Below, piece by piece: positions 1 to 54,953 of a stretch of DNA of 54,953 nucleotides. Every line of letters begins with the position of its first letter. The first letter of the stretch is position 1. This stretch comes from Acidobacteriota bacterium (GTDB lineage Bacteria > Acidobacteriota > Terriglobia > Terriglobales > Acidobacteriaceae). The notes beneath the pieces were generated by a model. The model was given only the letters and a program-made list of their open reading frames with translations. It had not been told where the DNA came from and made no database searches. The DNA lies in the NCBI GenBank assembly GCA_003225495.1, contig QIAJ01000059.1:1-54953 (forward strand). Direction: 5' to 3'. A program made the translations under genes and the position numbers.

Positions 1-849
1 CGGCTGGGCGTTCTTGTGAATATCCACCGTGGACCACGACTTGTCGGCAGCGTGACAGCGTTTTTCAATCGCGCACTCTGCACACTTCGGTCCTCGCGCT
101 ACGCATAGCTTTCGTCCATGCCAGATGATCTGGTGAGAAAAACTCGTCCAGCGTTCCCGCGGAACGATCTGCATTAAATCCTGTTCAATCTTTTGAGCAT
201 CTTGGTGCTTCGTGAGTTCCAGGCGGCGGGTAATCCTTGTTACATGGGTGTCGACGACGACTCCCTCATTTTTCTTGAACCAGGTGCCAAGCACAACGTT
301 GGCTGTTTTGCGAGCGACCCCGGGAAGCGTCAAAAGTTCTTCCATGGTCTGTGGCACCGCACCCCCGAAATCGGAAACCACCTTGCGGGCTGCTCCCACG
401 ACTGACTTCGACTTGTTGCGGAAGAATCCTGTGGAACGAATGTCCGGCTCCAGTTCTTCGGGCTCAAGCGCGGCGAACTGCTGGACGGTTGGATATTTCT
501 CGAATAGTACAGGTGTCACCAAGTTGACCCTGACGTCGGTACATTGTGCGGAAAGAATCGTCGCCACCACCAGCTCCCACGCGTTCTTATGAGTTAGAGC
601 GCAGGTCACGCCCGGATACATTCGGTCCAGACCTTCGAGAATGGAGTTCACCCGCTCAGTGGAGAGAGGGTTGTACGTCCTCGAAGCCTTCTGGGTAGGT
701 ATTTTCGCGGATTGCGGTTTGGGCTTTATGGGTAGGCGCTCTGAGCCCTTGCGGATCGTGGAAAGCCTGGACGCGGGACGATTCTCCTTACTCGCGCCTT
801 CGTGGCGTCCGCTGCGGCTGGGTTGGCGCGGAGAATTACCGCGTGGCAT
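1..849 (-). CDS. nth: Endonuclease III (3' end outside window)
   Basis: Base-excision-repair DNA glycosylase/AP lyase acting on oxidised pyrimidines. I translated the minus strand: 283 codons with no stop up to the window edge, so the C-terminus is cut off. Visible hallmarks are the helix-hairpin-helix segment LPGVARKTANVVL with the catalytic Lys, the catalytic Asp in VVDTHVTR, and the 4Fe-4S loop Cys-X6-Cys-X2-Cys-X5-Cys (CVARGPKCAECAIEKRC). The roughly 60-residue N-terminal extension is rich in Arg, Lys and Ser and is not part of the usual fold of about 210 residues. The ATG at 849 is preferred over the in-frame ATG at 873 because AAGGAGA lies just upstream of it. Confidence 0.93.
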   Translation of the reverse strand, partial: MPRGNSPRQPSRSGRHEGASKENRPASRLSTIRKGSERLPIKPKPQSAKIPTQKASRTYNPLSTERVNSILEGLDRMYPGVTCALTHKNAWELVVATILSAQCTDVRVNLVTPVLFEKYPTVQQFAALEPEELEPDIRSTGFFRNKSKSVVGAARKVVSDFGGAVPQTMEELLTLPGVARKTANVVLGTWFKKNEGVVVDTHVTRITRRLELTKHQDAQKIEQDLMQIVPRERWTSFSHQIIWHGRKLCVARGPKCAECAIEKRCHAADKSWSTVDIHKNAQP

Positions 850-989
850 AGGGTCTCCTTGAGGAAGATTCATGGTAACAAAACGACGGAGCAACTCAGT
901 TGGACGCGCAGGAAGTGCCCATCGGTAACCGCGTTGTAATTGACTCGGCGTGACTCCGATGGGTAGTCTGAGAGTCAAAGGAAAAACCA

Positions 990-1214
990 GTGGCCGTGAA
1001 AGGCATCAAACTTGGGCAGGTCTGGCGGCAGGATTCAAGCGGTCAGGATTATCTCGTCACCAAGGTGTACAGCGAAGTGTTCAGCCAGTTTGCTGTGCTG
1101 CGTCCCGCGGAAGTCACCGCTCCCGATGCGCCGATCGTGAAGGTGAAGGTCGCCAAATCGGGAGAAGGGGTAACACTTCCCGGCTTCAGCTTTACTCAGG
1201 AAGGGGCCTTTTGA
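990..1214 (+). CDS. Small conserved-type hypothetical protein (74 aa)
   Basis: A 74-residue ORF with a GTG start and an AAAGGA-like ribosome site a few bases upstream. The protein looks like a compact all-beta domain: alternating Val/Lys strands (IVKVKVAKSGEG), a VWRQD segment near the start and an aromatic tail ending QEGAF. No signal peptide or membrane segment. It lies between divergent nth and the DedA gene. I do not recognise a family. Base composition and third-position GC fit a real gene better than the overlapping ORFs in other frames. Confidence 0.55.
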   Translation: MAVKGIKLGQVWRQDSSGQDYLVTKVYSEVFSQFAVLRPAEVTAPDAPIVKVKVAKSGEGVTLPGFSFTQEGAF

Positions 1215-1298
1215 CCTGGGCCTGGACGCAACCTGATAATTTGTCAACGCGAGCGCAGTGCGGGCCGTGGACGTTGGTGAGCTTCAAATCTTGATCGC

Positions 1299-1928
1299 AT
1301 GACCGAGAAAATTCTCGCTGTCCTGTTTCTCTTTATCAAATCCATCATCGGCAGCACCGGCTATGCCGGGATTGCCATCCTGATGGCGATCGAATCGGCC
1401 TGCATCCCGCTGCCTTCGGAATTAATCATGCCCTTCGCGGGCTATCTGGTCTTTGAAGGCAGCATGAACCTGTTTTGGGTTGCGACCGCCGGCGCTATTG
1501 GATGTAACCTCGGATCGCTGGTCGCCTATGAGATTGGGCACTACGGCGGGCGTCCTCTGGTCGAGCGTTATGGCCGTTGGATCCTGATGGGCCGCCGCGA
1601 GCTTGATTGGGCCGATCGCTTTTTTTCGCGCTGGGGCTATGCGGCCGTGCTCGTCGCGCGGATGCTACCGGTAATCCGCACATTTATCGCGCTGCCGGCC
1701 GGAATCGCGCGCATGCCGCGAGTAAAGTTCCACATCTATACATTTCTTGGTTCGTGGCCGTGGTGCTTCATCCTGGCTTGGGCTGGAATGAAACTGGGAG
1801 CAAACTGGCGCTCCCTTGGCAAGTACTTCCACCAGTTGGATGCCGTGATCGGAGTGCTGCTGGTGGCGGGGATCGGGTGGTTCGTCTGGTCGCATTGGAA
1901 GAATCGGATGGGCGCCACCGCACAATAA
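1299..1928 (+). CDS. DedA/VTT-family membrane protein
   Basis: Inner-membrane protein of the DedA (SNARE-associated/VTT) family, 209 aa, the usual length. DedA proteins support membrane homeostasis; some members flip polyprenyl or phospholipid carriers. The N-terminal half has the re-entrant region with the acidic residue in ESACIPLPSE followed by LIMPFAGYL. The family signature F..R..P..R is present as RFFSRWG then VARMLPVIRTF, followed by ALPAGIARM. Three further hydrophobic spans follow, including a C-terminal one near residues 180-198. The stop lies 3 bases before the converging end of the next gene. The member-specific substrate cannot be told. Confidence 0.88.
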   Translation: MTEKILAVLFLFIKSIIGSTGYAGIAILMAIESACIPLPSELIMPFAGYLVFEGSMNLFWVATAGAIGCNLGSLVAYEIGHYGGRPLVERYGRWILMGRRELDWADRFFSRWGYAAVLVARMLPVIRTFIALPAGIARMPRVKFHIYTFLGSWPWCFILAWAGMKLGANWRSLGKYFHQLDAVIGVLLVAGIGWFVWSHWKNRMGATAQ

Positions 1929-1931
1929 CTT

Positions 1932-2312
1932 TCACTCTCCGGATCTTGCCAATTGCGACGCTACCAATTGCCACTTCCCACCGCGTTTCAGCAACACGTC
2001 CAGGTACACATAGCGCACTTCGAATCTCTTGCCACCTGCTTCGACTACATCTGACTCTGATCCGTTCACCACCGCCATGTCGCCAAACACGCGAATTGCC
2101 CGGCCAGTTGAAACAATTGAGGGATAGCGAATCGCGCCCGTCCTGAAATTGTTGAGCACATTGTGCTTGGTGAACGCCTTCCCCGATTCGTTGTGCTGTA
2201 CGTAATCTTCAGCGAAGATTCGAGACAGGGCCTTCAGGTCGGCAGACATGAGAGCTCGATCTCCAGCTTCGTGGAGTTCGCGTATCTCCCTCTCATCTGC
2301 AGTTTCGTCCAT
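1932..2312 (-). CDS. NTF2/SnoaL-like (DUF4440-type) protein
   Basis: A 126-residue cytosolic protein with the cone-shaped NTF2-like fold: an N-terminal helix pair (ETADEREIRELHEAGDRAL), the conserved turn ALSRIFAEDYVQHNESG, and a C-terminal sheet with DVLLKRGGKWQLVASQ. DUF4440 proteins of this size are abundant in Acidobacteria and mostly unassigned. No signal peptide. It converges on the DedA gene with 3 bases between stops, so shared termination is likely. Confidence 0.75.
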   Translation of the reverse strand: MDETADEREIRELHEAGDRALMSADLKALSRIFAEDYVQHNESGKAFTKHNVLNNFRTGAIRYPSIVSTGRAIRVFGDMAVVNGSESDVVEAGGKRFEVRYVYLDVLLKRGGKWQLVASQLARSGE

Positions 2313-2442
2313 TATTCCTCCCGCTTAGCTGAGTGCACCAACATTTGGAAAGGCGTCGAAGATAAGCTGCCGGCGTTACTCGGCAGTAACTTTCGGCCCT
2401 CCAGCATAAACGTATAATCTCTGCGTCAGGCATAAAACCGGC

Positions 2443-3180
2443 ATGGGATTTTTAAGTTCACTTTTTTATCCATGGGGCTTCCTGCTCCAGGGGTTGGCGA
2501 TTGTGCACTTCATTCGCCGGCGGCCTGATAACTATTGGTTTTACGTCATTCTGTTTCTCGGGCCGATTGGCGCGGTTGTCTATCTGCTCGTCGAAGCTCT
2601 ACCCGACATTGGATTGGTGGGCCAATCTTTCAAAGTCTTTCCACGCCGCAAGCGCATCAGCCAGCTGGAAGCCACGATCCGCGATAATCCGTCGCCCGGT
2701 AACTACGAAGAACTGGGCGACTTGTACTTGGACGACGGCAAGATCGCCGCCGCCCGAGAAGCGTTTAACCGAGCAATCGGAGGCCGGGCGGATACGCCCG
2801 ATCCGTTCTACCGCCGTGGCATCTGCGCGATTCAGATGGGCGATTTTGCAGCCGCAGTACCTGATCTGGAAAGAGTCACAGGGAAAGTGCCGGACTACGA
2901 TTTTCAGCGCGCCGCGGGCTTACTGGCGCACGCGTACGCAAAAACCGGGCAAAGGGAAAAAGCAGAATCGCTCTTCCGCCAGGTGACAACCACTTCGACT
3001 CTTTCCGAAACCTACCTCCACTTCGCGGAGCTGCTCGCCGCTGAACAACGTACTCCCGAAGCCCGCGAGTGGGCACAGAAAGTCCTCGACAAAAAACCGA
3101 CCATGCCAGGTTATCTACGGAGGCGCGAACGGCCATGGTTTCGGCAGGCGAAGGGATTTCTTGGCCGCCTGCCGAAATAG
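2443..3180 (+). CDS. Membrane-anchored TPR protein
   Basis: 245 residues. Residues 1-60 contain two hydrophobic spans (around LLQGLAIVHFI and YVILFLGPIGAVVYLLVEAL), like the PLDc_N-type hairpin. The remainder is tetratricopeptide repeats, for example NYEELGDLYLDDGKIAAAREAFNRAI, DPFYRRGICAIQMGDFAAAVPDLE and LAHAYAKTGQREKAESLFRQV. It is likely a scaffold with the repeats on one face of the inner membrane; the partner is unknown. It converges on the DUF1440-like gene with only 6 bases between ends. Confidence 0.8.
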   Translation: MGFLSSLFYPWGFLLQGLAIVHFIRRRPDNYWFYVILFLGPIGAVVYLLVEALPDIGLVGQSFKVFPRRKRISQLEATIRDNPSPGNYEELGDLYLDDGKIAAAREAFNRAIGGRADTPDPFYRRGICAIQMGDFAAAVPDLERVTGKVPDYDFQRAAGLLAHAYAKTGQREKAESLFRQVTTTSTLSETYLHFAELLAAEQRTPEAREWAQKVLDKKPTMPGYLRRRERPWFRQAKGFLGRLPK

Positions 3181-3186
3181 CAGGTA

Positions 3187-3729
3187 TTAGAGCCATGCTC
3201 TGACTCTACGTCTTACAATTTCCGCGGTAGCTCCATAGACAAAATGTGAGAGTAGAGCATAGGCATGCTCCTGAGGCTCTGTTTCCGAGAATGACTTGGG
3301 CGAAAGGCCCAAGGCTGGCACTGCAATTTCGTCGGCACCGACAAAGATTGCGGCTCCGAATGGCAGACCGTATCCGCTCTTGATCTGTGGAACGTTTTCC
3401 GCCGTCGCTCCGTAGATGCCGCCGATCAGCGTTCCGAACGCATAGTGAACGATCGGCCCAGCTTTTTCTTTCTCGTTTGAATTCAGCGAGCGATGCAGAA
3501 AAGTATGTGAGAGTCGTTTGGCTGTCTTGACCGTGGCGTCTTCCGAGCCTTCCGGCTGTTCATTCTTTTTGTGCTCGGAGTCTGGCGAGGAGGATTTCCT
3601 ATTCTGCTGCAGCTTCTTTGCGATTGCCTCCATCCCCGTTTGAGCTTCAGTCATCACCCATGAAGCAACTAAGCCTCCTGCCAGGCCAGCCACGGCTCCC
3701 TTCCAAAGCGACTTTCTACGACGTGCCAT
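3187..3729 (-). CDS. DUF1440/YagU-like membrane protein
   Basis: 180 residues. A basic N-terminus (MARRRKSLWKG) leads into a Gly/Ala-rich span (AVAGLAGGLVASWVMTEAQ). A long hydrophilic insertion with Ser, Asp and Lys follows, then two more amphipathic or hydrophobic stretches around HYAFGTLIGGIYGATAE and GLPFGAAIFVGADEIAVPALGL. The pattern of GxxxG-rich helices and the HYAFGT...GA segment resembles DUF1440 (E. coli YagU), a poorly characterised inner-membrane family. Assignment is by pattern only. Confidence 0.65.
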   Translation of the reverse strand: MARRRKSLWKGAVAGLAGGLVASWVMTEAQTGMEAIAKKLQQNRKSSSPDSEHKKNEQPEGSEDATVKTAKRLSHTFLHRSLNSNEKEKAGPIVHYAFGTLIGGIYGATAENVPQIKSGYGLPFGAAIFVGADEIAVPALGLSPKSFSETEPQEHAYALLSHFVYGATAEIVRRRVRAWL

Positions 3730-3863
3730 AAAAGCCTCCGGCTCTTGGATGGCGCGCTAATCCCATTGGTCGCCCCGTTTCTGAAAATCACTCCGGACTC
3801 AGCGCAGCACGGTATTTCACCCTACCCCGCGAGCAGAAACCGAAGGTGTATTCTTGTGCGCGA

Positions 3864-5069
3864 ATGAGAATCAGCTACCTGGAATGCACCCGCTGCGGCG
3901 AACATTTTCCCGCTGATCGTCCACAAAATGTTTGTCTAAAAGATGGCGGTGTGCTTTACGTCCGCTACGATCTCGCCAGTTTGCGCGGCAAGGTGCGGCG
4001 TGAAGATCTTGCCGGCCGTGCTGCCAGCATGTGGCGGTACTCCGAAGCCCTTCCCGATGCCACGCCGGTAACGCTTGGCGAGGGCTTCACGCCTATGTTG
4101 CCTAGCCGCGAACATCGCAATGTGTTCATTAAAGATGAGGGATTGAACCCGACGGGATCATTCAAAGCGCGAGGCATGTCCGCCGCGGTGACGATGGCGA
4201 AGCATTATGGTCTGAAGAAGCTGGCGGCGCCTTCGGCGGGGAATGCAGGTGGCGCGCTGGCGGCCTATGCAGCGGCCGCTGGAATGGAGGCGTACATCTT
4301 CATGCCGAAGGATGTACCGGTAGCGAACCGTATGGAGTGCGATTACTACGGAGCGCATGTGACGCTGGTCGATGGCCTGATCAGTGACTGCGGGCGCATG
4401 GTGGCGGAGCGCAAAGAAAAGGAAGGATGGTTCGACGTCTCGACCCTGAAAGAGCCCTTTCGTGTCGAAGGCAAGAAGACCATGGGGTACGAAGTCGCCG
4501 AGCAATTGGGATGGAAGTTGCCGCAGGGGATTATTTATCCGACGGGCGGCGGCGTTGGAATGATCGGTATGTGGAAGGCGTTCGACGAAATGGAGCAATT
4601 GGGCTGGATTGGTCCAGAACGCCCAAAGATGGTGACCGTGCAAGCAGCGGGCTGCGCACCAATCGTCGTGGCATGGGAAGGAGGGAAGAGCGTGTCAGAA
4701 ATGTGGACCGACGCGAAGACTTTCGCAGCCGGACTGCGTGTGCCCAAGGCCCATGGCGACTATCTTGTTCTCGATACTATCAAGAAGAGCAAGGGAACGG
4801 CGGTCGCCGTGACGGATGATGAAATCCTCGATGCGGTTCGCCATTGGGCTAGCGTCGAAGGAGTCTTTGCGGCGCCGGAAGGGGCCGCGGCGTTGGTCGC
4901 GTATCAAAAGCTGCGAACCAATGGATTTTTTCACGAGCGAGATGTGGTCGTGCTCTTCAATACCGGCACAGCTTACAAGTATCTCGACATGATGGAAGCG
5001 AAGCGAAGAACAATCCGGCCCGAACTACCGGCATCGCGCAACATTGGTGGAATCATCGGGCCGTATTGA
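3864..5069 (+). CDS. thrC: Threonine synthase
   Basis: PLP enzyme converting O-phospho-L-homoserine to L-threonine. Starting at ATG 3864 the protein is 401 aa; a GTG at 3846 in the same frame adds six residues. An N-terminal Cys pair (ECTRCGE, plus a Cys about 20 residues on) forms the zinc-ribbon-like cap common in this subgroup. The PLP lysine is in NPTGSFKARG. The phosphate-binding Gly-rich loop is YPTGGGVGMIG, and a second conserved stretch is PSAGNAGGALAAYAA. The gene stops 34 bases before the pcm start, so the two may be co-transcribed. Other fold-type II lyases are possible but fit the N-terminus less well. Confidence 0.9.
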   Translation: MRISYLECTRCGEHFPADRPQNVCLKDGGVLYVRYDLASLRGKVRREDLAGRAASMWRYSEALPDATPVTLGEGFTPMLPSREHRNVFIKDEGLNPTGSFKARGMSAAVTMAKHYGLKKLAAPSAGNAGGALAAYAAAAGMEAYIFMPKDVPVANRMECDYYGAHVTLVDGLISDCGRMVAERKEKEGWFDVSTLKEPFRVEGKKTMGYEVAEQLGWKLPQGIIYPTGGGVGMIGMWKAFDEMEQLGWIGPERPKMVTVQAAGCAPIVVAWEGGKSVSEMWTDAKTFAAGLRVPKAHGDYLVLDTIKKSKGTAVAVTDDEILDAVRHWASVEGVFAAPEGAAALVAYQKLRTNGFFHERDVVVLFNTGTAYKYLDMMEAKRRTIRPELPASRNIGGIIGPY

Positions 5070-5103
5070 ATTACGAAGGACCCTCATCGGGCTCGCACAA
5101 GCC

Positions 5104-5766
5104 ATGGTATCTCCATTTCAGAATGAATCGTTCGAGGTGAAGCGGGCACGGATGGTCCGCACCCAGTTAGAGGAGCGAGGCATTCATGATCGCAGGGTAT
5201 TGGATGCCATGCAGCAAGTGCCACGGCACGAATTTGTCCCGGAACCGCTTCGTGGCGATGCTTATGAGGACCACCCGCTCCCGATCGGCGCCGGACAGAC
5301 TATCTCGCAACCTTACATCGTTGCGGTTATGCTGCAGCACGTCGCCCTCCAATCCAGCGATCGAGTACTCGAAGTAGGAACGGGCTCCGGCTATGTAACA
5401 GCACTTTTGTCGCAAATGTGCGCGGAGGTGTACTCGATCGAACGCCACCGCAAGCTCGCAGCAACCGCAGAAGAGACACTCGCAAGGCTGGGTTATTCCA
5501 ACGTGAAGATTCGCGTAGGAGACGGGGGCCAGGGCTGGCCCGAATACGCTCCCTTCGACGCGATCGTAGTTTCCGCCGCAACCTCCGAAATGCCGCCAGC
5601 GTTGTTTGCGCAGCTGCGCGAAGGCGGGCGCATGATGGTACCCGTCGGTCCGCCAACCAGCCAGCAGCTAGAGTTGATTCGAAAGATCAACGGACAGGCC
5701 GAAGTGCAGGTCCTCGAAGGCTGCCGCTTTGTGCCGCTGGTCGAAGGAAAAGCGGCTAGTGATTAG
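5104..5766 (+). CDS. pcm: Protein-L-isoaspartate O-methyltransferase
   Basis: Repairs isoaspartyl residues in aged proteins using S-adenosylmethionine. 220 residues from ATG 5104; the open frame extends back into thrC, but nothing upstream of 5104 resembles the family. Markers: RVLDAMQQVPRHEFVP, PLPIGAGQTISQPYIVA (isoaspartate pocket), VLEVGTGSGYVTALL (SAM motif I), YSIERH, and a C-terminal GGRMMVPVG. Full length, cytosolic. Confidence 0.93.
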   Translation: MVSPFQNESFEVKRARMVRTQLEERGIHDRRVLDAMQQVPRHEFVPEPLRGDAYEDHPLPIGAGQTISQPYIVAVMLQHVALQSSDRVLEVGTGSGYVTALLSQMCAEVYSIERHRKLAATAEETLARLGYSNVKIRVGDGGQGWPEYAPFDAIVVSAATSEMPPALFAQLREGGRMMVPVGPPTSQQLELIRKINGQAEVQVLEGCRFVPLVEGKAASD

Positions 5767-5860
5767 TGCTGGTGGTCAGCCAACCCCTCGTGAGTCCGCA
5801 ATCCTGGGCCCCTCTTAAGCAATCGCCACCCCTCCGTAACCGCTGCTTTACAATGTTTTT

Positions 5861-6724
5861 GTGGGCGTCCTCAAAAATTTCAGGACTACGCTGGAGATGA
5901 TTAAGTGGGAGCATTCTATTTTTGCGCTTCCCTTTGCCTTGTGCGGTGCGATGCTGGCCGCCGGCGGCCTGCCTGCGTGGCATCAACTTGGATGGATCAT
6001 CGTAGCGATGGTTTCGGCGCGCTCCGCTGCAATGGCGTTCAATCGTCTTGCCGATGCTTCCATTGACGCCGCCAACCCGCGCACGAGTATTCGCGCCTTG
6101 CCGGCCGGGCACCTGACTACTTCGTTTGTCAGTACATTCGTGGTTATTTCCTGTGCGATTTTCGTCCTGGCAGCCTCGCAGCTCAATCACCTCACGCTGC
6201 TGCTCTCTCCAGTTGCACTCGGAATTGTATTGCTCTATTCCTATTCCAAGCGTTTCACGCGGTGGTCGCATCTTTTTCTTGGATTTGCTCTCGGGATTGC
6301 ACCCGCTGCGGCCTGGATCGCGGTCCGAGGTTCGCTCGATCCGCGGATCTTATTGCTGACCGCCGCAGTTACATTCTGGGTGGGAGGGTTCGACGTGATC
6401 TATGCCTGCCAGGATTTTGACTTCGACCGCAGCCATGGATTGCACTCCCTGCCTCGGCACCTGGGAATCCATGCCGCGTTGTGGGTTGCGCGTATCTTCC
6501 ATCTGGCCATGCTCGCCTTGCTGGTCGCACTGGTGTTGGTCTTCGGACTCGGCAAACTGGCGGTTATCGGAGTGATTGCTGTTGCCGCGCTTTTGACCTA
6601 CGAACATTCCCTGGTGCGACAAGACGACTTGAGCAAATTGAACGCGGCGTTTTTCACGATGAATGGCGTGATCGCGGTAGTCTTTTTTGTATTCATTGGC
6701 GCCGATTTGTTATTTCCAATTTGA
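5861..6724 (+). CDS. mqnP: UbiA-family prenyltransferase, probably of the futalosine menaquinone pathway
   Basis: Integral membrane aromatic prenyltransferase, 287 aa with eight or nine hydrophobic spans. The two Asp-rich diphosphate-binding motifs are visible: FNRLADASIDAANPRT (about residue 60) and YACQDFDFDRSHGLHSLP (about 180). The next gene is mqnE, so its role is most likely prenylation in the futalosine route to menaquinone (MqnP) rather than ubiquinone synthesis; that choice is inference from context. GTG start at 5861. The gene ends 68 bases before the mqnE start. Confidence 0.85.
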   Translation: MGVLKNFRTTLEMIKWEHSIFALPFALCGAMLAAGGLPAWHQLGWIIVAMVSARSAAMAFNRLADASIDAANPRTSIRALPAGHLTTSFVSTFVVISCAIFVLAASQLNHLTLLLSPVALGIVLLYSYSKRFTRWSHLFLGFALGIAPAAAWIAVRGSLDPRILLLTAAVTFWVGGFDVIYACQDFDFDRSHGLHSLPRHLGIHAALWVARIFHLAMLALLVALVLVFGLGKLAVIGVIAVAALLTYEHSLVRQDDLSKLNAAFFTMNGVIAVVFFVFIGADLLFPI

Positions 6725-6792
6725 AGAAAGCAGAACCGCTGAACTTACAGCGCGAGTGGGACCGACCCGTGCGCGCTGGTATTATTAAGACG

Positions 6793-7920
6793 ATGGCCAC
6801 CCATCCATTCCAGACCGACGACGTCCGTCTCAATCCGATCAAAGATAAAGTTTTGGCTGGGCAGCGGCTCACTGAGACCGACGCCTTGACGTTGTATGCG
6901 ACCGGCGACATCCTTGCTGTAGGCTGGCTGGCAAACTGGGTGCGCGAACGAATGCACGGCGACACGGCCTATTTCAACGTCAACCGCCACATCAATCCGA
7001 CGAACGTCTGTGTGGCGGCGTGCCGGCTGTGCGCGTTTGGCCGAAAGAAAGATGCTCCCGGCGCTTATACCATGGCGCTCGAAGAGGCCTTTACAACCGC
7101 GGCTTCCGGTTACTCGGAAGCGATCACAGAGTTTCACATTGTCGGCGGTCTCCATCCTGACCTGCCGTTTCAATATTTCCTCGACCTCGTCTCGGGACTG
7201 AAAGAGCGTTTCCCGCAGGTTCACCTGAAGGCCTTCACCATGGTGGAAGTCGCGTACCTCGCGAAGCGGGCGAAGCTCTCGATCCAGGAGACATTGCAAC
7301 AGATGAAGGATGCAGGCGTCGACTCGCTTCCGGGTGGGGGTGCTGAAATATTCTCTGACCGCGTGCGCCACATTATTTGCGATCACAAGATCGACGGCGA
7401 TCAATGGCTCGACACCGCTCGGCTCGCACATCAGATCGGCCTGAAGTCGAATGCCACCATGCTGTATGGTCACATCGAGAACGACGAAGACCGCGTCGAT
7501 CACCTGCTCAAGCTCAGAGCGCTACAGGATGAGACCGGCGGCTTCCAGACATTCATCCCGCTGGCATTCCACCCGGCGAACACGCCGTTGCAACATCTTC
7601 CGACCACTACCGGCATGCTGGACATCAAACAGATTGCGGTCAGCCGTCTGGTGCTCGACAATTTCCCGCACGTCAAGTCCTACTGGCAAATGATGACTCC
7701 CAAGATCGCGCAGATTTCTTTGCGTTTCGGCGCGGATGACATCGACGGAACGGTTGTGGAAGAGAAAATTTATCACGATGCCGGCGCCACGACTCCGCAA
7801 GGGCTGCGGCGGCAGGATCTGATTCGTCTGATCACGGAAGCTGGACGCGAACCGGTCGAGCGTGACACGTTGTATCGGCCCGTTACGCGAACGGAAACCT
7901 CATTTACGGTTTCGGTTTAG
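6793..7920 (+). CDS. mqnE: Aminofutalosine synthase, radical SAM
   Basis: Radical-SAM enzyme joining 3-(1-carboxyvinyloxy)benzoate and SAM to form aminofutalosine, an early step of the futalosine menaquinone pathway. The 375-residue protein has the 4Fe-4S motif Cys-X3-Cys-X2-Cys in NVCVAACRLCAFGR, preceded by NRHINPTN. Further family markers are EFHIVGGLHPDLPF, KAFTMVEV, DSLPGGGAEIF and the C-terminal SLRFGADDIDGTVVEEKI. ATG 6793 is chosen because everything upstream overlaps the prenyltransferase and does not resemble the family. MqnC is a paralogue with similar motifs, but the overall pattern fits MqnE. Confidence 0.9.
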   Translation: MATHPFQTDDVRLNPIKDKVLAGQRLTETDALTLYATGDILAVGWLANWVRERMHGDTAYFNVNRHINPTNVCVAACRLCAFGRKKDAPGAYTMALEEAFTTAASGYSEAITEFHIVGGLHPDLPFQYFLDLVSGLKERFPQVHLKAFTMVEVAYLAKRAKLSIQETLQQMKDAGVDSLPGGGAEIFSDRVRHIICDHKIDGDQWLDTARLAHQIGLKSNATMLYGHIENDEDRVDHLLKLRALQDETGGFQTFIPLAFHPANTPLQHLPTTTGMLDIKQIAVSRLVLDNFPHVKSYWQMMTPKIAQISLRFGADDIDGTVVEEKIYHDAGATTPQGLRRQDLIRLITEAGREPVERDTLYRPVTRTETSFTVSV

Positions 7921-7966
7921 GCGGGAGGCGCCTGGAACTTCGACGCACCCTGTGCATCTAAACACC

Positions 7967-8506
7967 ATGGCAAAAGAGGAAACAGCAGTCTTCGGCGGAG
8001 GTTGCTTCTGGTGAATTGAAGCTATTTTCCAGCGCCTTACAGGTGTTACACATGTCGAGTCCGGATACATGGGCGGACAGATTGAGAATCCGACCTACCG
8101 GCAAGTCTGCGGCGGCGACACCGGGCATGTCGAAGTCGTGCGGGTGACCTTCAATCCCGATGAAATTACCTACCGCGAGCTTCTCGACGTGTTTTTCACG
8201 GTACACGATCCGACGACGTTAAACCGGCAGGGAAATGACGCGGGAGAGCAGTATCGCTCGGTCATTTTTTACAGCGATGAACAACAGCAGCAGATCGCGG
8301 AACAAATGATTGCACAGCTGAATGCGGACAAAGCCTTCCCGGAGCCGATTGTGACTGCTGTTGAGCCGGCAGAGAAGTTCTATGCTGCAGAGGACTACCA
8401 TCAGAACTACTACAACGAAAATTCACGCCAGCCTTACTGCATGTTTGTGATCTCACCCAAACTGGCGAAATTCGAAAAGAAGTTTGCCGAGAAGATGCGG
8501 GCGTAG
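7967..8506 (+). pseudogene. msrA: Peptide methionine sulfoxide reductase A, interrupted by in-frame UGA at codon 16
   Basis: Reduces methionine-S-sulfoxide in proteins. From ATG 7967 the frame reads through GGGCFW, meets TGA at 8012-8014, and continues in the same frame for 164 codons to a normal stop at 8506. Total length (180 codons) is normal for MsrA. The UGA falls right after the catalytic motif GCFW, where many bacterial homologues have Cys (GCFWC). Downstream markers are intact: ESGYMGG, DTGHVEVV, HDPTTLNRQGNDAGEQYRS, EDYHQNY and the putative resolving Cys in QPYCMF. The fragment that could start at an internal ATG (8052 or 8069) would lack the catalytic Cys. It is a fresh nonsense mutation, an assembly error or a recoded codon; no strong SECIS-like hairpin was evident by eye. 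Confidence 0.8.
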
Positions 8507-8580
8507 GTGAACAGAGTACCGCAACACGCTTTGAAATTCAGCGTGCTCTAGTCTCGGGACAGCCGGCACAACCTCGCCAA

Positions 8581-9933
8581 CTATTGGCGGCTGTAGCGGG
8601 AGTTCTCATTCCAGTGGTTTTTCATACGGTCCCAAAGCGTTGACATACGCCAGGTAAGATTCGGCGCAATCGGACATTTGCGTGCTGAAAGGATCAGGGT
8701 TGGCTGCGGTTCGGCATCGAAGTTGAAGCTGTCCAGCATGTCGCCGGACTTGGCATCGCGCTCATTAAGAGCGGGCAAGCCAAATCGAATTTCGGCAAAT
8801 CGTAAAAACGACGAAAATTCGTAGGGAGTATGGCTGATGTAGCCCTTCCTCGCGTAGGGAGAAATGATGAGCAGAGGCACGCGCGGGCCTAGCGAAGATA
8901 TTCCAGATGCGGGTGGAGGAACATGATCATAAAATCCGCCGAAGTCATCCCAGGTTACAAAGACCACGGTCGAGTTCCATTCCGGTCCCTTCATCACGGC
9001 GTTCAGCTGCTGGACAGTCCAATTTTCGCCGGCGCAGGTGCTTAACGGCGGATGCTCGCTGCCATCGCCCGTAACCAGCCAACTCACTGCCGGTAATGAG
9101 CCATTGAGAGCGTCGGAAACAAACTGATCGTCATTGACGACGTGCTCGGCCCACAAAGGGCTCTCCCGAATGTGCTTGATGGCATCGAGCGTAGACCACT
9201 GATAGCCATACTTGCCTTTGGGAGGAGCGTAGTACTTCCAGCTGATGTGACGGGTCTCGAGAGAATCGGCGAGTGTTTGAAAATCGACGCACGGAGGCTC
9301 AGTAGTAAGACGGCCATCCGGCTTCTGGACAGGCACACTCTGGTCATCATCAGAATCGCAGCCCCAGTTGTAATGATTGGGATGAGGATTATCGAGAATA
9401 CCCTCATCATCCGCGGCGACTGTAAAGAGGTGATTCGGAAAGCTGGGTCCGGCCATTGATGAAAACATGCGGTCGGCGAGCACAAAATTCCGCGCATAAG
9501 CAAAGTAGTTCGGAATATCGGACTCGTAGAACTGTGTGTAGGGCAATTTATAGCCATCAAGATCGCCACTCTCAACGAGGTCGAACTTGTTCATTTTGCC
9601 ATTGTTGATGGCAATGAGCGCATCGCGCCAACTGTGACCGATGTCCCACGGTGTCTCGTCTGGCGCGTGGAGGAGCGGTATCGTTCTTCCGGTTGAGGTC
9701 TTTCCGGATGTGGCGCCGTCAGCCCCAGGAAAAGTACCGAAATAATGATCGAAAGTGCGGTTTTCCTTGATCAGAAAAACAATATGCTGGATCTTGCGGA
9801 TTCCATCTCCCGGCGCCCGCAAAGTTGCGGAGCGCGTTGCATGGGGCGAGGATTTAGCTTTTTGACATCCGCAAAACGCCAATAGGAAACACAAACAACT
9901 GCATGAGAACAAGACGAAATGTTTGTCTTTCAT
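8581..9933 (-). CDS. Secreted phosphoesterase of the phospholipase C/AcpA family
   Basis: 450 residues. The N-terminal signal (MKDKHFVLFSCSCLCFLLAFCGC) ends in a plausible lipobox, so it is probably a lipoprotein or secreted. The mature start has the family signature HIVFLIKENRTFDHYFGTFPGADG, with the conserved Glu-Asn metal-site residues. Later blocks are FSSMAGPSFPNHLF, the metal-binding VTWDDFGGFYDHVPPP, and GPRVPLLIISPYARKGYISH. The family hydrolyses phospholipids or phosphomonoesters; the substrate is not predictable. Single gene on the minus strand. Confidence 0.85.
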   Translation of the reverse strand: MKDKHFVLFSCSCLCFLLAFCGCQKAKSSPHATRSATLRAPGDGIRKIQHIVFLIKENRTFDHYFGTFPGADGATSGKTSTGRTIPLLHAPDETPWDIGHSWRDALIAINNGKMNKFDLVESGDLDGYKLPYTQFYESDIPNYFAYARNFVLADRMFSSMAGPSFPNHLFTVAADDEGILDNPHPNHYNWGCDSDDDQSVPVQKPDGRLTTEPPCVDFQTLADSLETRHISWKYYAPPKGKYGYQWSTLDAIKHIRESPLWAEHVVNDDQFVSDALNGSLPAVSWLVTGDGSEHPPLSTCAGENWTVQQLNAVMKGPEWNSTVVFVTWDDFGGFYDHVPPPASGISSLGPRVPLLIISPYARKGYISHTPYEFSSFLRFAEIRFGLPALNERDAKSGDMLDSFNFDAEPQPTLILSARKCPIAPNLTWRMSTLWDRMKNHWNENSRYSRQ

Positions 9934-10057
9934 TCACTGCTTTCTGCACGCCCGGAGCAGAAAAGAGGAACAGTAGAATGCGCTTCCGGGTACCGGTCAG
10001 CGCAACTGTGAACAGGGCTCAAACCCGCTGGACGGGCAAAAGTTTCGAAGAAAAGTT

Positions 10058-10369
10058 TCAGCCCGACCGATAGACGGATTCTGGGCCTTTCTTGACGCGC
10101 GGTGCAGCAGCCACGCGTTCATCGAACAATAACCGCCGCAAGCTCCGCAGATCATTCAGGGTGCGGCTGCTGCTGTGAAGATGCTGCTCGAGCTTCTCCA
10201 ACTTATAGTGAATCACGCGCAGCGCTTCCAATCGCCGGTCTGACGGCGCTTCTGAGGCAGCGGCCAAGTCGGTTGCAATTTCCTGACGGGCGACGGTCTG
10301 TTGTAGCAACTTGACGTAATCTTTTGCGTTCTCAATGCTGTCAAACGGAGTCTCAGGTTGACTACTCAT
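10058..10369 (-). CDS. Hypothetical coiled-coil protein (103 aa)
   Basis: 103 residues, mostly helical, rich in Leu, Glu, Arg and Ala with heptad-like spacing (IHYKLEKLEQHLHSSSRTLNDL). Acidic-to-basic polarity runs along the chain and the tail is basic. No membrane segment. ATG at 10369 follows an AAAGG-like site. It lies directly downstream of tRNA-Ser on the same strand. I do not recognise a family. Confidence 0.6.
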   Translation of the reverse strand: MSSQPETPFDSIENAKDYVKLLQQTVARQEIATDLAAASEAPSDRRLEALRVIHYKLEKLEQHLHSSSRTLNDLRSLRRLLFDERVAAAPRVKKGPESVYRSG

Positions 10370-10396
10370 GACGAGACCTTTCTGGCTGGAAATGGA

Positions 10397-10486
10397 TGGC
10401 GGAGAGGGTGGGATTTGAACCCACGATACCCGTTAAGGTATGTCCGCTTTCGAGGCGGATCGTTTCAACCACTCACGCACCTCTCC
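10397..10486 (-). tRNA. tRNA-Ser(CGA)
   Basis: Ninety bases on the minus strand. The 7-bp acceptor stem is GGAGAGG/CCTCTCC with discriminator G and an encoded CCA (complement of 10397-10399). The anticodon loop is CTCGAAA, giving CGA. The T-arm is GTGGGTTCAAATCCCAC. The long variable arm (ATACC...GGGTAT) is typical of class II serine tRNAs. Confidence 0.97.
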
Positions 10487-10573
10487 GGAATGTAGCCATT
10501 GTCGGTAGTCGTTGGGACCCAATACCGTCTTTAAAAGGGCGCAACTATCGCCGGATCGACTAACGACCATCGA

Positions 10574-11068
10574 CTAACGACGTTGTTTAAAGAACTCTTG
10601 CAGGATTTCCGCGGAACGTCCTGCCAATACGCCACTGCAAACTTCCATCCGATGATTCAATTGCGTATGATTCAACACTGGCAAAACCGAATGAACGGCG
10701 CCTGCCTTAGGGTCATCCGCGCCAAATATCAGACGGCGAATGCGGGCATGAATCATCGCTCCCGCACACATGGCGCATGGTTCAATTGTAACAAACAGGT
10801 CACAGCCGCCCAGCCGGTGATTGCCAAGGTTCCTCCCGGCCGCACGCAGCGCGACGATTTCCGCGTGTGCCGTAGGATCGTTCTCGGCAAGATTACGGTT
10901 CCATCCTTGGCCGACTACCGCTCCCTCATAGACGACTACTGCCCCCACCGGTACCTCCCCAATCTCCAGCGCTCGTTGCGCGCATCGCAGCGCTTCTTCC
11001 ATGAATATTTCGGCATTAGCAATTACTACTGAGGGGCTGGCAATGCGAGGTTTGGGACTCCCGGACAT
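10574..11068 (-). CDS. tadA: tRNA-specific adenosine deaminase
   Basis: Zinc deaminase converting A34 to inosine in tRNA-Arg(ACG), 164 aa. Zn/catalytic motifs: HAE in DPTAHAEIVAL and PCXXC in VTIEPCAMCAGAMIHARI, then RLIFGADDPKAGAVHS. The C-terminal EVCSGVLAGRSAEILQEFFKQRR is typical. The first ~20 residues (from ATG 11068) are not conserved in type; translation could instead begin at the ATG near 11002 (MEEALRCAQ). It follows the tRNA-Ser gene region on the same strand. Confidence 0.92.
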   Translation of the reverse strand: MSGSPKPRIASPSVVIANAEIFMEEALRCAQRALEIGEVPVGAVVVYEGAVVGQGWNRNLAENDPTAHAEIVALRAAGRNLGNHRLGGCDLFVTIEPCAMCAGAMIHARIRRLIFGADDPKAGAVHSVLPVLNHTQLNHRMEVCSGVLAGRSAEILQEFFKQRR

Positions 11069-11119
11069 GGACGTACGGATATTGTACGGTGTGAGAACGT
11101 CCGACGCTTTGCGGCGGGC

Positions 11120-11275
11120 CTAGATGACGCGCAGTACGTTGCGCACCACTTCCGGCACTACGGCGTGCACCACCTGAGGTACGACCGCCGCTACTACACA
11201 GCGGGTCAGGACGAGTCCTGGGAGGGCGATGAGCGCCCAAATCGCCGTCGGAACGTTGGCAAGATATGCTTTCAT
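11120..11275 (-). CDS. Possible small hydrophobic protein (51 aa)
   Basis: Short ORF starting MKAYLANVPTAIWALIALPG, with GAGG about eight bases before the ATG. It is almost wholly hydrophobic (Val, Ala, Leu, Pro) with one predicted span and a Val-rich, possibly amphipathic tail. It occupies the 340-base gap between tadA and the NHL gene, which otherwise holds nothing I recognise. Coding status is uncertain. Confidence 0.35.
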   Translation of the reverse strand: MKAYLANVPTAIWALIALPGLVLTRCVVAAVVPQVVHAVVPEVVRNVLRVI

Positions 11276-11410
11276 AACCATGTCCTCAGTTTTTGATACG
11301 TTTACGGCTGCGGAGAAGTTCCCCGAGAACAAGGGTCCGGTCGAGTATGAATATTCGATGTTTTTCTGCTTGGGCCCGATCTGTCCAGGCCCTTAGTCAG
11401 AGCAGGAGAA

Positions 11411-12469
11411 TTATTCCGGAATCAGTGGTAACCCCTGAATATCCCACGCAATGCGGTGCACCGCGCCATTGGTAGCAAGGATTGCGGACCTGGCCGGCGC
11501 GAACGCCAATCCTACGAGCCCCTGGCCGGAGACCTGGACACTGGCTTTGGCGTCGGGTGTGATTTTCACGATGCCGCGCTTGCCCGAGAGAGAAGCAGCG
11601 ACATAAAGATTGCCTTCGGCGTCGAATGCCAAGCCCTGTGGACGTCCCAACCCGCGGTAAAACGTCGATACGCTTCCGTGAGGATCGATCTTGTGCACGC
11701 TGTCGAAGCTGGACGTCGTGGGGCCTGTCACGAAAAGGTCGCCATGGGGTCCAAACGCAAGATGATAGGCGGAAACGCTCGGCTCCAGGGTAGCGAAGAC
11801 AAAAATCTGACGGTCAGGAGCAATCTTGAAGATGGTTCCACTACGGTCGCCTACATAGAGATTTTGTTCCCGGTCAAAAGCCATCCCTGTCGCGACGCCC
11901 ATCCCCTCCGCATACGACGACATCGTTCCGTTCGGCGAGACCTTGTACACGGTTTCGTCATGGCGCGATGAAGCGTACATCTGCCCTTCGCGATCGAAGG
12001 CAATCGCGGTTGCGTTCATCATGTCTGTGAGAAATGGCTTGATAATGTCGTTGGCATCGATTTTGAAGATTGCGACCGGAACCTTCTGTCCACGCGATCC
12101 TGAGAAGGTCACATAGATATTCCCCTCGCGATCGACCGCCGGGTTAGTGACTGGGTGAAGGTTGTCGGCAAGCTGGACCGCAACCTTGATCGAGTGCGAA
12201 TTGCTGACATGTCCGTTGGTGCCCACGACCACACTGCCGGAGACGGCGCCATCCGGTACGCGCGCAATTACGAAATCGTCAGCGCTGATGAGAACTGAGC
12301 CCTCCACCACCCCGAAATGTACACGCGGCCGACGGAGTTCGGCAGGACGGAGGGCGCTGCCGACGATGCGGACCTCCCCACCGGGCAAGGCAAAACTGGG
12401 CGCGACCGCCTCGATGTGAGGCTTGCCATTCACATTTTTTTTGCCCAGCAATCGGTCCGAAATGCTCAT
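11411..12469 (-). CDS. IPT/TIG plus NHL-type beta-propeller protein
   Basis: About 352 residues. An N-terminal immunoglobulin-like IPT/TIG domain (roughly residues 18-95: IEAVAPSFALPGGEVRIVGSAL ... VVVGTNGHVSN, where only key stretches are given) is followed by a six-bladed NHL/SMP-30-like propeller with repeats such as DREGNIYVTFSG, DREGQMYASSRHD, DREQNLYVGDRSG and DAEGNLYVAASLSG. No signal peptide, so probably cytoplasmic. ATG 12469 is preferred over 12493 because GGAGAGG sits ahead of it. It lies just downstream of pgpA. Ligand or substrate unknown. Confidence 0.75.
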   Translation of the reverse strand: MSISDRLLGKKNVNGKPHIEAVAPSFALPGGEVRIVGSALRPAELRRPRVHFGVVEGSVLISADDFVIARVPDGAVSGSVVVGTNGHVSNSHSIKVAVQLADNLHPVTNPAVDREGNIYVTFSGSRGQKVPVAIFKIDANDIIKPFLTDMMNATAIAFDREGQMYASSRHDETVYKVSPNGTMSSYAEGMGVATGMAFDREQNLYVGDRSGTIFKIAPDRQIFVFATLEPSVSAYHLAFGPHGDLFVTGPTTSSFDSVHKIDPHGSVSTFYRGLGRPQGLAFDAEGNLYVAASLSGKRGIVKITPDAKASVQVSGQGLVGLAFAPARSAILATNGAVHRIAWDIQGLPLIPE

Positions 12470-12489
12470 TGCCTCTCCGTCAGATGACG

Positions 12490-13050
12490 TCACCTTATTA
12501 GAAGGCCAAAATGCAGCAACAGATGCATGCAGATCAGAGCGTACAGCCCCGCGGCCAGATCATCGACTACAATTCCGAAGCCCTCGGGCAAACCCTCGAG
12601 TTGACGCACGGGCGGGGGCTTTAAAATATCAAAGACACGGAAAAGTATAAGGCTGGCAAGAAAGGTTTTCCAGGCGAACTGGACACCGATCAGAGCCACC
12701 AGCTGCCCGGCTACTTCATCAATTACGACAAATTGGGGATCTTTCCTCCCGGAGGCCCGCACGATGCGAGTGGCTGCGGGGATTCCGGCGAGGGTCACAA
12801 TCATCGCGGCTACAACCGTCGCCGGCAAGCGAGACTCGGGGGGTATCCGCCAACTTACGAGTGCCCAGAAAATTACAGCGACGACTGATCCCCAGGTACC
12901 AGGGCCAGGTTTCATTCGACCGACACCGAAAGCAGTTGCGATCAGACTTGCCCAGAGCGGTGGGCGGGGGCGGGACGACTCCAGAATAGCCGGCGGTACG
13001 CCAGCGCTACGATTGACATTCGGGGGCGCAGTTTCAGGCGTATCTGTCAC
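12490..13050 (-). CDS. pgpA: Phosphatidylglycerophosphatase A
   Basis: Inner-membrane phosphatase making phosphatidylglycerol from its phosphate, 186 aa. Typical blocks: FGVGRMKPGPGTWGSVVAV, DPQFVVIDEVAGQLVAL (acidic metal site), LFRVFDILKPPPVRQLE and GFGIVVDDLAAGLYA, ending in a hydrophobic helix. Its GTG start overlaps the yacG stop (GTGA), indicating coupled translation in the rimO-yacG-pgpA direction. The first ~25 residues are low complexity. Confidence 0.92.
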   Translation of the reverse strand: MTDTPETAPPNVNRSAGVPPAILESSRPRPPLWASLIATAFGVGRMKPGPGTWGSVVAVIFWALVSWRIPPESRLPATVVAAMIVTLAGIPAATRIVRASGRKDPQFVVIDEVAGQLVALIGVQFAWKTFLASLILFRVFDILKPPPVRQLEGLPEGFGIVVDDLAAGLYALICMHLLLHFGLLIR

Positions 13051-13253
13051 TCACTCTCGTCCTCAGACTCGAGGTTGTTGTTTCGAATGACCTCTTCTTC
13101 ATCCTGAACCGGCGACGAAATTACGTACGCACCGCTCGCCCATTTCCCAAGGTCAATCTCCCGGCAGCGGTCGCTGCAAAAAGGGAATTCAGGGGCTGAG
13201 CTGACGACGGCTTTCTTACAAATAGGGCATCGCAGCTTGATCCGGCGTGGCAT
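13047..13253 (-). CDS. yacG: DNA gyrase inhibitor YacG (zinc finger)
   Basis: 68 residues. The four-Cys zinc motif is LRCPICKK ... FPFCSDRCREIDLGKW, the YacG signature. YacG binds GyrB and restrains gyrase in E. coli. An acidic tail (ESEDESE) closes the protein. It overlaps pgpA by 4 bases and lies 95 bases downstream of rimO. Confidence 0.9.
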   Translation of the reverse strand: MPRRIKLRCPICKKAVVSSAPEFPFCSDRCREIDLGKWASGAYVISSPVQDEEEVIRNNNLESEDESE

Positions 13254-13348
13254 AAGGGAAATTGGGAAATAGATCAGTCAGTTTACAGAGGAATAATCTG
13301 GAGGAGTTCCCCCTTGTTCAATCCGTCCTCGTCCTGTGCCTCTGACTG

Positions 13349-14815
13349 CTAAACAATCTGAGCTACAAGGTCGTAGTCATGCGCCTCGGTGATCCGGCAG
13401 CGATAGAACTGCCCCTTCACCGGCTCCGATCCGTCCGGATAGTCATTGACGAAAACTTTGCCATCTATCTCGGGCGCATGCATTGCGGTACGGCCCTCCA
13501 GCAGCAAATCGCTTTCCTCCGAGGGCCCGATTAAGAGCAGATCGAGCTCGCGGCCGACAAAAGTTTTCTTCTTCGCGCGGCTGATTTTCTTTTGGATCGA
13601 CATCAGTGATTTCCGGCGACTCTCAATTTCTCGAGTAGAAACTTTATTTTCAAGACTGAAAGCACCGGCACCCTCCTGATCGGAGTAGCCGAAGGCTCCC
13701 ATCCAGTCAAATTGAACTTCTTTCGTGAAGCCGCAAAGTTCCTCGAATTCCTTCTCGGTTTCACCGGGAAAACCGACGACGAAGGACGTCCGCAGAGTCA
13801 GGTTGGGGATCGTCCGGCGCATCTTTTCGATCGAGCGCAGGAACACGTCCGCTCCGCCCCCTCGCTTCATACGCTTCAGAGCAGACGCCGACGCGTGCTG
13901 TAGGGGAACGTCGATGTACGAGCAGATATTATCGTGGGCCGCGATGGTTTCGAGCAGCCGGCCCGTTATCTTGTTGGGATAGGCATAGAGAAATCGGATC
14001 CAGCGCAGTCCCTGGACGCCCGCCAGCTTTTCGAGCAGCAATGCGAGACCATCTTTCAGGCCAAGATCCTCGCCGTAGCAAGTGGTGTCCTGACCGATAA
14101 GGGTGATTTCGCGGACGCCGGACTGTGCCAATCGCTCGGCTTCGGCAATTACGGACTCAAAGCGCCGCGAACGGAACTGTCCGCGGAGCTGAGGGATGAT
14201 GCAGAACGTGCACGGATGATCACAACCCTCGGCGATTTTGATGTAGGCCGTGTATCCGGGAGTTGCGAGAACGCGCGGCGTTACGTCGTCATAGAGGTAG
14301 TTCGGGAGATCAGCGATCGCGCCGTCCCACGCATCGCGATCGAATCGTCCCTGTTGCCGGCGGTGATCGCCTTCACGGCGCGAAGTCAGGATCGTGAATG
14401 GACTCAGTGTATCGGCAGCCGGCGCAACGCCAGTCGCAGAAAGAATTTTGTTCAATTCTCCGGTTCCGACGACCGCGTCTACCTCGGGAATGTTCTTCAA
14501 TATCTCGCCGCGAAAGCGCTCCACCAGGCATCCGGTTACGACCAATTTCTTCGCTTTTCCATTGGTCTTGTGGCGGGCCATTTCGAGGATTGTGTCCACT
14601 GACTCCTGCTGGGCGCTGCCAATAAACGAGCACGTGTTAACAACGATCACATCGGCGTCTTCGGCGGCAGGAGTCAGTTCCGCACCAGCATGGGCAAGCA
14701 TGCCCATCATCACCTCGCTATCGACGAGATTCTTGGGGCAGCCCAGGCTGACGAAACCAACCTTCGCCGGGCCGGAATGCCCGGGAGTCACGGAAATGTC
14801 TTTTTGTGCAGGCAC
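13349..14815 (-). CDS. rimO: Ribosomal protein S12 methylthiotransferase
   Basis: Radical-SAM methylthiotransferase modifying Asp88 of ribosomal protein S12; 488 aa. The N-terminal MTTase domain carries three cluster Cys (VSLGCPKNLVDSE, VVNTCSFIG, VVTGCLVERF). The radical-SAM motif Cys-X3-Cys-X2-Cys is EGCDHPCTFCIIPQLRG. A C-terminal TRAM domain ends the protein. An insertion around residues 125-170 is longer than in the E. coli enzyme. GTG start at 14815. Confidence 0.94.
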   Translation of the reverse strand: MPAQKDISVTPGHSGPAKVGFVSLGCPKNLVDSEVMMGMLAHAGAELTPAAEDADVIVVNTCSFIGSAQQESVDTILEMARHKTNGKAKKLVVTGCLVERFRGEILKNIPEVDAVVGTGELNKILSATGVAPAADTLSPFTILTSRREGDHRRQQGRFDRDAWDGAIADLPNYLYDDVTPRVLATPGYTAYIKIAEGCDHPCTFCIIPQLRGQFRSRRFESVIAEAERLAQSGVREITLIGQDTTCYGEDLGLKDGLALLLEKLAGVQGLRWIRFLYAYPNKITGRLLETIAAHDNICSYIDVPLQHASASALKRMKRGGGADVFLRSIEKMRRTIPNLTLRTSFVVGFPGETEKEFEELCGFTKEVQFDWMGAFGYSDQEGAGAFSLENKVSTREIESRRKSLMSIQKKISRAKKKTFVGRELDLLLIGPSEESDLLLEGRTAMHAPEIDGKVFVNDYPDGSEPVKGQFYRCRITEAHDYDLVAQIV

Positions 14816-14993
14816 GAAGAAAGATCCAAGGAAAAGCGGACTCTTGTAATCTTACCATCCAAGAGGCAGACGCAGGCCCGCCCTGACGTCCGGAGGGTGC
14901 ACCACGAACGCTACGTTGTTTTCGGCGGAAGGGCATTGCCGCATGCTACTCTTATGAAAATAAACTGCATCCCTCAAAAATTCCGGAGGAGAG

Positions 14994-15617
14994 ATGTCGC
15001 TGAAACGCCTAGCTGCTCTGATCGTTTGTGTTGTGATTCTCACGGCCTGCGCTTTCGCGCAACGGAACGAGGTTTCAGCTACGCTGGGGCGCACTTTCGT
15101 CAGTTCGCAGAGAATCCAGGGAGCAGATTTCAACAACCCGAATGTTCACTTTGGCAACGGTCTGACAATTGGGGGAAATTACACCCGCTTGCTAAAGACC
15201 TATGGCATTTTCGGGATCTCCGGCGAGGTACCCGTAGCTTATTCTTTCGACATGGATCTGAACGCTGGAGAAAATCTGATTCCTGAGAGCTACAAATCAT
15301 TGTTCGTGACACCCGCGGTCCGGGTAAACGTCTTTTCGGGAGAGGCTGTCTCACCCTGGGTCAGCGTAGGTGGAGGGTATGGCTTTTTCAAGCAGTCGGA
15401 CCAGTTGGTATTCAGCGGCCCAAACCCCGGCAAAACCAGCACCAGCACAGGTATCTTCCAATTCGGCGCTGGCCTGGATGTTTTCCCCTGGGAGAAGTGG
15501 GGCTTCCGCTTGGAAGCGCGAGATTTTTATTCCGGCGTGCCTGATCTGAACCTCACCACCGTGCGCAGCCGCCAGCACAATATCTATGTCGGCGGCGGAT
15601 TTATTCGGCGCTTTTAG
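14994..15617 (+). CDS. Outer-membrane beta-barrel protein (OmpW/OprF-like size)
   Basis: 207 residues with a cleavable signal peptide (MSLKRLAALIVCVVILTACAFAQ, cut after AFA). The mature part shows alternating strand patterns with aromatic girdles (VSPWVSVGGGYGFF, WGFRLEARDFYSG) and ends in the outer-membrane sorting pattern with terminal Phe (GGGFIRRF). Strong GGAGGAG ribosome site. The family is typical of small acidobacterial porin-like or adhesin-like barrels; function unknown. Confidence 0.78.
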   Translation: MSLKRLAALIVCVVILTACAFAQRNEVSATLGRTFVSSQRIQGADFNNPNVHFGNGLTIGGNYTRLLKTYGIFGISGEVPVAYSFDMDLNAGENLIPESYKSLFVTPAVRVNVFSGEAVSPWVSVGGGYGFFKQSDQLVFSGPNPGKTSTSTGIFQFGAGLDVFPWEKWGFRLEARDFYSGVPDLNLTTVRSRQHNIYVGGGFIRRF

Positions 15618-15672
15618 ATGGCGTAACGGAATTCATTGATACATCTGCACAAAGACTGTCCGACTTCCGGTG

Positions 15673-17808
15673 TTATTTTTGCCCGGCCATAATTTCCTCA
15701 AACAATTCAGGCAAGGCTCGAGCATCATCCGCGGATTGCCCGAAGCGGGCCGATTCGTAGGCTTGAGTAAACAAAGCAACCTTGCTCTGCAGTATCGGCT
15801 CCTTGATGGCTGCGACGAAATCGTGTGGCGTTTGCGCTGGGGTCTTGCGCCAACCACGCCGCGCTAGCCGGCGCAACATCTGGTCATACCAAAGCGAGGC
15901 TGACTCGCGAGGAGCGCGGTCCGGATGCGCGCGCAGCCGCCGGTTGGCGAGAGCACGCACAATCGAGCGCAAGTTGACCAGGATTGTCAGGAATAGCGTC
16001 ACACCCAGGCCGCCGCCGATCCAGCGACCAGGGGAGTGCGTGATTTGCTGATGAGTCTTTCGGGCTGAGTTCAACAGAGAATAATAGTTTCGCGCAAACC
16101 AATGGCGCAGATCGTCGTACAGCCGGCGCGTGCTTTGCCCTGCGCCTTCTCCAAGTGTCTGTTGGTGAGTGACATCGTAGTTGATAACCCATTCGCGCCA
16201 GAAAGAGGCAGCAGCATCGACATAGAGCAACATGCGCGACCAACCCGAGTGCGTCTCCAGACTGCCGCCCGGAGTGGGATCGAAACTGACCCAGCCATTG
16301 CCGGGAAAGTAAGCTTCCACCCAGGAATGTGCGTTGCTGGCCCGCACCACGTACTGGCCGGTGAGATCGTTGAATTCGCCGCCGCGAAATCCGGTGACGA
16401 TGCGGGAAGGAATGCGGATCGTACGGAGCATCACCGCCATGGAACTGGCAAAGTATTCGCAGTGTCCATTCTTTCGCTCGAACAGGAAATGGGCCAGCGG
16501 GTCGCGTTGGGAAGTGCGAGGAAGATCCAGAGTGTAGCCAAAGCGGGTGCGCAGATAACGCTCGATGGCAATGGCTTTGTCGTAATTATTGGAAGCCGAA
16601 GCCGTGACTTCTTCCGCCAGCTTCGAAATACGAATGTCGAGAGGCGGCAACGCGAGATAAGGCGTCAGCTGGCCGGCCACGGTATTGGGAGCCAGCCTGA
16701 GTTCACTCGCGTCGGGGTCGTCCAATTCGGATTCGGCCGCGTAGCGATTCACGGGATGATCGGCATCAAGGTTATATACCGCGCCCCCCGCATCAGTGCT
16801 GATATGTCCGAATTCGCCCATCAATCCGCTTGGCTTATCCGCCAGAAAAAAAACATTGGTCCCGATCGGTTCCATCAGAACCCGATAGTGGACTTTATGT
16901 CGCGAATTACCAGGAGCGGTCTCGCCGCCAGCTGTCTTCAGCCGAAAAATCCCATTCGGCGAACGTCTAAGGTCCCTCTGCGCGAAGGGGTTTGACCACA
17001 TCTTTCCGTCAACCTGGCTCAATGCGACACCACGCCACTTGAGATCGTAGGCGCCCTCGAGATCGTTATCGATCTGGATATGCATGACGACGGCGCTGGA
17101 TTGTTGAATCTGGCCGATTCGCCCCAGTTGAACGCGGTCGCTGAAGCCGGTGGAGAGATCGCTACTTGGCGCGTAAGCGCTCAAATAGCGAGATGAAACT
17201 CGAGGCAGCAGAAAGAAAATCAGGGATCCCCCCGCCAGGATCATCAGCATCAGCATCGGTGCGGTAGCGAGTAGCACGTTCGCCATTCGGCGGTAGGGTG
17301 CGCTGTCCTTCGATTCCTGCGCGCGGCTCTGATCTTCGGCAATCGAGTGCCGCATTTCCATCAGCACAAAAGTGATTACCGCGACTAGCAGAAAGGCCGC
17401 GAAGCAGAACAGAAAGACGCTGTCGACGGTAAGTACTGCCGCCGCCAGCACCATCAAAAACGACAGCACGGCAAGCATGAAATGATCGCGTGCGCGCTGT
17501 AGCGAGAAAAGACGGATCACCATGCCGAACAGCACCAGGTGGACGGTCGCAACCAGGAAACTGCCCGACACAAGAAAATAGTCCGCAAAGTAAATGCCGA
17601 CGTAAACCAGCGTGAGGTAAGTAGTCCAGCGCTCGGGAATCGTAAATTGCTGGTGCGTAATGAGGTGGTATCCACGAATGATAAGCGCGCAACCCACGAC
17701 TACTACCGCCAGCAGGTCGAGTCCCCCAGTCGAAGCCAATGTGCCAAAGCCGGTCAATACCAGCAGATAGAGTGACACATTGAAATAGCGCTCAATGGCC
17801 ATCGCCAT
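15673..17808 (-). CDS. TgpA-type membrane transglutaminase-like protease
   Basis: About 711 residues. The N-terminal ~190 residues form a multi-span membrane region (DUF3488/TgpA_N; starts ERYFNVSLYLLVLTGFGTL). A periplasmic transglutaminase-like domain follows with catalytic triad Cys (RKNGHCEYFASSM), His (RASNAHSWVEAYF) and Asp (GWVSFDPTPG). Another membrane helix and a C-terminal DUF4129-like domain (SLWYDQMLRRLARRGWRK ...) complete it. The start is uncertain: ATG 17808 is taken, but the frame is open to a TTG at 17874. Often paired with a MoxR/DUF58 operon, which is not visible here. Confidence 0.88.
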   Translation of the reverse strand: MAMAIERYFNVSLYLLVLTGFGTLASTGGLDLLAVVVVGCALIIRGYHLITHQQFTIPERWTTYLTLVYVGIYFADYFLVSGSFLVATVHLVLFGMVIRLFSLQRARDHFMLAVLSFLMVLAAAVLTVDSVFLFCFAAFLLVAVITFVLMEMRHSIAEDQSRAQESKDSAPYRRMANVLLATAPMLMLMILAGGSLIFFLLPRVSSRYLSAYAPSSDLSTGFSDRVQLGRIGQIQQSSAVVMHIQIDNDLEGAYDLKWRGVALSQVDGKMWSNPFAQRDLRRSPNGIFRLKTAGGETAPGNSRHKVHYRVLMEPIGTNVFFLADKPSGLMGEFGHISTDAGGAVYNLDADHPVNRYAAESELDDPDASELRLAPNTVAGQLTPYLALPPLDIRISKLAEEVTASASNNYDKAIAIERYLRTRFGYTLDLPRTSQRDPLAHFLFERKNGHCEYFASSMAVMLRTIRIPSRIVTGFRGGEFNDLTGQYVVRASNAHSWVEAYFPGNGWVSFDPTPGGSLETHSGWSRMLLYVDAAASFWREWVINYDVTHQQTLGEGAGQSTRRLYDDLRHWFARNYYSLLNSARKTHQQITHSPGRWIGGGLGVTLFLTILVNLRSIVRALANRRLRAHPDRAPRESASLWYDQMLRRLARRGWRKTPAQTPHDFVAAIKEPILQSKVALFTQAYESARFGQSADDARALPELFEEIMAGQK

Positions 17809-18004
17809 GGTCACGCGGCTCGAGTTGACGGCAGCCTGAAGCACAGGAACTTCTATTGTTGGCGAAAACCGCAAGGAAGGGAAGTGTCGGGGGTAATAGG
17901 ACCGTTGGGCGTCTCAAGCGCACCAGTCTTCTCATAAGCTGAGAGCCCGTTGCCGCTAAAACGCGGGACGCCCGAAAAATATTTGATACAATCAAGGTCA
18001 GGTT

Positions 18005-18081
18005 GGGGACGTAGTTCAGTTGGTTAGAACGCTGCCCTGTCACGGCAGAGGTCGCGAGTTCGAGTCTCGTCGTCCCCGCCA
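18005..18081 (+). tRNA. tRNA-Asp(GTC)
   Basis: Seventy-seven bases: acceptor GGGGACG/CGTCCCC, discriminator G, encoded CCA. D-arm TTCAGTTGGTTAGAAC, anticodon loop CTGTCAC (GTC), T-arm GCGAGTTCGAGTCTCGT. An integrase remnant begins 62 bases downstream, so this tRNA is a plausible old attachment site. No second copy of its 3' end was found by eye in the next 4 kb. Confidence 0.97.
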
Positions 18082-18142
18082 TTCATTCCAAAAGAGTTAG
18101 GACACTTTTGGAAAATCGGCGCGATACACAAGAAAATACACA

Positions 18143-18616
18143 TTAAGCGATACCCGCCGACGCTGCCGGTTGTGACGGTTCCGGCAGAATCATCTCCACC
18201 ACTTTGCTCTGCGCTCGCCGCTTCTTGCTGCTGACCGCGTGAGTGTAGATATTCATGGTGATATTGCTGTTGGCGTGGCGCATCAGCGATTGGACCGCCT
18301 TCACATCCTCGTCGTTTTCCGCTAACAAACTTGAGAATGTATGCCGGAACACGTGCCAGCTGATGTGCTTCGTGATCTTGGCCCGCTCTGCCGCCGGTCG
18401 GATGTAATTCCGCTCGATGGCTTCCGGCCAAGGTGGTTGGCGACCCTTCATGCGCTTACTGGCAAAAATCAAGTCCTGATCTCCGGCGTAAGGCGTTTCG
18501 GAACGCCAACGCAATAGATCAGCAATCATTTCGTCATCAAGCGGCATGACCTTTTCGCTCTCTTCCGTTTTAACTGGCCCCTGGCGTTGGAACACTCGCT
18601 TTTCGGCGCGCCCCAA
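18143..18616 (-). pseudogene. Tyrosine recombinase (integrase), C-terminal remnant
   Basis: The catalytic C-terminal half of a phage-type integrase survives. HXXR is in SWHVFRHTFSSLLAEN, the later His in LMRHANSNITMNIYTHAV, and Tyr is the nucleophile in IYTH. The N-terminal half and the first catalytic Arg are missing. Upstream of about 18600 the minus strand has a different integrase-like stretch (ITIDERYGRRDWGAPKSE) in another frame, so the start is a frameshift or a junction of two integrases. Its 3' end faces tRNA-Asp, the classic arrangement for a tRNA-integrated element. Non-functional as it stands. Confidence 0.82.
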
Positions 18617-18762
18617 TCGCGGCGACCGTACCTCTCGTCAATCGTAATGGACTCTTCGTGTGCCTTTTTGGGTTTCTCGCCTACATACTACTTTCATTCA
18701 TTGTGCGGAATGCGGACCTATCGGTGTTCCCGCACATTCACGGCGCGGTGATGGGCGGCTGG

Positions 18763-18955
18763 AGCAACCGGGACAGATATGAGGACGAACTGCTCGATGC
18801 GTACTTCTATGTTGAAGATGCAGACGCGCTTTATGCCGAGGCCGCCAACGGCGTAGAGTTCACGCGAGGACTTGCAAACATGCCATGGCACTCGCGAGAG
18901 TCTGTAGTGAAAGGATTGCGACGGCCCTCTGCTCGCCTTCGGTGCGAACTTGTAA
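18763..18955 (+). pseudogene. VOC/glyoxalase-family gene remnant with frameshift
   Basis: The translation shows the C-terminal half of a VOC (glyoxalase/bleomycin-resistance) domain: DAYFYVEDADALYAEA, then GVEFTRGLANMPWHSRE, then VVK. One extra G near 18913 breaks the frame; skipping it gives DCDGPLLAFGANL and a stop at 18953-18955, the normal end of this family. Sequence before about 18763 does not look like the N-terminal half. The gene is dead. The 1.2-kb stretch from 18082 to 19320 otherwise holds only the integrase remnant. Confidence 0.72.
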
Positions 18956-19320
18956 CTGGCTTCATCCCGTCCCTTAATCTGACTTTCAACATAATCACGC
19001 GATTCACCAGCTACGACTGGCTTCCGGCCTGACCCGATGGTCAATGCGTGGTAACGCAATTTTCGCCAACCGCAACACAGGTAGTCAGTATTCAAAGGGC
19101 TCTTTCCCGTACGAGCGTCAGGTGAATGAAATGTTAGGAATGGAATTTCCCTCGGAGCACCTCGATTCGATGTCTGAACCGCGGCAAATACAGTATGATT
19201 TCCCATTCGTACGGCTGAGAACGACCACTTCAAGCCACAAACGGCGGTCAGTTCTGCCTCAGCGAGTGCAACAGATCGATGGCTTCGAAGCGCCTCGGTC
19301 AAGAATGAAAGGAGACAATT

Positions 19321-20085
19321 ATGAAAATCGTAGTGATCGGCGGTACCGGACTCATCGGTTCAAAGCTTGTCAACAAGCTGCGTGAGCACGGACACGAAGC
19401 TGTAGCGGCAGCACCCAACACAGGAGTCAACACCGTCACGGGCCAAGGACTGGCCGAAGTGTTGAAAGGCGCCTCGGTAGTCGTCGACGTATCAAACTCT
19501 CCCTCGTGGGAGGACGCAGCAGTGCTGAAGTTCTTTGAGACATCGACCCGCAACCTTCTCAGCTATGAAGCGGCCGCAGGGGTCGGACATCACGTTGCGT
19601 TATCGGTTGTGGGCACGCAGCTGCTGGCCGAGAGTGGTTACTTCCGGGCCAAGATTGCTCAGGAGAAATTGATTAAAGAATCTTCCATCCCCTACTCCAT
19701 CGTGCATGCGACGCAGTTCTTCGAGTTCCTCAAGGGTCTGGCCGATATTTCCATGGTTGGCGATAAGGTGCATTTGTCTCCTGTGCTTTTCCAGCCGATG
19801 GCGGCCGACGATGTCGCGAGTGCCATAGGCAAGATTGCGGTAGGCCCGCCGGTAAACGGCATCGTCGAAATTGGAGGCCCGGAACAGTTTCGCGTGGATG
19901 AGCTAGTCCGGCGGCGCCTGGCCGCACTCAAGGATCCCCGCGAAGTTGTCGCTGATCCAAACGCCCGCTACTCTGGAGCGAAAATCAGCGAGAGAACATT
20001 GGTTCCAGGCAATGACGCACGGCTCGGCCAGACATCCTTCGAAACCTGGCTCACTCAGTCCGGAGGAACCACCCGGGCCGCGTAA
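19321..20085 (+). CDS. NAD(P)-binding SDR-family protein (NmrA-like)
   Basis: 254 residues. The Rossmann glycine motif sits at the start (VVIGGTGLIGSKLV), followed by DVSNSPSWED, and the later HVALSVVGT ... YFRAKIAQEKLIKESSIPYSIV block typical of atypical SDRs of the NmrA/NAD-binding group. Full length with AAAGGAGA ahead of ATG. It is the only clearly intact gene between 18.1 and 21.6 kb. Probably a redox sensor or oxidoreductase; the substrate is not evident. Confidence 0.85.
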   Translation: MKIVVIGGTGLIGSKLVNKLREHGHEAVAAAPNTGVNTVTGQGLAEVLKGASVVVDVSNSPSWEDAAVLKFFETSTRNLLSYEAAAGVGHHVALSVVGTQLLAESGYFRAKIAQEKLIKESSIPYSIVHATQFFEFLKGLADISMVGDKVHLSPVLFQPMAADDVASAIGKIAVGPPVNGIVEIGGPEQFRVDELVRRRLAALKDPREVVADPNARYSGAKISERTLVPGNDARLGQTSFETWLTQSGGTTRAA

Positions 20086-20121
20086 ACAGTAACGGAAAGA
20101 AATGACAAGGAGGTAGCAGTC

Positions 20122-20354
20122 ATGGACGACGTAACTGACATCGTCGCCGCGGACACACCGGTGACCGGTCCGTCGAACGTCGCCTACGCACGACGAAGAT
20201 TGCGCAACTGGCCTTCACTTTGTACGAGTCATGAGGCCGACAGCATGGCCATTACATCGAAGATGGGCAGCGTGCCGAACAGGAACTCGTGCGGCACACA
20301 CGTAACTGCGGAGCAGGAACAAAAACATACGACGCGATGGCGTCGGTCAAGTGA
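20122..20354 (+). pseudogene. DUF2934-type small gene, frameshifted and with internal stop
   Basis: A strong AAGGAGG ribosome site precedes ATG 20122 (MDDVTDIVAADTPV). After about 24 codons the recognisable protein moves to the +1 frame: KIAQLAFTLYES, then TGA at 20232-20234 (CGA to TGA would explain it), then GRQHGHYIEDGQRAEQELVRH. That helical pattern with the D/E..RAEQEL ending matches the DUF2934 family common in Acidobacteria. Two independent lesions indicate a pseudogene. Confidence 0.6.
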
Positions 20355-20365
20355 AAGGTGAAATT

Positions 20366-20755
20366 ATGACATTCACATAACTAATTTTGGCGCTGGTATG
20401 TCTCATGTCCGGCACGCTGGTAGCACAGGAGGCTAAGGTAACGGAACTCCTATCGAAGGACCTGACAAACCTTCCAGGCAAAGAGGGTCTAATGATTACC
20501 GTGGAATATCCGCCGGGCAGTACAGACCCTATTCATCGCCACAATGCACATGGGTTTATCTATGTACTGGAAGGCTCGATCGTGATGCAAGTGAGAGGCG
20601 GAAAAGAAGTGACTCTGAAGCCGGGTCAGACCTTCTATGAAGGCCCCGATGATGTTCACGTCGTTGGACGGAACGCAAGCAAAACCGAACCGGCGAAATT
20701 CGTCGTGTTCTTCGTGAAGGACAAAGGCGCTCCGCTGCTGGTGCCAGCAAACTAA
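20366..20755 (+). pseudogene. Exported cupin protein with in-frame stop at codon 5
   Basis: From ATG 20366 (after an AAAGGTG site) the frame reads MTFT, meets TAA at 20378-20380, then continues LILALVCLMSGTLVAQ, a full signal-peptide core, and a single-domain cupin. Cupin motif 1 is HRHNAHGFIYVLEGSIVM and motif 2 is LKPGQTFYEGPDDVHVVGRNA. A single change from AAA (Lys) would create the stop. Translation from the TTG at 20387 could still give a 122-residue product without the basic signal n-region. Otherwise undamaged, so the lesion may be recent. Confidence 0.72.
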
Positions 20756-21019
20756 ACCACCACTGGAATGCGAAGGCTTAAGCCCTCTGGTCGGCAGGTA
20801 GAGCTTGGCAGATCTATATAGGGCTCCCCTGTTAAAACCCCTCAATGATACTCGAAGCGCTCGACGCACGCGCCAACACTTCTACTGCAGATCTTAAGAA
20901 CACGCTCTTTCGGGGCGGTGAAAGCGATGGCACAGATGACGTCCCGCGTATCGCTAGAATGGACAACGTATGATCTCAGTTGTCACTTTCGGCGTCGGCG
21001 GTTTGATAAGAGACCTCGC

Positions 21020-21371
21020 TCAAGCGGGCCAGGAAGTTGGAACTGAGCCAGGTCTAACTGAAATCTTATTGACCTTGTCGTATACATGTGGGCTCCGCGA
21101 CGGCTTCAAATACAGCATTGCTTTCCATGTCTGAGTGCCCGAGCCACTGCTGAACCGTGCGCAGATCAACCCCCGCCCAGAGGCACCGAGTGGCGAAGGT
21201 AGCTCTAAACTTGTGCAGCAAGAAATTCTCATTCTCCAGCTTCGCGCGCTCAGCGATAGCTTTCACACAGTCGAGAAAATCCAGCTTCGGATTACACCAG
21301 CAGTCGGGAACACCAGACTACACCGCTTGTCGGACTTCGCCTTCCACGCCTTCAGACTCTCCCTGAACTGA
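21020..21371 (-). pseudogene. Second tyrosine recombinase remnant with frameshifts
   Basis: Minus-strand pieces in successive frames join into one integrase C-terminus: FRESLKAWKAKSDKRCSLVFP, then NPKLDFLDCVKAIAERAKLE with HKFRATFATRCLWAGVDLRTVQQWLGHSDMES, then LYLKPSRSPHVYDKVNKIS. Two frame breaks are needed (around 21300 and 21120). It keeps the catalytic HXXR and the GHSD signature but cannot be expressed whole. It is a different family from the integrase at 18143. Confidence 0.72.
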
Positions 21372-21692
21372 AGAATCAGATCGGGCTGCGTCGCTTGCGT
21401 TTACGACGCATGAAGTCGTTCGCGAGCAGTTCTTTCTGGCAGCGGCAGCGCAGAACATCAAGCGATTGGTGCGCTTCCTCAGTCAACCACCAGCCCCAAC
21501 GGTTCTCGCCACACAGAAAAGGGAAGAATGACTCGGCACCACCCACACGCCCAGCATAAGGTCGCTCCAAACATAGAGTTTTTCAACAGCCACGCCTGTT
21601 AACAACAACTGTGTCTAATCTGAGCTGGGAATGATCCAGAACTCGCCGCCCCGGACAACCTGCGGAGTTTGGACCGGTACAAGTTGCAGTTG
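21372..21692. other. Unassigned stretch beside integrase remnant
   Basis: A minus-strand ORF at 21376-21570 ends in a very basic tail (RRKRKRR) and contains GENRWGWWLTEEAHQSL. It may be another mobile-element fragment but I do not recognise it. Nothing else is supported here, nor in 20756-21019. Confidence 0.3.
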
Positions 21693-22982
21693 TCAAGGTT
21701 CAACCAGGCTCGCCTCGGGATCAACTAGCAGCCAAGCAACAGCGCCCACGACGCACAAGGCTGCCGCAAGCAGGAAAGACGCGGTCCATCCGAATCGAGC
21801 GGCTACGAATGGCGTAAGCGTTGCGGTAACGAATCCACCGAGTTGCCCTCCCGTGTTCATGAATCCAGAAACGAATCCTGACGATGGCCCGGCTATTCCT
21901 GCCGTTACTGACCAAAAGGAACTCTGTGACAAATAGAGGGCGCCCGCGCCTCCGGCAAGCACAACACTAGCTACACGCGCATTGCTCACTTGCGCGCCAA
22001 ACGCTATGAAGGCCGCCGCGAGTCCGATGCCAAGCACAGCGACTCCGCAACGGCCCAGCCGTGGACCTCTCCATTTGGTAAGGCGATCGCTGATAAGGCC
22101 GCCAAGAGGACACGTCACCGCCATGGCGAGAAACGGAAGCATCGCATAGAACGCGCTTGCTTTGAGGTTGAGGCCCCTCACGGTGGCAAGATATCTGTAA
22201 AACCAGCTAAAGAAAATCCAGGCAACATAGCCAAAGCAGAAATAGCTGATCGTGACAGCCCATACATCCTTGCTTCGGAGAACTCTGGACCAAGGGATCA
22301 AAGGCGATTCCGATTTTCGATTGAAAGAACTCGGCACCGTCAACCCAGTGTGGATTTGTTCGAGTTCGGCCTTGCTGACCCTGCCGTGTTCCTGTGGCGT
22401 ATCGCGGGCGGCGACGAACCAGACGGCGCCTGCGAGACAGCCCAGGATGGAACACACCCAAAACGATCCGCGCCATCCGTAATAAAAGATCAAGTATGAG
22501 ATCAGCGGCGGAGTGAAGCCGGCGCCTACTCCAACGCCCGCAAAAATCAGCCCGTTCGCGATGCCTCTCTCCTGCACAGGAAACCAGCGCGCAACAAAAT
22601 GGTTCGACGCAGGGTAAACAACGGCCTCCCCGGCACCGAGCAGGAAGCGGACCGAAATAAAGAGCAGAAGAGCGTGGCCGACCTGAGACGGGACGGCTGC
22701 TGTAAGAGCGGTAAAGATCCCCCACCAAAGAACGCCTGCCGCCAAAACTCTGCGAGAACCGAAGCGATCAGCGAGCATTCCACCGATAGTCTGAAATATG
22801 GCGTAGCCAGCCAGAAGCGCGCTGAAAATGTAGCCGAGTTGGATGTTATTGAAACCGTATTGTTCGACAATCGAGTTGCTGGCGATGGAAATGTTGACCC
22901 GATCCAAAAAGGAGACTGCGCTCAGAACAAAGAGCCAGAAGATCAGGAACCATCGCACATGACTCGATCGCGTTGCAGTCAT
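21693..22982 (-). CDS. MFS transporter, anion:cation symporter (ACS) type
   Basis: 429 residues, twelve predicted helices. Sequence traits match the ACS family, which carries sugar acids such as hexuronates, galactonate and glucarate: an N-terminal WFLIFWLFVLSAVSFLDRVNISIA, the MFS motif A region GGMLADRFGSRRVLA, and RFLLGAGEAVVYPASNHFVARWFP. It starts only 9 bases after the SelA-like gene stop, at the end of the minus-strand run beginning near 28233. This suggests it imports an acidic product of that run; the substrate is inferred, not read. Confidence 0.86.
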   Translation of the reverse strand: MTATRSSHVRWFLIFWLFVLSAVSFLDRVNISIASNSIVEQYGFNNIQLGYIFSALLAGYAIFQTIGGMLADRFGSRRVLAAGVLWWGIFTALTAAVPSQVGHALLLFISVRFLLGAGEAVVYPASNHFVARWFPVQERGIANGLIFAGVGVGAGFTPPLISYLIFYYGWRGSFWVCSILGCLAGAVWFVAARDTPQEHGRVSKAELEQIHTGLTVPSSFNRKSESPLIPWSRVLRSKDVWAVTISYFCFGYVAWIFFSWFYRYLATVRGLNLKASAFYAMLPFLAMAVTCPLGGLISDRLTKWRGPRLGRCGVAVLGIGLAAAFIAFGAQVSNARVASVVLAGGAGALYLSQSSFWSVTAGIAGPSSGFVSGFMNTGGQLGGFVTATLTPFVAARFGWTASFLLAAALCVVGAVAWLLVDPEASLVEP

Positions 22983-22991
22983 GAATAATCC

Positions 22992-24254
22992 TCAGGCCGC
23001 GTGGTCGCGGAAGAGCTTCACGAGCTGTTCGGACACGATCGTGTCTTCGCCGGGCTGAAGCATGAACGAGCTCATCGTCAAGCCGGGCCGGCCTTCTCCG
23101 CTGCCGATTACTATCGATGGCTTCGTTCCTCTCAGCCACTTTGACGCTTCTTTCGGGGTAACGTGGACGCGAGTTTCGTCCCAGGTAATGTGCAGGTGTG
23201 GTACGTGATTCGCGATATCCGGAGTAAAAAAAGATGTGCTAACGCCCGGGACTTTTTTGACTTGACTCGCAATACTATCGAGCCTCATCTGCCACTCCCG
23301 GGAGAGCGCGTCATGGTCTTCGTTCAGGTAAAGCTCCAGCGCCTTGACCATCCCGACGATTTCTTCCTTGCCTACCTTCTGGCTCCGCCCAATCGTATCC
23401 TCGTGCGGACTGTTGTTAAGCAGTGCGTTGGCGACAAGGTCTGTTCGTCCGATGAGAAGTCCGGCACATTGTGGACCGCGTATGGCCTTTCCACCGCTGA
23501 ACGTTACCAGGTCGTAGCCCATCACGGTGTAGTCCCACAAATGCGAAACAGGAGGAGTATCGGCGGCCGCATCATTCATGCAAGGCAAGTTGTACTGTTT
23601 GGCGAGCTTCGGCCACTCGTCCACTTTGATCTGACCGTCGGCGTTGGCGAAGTTCGTGAAGTGCATCATCGCCGTGCGCTCGTTGACCGCCCGGCGCAAC
23701 TGCTCGCGAGTTTCAATCTCGACGAGCCTTACACCGGTCGTCCGCAACTGATGGTCGAATGGATTGCGATGCGATTTCTGGATGATCACTTCCGACTTCA
23801 TACCGGTGAGATCGGGCAATTGACGGATCAAAGCCTCGTTGTCGCCGGTGAGGATGCCGGCCAAACCCGACTGAATGGCTGCGGCAGCACCCGAGGTTAC
23901 CAGCGCGGTGAAGCCATCCGGCAACTTGAGCATTTGGGCAATGCGCTTACCTGCGGCAACTTCGAGTTCCGGCATGCTGACGAAATGACGCCCGGCCTGA
24001 AGCATCACCGCTTCGAGTTCAGGGTGGGGTAGGGATCCGCCGAGCATGGTCATGGTCCCTTCGCAGTTAATCACGGTGGCAACGCCGAGCTCGTCGTAGA
24101 CGTTTCCAGACTGACCCAAACCACTGACGGTCGCGCTTGCGGGCGACGATGCACGTGCCCACCCAAATGACTTGCCTACCGTCGCAAGCAGGCCGGCAAT
24201 CGCCGCCCCGCTGCCTAGGAAACCCCGGCGATTCCATTTCGAACTTGGCTGCAT
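22992..24254 (-). CDS. Tat-exported SelA-like PLP enzyme (ammonia-lyase/dehydratase type)
   Basis: 420 residues. The twin-arginine signal (NRRGFLGSGAAIAGLLATVG) is followed by a fold-type I PLP domain of the SelA/D-glucosaminate-6-phosphate ammonia-lyase group: ELGVATVINCEGTMTMLGGS, ALVTSGAAAAIQSGLAGI, NDAAAD (PLP Asp region) and the lysine motif FSGGKAIRGPQCAGLL. It is not a true selenocysteine synthase because that enzyme is cytosolic and tRNA-binding. Export of the folded, PLP-loaded enzyme by Tat is the logical reading. It is preceded by an exported RidA gene and followed by a sugar-acid-type carrier. Paralogue at 38523. Confidence 0.85.
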   Translation of the reverse strand: MQPSSKWNRRGFLGSGAAIAGLLATVGKSFGWARASSPASATVSGLGQSGNVYDELGVATVINCEGTMTMLGGSLPHPELEAVMLQAGRHFVSMPELEVAAGKRIAQMLKLPDGFTALVTSGAAAAIQSGLAGILTGDNEALIRQLPDLTGMKSEVIIQKSHRNPFDHQLRTTGVRLVEIETREQLRRAVNERTAMMHFTNFANADGQIKVDEWPKLAKQYNLPCMNDAAADTPPVSHLWDYTVMGYDLVTFSGGKAIRGPQCAGLLIGRTDLVANALLNNSPHEDTIGRSQKVGKEEIVGMVKALELYLNEDHDALSREWQMRLDSIASQVKKVPGVSTSFFTPDIANHVPHLHITWDETRVHVTPKEASKWLRGTKPSIVIGSGEGRPGLTMSSFMLQPGEDTIVSEQLVKLFRDHAA

Positions 24255-24296
24255 AAGCGCCGCTCCTCAGCTAGATTTATTTTCGGGCTACTCTGA

Positions 24297-24806
24297 CTAC
24301 TTCCGGACTACAGCAGCTATGCAGTTGATTTCGAGCAGCGACTTCCCGGGGACTCCGGCGACCGACACGGTTGTGCGGGCGGGACCTCCGTGGGGGAAAT
24401 AGGTTTTGAAAACCTTGTTCATGCCGTCATAAAAATCCAGGTTCCCAAGATAGACGGTCAGCTGGAGAATGCTATCCATGCTGCCACCGCCAGCTTCAAC
24501 CAGTTTCTTAACGTTATTCATCACTTTTGTTGTGTGGCTGGTTATGTCTGCGCCTTGTACATCGCCGGCATCGTTCGCGCCTTGGCCGGAAATGTAGATC
24601 AGGCCGTTGTGTACAATCAGCGACGTGATCATCTGGGTGCCGTCGGCGGGCTTACCGTCGTAGTTTAGCTTCTGGACGCCTGTGTCTTGCGCGGGGGAGG
24701 TTTGGGCGGCAGCGGTCTTTCCCAACACGGCTGCGCCGATGCCCAAGGTGGACAACATGGAAGCAAATTTCGTAGCGAAGTTTCGGCGGGTAACGGCTGA
24801 TTTCAC
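24297..24806 (-). CDS. Exported RidA-family protein
   Basis: 169 residues: an export signal with a Tat-like start (TRRNFATKFASMLSTLG, Ala-rich cut near TAAAQ), then one YjgF/YER057c/UK114 domain of about 120 residues (YISGQGANDAGDVQG ... VMNNVKKLVEAGGGSMDSILQLTVYLGNLDFYDGMN). The substrate-binding Arg is kept in GGPARTTVSV; the following Glu of E. coli RidA appears as Asn (LLEINCIAAV). Classic RidA hydrolyses enamine/imine products of PLP lyases, matching the SelA-like gene 42 bases downstream. GTG start with GAGGAGG ahead. Confidence 0.87.
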   Translation of the reverse strand: MKSAVTRRNFATKFASMLSTLGIGAAVLGKTAAAQTSPAQDTGVQKLNYDGKPADGTQMITSLIVHNGLIYISGQGANDAGDVQGADITSHTTKVMNNVKKLVEAGGGSMDSILQLTVYLGNLDFYDGMNKVFKTYFPHGGPARTTVSVAGVPGKSLLEINCIAAVVRK

Positions 24807-24857
24807 AATTCCTCCTCGATAGACAGAATCAGAGATTACGGATCAACAACCGCTGAT

Positions 24858-26471
24858 TTAGGGCAATGCAAAACAAAAAATGTCGCTTCCAGCAGCAATC
24901 GCAACATACTGTTTGCCTGCCACGGCATAGGTTATCGGCGAAGCGCTGAATTCCTGCCCGGTATTGAAGTGCCATATGGGCTTTCCGCTCCGGGCGTCCA
25001 CTGCCTCAAATGAGCCGTCATCGTCGCCGAAAAACACCAGGCCTCCGGCGGTGCTCAGCGTTCCACCTGAAGAATGGCCTGAGCCAACCTGAGGATACTT
25101 CCATGCAAACGACTCGGTCTCGAGGTTGTACGCAATGAGAAACTTCTTCCCGCTTTCGCCTGGAATGTGTTTTACGCCAGTCGAGTAGTAAGTCTCGCCT
25201 TCCTGGAATTGCTGCGGTTCGGACTTGGAGAAAAACGTTTGACACTCTTCGAGCGCCAGGAAGTACATGGAATGTGTGGACTCATTGTAAGAAGGCGCGT
25301 ACCAGTTCGTTGCCCCGGCATACCCAGGACAGACGCGGGATCCAGCGACCGTAGGTTTTACCTCGGCGCGGATGGGTCGCCCCTGACCGTCAATGCCCTT
25401 GGCCCAATTCAACTTCTCCACGAAAGGCACGGCTGACAGGAATTTTCCATTCGTGCGATCAAGAACGTAGAGGTATCCGTTGCGGTTGGCCTGAACCAGC
25501 AATTTGCGTTGCTCCCCTTTATATCTGGCGTCCGTAAGGATCGGGGTCTCGACAGCGTCGTAATCGAACAAGTCGTGCGGACTGAACTGGAAATACCATT
25601 TGAGCTTCCCAGTATCGGGATCGAGTGCCAACACACAGTCGGTGTAGAGATCGTCGCCGGGCCGAACGCTGCCTTCAAAATCCGGCGCTGGATTGCTCGT
25701 TCCCCAATAGATCGTGTTCAACTCAGGATCGTAAGTACCCGGCATCCAGGTAGTTCCGCCACCGCGAAGATACAATTCGCCGGGCCAGCTGTCCGATCCG
25801 AATTCTCCGGACGCGGGGATTGTCCAGAAACGCCAGGCGAGTTTGCCGGTCATGGCGTCATAGGCAGCCACAAACCCGCGCACGCCATCGTCGCCGCCGG
25901 ACGTTCCGACAATCACTTTGTCTTTCACAACCAAGGGCGCGCTGGTCGCGCCATAATTCTTGTTCCAATCGGCGTACGGGACATCCCAAATCAAACTGCC
26001 AGAACGAGCATCTATGCACAGCAGATGAGCGTTATCGGTCTCCATGTAGATCCGGTCACGCCAGACGGCGACCCCACGAGTCACGTGTTGTGCGGCATCG
26101 TCGATCAAGCCTTCTGAAATCGGCCACGGATGATGCCAAACCAAGCGGCCAGTACGGGCATCGAGCGCGAATGCGTCGTTTGCCGCCGTTACGAACATCA
26201 CTCCATTCACCACAACCGCAGTGACCACGAGACGCTTCGAGTTGCGCACGTGAAAAACCCACTGAGCGCGCAACTGCCCGACATTGCCGGTTCCAATCTC
26301 GGAAAGTCCGCTGTAACGCCGTCCGCTGTAATCGCCGTGGTAGGTCAGCCAATTCGCAGCTGGAGGAGCCGTCTCCAGATCGGACGTTCGCACGTCAATC
26401 TTGCCCGCGACTTGCTCCGCTTCGCTTGCGAGTGCGAAGGCCGTCGACGCCGCGAAAAGGACTCCAATCAT
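24858..26471 (-). CDS. Secreted PQQ-dependent (quinoprotein) dehydrogenase
   Basis: About 537 residues, an eight-bladed beta-propeller of the quinoprotein alcohol dehydrogenase type. Tryptophan-docking motifs recur (NDAFALDARTGRLVWH, DARSGSLIWDVPY, DPDTGKLKWYFQF). Active-site region: HDLFDYDAVETPIL. No cytochrome domain is fused, and the vicinal Cys pair of classic alcohol dehydrogenases is absent (QHVTRGVAVW at that place). The signal peptide begins near ATG 26471; the frame is open to a TTG at 26543, which would add a basic n-region and overlap iclR. The di-heme cytochrome at 28923 could accept its electrons. Confidence 0.87.
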   Translation of the reverse strand: MIGVLFAASTAFALASEAEQVAGKIDVRTSDLETAPPAANWLTYHGDYSGRRYSGLSEIGTGNVGQLRAQWVFHVRNSKRLVVTAVVVNGVMFVTAANDAFALDARTGRLVWHHPWPISEGLIDDAAQHVTRGVAVWRDRIYMETDNAHLLCIDARSGSLIWDVPYADWNKNYGATSAPLVVKDKVIVGTSGGDDGVRGFVAAYDAMTGKLAWRFWTIPASGEFGSDSWPGELYLRGGGTTWMPGTYDPELNTIYWGTSNPAPDFEGSVRPGDDLYTDCVLALDPDTGKLKWYFQFSPHDLFDYDAVETPILTDARYKGEQRKLLVQANRNGYLYVLDRTNGKFLSAVPFVEKLNWAKGIDGQGRPIRAEVKPTVAGSRVCPGYAGATNWYAPSYNESTHSMYFLALEECQTFFSKSEPQQFQEGETYYSTGVKHIPGESGKKFLIAYNLETESFAWKYPQVGSGHSSGGTLSTAGGLVFFGDDDGSFEAVDARSGKPIWHFNTGQEFSASPITYAVAGKQYVAIAAGSDIFCFALP

Positions 26472-26535
26472 GAGAGACTTCCGGAAAATTTCCGTGCGCT
26501 GCCGGTCGAACCTGACGCGCTGGACTGAGCGGCAT

Positions 26536-27366
26536 CTAAGCAAGGGGCCTTACCTCCGCCATCGCTTTGTGGTTAAGGGTGAGCGTAGCGGCGGCCTGGT
26601 ATCCCAGTTCGGCAGAGACTCGGGAACCAGCATCCTGGATGAGGGGCGCGAGCTGTCGGAGGCGTGTCACTGGCATGCGAAACAGCGGCGCAGTGATACT
26701 TAAGCTTGATTGCACGGCGCCGGTATGGTTGCGGATCGGAGCGGCAATACAACGGATGTGTAATTCGTGCTCTTCCAAGTCGCAGGCGTAACCATTCTTT
26801 CGCACTCGTTGCAGCTCGCTTTGGAGCTCCTGGAGACTACCGACCGTGTTTGCCGTCATTCGCTTCAGATCAAGTTGCCGCAGCACATATTCCCGTTCCT
26901 GATCCGGCATATAGGCCAGCATGACCTTGCCCACCGCCGTGCAATGGAGCGGAACAGCTGCGCCGATTCGCGAGTGAATCCGGAGTTGCTCGGGCGAATC
27001 GATCTTCTCAACATAGACCGCGGTGAGACCGTGGCGAACCGTAAGATGAATAGTTTCGCGGGTCTGCTGATTCAGCTCCACAAGGTACGGCAGGCTGAGT
27101 CGTCGGACATCGAGTTGTCCCAGAGCAGCCTGACCCACTGCGAAGCAAGCCAGTCCAAGGTGGTAGACGCCGCTAGCGCTACAATTCAAAAATCCCGAGG
27201 ATTCGAGGTTTACGAGAAAACGGTGAGTCGTACTAACGGGTAATCCCGAAAGTCGTGCCACTTGCATGGTGGTCAGGCCACGTTCGAACTGCGTGAATAG
27301 CTCCAGAAGGCGCAGTCCCCGTTGGAGAGCGGTGATGTTGTATTTGCGCTTACCGGCCTTGCGCAT
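26536..27366 (-). CDS. IclR-family transcriptional regulator
   Basis: 276 residues. N-terminal winged helix-turn-helix (NITALQRGLRLLELFTQ ... TTMQVARLSGLPVSTTHRFL, residues 8-60) and the C-terminal effector-binding domain (LTAVYVEKIDS ... VPLHCTAVGKVMLAYM ... IRCIAAPIRNHTGAV). IclR proteins usually sense a small carboxylic acid or sugar-acid intermediate and control adjacent catabolic genes. It lies in the middle of the minus-strand run, so it likely controls the RraA-to-MFS genes and perhaps the divergent RidA-to-hydrolase run. Confidence 0.9.
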   Translation of the reverse strand: MRKAGKRKYNITALQRGLRLLELFTQFERGLTTMQVARLSGLPVSTTHRFLVNLESSGFLNCSASGVYHLGLACFAVGQAALGQLDVRRLSLPYLVELNQQTRETIHLTVRHGLTAVYVEKIDSPEQLRIHSRIGAAVPLHCTAVGKVMLAYMPDQEREYVLRQLDLKRMTANTVGSLQELQSELQRVRKNGYACDLEEHELHIRCIAAPIRNHTGAVQSSLSITAPLFRMPVTRLRQLAPLIQDAGSRVSAELGYQAAATLTLNHKAMAEVRPLA

Positions 27367-27450
27367 AAGGAATCCCGGTGGTCCCTATCGGCTCTCGTGA
27401 AAATGAAAGTGCGAATTATCTGATGAAATATGCTTTTGTGCAAGCCAATG

Positions 27451-28233
27451 TCAGAGACGGCCGAATTTCTTGACCGCTTCCTGAATGGATTTGAGCTTCT
27501 CGATGTACGGATACATCGAATGCTCCTTGAAATCCATCTGTTCCGACAGTTCCAAAACTTCCGTAGCCCGGGCCCGCGGCACTACTGCAACGCCGTCACT
27601 GTCGGCGACCACGATGTCGCCGGCATTCACTGTAACTCCACCACATTGGACCGCGATCTGTGCGCCACCGAAGCGATAGTGGTGAATCGACGTAGAGGGC
27701 ACGATACCGGTTGCATACACCGGAAACCCAATCTTCCTCAAGTACGCCACATCGCGCACACCGCCATCGATAACCGCACCGGAGTATCCGCGCGAAGCCA
27801 TTGCCGTGCCCATCAGTCCACCCATTCCGGCGATGTCGGCGCCGTCTTCAACCGCCATTACATACACGGAGTTGGGCGCGCCTTCATCGATGGCGGCCAA
27901 CATTCCGTTAAGGGCTGCGGGATCGTTGTTTCCTTCATCTTTCTTCAGTTGCACGGTGCGAGCGAAGCCTGCGAACCTCGTGGTGAAGATGGACTGCATC
28001 TGATGACCCATGTACATCCGCTTTCCCATGAGTTGTTCGATCGCGTCCGACACGGAAGCAACTTCCACTCGTCGATAACGTGCGAGCAGGGCATCGTCTT
28101 CGGTGGCAGGCGCTGAGGGAGTCGGTTGGGCGGCGAGGAACCAGGCAGCAATAAAAATAAGGCCGACCAGAGTGAATTTCCTCCGACCACCAGCATTTGT
28201 GCCGTCTTCGCGGCGCCGATTAAAGTTGTGCAT
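27451..28233 (-). CDS. Exported RraA-like protein (aldolase/decarboxylase family)
   Basis: 260 residues from ATG 28233, which has AGGAGG upstream. Residues 1-45 are an export signal (basic NRRREDG ... GGRRKFTLVGLIFIAAWFLAA). The mature part is the RraA/HMG-aldolase fold: VEVASVSDAIEQLMGKRM, FAGFARTVQLK, MGGLMGTAMASRGYSGAVIDGGVRDVAYLRKIGFPVYATG (split for reading), then GDIVVADSDGVAVVPR. The Gly-Arg-Asp metal/substrate triad (DGGVRD) is intact, so it may catalyse retro-aldol cleavage or decarboxylation of a 4-hydroxy-2-oxo acid. Cytosolic RraA also modulates RNase E, unlikely for an exported form. Confidence 0.84.
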   Translation of the reverse strand: MHNFNRRREDGTNAGGRRKFTLVGLIFIAAWFLAAQPTPSAPATEDDALLARYRRVEVASVSDAIEQLMGKRMYMGHQMQSIFTTRFAGFARTVQLKKDEGNNDPAALNGMLAAIDEGAPNSVYVMAVEDGADIAGMGGLMGTAMASRGYSGAVIDGGVRDVAYLRKIGFPVYATGIVPSTSIHHYRFGGAQIAVQCGGVTVNAGDIVVADSDGVAVVPRARATEVLELSEQMDFKEHSMYPYIEKLKSIQEAVKKFGRL

Positions 28234-28330
28234 TGCGTCCTCCTGGTTGTATATATGTGCGCGGGACTGTAACACTCTTCTCGACCGCTGGGAAGACAGA
28301 ATTCATTTCGTGCAAAAGGAGATCTACAAA

Positions 28331-28795
28331 ATGAAAATGCTGCGGCGTTCTTGGACTCTCGCCATCTTCCTGACTGGTGTCGTCGCCCTGTTCCTTAGCG
28401 TTCCAGTCAGCCTCGCGCAGGAGCACAAGGCCATCAGCGTCAGTGGAAACAAGAACCTTCCCTTCAGTGACGGCATCGTCGCGGGTAATACTTTATATGT
28501 TGCAGGCCAAGAGGGCACGGACGAGCAGAGTAAACTCGTCGCCGGGGGAATCGCGGCTGAGACAAAAGCTGCACTGGACAACATTCAGAAAGTGATCAAA
28601 GCCGCCGGGTTCGAACTCAGAGACATCGTGTCTGTGACTGTTTACCTAGCAGACATCAAGGAGTTCGGCGACATGAACAAGGTGTACCGGGAATTCATGC
28701 CGGACCCCAAGCCGGCGCGCGCTACGATCCAGGCAGCGGCGTTGGTTAACAACGCCCGGGTTGAGATTGCTGCGATCGCGGTTAAGCAAAAGTAA
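28331..28795 (+). CDS. Exported RidA-family protein
   Basis: 154 residues from ATG 28331 (AAGGAG upstream). Sec signal peptide MKMLRRSWTLAIFLTGVVAL ... LAQ, then one Rid domain: LPFSDGIVAGNTLYVAGQEG, AALDNIQKVIKAAGFELRDIVSVTVYL, MNKVYREFMPDPKPARATIQ (substrate Arg present), VEIAAIAVKQK (Glu replaced by Ala). Divergent from the RraA gene across about 97 bases; first of a plus-strand run continuing with the cytochrome, lactonase and hydrolase. Confidence 0.87.
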   Translation: MKMLRRSWTLAIFLTGVVALFLSVPVSLAQEHKAISVSGNKNLPFSDGIVAGNTLYVAGQEGTDEQSKLVAGGIAAETKAALDNIQKVIKAAGFELRDIVSVTVYLADIKEFGDMNKVYREFMPDPKPARATIQAAALVNNARVEIAAIAVKQK

Positions 28796-28922
28796 TGGGT
28801 ACGTGTGAGCGGCGAGATTCAGGCTGCTATCAGAAATCAACCCGTCTTTCTATTCATTGTTTTTCAATACGGGGAGTTGGTTTTTCATCAGACGAAAGAT
28901 GCAGGAGTCTCCCTGTCGGTAA

Positions 28923-29762
28923 ATGTTTCGGATGAAAAGGCGTGTCAGTGCTGAGACTATGCGATCTCGATTGCATTTGCTTACGTTCCTGGCCTTGTCA
29001 GTAGCCGTTGTCAACGCGCAGCCTTCTCCAAAGGTGCGGAAGTCTCAGGCATCATCAGCCGGTGCAACGGTCGGTCAAAGAACGTTTTCGTCTCGGTGTG
29101 CCGGCTGCCACGGGCTTGACGGACGCGGCAGCCAGCGAGCTCCGAACATTGCAACTGATCCGACTATTCGGCACCTATCTGACCCTGAACTGACACAAAT
29201 CATCCTCAATGGCAGGACCGATTTTGGAATGCCCGCATTTCGAGAGCTTGGGAGCGGAGAGATTCAACACGTAGTTGACTATCTGCGCGTGCTGCAAGGT
29301 GCGGGTGTTGTATCGCCCGTTGGAAATCCACAACGAGGCAAAGATATTTTCTTTGGAAAGGCTGAGTGCTCCACCTGCCACACCGTTGCTGGCCAGGCAG
29401 TGTTTGTTGGTTCTGACTTGTCCACATACGCTCGCGGCTTGACCGCAGCTGAGATTCGCAGGGCGATCACCGACCCGGCACCTTCCGCCGGGCGGGCGCG
29501 AACGGCTGTGGCTACTACTCGCGATCGACAAACACTTATCGGCGCGGTACGAAATGAAGACAACTTTTCAATTCAGTTGCAGGGTGCCGACGGCACTTTC
29601 CACTTTCTGCTGAAGTCGGATCTCGACAAACTCGAATATCGGCGCCTGCCCGCCATGCCCACGAACTACGGACAGAAGCTGTCTCCGCAGGAATTGGATG
29701 ATCTGGTTGGGTACCTCCAAAGTATCAAAATTGGGACGGTACCCGACCCCGGTGAGGAATAG
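28923..29762 (+). CDS. Di-heme cytochrome c
   Basis: 279 residues, secreted (signal around residues 13-32, ending VVNAQ). Two CXXCH sites: CAGCH near residue 60 and CSTCH near 139. The likely axial Met of the first heme is in TDFGMPAFREL. The first domain ends with a VVDYLRVLQG helix, the second with LDDLVGYLQSIK, both usual for small class-I cytochrome folds. A natural electron acceptor for the PQQ dehydrogenases in this cluster. The stop lies 3 bases before the next gene. Confidence 0.88.
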   Translation: MFRMKRRVSAETMRSRLHLLTFLALSVAVVNAQPSPKVRKSQASSAGATVGQRTFSSRCAGCHGLDGRGSQRAPNIATDPTIRHLSDPELTQIILNGRTDFGMPAFRELGSGEIQHVVDYLRVLQGAGVVSPVGNPQRGKDIFFGKAECSTCHTVAGQAVFVGSDLSTYARGLTAAEIRRAITDPAPSAGRARTAVATTRDRQTLIGAVRNEDNFSIQLQGADGTFHFLLKSDLDKLEYRRLPAMPTNYGQKLSPQELDDLVGYLQSIKIGTVPDPGEE

Positions 29763-29765
29763 TTC

Positions 29766-30731
29766 ATGAAAATCGCTGGGACGTTTATCCGACGTGGGCT
29801 GATAGTTGTGCTGCTCGCGGTTTGCGCTCCGGCGCAAACGACGAGGCGAACTTTCTCAGTCGAGGCACACTCGCCGACTTTGTGGAATTTGATCGATCGC
29901 AAAGCCAGTCTGGAAACTGTGGCTGTCGGATTTGGGTTCACAGAAGGCCCGATGTGGGATCCAGCAGGATTTCTCTATGTCAGCGATGAGACGATCAACA
30001 AGATCTTCAAGGTGTACCCGAACGGCAGAAAGGAAGAAGTGATCGCTCTCGGTGATCCGGACGGCAATACCTTTGACCGGCGTCATCGCCTGATTGACTG
30101 CGCCAGCGTCCTCCGCGCCATTATCGAGGTGACACCGGATGGAAGATACAAGATCCTGGCCGACCATTATGACGGTAAGAGATTCAATAGTCCGAACGAT
30201 GTCATCGTCGGGCCGGACGGAGCGCTCTATTTCACCGACCCAACTCTGGATCTTGTCGAAGGTGAAAAACAGGAGATTCCTTTTCAGGGCGTCTATCGGC
30301 TCGATGAAAAAGGGAACGTGAGGCTGCTTACCAAGGATCTGACTCAACCGAACGGCCTCGCCTTCTCGCCTGATGGGAAGCGTTTCTATGTCGATGACAG
30401 CGAGAAGAGGAACATCCGCATCTACGATGTCGCCTCCGACAGTTCACTCACTAACGGGCGGATTTTTGGCGAGGAGCCTGGGGGCAAGGGTGAGGGGGTT
30501 CCCGACGGGATCAAGGTCGATGAGCAGGGAAATCTTTTTATAACCGGCCCGAAAGGGGTTTGGGTTTGGGACGCGGGCGGCAAGCACATCGGGACAATTG
30601 TGGTTCCTGAGCAGCCGGCGAATCTTGCCTGGGGAGACTCCGACTACCAAACCCTCTATATCACCGCAACGACATCCGTTTATCGGCTCCGGCTGAAGGC
30701 CAGGGGTTTCGTCCCATATCTTGCACATTGA
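29766..30731 (+). CDS. Secreted SMP-30/gluconolactonase-family protein
   Basis: 321 residues with a signal peptide (FIRRGLIVVLLAVCAPAQ). Six-bladed propeller with metal-ligand blocks FTEGPMWDPAGFLYVSDE, RFNSPNDVIVGPDGALYFTDP and GVPDGIKVDEQGNLFITGP. The family opens sugar lactones with Ca or Zn, the product type made by PQQ sugar dehydrogenases. It is tightly packed with the cytochrome (3 bases) and hydrolase (13 bases). Confidence 0.88.
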   Translation: MKIAGTFIRRGLIVVLLAVCAPAQTTRRTFSVEAHSPTLWNLIDRKASLETVAVGFGFTEGPMWDPAGFLYVSDETINKIFKVYPNGRKEEVIALGDPDGNTFDRRHRLIDCASVLRAIIEVTPDGRYKILADHYDGKRFNSPNDVIVGPDGALYFTDPTLDLVEGEKQEIPFQGVYRLDEKGNVRLLTKDLTQPNGLAFSPDGKRFYVDDSEKRNIRIYDVASDSSLTNGRIFGEEPGGKGEGVPDGIKVDEQGNLFITGPKGVWVWDAGGKHIGTIVVPEQPANLAWGDSDYQTLYITATTSVYRLRLKARGFVPYLAH

Positions 30732-30744
30732 ATCAGGAGATTCC

Positions 30745-32925
30745 GTGCCGGCTACGATCAGAATAAGACGCTCTGTCCATTTCTCTCTCGTCACTCTTCT
30801 CTCGCTCATGTTGGGCTCGTTCACGGACGCACAAACGATTCGCGTGGACATGACAGCGTCTCACTCCACCAATTCGTTTGTGCCGACGGAGGCGCTGGGT
30901 GCGGGAATTGACCGCATGAATGCAAATACTGTGGAGAAAGTGTTTACGCCGGAAACCATCAGCCGAGTTCTGACGGCCGGATGGCAGACGGTCACCTACC
31001 GGCAAAATACAGAACTGTTCGCGGAAGCGTGGCACTGGAACCCGGAAGGCACATGGAGCGATCCCGCTGGCCAGGGTTACTTCACAGGCAGCTCAACTCC
31101 GGGTGAGTCGATCCGCCACAGTTATGGATATCTGTTGCCGCACCGTGGCAGCACCCGCAACGACGGAACGGGAAACAACGGCTACTCTCGAATTACTGAC
31201 GGCGATCTCGATACTTACTGGAAGAGTAATCCGTATCTAACCCAAGCCTTTACGGGAGAAGACGACTCCTTGCACCCGCAATGGGTGACTGTTGATTTGG
31301 CCAACAGTTTGCCGGTCAGCGCGATCAAGATTGCCTGGGGCGAACCTTACGCGACTAAATATTCGGTTCAGTATTGGACCGGCGATGATCCGATCAAGCA
31401 GCCTACCAAGGGCTCGTGGGTGAGTTTCCCAGGAGGAGTCGTAACCAGCGGGCGAGGTGGCGCCGTTACTCTGCAACTCGCAGCTTCGCCGATGCCCGTT
31501 CATTTCTTGCGAATATGGATGACGGAATCGTCCAACACTTGCGACTCGCACGGGTCATCCGACAAGCGAAATTGCGTGGGCTATGCTATCCGTGAGCTTT
31601 TTCTGGGAACGGCGGCAGGCAACGGTGAATTCTATGACCTGCTTCGGCATACGCCCGATCAGGATCAGACTGCTACGATCAGTTCTTCGATCGACCCGTG
31701 GCATGCTCCCTCTGACCTCGGTCCAACCACGCGCGAGCAGATAGGACTCGACTTCTTCTACGGCAGCGGTTACACGCGCGGATTGCCGGCCATGATTCCG
31801 ATTGCCCTAATCTATGCCACGCCGGAGGACGCCGTTGCACAAATCACATATCTGGAAAAACGCGGTTACCCGATTTCCTATATCGAGATGGGAGAAGAGC
31901 CTGACGGTCAGTACATGCTCCCCGAAGATTACGCTGCGCTCTATCTTCAATTTGCAACTGCGCTCCATCGTGTCGATCCAAAGTTGAAGCTGGGCGGTCC
32001 AGTGTTTCAAGGCGTCAACGAGGATATCCTGGTGTGGCCGGATGCTCATGGCAAGGCATCATGGCTAGGAAGGTTTCTCGATTACTTACGGGCACGCGGC
32101 CGCCTGAACGATCTGTCATTCATGTCGTTCGAGCACTACCCGTACGAACCTTGCAAGATTCAATGGAGCAGCCTCTACGACGAACCGTCGCTGATTTCAC
32201 ACATCATGCAGGTTTGGCGCGATGACGGGCTTCCACGGAATGTGCCGATGTTGATCACGGAACTCAACCTCGCCTGGAATAGCGGCGAGTCTTTTGTGAA
32301 TACCTTTGGCGGACTCTGGCTGGCGGATTTTGTCGGCGAGTTTTTCACTTCTGGCGGTGCGGGCATGTACTACTTCCATTATCCGCCGGGCGGAGTCAGT
32401 CCGGGGTGCAACGAGTCGTTTGGCACGTTTGGGATGTTCACAGTGGACACAAACTACCAGATCCAGAAACCGACCTCACAGTTTTTTGCCAGCCAATTGA
32501 TTACACAGGAGTGGGCTCAGCCGGGCAACGGCGTGCATCGCTTGTTCCGCGCAGGCAGCGATGTGGTCGACCCAGCGGGCCACGTCCTGGTTACGGCCTA
32601 TGCGGTTTTACGACCCGATGGGCAGTGGTCCGTGATGGTCATCAATAAAGATCAACAGAACGCGCACACAGTTCGGATGGTTTTCAATGACAGTTCATCC
32701 GGCGATCATTTCTTCAGCGGGTCGGCGGATTTCATCACATTTGGAAACGCGCAATACCAATGGCATCCGAAGGCAAGAGATGGGTATCCCGACCCGGCCG
32801 GCCCAGCGGCGCGATCCACGGTCGCGGCTCGCGCGGACACCGCTTTCGAATTTCCGGCGGCATCGGCAACTGTGATTCGGGGCAAGCTTGGAGAAGATCG
32901 CGCAACGCAGACAAAGAAGCACTAG
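30745..32925 (+). CDS. Secreted glycoside hydrolase with F5/8-type (discoidin-like) domain
   Basis: About 726 residues. GTG 30745 is chosen (AGGAG upstream); the signal peptide ends near GSFTDAQ. The region around residues 140-290 looks like a galactose-binding/F5-8 type C domain (YSRITDGDLDTYWKSNPY ... HPQWVTVDLANSLPVSAIKI ... VHFLRIWMTESS). A TIM-barrel then follows with candidate acid/base Glu in YIEMGEEPDGQ and nucleophile Glu in MLITELNLAWNS, a clan GH-A-like arrangement (GH39/GH51 neighbours). The family number is not certain. Last gene of the plus-strand run. Confidence 0.8.
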   Translation: MPATIRIRRSVHFSLVTLLSLMLGSFTDAQTIRVDMTASHSTNSFVPTEALGAGIDRMNANTVEKVFTPETISRVLTAGWQTVTYRQNTELFAEAWHWNPEGTWSDPAGQGYFTGSSTPGESIRHSYGYLLPHRGSTRNDGTGNNGYSRITDGDLDTYWKSNPYLTQAFTGEDDSLHPQWVTVDLANSLPVSAIKIAWGEPYATKYSVQYWTGDDPIKQPTKGSWVSFPGGVVTSGRGGAVTLQLAASPMPVHFLRIWMTESSNTCDSHGSSDKRNCVGYAIRELFLGTAAGNGEFYDLLRHTPDQDQTATISSSIDPWHAPSDLGPTTREQIGLDFFYGSGYTRGLPAMIPIALIYATPEDAVAQITYLEKRGYPISYIEMGEEPDGQYMLPEDYAALYLQFATALHRVDPKLKLGGPVFQGVNEDILVWPDAHGKASWLGRFLDYLRARGRLNDLSFMSFEHYPYEPCKIQWSSLYDEPSLISHIMQVWRDDGLPRNVPMLITELNLAWNSGESFVNTFGGLWLADFVGEFFTSGGAGMYYFHYPPGGVSPGCNESFGTFGMFTVDTNYQIQKPTSQFFASQLITQEWAQPGNGVHRLFRAGSDVVDPAGHVLVTAYAVLRPDGQWSVMVINKDQQNAHTVRMVFNDSSSGDHFFSGSADFITFGNAQYQWHPKARDGYPDPAGPAARSTVAARADTAFEFPAASATVIRGKLGEDRATQTKKH

Positions 32926-33102
32926 TGTGGTGCGTGGGAGATTGTGAGCGTTAAATTTGGATCCTTGATCCGCGTGTTCCGTGGTGTTCGCGATGAGGTC
33001 CAAGACCTTAACCACAGAGGACACAGAGGATTACGGGGGAATAGGCGACTTCATAAATGCCGATCTATCTGACGCACTACACTAAGGGCGGCCGATCAGA
33101 TT

Positions 33103-33131
33103 GGCGCGGCGATGCATTGCCGCGCCGTTCT
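33103..33131. terminator. Bidirectional rho-independent-type terminator
   Basis: Perfect 8-bp stem GGCGCGGC/GCCGCGCC with loop GATGCATT, followed on the plus strand by GTTCTTCTT. It lies between the convergent hydrolase and TonB-receptor genes. The T-rich side favours plus-strand termination; the minus-strand side is less U-rich. Confidence 0.72.
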
Positions 33132-33149
33132 TCTTGCCCAGACGCTTCG

Positions 33150-36100
33150 TCAGAAATACAGTTTCAACCCAAATTGCAACTGGCGCGGCGAATTTACGGT
33201 CGATGAAATAAATCCGTAGTCGCTGGCTCCCACGTTGGAACTGGGGCCCTGGAACTGCGGATGGTTGAAGGTATTGAATGACTCCGCGCGAAATTCCAGG
33301 CGCATGCCTTCGCGAATGCCTTCCAGCGGAAACTCTTTGAATAGCGACATGGAAACATCCCTTGCTCCCGGTTGACGGACACTCGTGATCGTGCGCGGAG
33401 AGCTGCCGAGCGTGAAATCATCGGGCTGGGACAGGACATCCGGATTGGCAAAGTAGCTGGTACCAGTGCCCGGATCCGTTGACGCTTGGGGACTAGAGGA
33501 ACCACGTTGTAGAGATTCGGTCAGATTCGGCCGCTGGCTCCAGGTTGGGATGGGATTGGAACTATCCAGGCCAGGAATGATCGGCCGCCCGGCTGTAATC
33601 CGCACGAGTCCGTTGGTCTGCCAATTTCCGAGGATTGCGTCGAGCACCGGATGAATTCCGCCGCCGAAGCGCTTTCCGCGGCCGAACGGGAGCTGATAAA
33701 CGTAGCTGAACTGAAAGACATGCGGTATGTCATACACCGAAACCGCTCGCTCTGCCCTGAGGTCGTGCGGATTCTGCACGTTAAGGGTCGACCCGTCTGT
33801 CGTGCCGCCGCCCAGAAAAACGTTGCTGTCGTCGGTGGCCGACGCATTGTCGATGGATTTCGACCATGTGTACGTCGCGAGGAACTGCAATCCATTCGAA
33901 AATTCCCTCTCCGCTCGAACTTGCAGGGCGTGGTAGATGGAATTTGCAATCGGAGGGGAATCTCCCGAGAAACTGGTGAACTGAGGAAAGGGTACATGGA
34001 GAGGCTGATCGGGGCTCTGAAAGGCGGGAATTTGTGGCGCTGAAAGGCCTACCGTTGGATCACAAATAAACCGTGTCGGGTCGCAAGTGCCCCCGGACGT
34101 CGGATCAAAGAAAAGCGGGTTGGGCACGTTGTTATTGAGATTTCCTCGCTCGTCCGGCGACAAATTCAAGACGTCGGGCCCGAGAAAATTTGTATTGCGG
34201 AAACCTCCGAGGTAAAGATGAGTTCCTTTCTTACCCACGTAGCTTACATCCAGCAGAACCTTCTTCGGCAAGTTGGTCTGAAATCCGAAGCTCCACGCCT
34301 GCTCGTACGGTATGTTTTGACTGACTTGGCGGATCGGACCAACAGCATCGGTGCCGATATCGTTGAGTAGTCCTTTTGACGATCCTGGAGGCGGAGCCAC
34401 GCCGCAAACGACATCGCCCGATGGTGACGGGGTTTGGCAGGAAGTGTTTTTTAAGGTGTTGTAGGGTGTGGCGTGGTCGAAGTTGAATGTGGTAATCCAG
34501 GGTGGCTGGACGTCAAATCCCTGATATCCCCAAGGTCCGGTGCCGGCAGCGCCGCTGCGAGGTGTCGAAAAATAGATTCCGTAACCGCCACGGAAGACGA
34601 AACCGTCGCGCCATTGATATGCAAATCCAAAACGAGGCTGAATCGCTTTGTAGTCAATGTAGTAATTTGAGCGATCATTCGAGCTTGCAAAGATTTCGCC
34701 GCCATGCAGCGTTGGGAGCCCCGGCACCTGCAAGGGAGAGACGACATTCGGATCCAACCAGTTCATGCGATTGAAACGCTCGGTCCGAGGTATTGACAAT
34801 TCGTAGCGCAGTCCCAGATTGAGGGTCAATTTCGGAGAGAACCGATAGTTGTCTTGAGCAAAGACTCCGTAGCGGAAGCTTTGTGTGCTGACTGCGTTGA
34901 CAAATCCTACCTGGCAGGGCGTGCATCCGCCGCCCCCGTTTCCGGGAGGCCCAACCCCGATGAGAAGACCGGCCAGAGAGTCTCCGCCTTCCTCTCCGCT
35001 ATCGTCGTTTGCCACCCGGTTGGTCGAGCTTCGGTCAAAATCGAAGGCTCCCGCTGGCCAGCCGGGGTTGGTGTGATTAATCCGATGCAGCCGCCCTTCG
35101 GCGCCAAATTTCAAGTCGTGTTTGCCATGGAGCCAGCTGACCGAGCCCTCCAGATGATGCGAATCTTGCCCTTCACGGGTGATGCTGAAAATCTGCGTTC
35201 CAATTGCCAGATTGTAGTCGGCAGTAAGCTCAATACGCGGAAACACGTGAAACCCATGATCGAGGTAGGGAGGGAAACCCACATCCGCAAAGGCGCTGTC
35301 GAAGTTGGAAAATTCCCCGCCGATGCCGTGCGCAAAATCAAATCCCCGCACATAACCATACGTCAGCGTCAGTAACAGGTTTGGACTGAAGGAGTGGATG
35401 TGGTTGATCGACACCAGATGACGGGTGAATTCCGCGGGGCCAGCAGTACAGGGATCAGCCACGTTCTTGAAGCAGTTGAAAGAACGTGAATTACCGCTTG
35501 CTTGTGAATAGCGAACGCTCAACGAGTCGCGATCGCTGAAGCGGTGGTCGACCTTCAGGTCCCACTGATCTCGTGTGAAGGCATTCACTCCGGAGGCGAA
35601 GAAGTTCTGCGTGCGTACGGTGTCGAGATCGTCAGAATTCACGGTTGGCGACGGGAACAGCTGAAACAACCTGACTGCTACAGGATCGAGCAGATTTCCG
35701 GGAACTCCAGCCGCGGGCTGAAAGGGGGTGCCGTTCAGGTTAGCGTTTCCCTGACTGATGTAGTCTGCCAGGTTATTGAAGGGGACAAACTGCGATCGAA
35801 CGGCCGCGTTCCTATCGTTGTCAAACACGCCGCTGTAAGGGTCCCAGAGCTGGCCAGCCGGATTGGTGCATTGTCCGCCGCCGTCAAAAGTTGCTCCCGA
35901 CAGCGTGCACAACTCGGCGAAATTGCCCAGCTTCGATTGACCTTGCGTCAGTCCCGCGCCAACGTTGTTGGGGTCGCCGATAGCGCAATTCGTCCCAATC
36001 CCCTGTTCACAGAGAGTGGGTACGGCTTGCTGGCCAGAAGTGGCGTCCCTGCTTCTTCGGCCTTCGTAATCGAAGAAGAAAAAGGTCTTGTTCTTGATGA

Positions 36101-37040
36101 TAGGTCCACCTACACTACCGCCGAAATTATTTCTCTTCAGGGCCGGGATCGGGTTGCCGTTCTTGTTGGCAAACCACTCGTTCGAGTCGGTAATGGCGTT
36201 GCGAAGAAACTCAAACAGGCTGCCGTGAAATTTGTTGGTTCCAGAGCGGGTGATGACGTTGATGATGGCTCCGCCCGCAAACCCGTACTCGGCCGTGAAG
36301 TTGGTTTGCTCTACTTTGAATTCCTCCACCGAATCGACCGACGGCTCGAAGGGAGCTGACGTTTGACCGCTGTTCTGTTCAAAGTTGGTCGCACTGGCGC
36401 CATCCAAAAGAACGTCCGCAGTGGCATTGCGGCTGCCGTTCGAATTGAAGTTCACGGGGCCGCTGGTGCCGGGCGCATTCGTTTCCACCACACCAGGCGC
36501 CAACTTGACCAAATCGAAGAAATGCCTGTCCAGTAGAGGCAAATCGTTTACGAATCTGCGGTTCACAACTTGTCCGGTGACCGCGTCTTCGGTTTGAAGT
36601 TGAACCGCGCTGGTTGTCACGTCGATGCTCTGGGTGGCGGCGCCGACTTTCAGGACCACGTCGCTGGAGACATTCTGGGTCACGTCCAGCTTGATTCCTT
36701 CTCTGCGCGCCGTTTCAAATCCCGCCGCTTCCACGGACAGCCGGTACGTGCCCGGAGGAATCGAACGGAGCAGGTATCTTCCGCTCTCATCCGTTGTAGC
36801 CTTGAACTCGTAGCCTTTTTCGGCATCGGTGAGCGTTACGTGCGCACCCGAAATGACGGCTTTGGATGGGTCGGTGACCACGCCGGTAACCGAACCGGTG
36901 TAGAGCTGAGCATGGGCTGGAAAGCCCACAAACAGCACGAGGGAGATCGCAACAGCCATCCGAACACTCGCGCTGAAGCTTTCAACCCAAAGCGTGGATC
37001 GCGAACCGTCAGCCAAGATCCGGCTTCTGTTGTTGATCAT
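33150..37040 (-). CDS. Oar-like TonB-dependent receptor
   Basis: About 1296 residues from ATG 37040 (GGAGG upstream). Signal peptide (ISLVLFVGFPAHAQ); carboxypeptidase-regulatory-like domain at the start (GSVTGVVTDPSKAVISGAHV ... YEFKATTDESGRYLLRSIPPG); plug-like region with NVITRSGTNKFHGSLFEFLRNA; long beta-barrel ending in Phe (QFGLKLYF). This architecture is expanded in Acidobacteria and is linked to uptake of oligosaccharides or other large ligands. It has its own promoter with a LacI-type palindrome (37125-37161). Convergent with the hydrolase, so possibly the importer of its products (inference). Confidence 0.92.
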   Translation of the reverse strand: MINNRSRILADGSRSTLWVESFSASVRMAVAISLVLFVGFPAHAQLYTGSVTGVVTDPSKAVISGAHVTLTDAEKGYEFKATTDESGRYLLRSIPPGTYRLSVEAAGFETARREGIKLDVTQNVSSDVVLKVGAATQSIDVTTSAVQLQTEDAVTGQVVNRRFVNDLPLLDRHFFDLVKLAPGVVETNAPGTSGPVNFNSNGSRNATADVLLDGASATNFEQNSGQTSAPFEPSVDSVEEFKVEQTNFTAEYGFAGGAIINVITRSGTNKFHGSLFEFLRNAITDSNEWFANKNGNPIPALKRNNFGGSVGGPIIKNKTFFFFDYEGRRSRDATSGQQAVPTLCEQGIGTNCAIGDPNNVGAGLTQGQSKLGNFAELCTLSGATFDGGGQCTNPAGQLWDPYSGVFDNDRNAAVRSQFVPFNNLADYISQGNANLNGTPFQPAAGVPGNLLDPVAVRLFQLFPSPTVNSDDLDTVRTQNFFASGVNAFTRDQWDLKVDHRFSDRDSLSVRYSQASGNSRSFNCFKNVADPCTAGPAEFTRHLVSINHIHSFSPNLLLTLTYGYVRGFDFAHGIGGEFSNFDSAFADVGFPPYLDHGFHVFPRIELTADYNLAIGTQIFSITREGQDSHHLEGSVSWLHGKHDLKFGAEGRLHRINHTNPGWPAGAFDFDRSSTNRVANDDSGEEGGDSLAGLLIGVGPPGNGGGGCTPCQVGFVNAVSTQSFRYGVFAQDNYRFSPKLTLNLGLRYELSIPRTERFNRMNWLDPNVVSPLQVPGLPTLHGGEIFASSNDRSNYYIDYKAIQPRFGFAYQWRDGFVFRGGYGIYFSTPRSGAAGTGPWGYQGFDVQPPWITTFNFDHATPYNTLKNTSCQTPSPSGDVVCGVAPPPGSSKGLLNDIGTDAVGPIRQVSQNIPYEQAWSFGFQTNLPKKVLLDVSYVGKKGTHLYLGGFRNTNFLGPDVLNLSPDERGNLNNNVPNPLFFDPTSGGTCDPTRFICDPTVGLSAPQIPAFQSPDQPLHVPFPQFTSFSGDSPPIANSIYHALQVRAEREFSNGLQFLATYTWSKSIDNASATDDSNVFLGGGTTDGSTLNVQNPHDLRAERAVSVYDIPHVFQFSYVYQLPFGRGKRFGGGIHPVLDAILGNWQTNGLVRITAGRPIIPGLDSSNPIPTWSQRPNLTESLQRGSSSPQASTDPGTGTSYFANPDVLSQPDDFTLGSSPRTITSVRQPGARDVSMSLFKEFPLEGIREGMRLEFRAESFNTFNHPQFQGPSSNVGASDYGFISSTVNSPRQLQFGLKLYF

Positions 37041-37124
37041 TGTGTTCCTCCATGCTGAAGAGTCGGGCGGGCACAGCATCCCGCCGAAATCCGTTGGCCG
37101 AGATGACACACGCCTTGATTCTAT

Positions 37125-37161
37125 TAAAACGTTTTATTATTCATGTTGGCGCACATGTCAA
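37125..37161 (-). promoter_or_regulatory. TonB-receptor promoter with LacI-type operator palindrome
   Basis: Minus-strand -35 TTGACA (37161-37156), 16-base spacer, -10 TAATAA (37139-37134). The perfect 12-bp palindrome TAAAACGTTTTA (37125-37136), centred on CG as in LacI-family operators, overlaps the -10 and predicted start. The leader to ATG 37040 would be near 85 bases. No LacI gene is in the window. Confidence 0.6.
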
Positions 37162-37238
37162 GTCAAATGTTCGCCTTCTCACAGAATGAAACCGGTGAAG
37201 ACGTTCTTGGAACCAGATATTAAAAACGGAATGTCTAT

Positions 37239-38471
37239 TCAATAACTAGTAGACTTTCGGACCGCGATCAGTGAGATCTGCTCCAAATCTGGATAGTGGT
37301 CCTCTTTGTCAGGATGGCGTTCAGTAGGTGAAATTTGCTGGATAATGGTTCTCGCCGGCAGGACTCCGCTGAAATACTGTGCGTATACTTCGTCAAACGC
37401 CTGCGCGTCCGACAAATCGTCGAGATAAACGTTCGCGGAGACAACATCGTCGAATGTCATGCCGGCTTCCTCAAGATTGTCGAGCAGATTCCGCATCGTT
37501 TGCCGCAGTTGATGGGCGGTCGTAGTGCCATAGACGCCGCCGTGCGGTCCGGGAATGAAGCCACTCTTCGCGGAACAATACAAGGTATCACCGGCAAACA
37601 CGCACGGACTGGCCGTCGGGCTGGGAGGCATGTTTTTGGGACGAATCGCCCGCCTTTCCTTGAGGTCGCGAACGCCAACTCCGGTGTATTCGATATGAAC
37701 CCCGCTGGGAAGGCTGGACACCTCAATCGTCGCTCGTGCCGGAGTGTTGCCGAATTCGAAACGCTGCGCATAGTGCTGGTTCATTACTCGGGTTGGGATA
37801 TCAGCCGTCAGATAGGGATTAACAAAAATCATGTCGCGCAAGTCGAGACCGGCAGCTTCCACGACCGCCTTCATGCGGTCGAGTGCAAAGTCCACTTGGG
37901 CGGCCGGGTCATCCGGAACCTTACCGTTGGAGGGATCGCTCCCAGGCATCGCCGAAATGAAGAGCCGGTCGTGAGTAAGAATGGCGGGAGGAGTGGAATC
38001 GCCTGACTTGTAGCCTGGCGGAAATATGGGTTGCCGGTCAACTAGATTGCGCACCGCAACGGCGTTAATCTGAATCGGTGGCTCTGGGAGTTTTGCAACT
38101 CCCAGCACCGCTCGTGCGGGCGGAGTCTTGGGAAAGGCCTCAGAAAAAATTGCGTTCACTTCCGAATATCTGTTGATGTCCTCCAGATAAACTTGTGCAT
38201 AGACTACGTGCTCCATAGTCAACCCCGCCGCTAGGACAACTGATTTAACGTTATCGAGGGCTTGCCGGGCTTGCGCTTGAAAGGTTGATGGCAAGCTGCC
38301 ATCCGGGCGGCGAGGCCCCTGTCCGGAGACGTAGACGTATTCGCCTGCGTCTACTCCGGGTGAATAAAAACGCTTCGCACCAGTCGCTACATTGGAGGGA
38401 ACGACTGCCCGCACCTGAGCGTGCATCCCGTGCGCCGAAACCAGCAACAACCCAGCAAGCAGTATTCGCAT
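37239..38471 (-). CDS. Exported protein with three tandem Rid domains
   Basis: 410 residues: a short signal peptide (MRILLAGLLLVSAHGMHAQ) then three YjgF/RidA-type domains. Domain 1 (about 25-142) has YVYVSGQGPRRPDG, TMEHVVYAQVYLEDINRYSEVN and PPARAVLGVAKLP. Domain 2 (about 155-275) has LFISAMPGSDPSNG, LDLRDMIFVNPYL and TPARATIEVSSLP. Domain 3 (about 285-405) has LYCSAKSGFIPGPHG, TFDDVVSANVYLDDLSD and LPARTIIQQ. Each keeps the substrate Arg, but the later catalytic Glu of RidA is Asn, Thr or Ser by eye alignment. RidA is a homotrimer with sites between subunits, so a covalent trimer is an attractive reading. It follows the second SelA-like gene by 51 bases. Confidence 0.86.
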   Translation of the reverse strand: MRILLAGLLLVSAHGMHAQVRAVVPSNVATGAKRFYSPGVDAGEYVYVSGQGPRRPDGSLPSTFQAQARQALDNVKSVVLAAGLTMEHVVYAQVYLEDINRYSEVNAIFSEAFPKTPPARAVLGVAKLPEPPIQINAVAVRNLVDRQPIFPPGYKSGDSTPPAILTHDRLFISAMPGSDPSNGKVPDDPAAQVDFALDRMKAVVEAAGLDLRDMIFVNPYLTADIPTRVMNQHYAQRFEFGNTPARATIEVSSLPSGVHIEYTGVGVRDLKERRAIRPKNMPPSPTASPCVFAGDTLYCSAKSGFIPGPHGGVYGTTTAHQLRQTMRNLLDNLEEAGMTFDDVVSANVYLDDLSDAQAFDEVYAQYFSGVLPARTIIQQISPTERHPDKEDHYPDLEQISLIAVRKSTSY

Positions 38472-38522
38472 TGCAACATTTTCCGGTGAGACCTTAGTTC
38501 GAGAGCGTCCTGATCTGTCTGT

Positions 38523-39803
38523 TCATGCTGCGGATTTTCCCTTTTGCGCCGAACTTAGAATCTCACGCAATCTCTGGCCCACAATGATTTCCTGGCCGGG
38601 TTGGATCGTCATTGAGACCAGCTCAATGTGGTCGGCCTCCTTGTGCTCCTTGCGATTCGGGTTGCCCTCACGAACCGCGGTCACGAGGCTGGGGTTGTCT
38701 GAGCCGAGGACTTCGATGACGGGATCGTTCTCGCGCAGCTTTTGCACACAGTCTGACGTGCTGAACCCCCATGCGGCCTGGTCCCAGAAAACTTTGAGCG
38801 TTGGGAAACGGTTCCCATCTTCGGGAATGTGGACGTCCGTTTTCACGCCCGGAACCGTGTCGACGAGTTTTCGAATACGGTCGATCCTTTCATTCCACTC
38901 GCGGTACACCTTCTTCTCATCCACATTCAGCCATGTCTCAAGCGCTGTAACGCAACCGATCACTTCTTCCTTTCCGACCTTCATGGCACGGCAGACAGAT
39001 CCTTCGCGGGGACTGCTGTTAGCCAAAGCTGCTTCGATCAAGTCCTTTCGACCCAAAAGCAAGCCGCTGCATTGAGGCCCACGCAGGCCCTTCCCGCCGG
39101 AGAAAGCGTACAGATCAATTTTCATCCGCGCGTAAAGGCGCGCGTTATCCGCGGGGGGAATGCCGGCCGCATCGTCCAGTAACATTGGAACCTTGCGATC
39201 CCTCGCGACGGCGAGTTGGCGTTCCAGTTTCTCGCCGAGATCGGTGGTGTAGATCATCGCCGTGTTTTCGTTGATCGCGTTGGCGAGTTCTTCCGGCGAA
39301 TACGCAAGAATCAGTTTGGCTCCCGTGAGCCGGATGGCGTTATCAAAGGCGCTGCGCCCACCCATCATGATGACTTCATTTTTGAGCCCGGTCGTGTCGG
39401 GTAGTTGCCAGACGTATTTGTCGTTGGCGCCCGCCATGCACGCCGCCGTGGCCACCGCCATGGCGCCCGCTGCGCCCGATGTGACCATTCCCGACTCGGC
39501 GCCGGTTAACTCCGCGAGCCGGCGGCCGGCGCCGCGTTGCAAGTCCAGCATGTTGACGAAGTGTTGCCCGGCCTCAATCTGAGCTTGGCGAACTTCCGGG
39601 AATTCAAGGGAGCCGCTCAGGTACGTCCATGTTCCTCGACAATTGATTACGGTCTTCACCCCAAGTCGGGTGTATACATTCTGGCGGGGATTTTTCCCGA
39701 TTGCGGTGGCGGCCTGCGCGTAGAGATTACGCGCAGCAATCTGGCTCAACAAGGGAGCCGCTGCTGCAAATTTGATGAATGACCGCCGACTGGAATTCCC
39801 CAT
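38523..39803 (-). CDS. Second Tat-exported SelA-like PLP enzyme
   Basis: 426 residues from ATG 39803 (GGGGAG upstream). Tat signal SSRRSFIKFAAAAPLLSQIAA. The PLP domain parallels the 22992 paralogue: RLGVKTVINCRGTWTYLSGS, GMVTSGAAGAMAVATAA, LLDDAAGIPPAD and the lysine motif FSGGKGLRGPQCSGLLLGR. The C-terminus has an extra charged loop (REGNPNRKEHKEADH). Conservation with the first copy is clear but far from identical, so they may take different substrates. Upstream gene of the triple-Rid protein; divergent from the DUF4380 gene. Confidence 0.85.
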   Translation of the reverse strand: MGNSSRRSFIKFAAAAPLLSQIAARNLYAQAATAIGKNPRQNVYTRLGVKTVINCRGTWTYLSGSLEFPEVRQAQIEAGQHFVNMLDLQRGAGRRLAELTGAESGMVTSGAAGAMAVATAACMAGANDKYVWQLPDTTGLKNEVIMMGGRSAFDNAIRLTGAKLILAYSPEELANAINENTAMIYTTDLGEKLERQLAVARDRKVPMLLDDAAGIPPADNARLYARMKIDLYAFSGGKGLRGPQCSGLLLGRKDLIEAALANSSPREGSVCRAMKVGKEEVIGCVTALETWLNVDEKKVYREWNERIDRIRKLVDTVPGVKTDVHIPEDGNRFPTLKVFWDQAAWGFSTSDCVQKLRENDPVIEVLGSDNPSLVTAVREGNPNRKEHKEADHIELVSMTIQPGQEIIVGQRLREILSSAQKGKSAA

Positions 39804-39923
39804 TGAGTTCTCCCCGAGAGGAATTCGGTATATCACAGATCGAGCTTGACGGACATCACTTTATTTCGTTTGATTAGGTTTCCTTTCGTTCTGCGAGGAT
39901 GGTTTTTACCCTGAACAGGAGCA

Positions 39924-41327
39924 ATGATGCGTTTGAAGCTGCGAAACCCCAACCTGAGACGAGTTTTGTCGAGTCTGCTTTTTCTTGGAGTGCCAAGCCT
40001 TAACGTGGTCTGGGCCCAAGGCAACGGCGGATCGGTTCAGCCGACGACTTCGCAGTGCCGCGTGGAGGCCGTCGACTACAGAGGCTGGCACGCGCAAAGG
40101 CTTTCCAATCGATGGGTAGAACTGATTATCGTCCCGCAAAATGGGGGGCGCGTAATGCAAGTGACCTTTGCAGGGCACCCGTATTTCTTCGTCAATCCGA
40201 AATTGGAAGGCAAATACTTTCCTCCGGATCAGAGCCAGTGGTTTAACTACGGCGGCGACAAGATCTGGCTACTGCCCGAGGGCAACGATGACGAGCAACA
40301 TTGGGCCGGAGGGTCGGACGTGATTGACGACGGTCCCTTCACCTTTCGAAAGGTTTCGGAAGGTGAACATTGTGAAGCGGAACTCACGGGCACCTCGGAT
40401 CCAAAGACGGGAATACAGTTCCTCCGTAACATTCGGCTGGACACCGACTCTCCGCAGATTCGCTTTCGCGCGACCATGAAAAACACAAGCGGACACGCTC
40501 TCGAATGGTCGATGCAGTCGGTCTCTCAATACAACACGGCGGACCCGGGTGATTCATCCAAACTCAATCAGGGTTTTCGCACGTTTGCCCCGGCGAATCC
40601 CGCAAGCAGCTATCTCAATCGCTATCATGTGAGGTTCGGGCCCGCGGAAAATACGGCGGCTTCGATACGAGAGGACGGCTTGTTTACGCTGCGCTATGTT
40701 CACATGGCGGCGGAACTCTGGCTGGACTCTACCGCCGGATGGTTGGCAGTGGTCGATGGCACCCGTCGCTACGCCATGGTGGAGCGTTTTCAATTTGAAG
40801 AATCCCGCGCGTATCCCGGCAAGGCGTCAATCATCTTCTGGACTAACGGTCCAGAGCTAAAACTGAGCGACGACGGCGAAGTTTCACTGCGATCGAAAGA
40901 TGAGCCGTTCTACCTTGAAGCTGAGATCAACTCTCCAATGTGCCGGTTGCGTGCGGGTGAGGCGTGCACACTGGACACGGAATGGTTCCCCACCCGCGCG
41001 GGCAGCGAATTTCACACGGTAACCGATGCCGGTATTGTGCTACGCCCGCTTCGAGCCCTGCAGCAGGAGAATGGCAAGATCAGGATTTCGGGGAGCTTTG
41101 GAGTATTCTTCGCCGGACGCCTGGTCGCGCATTTCTATAATGAACACGGCAAAGAGCTGCAAGCTTTGCCGCTCACCGATGTCGACCCATCCGATTTGGT
41201 TTCGCTGGAAACGGAAATCGCTCCGGTGGAAAAGCCTGCTCGCATCTCGCTTCATTTGGAAGATCGGAATGGTGTGGATCGCGGTTTACTCCAGGAAGTT
41301 CAGGTTGGCTCGCCGGAGAAGCGCTGA
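39924..41327 (+). CDS. Secreted DUF4380-type (mutarotase-fold-like) protein
   Basis: 467 residues, signal peptide ending WAQ. The mature protein shows an aldose-epimerase-like beta-sandwich: SNRWVELIIVPQNGGRVMQVTFAGHPYFF, WFNYGGDKIWLLPEGNDDE, RNIRLDTDSPQIRFRATMKNTSG. The pattern matches DUF4380. Likely binds or interconverts a sugar; catalytic residues are not defined for the family. It ends 1 base before the start of the second quinoprotein gene, so the two are co-translated. Confidence 0.75.
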   Translation: MMRLKLRNPNLRRVLSSLLFLGVPSLNVVWAQGNGGSVQPTTSQCRVEAVDYRGWHAQRLSNRWVELIIVPQNGGRVMQVTFAGHPYFFVNPKLEGKYFPPDQSQWFNYGGDKIWLLPEGNDDEQHWAGGSDVIDDGPFTFRKVSEGEHCEAELTGTSDPKTGIQFLRNIRLDTDSPQIRFRATMKNTSGHALEWSMQSVSQYNTADPGDSSKLNQGFRTFAPANPASSYLNRYHVRFGPAENTAASIREDGLFTLRYVHMAAELWLDSTAGWLAVVDGTRRYAMVERFQFEESRAYPGKASIIFWTNGPELKLSDDGEVSLRSKDEPFYLEAEINSPMCRLRAGEACTLDTEWFPTRAGSEFHTVTDAGIVLRPLRALQQENGKIRISGSFGVFFAGRLVAHFYNEHGKELQALPLTDVDPSDLVSLETEIAPVEKPARISLHLEDRNGVDRGLLQEVQVGSPEKR

Positions 41328-41328
41328 C

Positions 41329-42972
41329 GTGAATTTTGCTGGCAGAGCATTCACCGTGGTCCTGCTGGTCGCCGCTGCGCTGGGCTGGCCCTTATCCGCG
41401 CAACAAACGGGGAGGTCTCCCGTCAGCAGCGCCTCGAACGTAGGCCCAGAGGACTTGCTCGCACAGCCGGTCGGCGCGAACTGGACTTCCTACAACGGGG
41501 ACTACACCGGTCGTCGCTACAGCAGCCTGAGCGAAATCAAGCCTGAGAATGTCTCGCAGCTGCGCGCGGCTTGGGTTTTTCATCCCGGCAACTCCGAAAA
41601 GCTCGAAACGACTCCCGTTGTCGTGGACGGCGTCATGTACGTTACCTCAGCGAACGACGCATTCGCTCTGGACGCGCGAACGGGCCGGATGGTCTGGCAT
41701 TACCAGCGGCCAGTGAGCTCGGGACTGCTGGATGATGCCGCGTCTCATCACAATCGCGGTGTCGCGATGTGGAGGAACTTCGTCTACATGGAAACCGACG
41801 ATGCGCATCTACTCTGCCTCGATGCCCGGTCGGGAACCCTGTTGTGGGATGTGAAGTACGCCGACAAAACCTTGCACTACGGCGCCACCAGCGCTCCCCT
41901 CATTGTGAAAGACATAGTGATCGTCGGGACGTCCGGAGGCGACTCTGGTGTGCGAGGATTTCTCGCAGCTTACGACGCGCTGACCGGCAAACTCAAATGG
42001 CGCTTCTGGACAATTCCAGGACCTGGCGAGTTCGGGTCTCAAAGTTGGCCCGGCGATTCCTATCTGCATGGCGGGGGCACGACCTGGATGCCCGGCACCT
42101 ATGATCCCCAACTCGACACTCTGTACTGGACGACCAGCAACGCAGCTCCTGATTTTGTGGGTGACACCCGTCCCGGGGATGACCTCTATACGGCTTGCGT
42201 GCTGGCGCTTGATCCGAATACGGGCAAATTGAAGTGGTACTTCCAGTTCACGCCCCACGACCTGTATGACTATGACGCGAATCAAACGCCGGTCCTGGTG
42301 GATGTCGCAGACGGAGGCGCGACCCGTCACTTGCTGGTGCAGGCCAACCGCAATGGCTTTCTCTATGTCCTCGACCGCACGAATGGAAAGTTTCTGAGTG
42401 CGACCCCGCTTGTCCAGAAGCTGAACTGGGCCTCAGGTGTGGGCGCATCTGGCCGCCCTATACTCTCGGGTCGAATACCAACCGCTCCGGGCACGTCCAT
42501 CTGTCCCGGCATCAACGGAGCCACCAACTGGTTTTCGCCTTCTTACAATCCCGACACTGGACTCTTTTATGTGATTGCGCTTGAGAATTGCAACCTGTAT
42601 TTCACGAATCCAAAACCATTTAAACCTGGCGAAACCTACTATGCCACGGGTACGAAGCATCCGCCCGATGAGAACGCACAGAAAACGCTGCTGGCGTATT
42701 CCGTAATCGAGGGAAAGATCATGTGGCGCTATCCGCAGGTCGGTCTGGGTGATTCGTGGGGAGGTACTCTAACCACTGCCGGCGGACTCGTTTTCTTTGG
42801 GGATGACACCGGATCCCTGGAAGCTGTCGAGGCTCGCACCGGCCGTCCGCTGTGGCACTTCAACACTGGACAGACGATGCACGCGTCACCAATGAGTTAC
42901 ATGGTCGATGGAGTTCAGTACGTGGCAGTCGCGGCGGGCAGCAACATTTTCAGCTTCGCGCTTCCGCATTGA
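41329..42972 (+). CDS. Second secreted PQQ-dependent dehydrogenase
   Basis: 547 residues from GTG 41329. Signal peptide AFTVVLLVAAALGWPLSAQ. Clear paralogue of the 24858 protein: NWTSYNGDYTGRRYSSLSEI, DARTGRMVWHYQ, DPNTGKLKWYFQF, HDLYDYDANQTPVL, CPGINGATNWFSPSYN. It also lacks the vicinal Cys pair (SHHNRGVAMW) and a fused heme domain. The frame is open far upstream but only as a shadow of the DUF4380 gene. Confidence 0.87.
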   Translation: MNFAGRAFTVVLLVAAALGWPLSAQQTGRSPVSSASNVGPEDLLAQPVGANWTSYNGDYTGRRYSSLSEIKPENVSQLRAAWVFHPGNSEKLETTPVVVDGVMYVTSANDAFALDARTGRMVWHYQRPVSSGLLDDAASHHNRGVAMWRNFVYMETDDAHLLCLDARSGTLLWDVKYADKTLHYGATSAPLIVKDIVIVGTSGGDSGVRGFLAAYDALTGKLKWRFWTIPGPGEFGSQSWPGDSYLHGGGTTWMPGTYDPQLDTLYWTTSNAAPDFVGDTRPGDDLYTACVLALDPNTGKLKWYFQFTPHDLYDYDANQTPVLVDVADGGATRHLLVQANRNGFLYVLDRTNGKFLSATPLVQKLNWASGVGASGRPILSGRIPTAPGTSICPGINGATNWFSPSYNPDTGLFYVIALENCNLYFTNPKPFKPGETYYATGTKHPPDENAQKTLLAYSVIEGKIMWRYPQVGLGDSWGGTLTTAGGLVFFGDDTGSLEAVEARTGRPLWHFNTGQTMHASPMSYMVDGVQYVAVAAGSNIFSFALPH

Positions 42973-43078
42973 CGGCATAGAAGGAGTTGGCAACAACGAG
43001 CTCCCGACTGCCATGATTCTCCAGGCCAAGTCATAACTTCTGTCGCGCGTCAAAAATCTTGTCCCACCGCGCCAGTGT

Positions 43079-43333
43079 TCACGGTACTTCCGACGACTCG
43101 GTTTCTTTGCCTGCGTCATTGGTGAGTTCCTGGGACTCATTCGCCTGCTCCCGATAGAGTCGCTGGAACTCGGCAAGCACGCGCTGTGAATTCTCGTTGT
43201 CTCCAAGCCTCGCGTAGACCCGGGACAGCTGATAGTAAGCCGAACCCAGGCTAGGATCCCGGCTTACGGCCTGCTCGGAGAAAATGGCTTGCGCATCGCA
43301 CTGGGCTACCTGCGAACCTATCTTGAACGTCAC
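43079..43333 (-). pseudogene. TPR-protein C-terminal remnant
   Basis: Only the last TPR unit survives: AIFSEQAVSRDPSLGSAYYQLSRVYARLGDNENSQRVLAEFQRLY (given as the repeat pattern, about residues 16-60), then an acidic tail. Similarity to the repeat begins near 43285 and the 5' part is missing. The 5' end abuts the start of the truncated Crp-type remnant on the other strand. Confidence 0.6.
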
Positions 43334-43582
43334 ATTGGACTGGTGACCAAGACTGCGGAGGTGAGGCTAGCCGAGACCTTATTGAAGCTCAGTGATCAAT
43401 CAGGCGTGGTGCATTCCCACGGAATCGAAATCCGGGCAACCAACGATCAACTGGGCGCGTTGGCAGATATCAGCCCGTTTACCGCCAGCCGCGTTCTAAG
43501 TAATTGGGCACGCGCAGGAACTGTTTCCAAGGGACGTGGCCGGATCCTTCTCCATGCTCCCGAAGCGCTCATGATTGATTAG
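43289..43582 (+). pseudogene. Crp/Fnr-type regulator, DNA-binding C-terminus only
   Basis: 97 residues corresponding to the C-terminal winged-helix domain of Crp/Fnr regulators: LVTKTAEVRLAETLLKLSDQSG, then the recognition helix region TNDQLGALADISPFTASRVLSNWARAG, then GRGRILLHAPEALM. The cyclic-nucleotide-type sensor domain is absent. A TTG at 43289 opens the frame but has no ribosome site; I read it as a 5'-truncated remnant. Confidence 0.65.
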
Positions 43583-43747
43583 CAGAAAGTGCTGCACCAT
43601 ACAGCGGATTCGATCGCCGTTCTGATCGTCCTGTATCGAACCGACTCCTTGCCGGTGATGCGGAGATCCGCGACATGCGCTTGCAATCCTTGCGTGTCTA
43701 TATCCCCTTGCGCGATAAGATAAGCAGCGCTGCAAGAAGGACTCCCC

Positions 43748-44935
43748 GTGACAAAGCAACACGATATCCTGTGCATGACTGAATTCGAAAATAGGGAACC
43801 GACGGTGGCGACTTCGCAGCCAAAGCAAGGATCTTCCATCTACGATCTCGATACTCCAGCCACATTGATTGACCTCGACCGTCTGGAAAGGAACATTCGC
43901 GAATGGCAGGCGAGCATGGGCCGCTGTGCAGTCAACTTTAGGCCACACATCAAGACACACAAGATCCCCGAGATTGCTCGGATGCAAGTGGCTGCGGGTG
44001 CGGTCGGAATCGTTTGCGCGAAGGTGAGCGAAGCGGAACCGTTCGCGACAGCGGGAATCGAAGATATCTGTGTTGCGTATCCAGTTGTCGGTGAGATGAA
44101 GTGGCGGCGCCTTGCCGAACTCGCAAAGAATACAAAACGTCTGACAGTGAATTGCGACTGCGAAGAAGCCGCCGTCGGACTGTCAGAATCGGCCGCCAGA
44201 GCGGGGGTCACGATCCACGTGCAGATCGATATTGACAGCGGACTGCACCGAGGAGGTATTCACTATGAAGACCAAGCCACGATTGCTCGATTGGCACGAA
44301 AAATCGAGTTGTTGCCGGGTCTGCAACTCGGTGGAGTCACGACATTTCGCTCAAGCGGGTTTCCTGGAGCTCAGCCTGCCAAAGATGCGGGGCATGCGGA
44401 AGGGAAGTTGCTGGTGGAAATTGCAGACCAACTTCGGGCCGCCGGTATCGAGGTGCGGGACGTAACAGCAGGCAGCACTCCGACAGGAAAATGGGTTGCG
44501 GAAGTGCCGGGGGTCTCGGAAGTGCGCGCGGGCAACTACGTCTTCAACGACCTCATGCAATTGGATAGCGGCACTGCCGACGAAGACCACTTGGCCCTCT
44601 CGGTCCTTTCCACGGTGGTGAGCACCAATGTGCGGGGTTGCTTAACGATCGATGGCGGATCAAAGACTTTTAGCGGTGATGCCGGCGGTGTAGGCACGGG
44701 TCGAACCGCCCCAGTTGCCATTGCGCGCGCGGTAGATCGGAGAATCTCTGTGGACCGTTTAAACGAAGAACACGGCATGGCGCATTCCGACCAGGCAGTG
44801 AAGTTAGGTGAGAAGATCCGTTTCTATCCCTACCACGCTTGTACTTGCGCAAACCTGAGCGATGAGATCATCGGATTTCGCGGAGAGCGGGTGGAGGTTG
44901 TTTGGCCGGTCCGAGCTCGCGGGCTCAGAACTTGA
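43748..44935 (+). CDS. D-threonine aldolase/D-serine dehydratase-like PLP enzyme
   Basis: 395 residues, fold-type III (alanine racemase-like barrel plus beta domain). PLP lysine in NFRPHIKTHKIPEIA; further blocks IHVQIDIDSGLHRGG, RAGNYVFNDLMQ, and a metal-binding His-X-Cys near the C-terminus (YPYHACTCANL). Members cleave D-threonine or D-3-hydroxyaspartate, or dehydrate D-serine, releasing an enamine that RidA can hydrolyse. GTG start with AAGAAGGA ahead. A cytosolic RidA gene follows after 38 bases and an amino-acid permease converges beyond it. Confidence 0.87.
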   Translation: MTKQHDILCMTEFENREPTVATSQPKQGSSIYDLDTPATLIDLDRLERNIREWQASMGRCAVNFRPHIKTHKIPEIARMQVAAGAVGIVCAKVSEAEPFATAGIEDICVAYPVVGEMKWRRLAELAKNTKRLTVNCDCEEAAVGLSESAARAGVTIHVQIDIDSGLHRGGIHYEDQATIARLARKIELLPGLQLGGVTTFRSSGFPGAQPAKDAGHAEGKLLVEIADQLRAAGIEVRDVTAGSTPTGKWVAEVPGVSEVRAGNYVFNDLMQLDSGTADEDHLALSVLSTVVSTNVRGCLTIDGGSKTFSGDAGGVGTGRTAPVAIARAVDRRISVDRLNEEHGMAHSDQAVKLGEKIRFYPYHACTCANLSDEIIGFRGERVEVVWPVRARGLRT

Positions 44936-44973
44936 TCTGGACAATCGCTGATAACGAAAAGAGAGGATTTACG

Positions 44974-45444
44974 ATGGGAAAGTACGTGATTCAGACACAG
45001 CGGGGAGTGGCGCCGCAGGGCGCTTACTCGCAAGGCTACCGCGCCGGGGACTTCATCTTCGTGACCGGAACGGGGCCGATAGATGCGAAAACAGGTTTGC
45101 TGACGGGAGAGTCGATTGAAGAGCAGACCGAACAGGTCATCAGCAACATCGAGTCCGTTCTCAAGGCCGACAATGCCAGTTTGTCCGACGTGATCAAGGT
45201 GACCGTGCACCTGAGTGACACTGCGCTTTTCGCGCGTTACAACGCTGTATACGCTCGCCGTTTTTCCCAACCTTACCCTGTGCGTACTACGGTCGGAAGC
45301 GACTTACGCCAGTTGCCCGGCATGTTGATTGAAGCAGATTGCATTGCCTATGCTCCGCAGCGGAAGTCTTCCTCAAGGAAAGCGAAAGGGAAAGCGAGCA
45401 TGCCAGCCCAGAAAGACAGGAGCAAACGTCGTCGAGCGAGGTGA
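44974..45444 (+). CDS. Cytosolic RidA-family protein
   Basis: 156 residues from ATG 44974 (GAGAGGA upstream). No signal peptide, unlike the other Rid proteins here. One Rid domain: GVAPQGAYSQGYRAGDFIFVTG, QVISNIESVLKADNASLSDVIKVTVHL, PYPVRTTVGSDL (Arg kept), LIEADCIAYAP (acidic Asp in place of Glu). A basic tail of about 28 residues (KSSSRKAKGKAS ... KRRRAR) is unusual for the family. Probably partners the D-amino-acid enzyme just upstream. Confidence 0.88.
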   Translation: MGKYVIQTQRGVAPQGAYSQGYRAGDFIFVTGTGPIDAKTGLLTGESIEEQTEQVISNIESVLKADNASLSDVIKVTVHLSDTALFARYNAVYARRFSQPYPVRTTVGSDLRQLPGMLIEADCIAYAPQRKSSSRKAKGKASMPAQKDRSKRRRAR

Positions 45445-45454
45445 GACAGGTGTA

Positions 45455-46894
45455 TCAGTCGGTTCGGCTAGCTGGGTTCATACTCGCGCGGGACTTGCGG
45501 AAGTAGAAGTAGAGCGGCAGGCCGGCGGCGATAAGGCCGAGGCCGACGGAGGATTCCAACGGGCGAGTGTGGATCGTGTTCCAGACCAGCCAGCTGGCGA
45601 CCAGCACGAACACGATGGGCAAGAAAGGATATGCCAGCGTCTTGTAGGGTCGTTCTGCTTGTGGCATTTTACGGCGAAGCACGAAAACAGAAGTGGTCAC
45701 CAGCGCATAGAATATCCACGAAGCGAAAACCACGCAATCAGTGAGCTGATCGTACGTCCCAGAAATCGCCAGCAAGCTGGCCCAAACTCCCTGCAAAACA
45801 ATCGAGAAGACCGGAACATGCGTTCCGGCACTTACGCGGCCAAACGGAGCAAAAAACAGACGGTCCCGTGCCATTGCGTAAGGTACGCGTGCCGATGAAA
45901 GAATAGTTCCATTGAGAGCGCCCAAGGTGGAAATCACAAATACCAAGGAGACCAAGGTTGCACCGTAACGCGCCATAAAAGTCTGCGCGGCTCTGGCGGC
46001 AACGGGCAGTGCATCCCGGTAGGTTGTGGAGTTTGAAGTCAGGACATCAGAAAAGGGAAGTGCGTAGAAATAGGAGAAGTTGGCGACGCAATAAATTACA
46101 ACCACAAGAGCGAGACCTATGATCAGACCTCGCGGAACATTGCGCGTAGGATTTTGTACTTCTGCTGAAACCATCGGCATCTGATTCCAGCCTTCGTAGG
46201 CCCAGAGTGCCGCGAGCATCGCTGTCCCGAACGGAGCAAGCCCGGACCATGGCCGAACTCCATCAGGTCGTGCGAGATTGGCCAGTGTGCCTCCCTTGGA
46301 GAAAAGGAAGATGCCACCGACGATGACCGCAATGCCAGCGACTTTGAGGAATGTCATCAGCAATTGAACCCGGCCACCAAGAACCACTCGGCCGCAGTTC
46401 AACGCTGAAAGCAGAACGATGACGCCTAGAGCTAGCACCTGTTGTGTCCCGAATCGCCAGACCAGAGTCTGGCCAAATGCGTGATAGGTGTACTCCGCCC
46501 AGAGATGATTGATCGGCAACATCGCGGCCAGAAAGGTTGCAAAACCAACTGCCAGGCTCGCGATCGATCCGGCCGATCCCATCACGAATCGCATCCACCC
46601 ATAAAGGAACGCAGTTCCTTCGCCATACGCTTCGAGTAAATAGGCATATTCGCCTCCCGCACGTGGCAGCAGCCCGCCCAATTCAGCATAGGTGAGAGCG
46701 CCCGCCATCGAGAGCAGTCCGGCAAGCACCCAAGCCCACAGCACCAGGCTGGGCGATCCGACCGTCTGAGCCATCACGGTTGCCTTGAGAAAAACTCCCG
46801 TGCCAATGACTGTGCCGACGACCAGAGAAATCGTGTGAGAAAGCGTTAGGCCGCGATCAAGTTGTGCTGTGGGTGTGGTCTGGGAGTGGCTCAT
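45455..46894 (-). CDS. APC-superfamily amino-acid permease
   Basis: 479 residues, twelve predicted helices. First helix carries the APC substrate-binding GTVIGTGVFLKAT; next ALTYAELGGLLPRAGGEYAYLLEAYG; the sixth-helix region is FGTAMLAALWAYEGWNQMPMVSAEVQNPTRNVPRGL. Resembles the LAT/basic-amino-acid exchanger branch. Convergent with the RidA/D-amino-acid enzyme pair, 10 bases between ends. Confidence 0.88.
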   Translation of the reverse strand: MSHSQTTPTAQLDRGLTLSHTISLVVGTVIGTGVFLKATVMAQTVGSPSLVLWAWVLAGLLSMAGALTYAELGGLLPRAGGEYAYLLEAYGEGTAFLYGWMRFVMGSAGSIASLAVGFATFLAAMLPINHLWAEYTYHAFGQTLVWRFGTQQVLALGVIVLLSALNCGRVVLGGRVQLLMTFLKVAGIAVIVGGIFLFSKGGTLANLARPDGVRPWSGLAPFGTAMLAALWAYEGWNQMPMVSAEVQNPTRNVPRGLIIGLALVVVIYCVANFSYFYALPFSDVLTSNSTTYRDALPVAARAAQTFMARYGATLVSLVFVISTLGALNGTILSSARVPYAMARDRLFFAPFGRVSAGTHVPVFSIVLQGVWASLLAISGTYDQLTDCVVFASWIFYALVTTSVFVLRRKMPQAERPYKTLAYPFLPIVFVLVASWLVWNTIHTRPLESSVGLGLIAAGLPLYFYFRKSRASMNPASRTD

Positions 46895-47319
46895 GTAGAT
46901 AGCAGCAGCAGCCGATGCAAAGACAAGTAGGAATTAGTTCGAGGAAGTATAGGGCCCGGCGCTTCAAACCACAAACGATACTGCTCTGAATGAAAAACCG
47001 GCGCCTCATGACGGAGACAACTCCTGAGGGGCATAGACGAGCTTGTCAAAGACAAAAAATATGACGATTCCTTCCCCAAGGAGCCGCTCCAGGAGTAGTC
47101 AGATGGTTGCTTTTATCCCTCTGCGGGGTTATGCGGCGCGCAATCATGTTAAATTTGCTGCCAGCGATCAGTGCTCGGGCTCCTCAATAGTGTGTTCGCA
47201 ACCACACACCCGCGTGATGCTCGTCTCCGCGCTCCTAACGTTGGAACGCCGAAAGTCATCTTCTAAGACAATCACCGGCGAGCGTCGGGAACAAAAAAAG
47301 CGGGGATCGCCGAGGAGCC
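46895..47319. other. Intergenic stretch, nothing recognised
   Basis: About 425 bases upstream of the permease start. ORFs here are short and none has family-like sequence or a convincing ribosome site. Confidence 0.4.
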
Positions 47320-47517
47320 TTAGAAACGAAAGAGATAACTCAATTCACGAAGAACTGTCGGCCGGTTGGGAAGCCGGGAAACGCTGTGCGCCGCATCTCG
47401 TGTGGATTCGCGGGATCGAAAGTTAGGTTCTCTCGTTGATCGGTGTAGCCGACGTAGATCGCAGTTCCAGGATGCACTAGCATACTCAGTTTGTGCCTCT
47501 TGATGCCAACTCCGCAG
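47320..47517 (-). pseudogene. DUF5916-type outer-membrane protein, C-terminal remnant
   Basis: The minus strand encodes KLSMLVHPGTAIYVGYTDQ, then RENLTFDPANPHEV, then FPTGRQFFV, the characteristic end of DUF5916/CBM9-type acidobacterial barrels. Just before the end one A is missing (AATTGAG instead of AAATTGAG), which creates a stop; restoring it gives KLSYLFRF and a stop at 47322-47320. Nothing upstream of about 47520 continues the family. Confidence 0.6.
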
Positions 47518-47736
47518 ATTCTCCGCGTTCCTGAACTCGTCGATCCATCGCTGAAAGAATTCAGTTGCTCGGTGGCGTCAGGTTGGCTATGGCCCAGACA
47601 ACACAGATCGAGTGTTCCCCTCGCGGTCGCGAAGAAGTTCCGGTCCAGTGGTCATTGGCGAGTCTCGAAAGCTGGCGCGACGGGCGTTTGAATTGCCAGA
47701 AAGCACGTGACGCCACAAGTTCGGCCCTACAAGAGC

Positions 47737-47757
47737 GGGGACGCTCCGTCTGTCCCC
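47737..47757. repeat. Hairpin, possible dispersed repeat or terminator
   Basis: Inverted repeat GGGGAC/GTCCCC around CGCTCCGTC, set within CTACAAGAGCGGGG. It lies 7 bases past the end of the MerR-cupin gene. No T-run follows on the minus strand, so it may be a dispersed palindrome rather than a terminator. Confidence 0.4.
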
Positions 47758-47763
47758 CACTAT

Positions 47764-48624
47764 CTAGTTTCCATTCGAATCAACGTCGAGCGGTGGACCA
47801 GTCACAATCATGCCGTGGGCTTCGAACACCCGCTTCAATCCGTCTATCTGTTTGGCGGTGTAGCTTTTCTCGATCGCCTGCTCGCGCGTCGGTAGGTCTT
47901 TGAATTTGGCTAGCGCCTGAAAGAAGTTCTCGATTTTGCCGGCCGGTTGGTAAGTATTGATGATCTTGGCTGGGGTGCTGACGGTTGCCCACGCGTGCTC
48001 AATATTGCGTGGGATGAACATGGATTCACGAGTTCCGAGACGGAACCGCTTCTTGCCAATCTCCAACTCCACCTCGCCGTCAACGACGTAAATCCATTCA
48101 TCCTGGTCTTGGTTGATGTGGCGCGGCCATCCGGTGTTGTTCACCTCCAAAACACACATTGCGCCACCGGTGTCCTTTCCTGAGACCTTGCAATCAATCG
48201 TCGTGCCGTAGCGCTTGAAACCATCATTGAATCGGTCTTTTCCCGCGCCGATGCTAAAACCTATAAACAGTTCCTCACTTTTCATCTTCTTTCTTCCTTT
48301 CAAGTGGCTGAGGGTTTTATCGATGGTCTTAATCAGCGTGCGTGTCCGCGCGACGTTCTTTTCGAGAACCTGCCGGTGCGATTTGAGAGCGGCGTTTTTT
48401 TCGAATTGTCGCTGGCTCAGAATTTCCTTGATGCGCTTTAGCTCGAACCCCAGTTCTCGGTAAAAGAGGATTTGCTGGAGCATTAGGAGTTGCGGCTCTT
48501 CGTAGATTCTGTAGCCGTTCGCCCTGGTGTAGGCGGGCTTCAATAGCGCCATTTCATCGAAAAAATGAAGCGTGCGCACGGTGACGCCCGACATCAAGGC
48601 CAATTGTTTGACGGTGTAAGCCAT
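47764..48624 (-). CDS. MerR-family regulator fused to a cupin domain
   Basis: 286 residues from ATG 48624. The N-terminal MerR winged helix (YTVKQLALMSGVTVRTLHFFDEMALLKP, residues 2-70) is followed by a coiled-coil dimer helix (residues 75-115). A C-terminal cupin follows: GWPRHINQDQDEWIYVVDGEVEL, RLGTRESMFIPRNIEHAW. The cupin would be the ligand sensor in place of a TipAS or metal loop. A TipA-like promoter with a 19-base spacer lies immediately upstream. Divergent from arsR. Confidence 0.85.
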   Translation of the reverse strand: MAYTVKQLALMSGVTVRTLHFFDEMALLKPAYTRANGYRIYEEPQLLMLQQILFYRELGFELKRIKEILSQRQFEKNAALKSHRQVLEKNVARTRTLIKTIDKTLSHLKGRKKMKSEELFIGFSIGAGKDRFNDGFKRYGTTIDCKVSGKDTGGAMCVLEVNNTGWPRHINQDQDEWIYVVDGEVELEIGKKRFRLGTRESMFIPRNIEHAWATVSTPAKIINTYQPAGKIENFFQALAKFKDLPTREQAIEKSYTAKQIDGLKRVFEAHGMIVTGPPLDVDSNGN

Positions 48625-48647
48625 CACCTTACCTCGTGCCGCTTTCC

Positions 48648-48678
48648 ATTCTCGGGGATTACGTAACGTGAAAGTCAA
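48648..48678 (-). promoter_or_regulatory. MerR-type promoter/operator of the MerR-cupin gene
   Basis: On the minus strand: TTGACT (-35, 48678-48673), 19-base spacer TTCACGTTACGTAATCCCC holding the palindrome TTACGTAA, then GAGAAT (-10, 48653-48648). The long 19-base spacer with a central dyad is the hallmark of MerR-activated promoters; CACGTTACGT resembles the TipAL operator. Suggests autoregulation. Confidence 0.65.
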
Positions 48679-48726
48679 GCGAAAAGGTGCAGCCGCAGAG
48701 AAATTTCACCCTACCCTGTACATACC

Positions 48727-48756
48727 TTGACACGTATATGCTCTGTGGAGTATACA
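48727..48756 (+). promoter_or_regulatory. Promoter of arsR giving a leaderless transcript
   Basis: TTGACA (48727-48732), 18-base spacer, TATACA (48751-48756). The predicted start point falls on or next to GTG 48763, the start codon that best fits ArsR homologues; no ribosome site is present. Confidence 0.6.
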
Positions 48757-48762
48757 AAGAAC

Positions 48763-49158
48763 GTGGAATCCGTCTTCGAAATCATTGCGGAGCCAAACCG
48801 CCGCGCGATATTGAGCCTGCTGGTCTCGTCACAACAGTCGGTTGGAGAGATCGAGCGTCAGCTTCGTATCCCGCAGCCAACCGTGTCTAAGCATCTGCGA
48901 GTGCTGCGCGAGGCCGGTTTCGTCGAATCCACGGTAGACGCACAGCGCCGTCTCTACCGCCTGAGACCTAACCCACTCCAGGAGCTGGATGCCTGGCTGG
49001 GTCAGTTCCGTCGGTTCTGGTCCGCTCACCTGGATGCTCTCGAACGCCACCTCGACCGCATGGATCAGAAAACACCAACGAAAAGGAAGATTACTAAGGA
49101 GAAGACGACGCGGCCCAAACCGCGAAGTAATAGAAGTAAGAAAGGAGAAGCCAAATGA
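48763..49158 (+). CDS. ArsR-family transcriptional regulator
   Basis: 131 residues from GTG 48763. Winged helix: VFEIIAEPNRRAILSLLV, SVGEIERQLRIPQPTVSKHLRVLREAGFVES, then AQRRLYRLRPNPLQELDAWL, the SRPBCC-associated ArsR subgroup without metal-binding Cys. A long Lys/Arg/Thr tail (QKTPTKRKITKEKTTRPKPRS) may bind DNA. The open frame reaches TTG 48727, but that codon is the -35 box. Stop overlaps the next gene (ATGA). Confidence 0.88.
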   Translation: MESVFEIIAEPNRRAILSLLVSSQQSVGEIERQLRIPQPTVSKHLRVLREAGFVESTVDAQRRLYRLRPNPLQELDAWLGQFRRFWSAHLDALERHLDRMDQKTPTKRKITKEKTTRPKPRSNRSKKGEAK

Positions 49159-49553
49159 AAATCAAATTGACCAGCTTGTACGTCGACGACCAAACCAAGG
49201 CCCTGCGCTTCTATACCGAAGTCCTGGGCTTCGCCAAGAAGACCGATTTCAGTCAGGGCCCATATCGCTGGCTGACCGTGGTCTCGCCCGAGGATCCGGA
49301 CGGTACCGAGCTCCAGCTGGCGCTGAACAACAACTCCGCAGCCAAAGCGTATCAGCAGGCGATGTCGCAACAGAGCCAGCCCGCAGCCATGTTCTTCACC
49401 GACGACGTCAAGGCCGACTACGAGCGGATCAAGGCTCGCGGCGCCGAGTTCACCATGCCGCCCACCGACGTAACCGCCTCGATCATCACCATGCTGAACG
49501 ACACATGTGGCAACCTCATTCAGCTCACACAACTGAAACAGTATTCACGCTGA
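49155..49553 (+). CDS. VOC-family (glyoxalase-like) protein
   Basis: 132 residues, two beta-alpha-beta-beta-beta modules: KIKLTSLYVDDQTKALRFYTEVLGF, GPYRWLTVVSPEDPDGTELQLAL, AAMFFTDDVKADYERIKARG, ITMLNDTCGNLIQLTQ. Metal ligand positions resemble the PhnB/glyoxalase-like subgroup. ATG overlaps the arsR stop by 4 bases, so translation is coupled. Substrate unknown. Confidence 0.88.
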   Translation: MKIKLTSLYVDDQTKALRFYTEVLGFAKKTDFSQGPYRWLTVVSPEDPDGTELQLALNNNSAAKAYQQAMSQQSQPAAMFFTDDVKADYERIKARGAEFTMPPTDVTASIITMLNDTCGNLIQLTQLKQYSR

Positions 49554-49576
49554 AAATAAGAATTAGGGAGAACAAG

Positions 49577-50149
49577 GTGATCGATCGCGAGCATTACGCA
49601 CCGGGTCCGGCTAGCGGCACGCAGGTACGCAAAGAAGGAGAGAAGTGGACGCTTATTCTCGTCCGCGAACTGCGCCACTCGCCGGAAAAAGTCTGGCAGG
49701 CGCTGACCGACCCGGCGCATCTGCGCGAGTGGGCTCCCTTTGACGCCGACGGGAACCTGGATACGGTCGGAACCACGGTGAAGCTCACCACGGTAGGAGC
49801 GCCCACGCTGCACGTTACCGAAACAACCGTGACACGAGCCGACGCCCCCAACGTGCTTGAGTACAAGTGGGGTGGCTTCGACATGCGATGGGAACTCGAA
49901 GCCTTTGATGGCGGCACGCGCCTGACGCTGTGGACCAACATCGGTCACCGCTTCATCGCTATGGGCGCCGCCGGATGGCACATTTGTTTCGATGTTCTGG
50001 ATCACCTTCTCAGCGGAACTCCCATCGGCCGCCTCGTCGGCCGCGACGCGATGAAATTCGGCGCCTGGCAGCGATTGCACGCCGAGTATGCCAAGCAGTT
50101 CGGTATTGAGACGCCCAACTGGCCCCCTAAGACGACTCAAAAGTCATGA
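49577..50149 (+). CDS. SRPBCC/AHSA1-domain protein
   Basis: 190 residues from GTG 49577 (GGGAG and AAGG ahead). START-like fold of the AHSA1 group: WTLILVRELRHSPEKVWQALTDPAHLREWAPF, VLEYKWGGFDMRWELEAFDGGTRLTLWTNI, GWHICFDVLDHLL. ArsR-VOC-SRPBCC operons are common; ligand unknown. 23 bases after the VOC gene. Confidence 0.88.
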   Translation: MIDREHYAPGPASGTQVRKEGEKWTLILVRELRHSPEKVWQALTDPAHLREWAPFDADGNLDTVGTTVKLTTVGAPTLHVTETTVTRADAPNVLEYKWGGFDMRWELEAFDGGTRLTLWTNIGHRFIAMGAAGWHICFDVLDHLLSGTPIGRLVGRDAMKFGAWQRLHAEYAKQFGIETPNWPPKTTQKS

Positions 50150-50155
50150 ATCGAG

Positions 50156-50395
50156 GTGAATCGCAAAACCATGCAACAGCCAATCATGAGCCAAGGCACC
50201 CAACGTTCGATTTTTCGCTGGATTCACATCGTCTTTGCCATTCCGATACTCGGTTACATTTATAGTCCGTTTGAAAAACTTCCGGACTACGCCCCGGCAA
50301 CCCGGTTTGTCTTCCTTCCTGTAATGGTCCTTACGGGATTGTGGATGTGGAAAGGCCATGTCCTTCGACGACTTATTTCGAAGAGATCGGCCTGA
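50156..50395 (+). CDS. Small inner-membrane protein (79 aa)
   Basis: Two hydrophobic helices (WIHIVFAIPILGYIYSP and FVFLPVMVLTGLWMWKG) and a basic end (HVLRRLISKRSA). Start is GTG 50156, or ATG 50171. It follows the SRPBCC gene by 6 bases and is likely the last gene of the arsR operon. I recall similar short proteins beside SRPBCC genes but no named family. Confidence 0.65.
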   Translation: MNRKTMQQPIMSQGTQRSIFRWIHIVFAIPILGYIYSPFEKLPDYAPATRFVFLPVMVLTGLWMWKGHVLRRLISKRSA

Positions 50396-50448
50396 CAAAA
50401 AGCCATCATGATCGGGATGGTCCCAACCGAGATGGCCCCGACCGGGAG

Positions 50449-50505
50449 GGCACGGTTTCAGCCGTGCCACAAAGCCCTTGAGAGACTCGGGCTTCAGCCC
50501 CCGAG
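50449..50505. repeat. Paired hairpin repeat
   Basis: Two adjacent inverted repeats: GGCACGG-TTTCAG-CCGTGCC (50449-50468) and CTCGGG...CCCGAG (50486-50505), separated by 17 bases. The combination looks like a REP-type intergenic element. It follows the arsR operon and could also stop transcription. Confidence 0.55.
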
Positions 50506-50587
50506 GGCCCACAGCAACCGCCCCCGCCCCACTTCTCCGCGGAAAGTGTTTCTTAGCTGATGCGATGGCGGAGAAAACAAACTGGGT

Positions 50588-50621
50588 GCCCTATTTCTCG
50601 CGTTCGTGGCGAGAAGTGGGC
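50588..50621. repeat. Imperfect hairpin, likely dispersed repeat
   Basis: GCCCTATTTCTCGC pairs with GCGAGAAGTGGGC around loop GTTCGTG. It lies in the gene-free stretch 50396-50740, which otherwise holds only the paired hairpins. Confidence 0.45.
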
Positions 50622-50740
50622 AGTAGTGCGTCACCTCACCCTCTGCTAAATGCCCGCCATGAAACGACGCACTTGTCGAGGCGGCGCCATTTCAGCCAGC
50701 AACACTCTGGGCCGCTTCGCAGCACAATAAGGATAATCCA

Positions 50741-50990
50741 ATGCCCTCCTCGAAGACGCTCTACGAGCTCCGGATCTATCACGCGGCCCCGGGAAAATTA
50801 GCGGAATTGCTGGCGCGCCTCCGCGACCACACCATCAAGTTGTTTGACGGCATGGAATGAAAACCGTCGCTTTCTGGACGCCCATCGACGAGCCCCAGAA
50901 GAGCAACAGTCTGGTGTATATCCTCGAGCAATCCCAGCCGAAGAGGCAGCCGCCAACAAGGTTTTGGGACAGGACAGCGCTCCGCAGGAT
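50741..50990 (+). pseudogene. NIPSNAP-family remnant with frameshifts
   Basis: ATG 50741 opens [21 protein letters not shown], a NIPSNAP/EthD-like start, but stops after GME at codon 40. The homologous continuation is in another frame from 50857 (TVAFWTPIDEPQKSNSLVYIL), and a further shift gives AEEAAANKV. The 3' end is lost in the converging DUF2306 gene. At least two frameshifts and a truncation. Confidence 0.65.
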
Positions 50991-51692
50991 TCACTTCGCG
51001 CGAGCAGCGAGTGACATCGGATCGTGTCGGACGAGCACTGGTAACGCGCGGCGGCCGCGGACCCTCCACAACCAATAGAACATCGCCCCAAACAACAGCA
51101 GAATCGGCAGCGCGCGCATGGGCGCGGTCGTGAATGGCTCCGGAAGGACTTTCGCTACCCGCGCCCGCACCGAGAAGAACGATCCGGCTGCGATGAATAG
51201 CGCGAAGCACATCCGCCACAGATGGCGCGTCAGGCGCGGCCGGCCGCGAGGCATACCAAACCGCATGATGCGCACGTCGCCCATAGCCGCCAGGATCATG
51301 ACGGTGGCCATGAAGAAGAGCATCGGGAACGGGACGCCGTTGAGGGAACGGCTGGGGCTGTTGAACGCCTTCACGCCTCCCAGGATGTCGAGGAGCGCTA
51401 GTCCGACCGCGACCGTCAGCGCGGCAACATTGCGGGTCCAACGCGACACCGGGCGGACGGTGGTGAGCGCGGTGCCGACAAAATAGGCCACCATGAAGCC
51501 GCCGGGCAGATTCGGGTCGGTGGGACTCTTGCGAAACGCCAGAATTGAGGCGCAGGTGCCCATGACGAGCATGGCATAAACGAACAGCAGCCCGACGCGG
51601 CGATGGGTGGTCCCGCCCTTCTTGACGAACAGAGCTACGGCGCCGAGAACAATGGCGAGCCCGCCTGCAGCAATATGGATGGGCAGGAGCAT
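50991..51692 (-). CDS. DUF2306-type integral membrane protein
   Basis: 233 residues from ATG 51692. Seven or eight hydrophobic helices: LLPIHIAAGGLAIVLGAVALFV, HRRVGLLFVYAMLVMGTCASI, MLFFMATVMILAAMGDVRIM, RHLWRMCFALFIAAGSFF. The His in the first helix and the HRRVG motif after the first loop fit the DUF2306/heme-binding-like four-helix family. Function unknown. GGCAGGAG lies upstream of the start. Confidence 0.72.
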   Translation of the reverse strand: MLLPIHIAAGGLAIVLGAVALFVKKGGTTHRRVGLLFVYAMLVMGTCASILAFRKSPTDPNLPGGFMVAYFVGTALTTVRPVSRWTRNVAALTVAVGLALLDILGGVKAFNSPSRSLNGVPFPMLFFMATVMILAAMGDVRIMRFGMPRGRPRLTRHLWRMCFALFIAAGSFFSVRARVAKVLPEPFTTAPMRALPILLLFGAMFYWLWRVRGRRALPVLVRHDPMSLAARAK

Positions 51693-51876
51693 GCGCCCTG
51701 GAGTATACGAACGGCCTCGACGGAATGTTCCGTCTGCTGTCAGAGAATGGGCCACCCGCCTTCGTCGCCGCGGAAAGCGTCAGGATCAAACAACTCCGCT
51801 GAACGGTACCCTGACCATATCTTAAAGAGAACCTGTCCGAACCCGCGACTCTCTGAACGCACGCAGCGGCCAATTC

Positions 51877-52148
51877 CTATCTCTCAACGTAATCCGTGTG
51901 AAATTTGCCATTGCCGTTGACCTCAACGATCACGGTACCGTCCTTCACCGCAACAAAATGAGGAACGCCGGCCGGAATCAGGATGAAACTGCCCGCGGGG
52001 TATCCTTTCAGCTTTGTGGCATCGAATTTCGTTCCTTCGCCCAGATAGCAGATTCCCTTGATGACGGGGACCAGTTCGTCCTGCGGGTGCGTGTGCGGCA
52101 AGGACACGTTTGCCGGCGGGGATCCTGACATGATCGATCCACGACGAG
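51877..52148 (-). pseudogene. 5'-truncated duplicate of the exported cupin gene
   Basis: Encodes only the cupin core (SLPHTHPQDELVPVIKGICYLGEGT, AGSFILIPAGVPHFV) and the tail KFHTDYVER. It is a diverged copy of the 3' half of the gene at 53248, and the homology continues about 90 bases past the stop into both downstream flanks. No signal peptide, and the apparent ATG at 52131 is a chance codon. The break is near 52148. Confidence 0.68.
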
Positions 52149-52279
52149 TGGGCCCACTTAGGCCTAGTTGTGGCTAGAGCGGAGTACCCTCCGATACTTG
52201 GGTCACCCGCCCAGCATCGATCCCTTACAATTGTCAGCCATGCAGGGAATAGAGTTCGATGTGGATTACGGAGGATTTG

Positions 52280-53005
52280 ATGAAGACTCTTGCCAGTCCT
52301 CGCTTCCTGGCGGTTTACTCAGGTGTACTGACGATCCTATTCGTGTGCACAGTTTTGTACGGAGTCCGCATGATGCGCGATCGTCACTTCGGCATTATCA
52401 CGGTTCGCCGCATCAACGTGGTCGAACCGGACGGGACGGTACGACTCACCATTTCGAACCGTGCTGATTTTCCCGGTGGCTGGGTTCGCAAGAAAGAATC
52501 TCCGCGTCCCGACCGCCGCGACGCGGCTGGCATGCTGTTCATGAGCGAGGAAGGAACCGAGCAAGGTGGGCTGATCTGGGGCGCCGAACAGTTGCCGGAT
52601 GGTACCATCGAGAATCATGGTCATTTGAGTCTGGATCAGTACGAAGAGAATCAGATCTTCGCTCTGGATGCGGGGCAGGAAGGCAAGGACAAGTTCTCGC
52701 GCATCAGCATTTCGGATCAGGGAGACTATCCCGTCGAGGAAAAGAGGAAAGCTGAGGAGCGCATCGGTGCCCTTCCGGCCGAAAAACAAGATGATGCCTG
52801 GGCGGAATTCTTTTCGACTCACCGGCACGACGTGCAACGTCTGCTAATCGGGCGCTCTCTCGATGGCTCGGTTGGTTTGAGCTTGGCCGATGGCAACGGG
52901 AAAGCGCGTATCCGACTGACGGTTGAAACCGACGGAAAGTCAGGGCTGCAGTTCCTGGATGAGAACGGAAAGATCGTAAGCGAGTTTCCGGGGCAAAAGA
53001 AGTAA
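52280..53005 (+). CDS. Conserved-type hypothetical, single-pass membrane protein
   Basis: 241 residues from ATG 52280 (GGAGGA upstream). One N-terminal helix (FLAVYSGVLTILFVCTVLYGV) anchors a soluble domain with beta repeats (VRRINVVEPDGTVRLTISN, SVGLSLADGNGKARIRLTVE, LQFLDENGKIVSEFP). The D-x-x-G-x-x-R-L turns recur three times, suggesting a small repeat-built sheet. No named family. Confidence 0.72.
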   Translation: MKTLASPRFLAVYSGVLTILFVCTVLYGVRMMRDRHFGIITVRRINVVEPDGTVRLTISNRADFPGGWVRKKESPRPDRRDAAGMLFMSEEGTEQGGLIWGAEQLPDGTIENHGHLSLDQYEENQIFALDAGQEGKDKFSRISISDQGDYPVEEKRKAEERIGALPAEKQDDAWAEFFSTHRHDVQRLLIGRSLDGSVGLSLADGNGKARIRLTVETDGKSGLQFLDENGKIVSEFPGQKK

Positions 53006-53247
53006 ACCGTCGCCGTGGCCTCATGCAGAAGCCTTGGCACCGAAAATTGAAGGACCAGGTTGGCGATAAATCCTGGTTGGCCGATGGCCGGGTGCCCCCC
53101 ATCGCGCACTTTGCGATGTGTGGGCTTCGCCACCGCGCGGGAAATCGTCGAGATCACAATCAACCCCGCTGAACGCCACCCTCACCATTTCTCGAAGAGG
53201 ATCCTATCGGAACCCGCGCCTGCCTTGACGCACGCAGCGCCCACTTC

Positions 53248-53706
53248 CTATTTCTCGACGTAATCCGTCTGAAATTTGCCATTGCCGCTGAGCTGAACGA
53301 TCACGGTATCGTCCTTCGTCGCAACAAAATGAGGGACGCCGGCCGGAATGAGGATGAAACTGCCCGCGGGGTACGCTTTCAGCTTTGCCGAGTCGAATTT
53401 CGTTCCCTCACCCAGATACCAGGTTCCTTCGATGACGGTGACCGGTTCGTCCTGCGGGTGGGTATGCGCGAGGACACGTTTCCCGGCGGGGATCTTGGCA
53501 CGATCGATCCACGCACCGCCCTGACTTGAGTCGCCGAGCAGCTGCGCTCGCTCGCGGCCGTCGGTGTAGTACGACGGCGTGAACCATCGCACTTGCGTCG
53601 GCGTGAATGCGATGATCTCTCTCTTGTTCGTGTCGGCCCGGTTCGTGTTGGGCAATGTCGATGCGATTGCCGCAAAGACCAATCCCGCAAGAGTCAGCCT
53701 TTTCAT
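53248..53706 (-). CDS. Exported cupin-domain protein
   Basis: 152 residues from ATG 53706 (GAGGAGAG upstream). Signal peptide KRLTLAGLVFAAIASTLP. Single cupin with motif 1 VLAHTHPQDEPVTVIEGTWYLGEG and motif 2 AGSFILIPAGVPHFV; the metal ligands His, His, Glu and the later His are all present. Likely a periplasmic metal-dependent enzyme or sensor. Intact parent or sister of the broken copy at 51877. Confidence 0.82.
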   Translation of the reverse strand: MKRLTLAGLVFAAIASTLPNTNRADTNKREIIAFTPTQVRWFTPSYYTDGRERAQLLGDSSQGGAWIDRAKIPAGKRVLAHTHPQDEPVTVIEGTWYLGEGTKFDSAKLKAYPAGSFILIPAGVPHFVATKDDTVIVQLSGNGKFQTDYVEK

Positions 53707-53840
53707 CGTCTCTCCTCTCAGCGCTTCAAAATCGCTCCCCATGTTCCGGTCGTGTCGTTATACCAACATTTCCAGCCGCTATGAGTGAATGAGAGTAGGA
53801 TGTCATTCTTAGAATCGGTCGCTGTCGAAAGGGGGACCCT

Positions 53841-54146
53841 ATGAACAACACTACTCCTGGCAACCCGATTATTTTCTTAGTATTCATCGTGCTCACGGTA
53901 ATTGCTATTTTCGGCGCAAAACCTGCGAAGTGGAAGCTATATAACCTCCTCGTCATTCTCGGAGCGTGTGACATCGGGATTGCCTTAGGCGCAGTGCCGG
54001 TAGCGTTTGGCGGGAATTCAGAGATTTCTGGACACCTTGCCGCCGCCTTCATGCCTATCTTTGGCGCTGCGGGTGCCTATGTCTGTATGCGGCGCAACTC
54101 GAAGCGGAATGCTGTCCTCGCGCCTAGCGCGCCGGTTAAACCTTGA
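53841..54146 (+). CDS. Small integral membrane protein (101 aa)
   Basis: Three hydrophobic helices (IIFLVFIVLTVIAIFGA, LYNLLVILGACDIGIALGAVPVAF, LAAAFMPIFGAAGAYVCM) and a basic, Pro-rich tail. GGGGGAC lies just ahead of the ATG. Not recognised. Confidence 0.65.
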   Translation: MNNTTPGNPIIFLVFIVLTVIAIFGAKPAKWKLYNLLVILGACDIGIALGAVPVAFGGNSEISGHLAAAFMPIFGAAGAYVCMRRNSKRNAVLAPSAPVKP

Positions 54147-54159
54147 CAATGAAACCCCT

Positions 54160-54330
54160 CAGAGATAAAATATTATTATAAAATATAGCTTTATAGTATA
54201 ACTGGGAAAGGCGGACCTAAACCATTTGTGCTCTATATTTTGCATGTAAGTTCCTTGAAATCAAGATTTTAAGCGACCTTCATGTGCTAACTCTATGATT
54301 CTGAAAGACCCAGGGGGAGGGGTACCCCCG
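54160..54330. other. AT-rich gap with GGGGTACCCC palindrome
   Basis: The gap 54147-54480 has a sharp AT-rich patch (54163-54205) with inverted halves TATAAA/TTTATA, then the 10-base palindrome GGGGTACCCC at 54319-54328 inside a G-rich/C-rich run. No gene is seen. Confidence 0.4.
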
Positions 54331-54480
54331 GTACTAAGTGGGAAATGGGCAGTTCTCGCGACTGTCTTTCCCATCGAACCATGGCAGGCTTCCACTTGCG
54401 AAGGCCGCAGGGTACGCAGAGACTCCGAGCGCGGCTAAAATATGTGCGAGAGTTGAAGCTGTACACGAAAAGGACCCCCG

Positions 54481-54900
54481 ATGGAATCTGCCTCTACATT
54501 CATCGACGAGAAGATCAAGCAGCTTGGAGACTGGCGCGGGAAGACGCTCGCGAAAGTCCGCGACATCATCCACCAAGCAGATCCTGAGATCGTAGAAGAG
54601 CAGAAGTGGGCCAAGGCGACATCACCCGGGGTGCCGGTCTGGTCCCACGGCGGCATCGTCTGCACGGGAGAGACGTACAAGAACGTTGTGAAGCTGACAT
54701 TCGCCAACGGCGCTGCATTAAAAGACCCGTCCGGCCTATTCAACTCCAGCCTCGACGGCAATGTCAGGCGCGCCATCGACATTCACGAAGGCGAAACGAT
54801 CGATGAGCCGGCCTTGAAGGATCTCATCCGCGCCGCAGTGGCGCTCAATCTCAAGGGTAAAAGCAAACCGAAGCGAGCCGCCAGCAAGCGGGCCGGCTAG
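54481..54900 (+). CDS. DUF1801 (YdhG-like) protein
   Basis: 139 residues. Typical blocks: [96 protein letters not shown] frataxin-like fold family of unknown role. A short basic tail ([13 protein letters not shown]) ends it. AAAAGGA lies ahead of the ATG. Confidence 0.85.
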
Positions 54901-54953
54901 CTTGATCGCAGCTATTGAAGCCGACTAAGCCGCTTGCGCTGGGCGTCGGCGAG

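Follow-up and report, generated by a model that had tools for sequence, protein, structure and literature searches.

Work on Rid proteins has treated them as protectors of PLP enzymes in the cytosol, a picture with which the papers on the Ong pathway and on DGL agree. Cap15, also a PLP enzyme, is cytosolic. In the periplasm, PQQ-dependent sugar oxidation converts glucose to gluconate. PQQ-dependent alcohol dehydrogenases carry a vicinal Cys-Cys disulfide and Glu ligands. Among the described systems, the closest ones are: (i) Dga/DGL, where the DGL variant H163A releases free enamine and the authors point to RidA (PMC9529869); (ii) the Ong pathway of chitin oxidation, where an oxidised amino sugar is used, glucosaminate is deaminated to KDG, a KDG kinase takes part, cells cannot grow on N-acetylglucosaminate if they lack the RidA protein OngD, and OngC formed KDG and ammonia in vitro with no OngD present (PMC9537276); (iii) PvdN and PtaA, PLP enzymes of Pseudomonas siderophore tailoring that cross the membrane in folded form through Tat and work in the periplasm, with no Rid partner described in the accessible text (PMC6206403); and (iv) Cap15, described in the accessible text as an O2-dependent monooxygenase-decarboxylase of antibiotic synthesis (PMC7497351). 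A DGL without its loop histidine yields free enamine, the kind of species that Rid proteins hydrolyse.

The window analysed here is a stretch of 54,953 nucleotides from an Acidobacteriota bacterium (contig QIAJ01000059.1). A sequence-only reading had proposed that positions 21693..46894 hold a periplasmic PLP-lyase/Rid pathway fed by PQQ oxidation. Profile searches confirmed the gene content and coordinates of this candidate island: two SelA-like proteins, four Rid proteins with six PF01042 domains (three of the four with leaders), an RraA-like protein, quinoproteins, a cytochrome, a lactonase, an IclR regulator and an MFS carrier (Table 1). The proposed extent holds for the core; the fold-III PLP gene, Rid4 and an APC permease, all at the right edge, fall outside the island. 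There is about an even chance that 2-amino-2-deoxy-aldonates, D-glucosaminate for example, are broken down outside the cytoplasm by the island enzymes with predicted export, whereas such chemistry is normally intracellular.

Table 1. Features of the candidate island and of its right edge in contig QIAJ01000059.1.
Feature	Coordinates	Strand	Evidence or remark
MFS carrier	21693..22982	-	PF07690 217.5 bits; TIGR00893 232.7 bits, below cut-off 395
SelA1, Tat-type SelA/DgaE-like PLP enzyme	22992..24254	-	TIGR01437 173.6 bits, below cut-off
Rid1, Tat-type leader	24297..24806	-	PF01042 79.3 bits; 42 bp from SelA1
PQQ1, secreted quinoprotein-fold dehydrogenase	24858..26543	-	PF01011
IclR-family regulator	26536..27366	-	PF01614, PF09339
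RraA-like protein with leader	27451..28233	-	PF03737 116.8 bits
Rid2, Sec-type leader	about 28331..28795	+	PF01042 115.4 bits
Secreted di-heme cytochrome c	28923..29762	+	PF13442, PF00034; two CxxCH
Secreted SMP-30/gluconolactonase-like lactonase	29766..30731	+	PF08450 164.7 bits
Secreted glycoside hydrolase-like protein, F5/8-type domain	30721..32925	+	accessory
TonB-dependent outer-membrane receptor	33150..37109	-	PF25183 638 bits; accessory
Rid3, single chain with three Rid domains, Sec-type leader, paired with SelA2	37239..38471	-	PF01042, three stretches
SelA2, second Tat-type SelA/DgaE-like PLP enzyme	38523..39803 (39836 at widest)	-	TIGR01437 164.2 bits, below cut-off; start chosen as in P0122
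Secreted DUF4380/mutarotase-like protein	39924..41327	+	PF14315 0.00049; NF052227 9.6e-10, 38 bits; both below cut-off
PQQ2, second secreted quinoprotein-fold dehydrogenase	41329..42972 (start approximate)	+	TIGR03075 498.7 bits
Fold-III PLP gene, D-threonine-aldolase/D-hydroxyaspartate-dehydratase-like	43748-44935		right edge, outside island
Rid4	44902-45444		PF01042; no leader by eye; right edge, outside island

With Dga/DGL, the island shares the PLP fold family, the PLP lysine, the carboxylate arginine and a proposed 2-amino-aldonate beta-elimination; canonical Dga clusters also contain the amidohydrolase/deacetylase family and an aldolase (next to dgaE lie a member of this amidohydrolase family and a KDPG-aldolase gene). 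The island differs from them in its predicted export, its Rid partners, the replacement of Arg-301, the lack of a His-His loop, the lack of a PTS and the presence of RraA instead of DgaF. The features of the Ong pathway named above have counterparts in the proposed route; nevertheless, OngC belongs to the fold-III PLP enzymes and both OngB and OngC are predicted to be cytosolic, whereas the island enzymes are SelA-type and have Tat-type leaders (PMC9537276). An Ong-type cytosolic cluster (fold-III OngC, deacetylase OngB and RidA) was rejected: neither the fold-III gene nor Rid4 accompanies the island in 55 orthologue loci, and no OngB-like gene was found among the island genes scanned. PvdN and PtaA use the route of export that is predicted for the SelA-like enzymes and differ in their chemistry. 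As for the Rid/YjgF family, the island members belong to it by PF01042 and differ by their export leaders and by one three-domain chain. Finally, as in periplasmic glucose oxidation, a quinoprotein, a cytochrome and a lactonase would lie outside the cytoplasm, but here a predicted extracytoplasmic PLP deamination comes next.

Leaders were called with our own heuristics (the motif RRx[hydrophobic], and a twin arginine before a hydrophobic core) and not with SignalP. Of the 120 homologues listed for each enzyme, 118 for SelA1 and 114 for SelA2 (the island's own SelA2 among them) bear the motif within their first 45 residues. Across 55 SelA1 orthologue loci, RR directly precedes the hydrophobic core in 61/61 proteins labelled SelA1, 13/13 labelled SelA2 and 44/46 labelled Rid1, and in none of the cytosolic controls (KdgK 0/7, Eda 0/6, NagB 0/2, IclR 0/12); leaders are also present in Rid2 (15/15) and in the lactonase (30/30). 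These patterns predict the export of SelA1, SelA2, Rid1 to Rid3, RraA, the quinoproteins, the cytochrome and the lactonase. The sequence-only reading would have been refuted by negative signal predictions for most members or by a lack of co-occurrence in related genomes; by these heuristics, nearly all members are positive, and the genes are found together in many genomes, both in the 55 loci and among 297 genomes drawn from the phylum.

In the close set of 55 loci, a Rid gene lies within 300 bp of SelA1 in 44, far above chance given nine Rid genes over the 4.5 Mb of the source genome; eight loci have no Rid within 5 kb, two of which end early. SelA2 has a Rid beside it in 11 of 14 cases, and two of the three misses are cut by the locus end. 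Within 9 kb of SelA1, the following neighbours were counted: quinoprotein (46 loci), MFS (42), RraA at 150 bits or more (40), cytochrome (40) and lactonase (27). The loci also include IclR (22), Rid2 (15) and the DUF4380/mutarotase-like protein (14). The glycoside hydrolase (10) and the TonB receptor (18 at 150 bits or more), which had been counted as members, are present but less constant, and the right-edge genes are practically absent (fold-III PLP gene 0, Rid4 0, APC permease 1). Since the core gene order is largely alike, the 55 loci do not represent 55 independent events. In the phylum draw, 63 of 67 SelA-like genes have a twin-arginine motif, and for 29 of the 67 one of 22 Rid genes lies at most 1 kb away. 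A second island type, with the arrangement TonB-RraA-SelA-Rid-SelA-amidohydrolase and exemplified by Granulicella tundricola, also occurs in the draw; there, 18/22 Rid, 11/11 RraA and 16/18 amidohydrolases passed the leader heuristic.

Regarding the SelA-like enzymes, neither reaches the cut-off of the DgaE family TIGR01437 (385.3 bits) or that of NF047797 (600 bits; SelA1 128.7, SelA2 141.3). The PLP lysine in SGGK of SelA1 is invariant over 39 aligned rows, and a further alignment likewise shows the PLP lysine in all of its rows. The carboxylate arginine of DGL is kept in SelA1 and SelA2, some relatives having K, Q, H or P instead. By contrast with DGL, the loop bearing His-162/His-163 is shortened and without His-His in SelA1, SelA2 and every aligned locus row (ORFs of at least 300 aa from the loci). 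The phosphate-side arginine cluster of DGL comprises, from docking, positions 301/332/346; the comparison covered Arg-301, which is H in SelA1 and T in SelA2. SelA1 also has an invariant KSHRNPFDH stretch whose histidine could donate a proton, which counts against the release of free enamine. Moreover, loop loss does not predict Rid adjacency, since cytosolic His-His relatives also lie near RidA (Thalassospira, R. leguminosarum, Phyllobacterium, Paraburkholderia) and in the draw 38 of the 67 SelA-like genes lack a Rid neighbour within 1 kb. The activity of OngC in vitro in the absence of OngD also counts against the proposed route. SelA proper was discarded as an identity (TIGR00474, cut-off 267.9 bits; only 38.8 bits for SelA1 and 24.2 for SelA2).

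All four Rid proteins pass the PF01042 gathering cut-off of 27.3 bits (Rid1 79, Rid2 115, Rid3 197, Rid4 99). The equivalents of Arg-105 and Glu-120, the positions of the deaminase-type Rid site, are kept in 45/45 and 44/45 Rid1 orthologues, respectively, and both in 18/18 Rid2 orthologues. The sites of Rid3 are mixed over seven orthologues: domain 1 has Q for Glu, domain 2 mostly A, and domain 3 has Q or E for Arg, with an uncertain Glu column in which one alignment places Q.

Substrate clues come from genes adjoining the island in a minority of loci, which are new here. Within 9 kb of SelA1, KDG-kinase-like genes occur in 15 of the 55 loci, KDPG-aldolase genes in 12 and GlcN6P-deaminase-like genes in 10. 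In the 39 loci with at least 4 kb downstream, a KDG-kinase-like or KDPG-aldolase gene lies within 4.5 kb in 11 (adjacent to MFS in 10), and a GlcN6P-deaminase-like gene lies within this distance in 7. The KDPG aldolase scores 194 bits against eda (cut-off 156); the KDG-kinase-like and NagB-like neighbours score below their family cut-offs. Exported amidohydrolases/deacetylases are found in 3/55 SelA1 islands and are common in the second island type. These neighbours, which suggest glucosaminate or a similar amino-aldonate as substrate and KDG as product, lend some strength to the earlier guess of an amino-sugar substrate. In the source genome, KDG kinase and KDPG aldolase are on other contigs, and the NagB match is only 32%.

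From this gene content we infer the following steps. The mutarotase-like protein and the quinoprotein dehydrogenases would convert an amino sugar to its lactone, passing electrons to the di-heme cytochrome c as proposed acceptor, and the SMP-30 lactonase would open the lactone. SelA1 and SelA2, perhaps serving different epimers, would form an external aldimine, eliminate the C3 hydroxyl as water and, without the proton donor of DGL, release free enamine, which the co-exported Rid1, Rid2 and Rid3 would hydrolyse to KDG and ammonia. The MFS carrier, whose nearest NCBIfam is the D-galactonate transporter group (ACS type) and which is predicted to take up KDG or aldonates, would then import KDG for KDG kinase and KDPG aldolase; alternatively, RraA, whose RD motif is kept in 40/40 orthologues, might cleave the 2-keto-3-deoxy acid as a pyruvate aldolase. 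Such a route would mirror the cytosolic Dga and Ong routes in a periplasmic, non-phosphorylated form. That the island encodes a complete extracytoplasmic amino-sugar deamination, with Tat-exported PLP lyases lacking the proton donor, Rid partners (one a single-chain trimer) and an exported RraA, is a tentative and rather doubtful proposition.

The feeding by PQQ is a weaker part of the earlier reading. The best-scoring NCBIfam for PQQ1 (538.4 bits) and PQQ2 (543.8) is TIGR04528, 'acido-empty-quinoprotein' (group A), although both stay below its cut-off of 650; the vicinal Cys pair is replaced by Ala/Ser in the quinoprotein orthologues aligned, one Glu is Asp, and the window PQQ1 alone has Val where 37/37 orthologues keep Glu. 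Furthermore, the profile search found no pqqC or pqqE above cut-off in the source genome, and in the Granulicella island a lactonase is accompanied by a BBE-domain protein (leaderless at its annotated start). The quinoproteins could be 'empty', other oxidases or a pre-oxidised substrate serving the route and only SelA, Rid and RraA being functional. Nevertheless, the catalytic Asp, Asn and Arg and two Trp positions are kept in 37/37 PQQ1 orthologues, PQQ2 exceeds the cut-off of TIGR03075 (PQQ-dependent dehydrogenase, methanol/ethanol family; 480.05 bits, PQQ1 reaching 476.9), and true pqqC is present in 25/39 island genomes vs 14/297 in the draw, a contrast confounded by phylogeny. Empty quinoproteins seem rather unlikely. 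This reading overlaps with aldonate degradation and does not exclude it.

The right-edge genes raise the question of whether cell walls or litter supply beta-hydroxy amino acids (D-serine, D-threonine, hydroxyaspartate) as the substrates in place of an amino sugar acid, with the oxidases in a separate pathway. The fold-III gene, Rid4 and the permease would suit such substrates; the IclR regulator is nearest to BhcR (188 bits, followed by KdgR with 174, both below cut-offs); and OngC accepts D-serine and D-threonine (PMC9537276). Even so, this appears improbable, as the fold-III gene and the permease hardly ever accompany SelA1, while sugar-oxidation genes do in most loci.

In terms of fold, the SelA1 model (pLDDT 87.7) is as close to Cap15 (TM 0.77/0.88) as to DGL (TM 0.74/0.84), these two being the closest solved folds, and Cap15 heads the PDB sequence matches of SelA2 (8t7j, 3.6e-31; 7lc0 4.6e-30). 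Along with the absent proton-donor loop and the beta-hydroxy-alpha-amino acid substrate of Cap15, as given in the accessible text (PMC7497351), this would suit O2-dependent PLP oxidases/decarboxylases like Cap15 or PvdN, with Rid hydrolysing the released imine. But DGL is the top sequence match of SelA1 (7lc0, 1.8e-30), and a 2-keto-3-deoxy acid product would agree with the KDPG-aldolase/KDG-kinase-like neighbours, the lactonase and RraA; O2-dependent chemistry is quite improbable. It is very improbable that the genes are neighbours merely through inheritance in one clade, without a pathway: by their titles, the 79 loci come mostly from Acidobacteria/Terriglobia MAGs, and the core order is largely similar, yet SelA, Rid and RraA also occur together in a different arrangement whose SelA branches have diverged, and RraA, cytochrome, MFS and lactonase shift position or strand in a few loci.

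Exported Rid proteins beside exported PLP enzymes would place enamine stress and PLP elimination chemistry outside the cytoplasm too. If the complete route operates, this Rid-dependent periplasmic pathway would be the outer half of an Entner-Doudoroff-like route. The island would also give soil bacteria a possible way to use chitin or cell-wall amino sugars. The gene set also poses a sharp question, namely whether a DgaE-type lyase without the His loop releases enamine that a neighbouring Rid removes, and offers a testable function for a large protein family (at least 7,574 matches for SelA1 and at least 7,997 for SelA2, some not exported). Part of this family is annotated as selenium transferase. 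The glycoside hydrolase-like protein, with a middling model and GH79-like hits, leans towards a GH79 beta-glucuronidase, which counts against the aldonate reading, and its homologues adjoin NagB-like genes in six loci.

The island singled out by the sequence-only reading is sound as an observation, and its interpretation as an exported PLP-lyase/Rid pathway fed by PQQ oxidation appears, from the comparisons described here, to be correct in outline. Its genes, taken from the ORF list, were identified with Pfam and NCBIfam and are arranged in strand blocks (see the table). Intergenic gaps are of 9 bp between the MFS carrier and SelA1, 42 bp between SelA1 and Rid1, 51 bp between Rid1 and PQQ1, and 51 bp between Rid3 and SelA2, SelA1 and SelA2 being the two SelA/DgaE-like PLP enzymes, Rid1 to Rid4 the Rid proteins, and PQQ1 and PQQ2 the quinoprotein-fold dehydrogenases.

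Gene blocks and individual features of the island
Feature	Coordinates	Strand	Identification
Block: MFS carrier, SelA1, Rid1, PQQ1, IclR, RraA		-	Pfam/NCBIfam
Block: Rid2, di-heme cytochrome, SMP-30 lactonase, glycoside hydrolase		+	Pfam/NCBIfam
Next block: TonB receptor, three-domain Rid3, SelA2		-	Pfam/NCBIfam
Last block: mutarotase-like DUF4380 protein, quinoprotein PQQ2		+	Pfam/NCBIfam
PQQ1	24858-26543	-	
Glycoside hydrolase-like protein	30721-32925	+	no Pfam GH match
Rid3 (leader, three Rid domains in one chain)	37239-38471	-	
Fold-III PLP gene (D-threonine-aldolase/D-hydroxyaspartate-dehydratase-like), then leaderless Rid gene	43748-45444	+	
APC permease, convergent to the fold-III/Rid pair	45455-46894		

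A scan of GTDB genomes gave 79 loci kept of 475 relatives, annotated through phmmer matches (E <= 1e-8) with ORFs of at least 70 aa; 55 of the 79, with a SelA1 score of at least 550 bits, were considered close orthologues. The gene set does co-occur in related genomes: a Rid gene lies within 300 bp of SelA1 in 44 of the 55 close loci and within 5 kb in 47, the latter figure being 6 of 16 for loci at 400-550 bits and 1 of 8 below 400 bits. With score floors applied, the close loci contain, at up to 9 kb from SelA1, a quinoprotein (46), MFS carrier (42), RraA (40), cytochrome (40), lactonase (27), IclR regulator (22), TonB receptor (18), Rid2 (15), DUF4380 protein (14), SelA2 (12) and glycoside hydrolase (10), all of them lower bounds because 10 of the 55 have less than 7 kb upstream. 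The RraA count applies a floor of at least 150 bits; a first count of 44/55 took in weak matches. Of the 45 loci with at least 7 kb upstream, 40 have a Rid gene, 41 a quinoprotein, 39 the cytochrome and 37 RraA. The order of the core genes is largely constant, the exceptions being RraA downstream in two loci, the cytochrome on the opposite strand in three and the MFS carrier altered in place or strand in one. An argument from 49 distinct arrangements in the 55 loci was dropped, as a recount traced them mostly to truncation or accessory genes.

The conserved set is smaller than had been claimed: the core holds, and the genes of the right edge do not belong to it (fold-III gene 0/55, Rid4 0/55, APC permease 1/55). 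The fold-III gene and its leaderless Rid neighbour form a pair of the OngC/OngD kind, which belongs to chitin oxidation. A cytosolic OngC/OngD-like arm made up of the fold-III gene, Rid4 and the APC permease was discarded, since these genes are missing from the other loci.

Rid adjoins 11 of 14 SelA2 genes; in two of the other three cases the locus ends too soon. Of 297 genomes drawn evenly from the phylum, 30 contain SelA-like genes at E 1e-40. Scoring at most six candidates per genome and leaving aside the two genes of the window's own genome, 67 SelA-like genes from 29 genomes were counted; 63 carry a Tat motif, and Rid lies within 1 kb of 29 and within 5 kb of 31. These 29 involve 22 Rid genes, because tandem SelA-like genes share one. 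Since Rid stands within 1 kb of only 29 of the 67, and none was found within 5 kb of SelA1 in 8 of the 55 close loci (two of the eight cut short), it is a common but not a constant partner. Strain KBS 96 (L054) offers a contrast: its available sequence has genes for SelA1, PQQ1, the cytochrome and the lactonase, and lacks Rid. A seemingly natural SelA-Rid fusion (P0136, 712 aa) was not accepted as proof of the link but rejected as an artefact: its C-terminal part is garbled in a frameshift-like manner. One locus (L051), from a record titled Betaproteobacteria, carries an Acidobacteriota-type island; the bin is possibly misassigned.

A second arrangement, TonB-RraA-SelA-Rid-SelA-amidohydrolase, recurs among the draw genomes. 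Five such loci (L120, L121, L126, L131 and L132, from L110-L164) each have two Tat-motif SelA-like genes together with Rid, RraA, an amidohydrolase and a TonB-type receptor. This island type lies on pACIX902, a plasmid of the cultured carrier Granulicella tundricola, where a lactonase and a protein with a BBE domain accompany it. There, RR leaders are present in RidA, both SelA-like proteins and the lactonase, and hydrophobic leaders in RraA and the amidohydrolase; the BBE protein has no leader at its annotated start.

Export is predicted for most island proteins. From their N-terminal sequences, SelA1, SelA2 and Rid1 have twin-arginine leaders, while Rid2, Rid3, PQQ1, PQQ2, the cytochrome, the lactonase, the DUF4380 protein and RraA have hydrophobic ones. 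The predictions of the earlier reading extend to nearly all SelA1 and SelA2 homologues among the matches listed, as judged by a motif heuristic: RRx[hydrophobic] occurs within the first 45 residues of 118/120 and 114/120, respectively. In the 55 close loci, leaders were called by our own heuristic in genes with at least 25 residues before the domain. The same motif precedes a hydrophobic core in 61/61 SelA1-, 13/13 SelA2- and 44/46 Rid1-labelled genes, and a Sec-type pattern is seen in Rid2 (15/15), Rid3 (11/11), lactonase (30/30), cytochrome (39/43), PQQ1 (32/36) and RraA (37/48, some of the 48 being weak RraA matches). Among controls, this pattern appears in 0/7 KDG-kinase-like proteins (KdgK), 0/6 KDPG aldolases (Eda), 0/2 GlcN6P-deaminase-like proteins (NagB), 1/12 IclR regulators and 2/38 MFS carriers, which are membrane proteins. 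The Tat test in the draw read 75 residues, possibly including untranslated stretches. Of the four draw Rid rows that failed the leader heuristic, three are cut by the alignment after SRRGLLK. PvdN and PtaA set a precedent, being PLP enzymes that Tat exports together with the cofactor (PMC6206403). An exported Rid/SelA-like pathway was not met in a literature search of open-licence papers.

The SelA-like enzymes were compared with DGL, the solved DgaE-type lyase (7lc0). The PLP lysine (SGGK), Lys-217 in the DGL paper and 213 in the chain numbering used here, is invariant in 39 aligned rows. In DGL, His-163 donates a proton to C3; the H163A variant mostly keeps its activity (kcat 20 vs 27 per second) but lets the enamine go free, a type of species that RidA, as the authors point out, degrades (PMC9529869). 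In every SelA-like row aligned from the loci (ORFs of at least 300 aa, matches above 200 bits), the His-162/His-163 stretch is shortened and lacks His-His. Arg-301, which docking places near the phosphate in DGL, is replaced in both window proteins, SelA1 having H and SelA2 T. Loss of this Arg and of the His loop suggests that the substrates would be non-phosphorylated and the product released as an enamine. A His of KSHRNPFDH, a further invariant stretch of SelA1, could nonetheless serve as an alternative proton donor.

The SelA-like enzymes of the island score below the cut-off of the DgaE family and lack its His loop, and by both measures are not members of it. A general rule by which loss of the His loop predicts a Rid neighbour failed on plasmid relatives; the exported branch is the one place where it was retained, as a mechanism. 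Cytosolic relatives with His-His have RidA nearby in Thalassospira, Rhizobium and Phyllobacterium, and a Rid ORF about 1 kb away in Paraburkholderia; no RidA is seen in the listed regions around the canonical DgaE genes from Priestia, Lacticaseibacillus (both His-His) and Bartonella (Ala-His). In relatives from Natronococcus, Mesorhizobium and Sinorhizobium terangae, His-His is missing and no RidA is annotated nearby, and, the plasmid gene tables being incomplete, a missing RidA in plasmid relatives is weak evidence. In its working, the proposed island pathway would resemble the Dga and Ong routes of the cytosol. In the ong study, fold-III OngC formed KDG (the 2-keto-3-deoxy acid proposed as the island's product) and ammonia in vitro without a Rid protein, Rid being essential in vivo (PMC9537276).

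For Rid1 and Rid2, nearly all aligned orthologues retain the Arg and Glu found in active Rid proteins. Known Rid proteins are trimers; Rid3, whose site residues differ from domain to domain, possibly folds by analogy as a single-chain pseudo-trimer with unequal active sites. The RD motif of RraA, a putative aldolase, is kept in 40/40 orthologues.

The earlier reading proposed amino sugars as candidate substrates; KDG as product is now better supported by kinase and KDPG aldolase neighbours. Beside the island recur (i) a sugar kinase nearest to KDG/KDGal kinases, below their cut-offs (the scanned copy is cut by a contig end); (ii) a KDPG aldolase (194 bits, cut-off 156); (iii) a GlcN6P-deaminase-like protein, below cut-off (146 against 326); and (iv) an exported amidohydrolase/deacetylase, which passes (430 against 371) and comes from a distant locus, L088. 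Of the 55 close loci, 15, 12, 10 and 3, respectively, have them within 9 kb of SelA1. Where at least 4 kb downstream is available (39 loci), kinase or aldolase lies within 4.5 kb in 11 (one, L067, by a weak kinase match of 74 bits) and the deaminase-like gene in 7. In 10 of these 11 the MFS carrier adjoins SelA1 on the same strand, ahead of kinase/aldolase, as expected if KDG is imported. The window's own genome encodes elsewhere a KDPG aldolase above cut-off and a kinase at 74% identity; its best GlcN6P-deaminase match reaches only 32%. Its KDG kinase homologue (L109) lies where contig C163 ends, next to a long, divergently oriented ORF, which by eye looks altronate dehydratase-like.

The catalytic positions of 1kv9 (Asp, Asn, Arg, two Trp) are kept in both PQQ1 and PQQ2, but the vicinal Cys pair is lost and one Glu has become Asp. 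Both score highest against the NCBIfam family 'acido-empty-quinoprotein' without reaching its cut-off; for the PQQ alcohol dehydrogenase family, PQQ2 lies above the cut-off and PQQ1 just below. Feeding by PQQ is favoured by the kept catalytic positions, by the PQQ2 score and by pqqC, above cut-off in 25/39 island genomes vs 14/297 draw genomes, a strong contrast confounded by phylogeny (the 39 represent 39 of the 79 loci, picked mostly for long contigs). It is doubtful in the window's own genome (4.54 Mb, 261 contigs, the window being contig C14), where neither pqqC (26 vs 240 bits) nor pqqE (89 vs 381) was found above cut-off, though the assembly is 91.6% complete. At the Glu of the GLEATP motif of 1kv9, which is Glu in 37/37 orthologues, the window's PQQ1 alone carries Val; this quinoprotein may be decaying locally, and pqqC is not detectable in the genome. 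The PQQ step may here be decaying or dependent on outside PQQ.

The model of the glycoside hydrolase (pLDDT 66.7) is middling and not decisive as to the glycan; it resembles GH79 beta-glucuronidase/heparanase, the best matches being to the GH79 beta-glucuronidase of Acidobacterium capsulatum (TM 0.38/0.59). The nearest relatives of its F5/8 domain are domains of a glucanase/chitosanase (5e-5), and its homologues adjoin the GlcN6P-deaminase-like gene in six loci.
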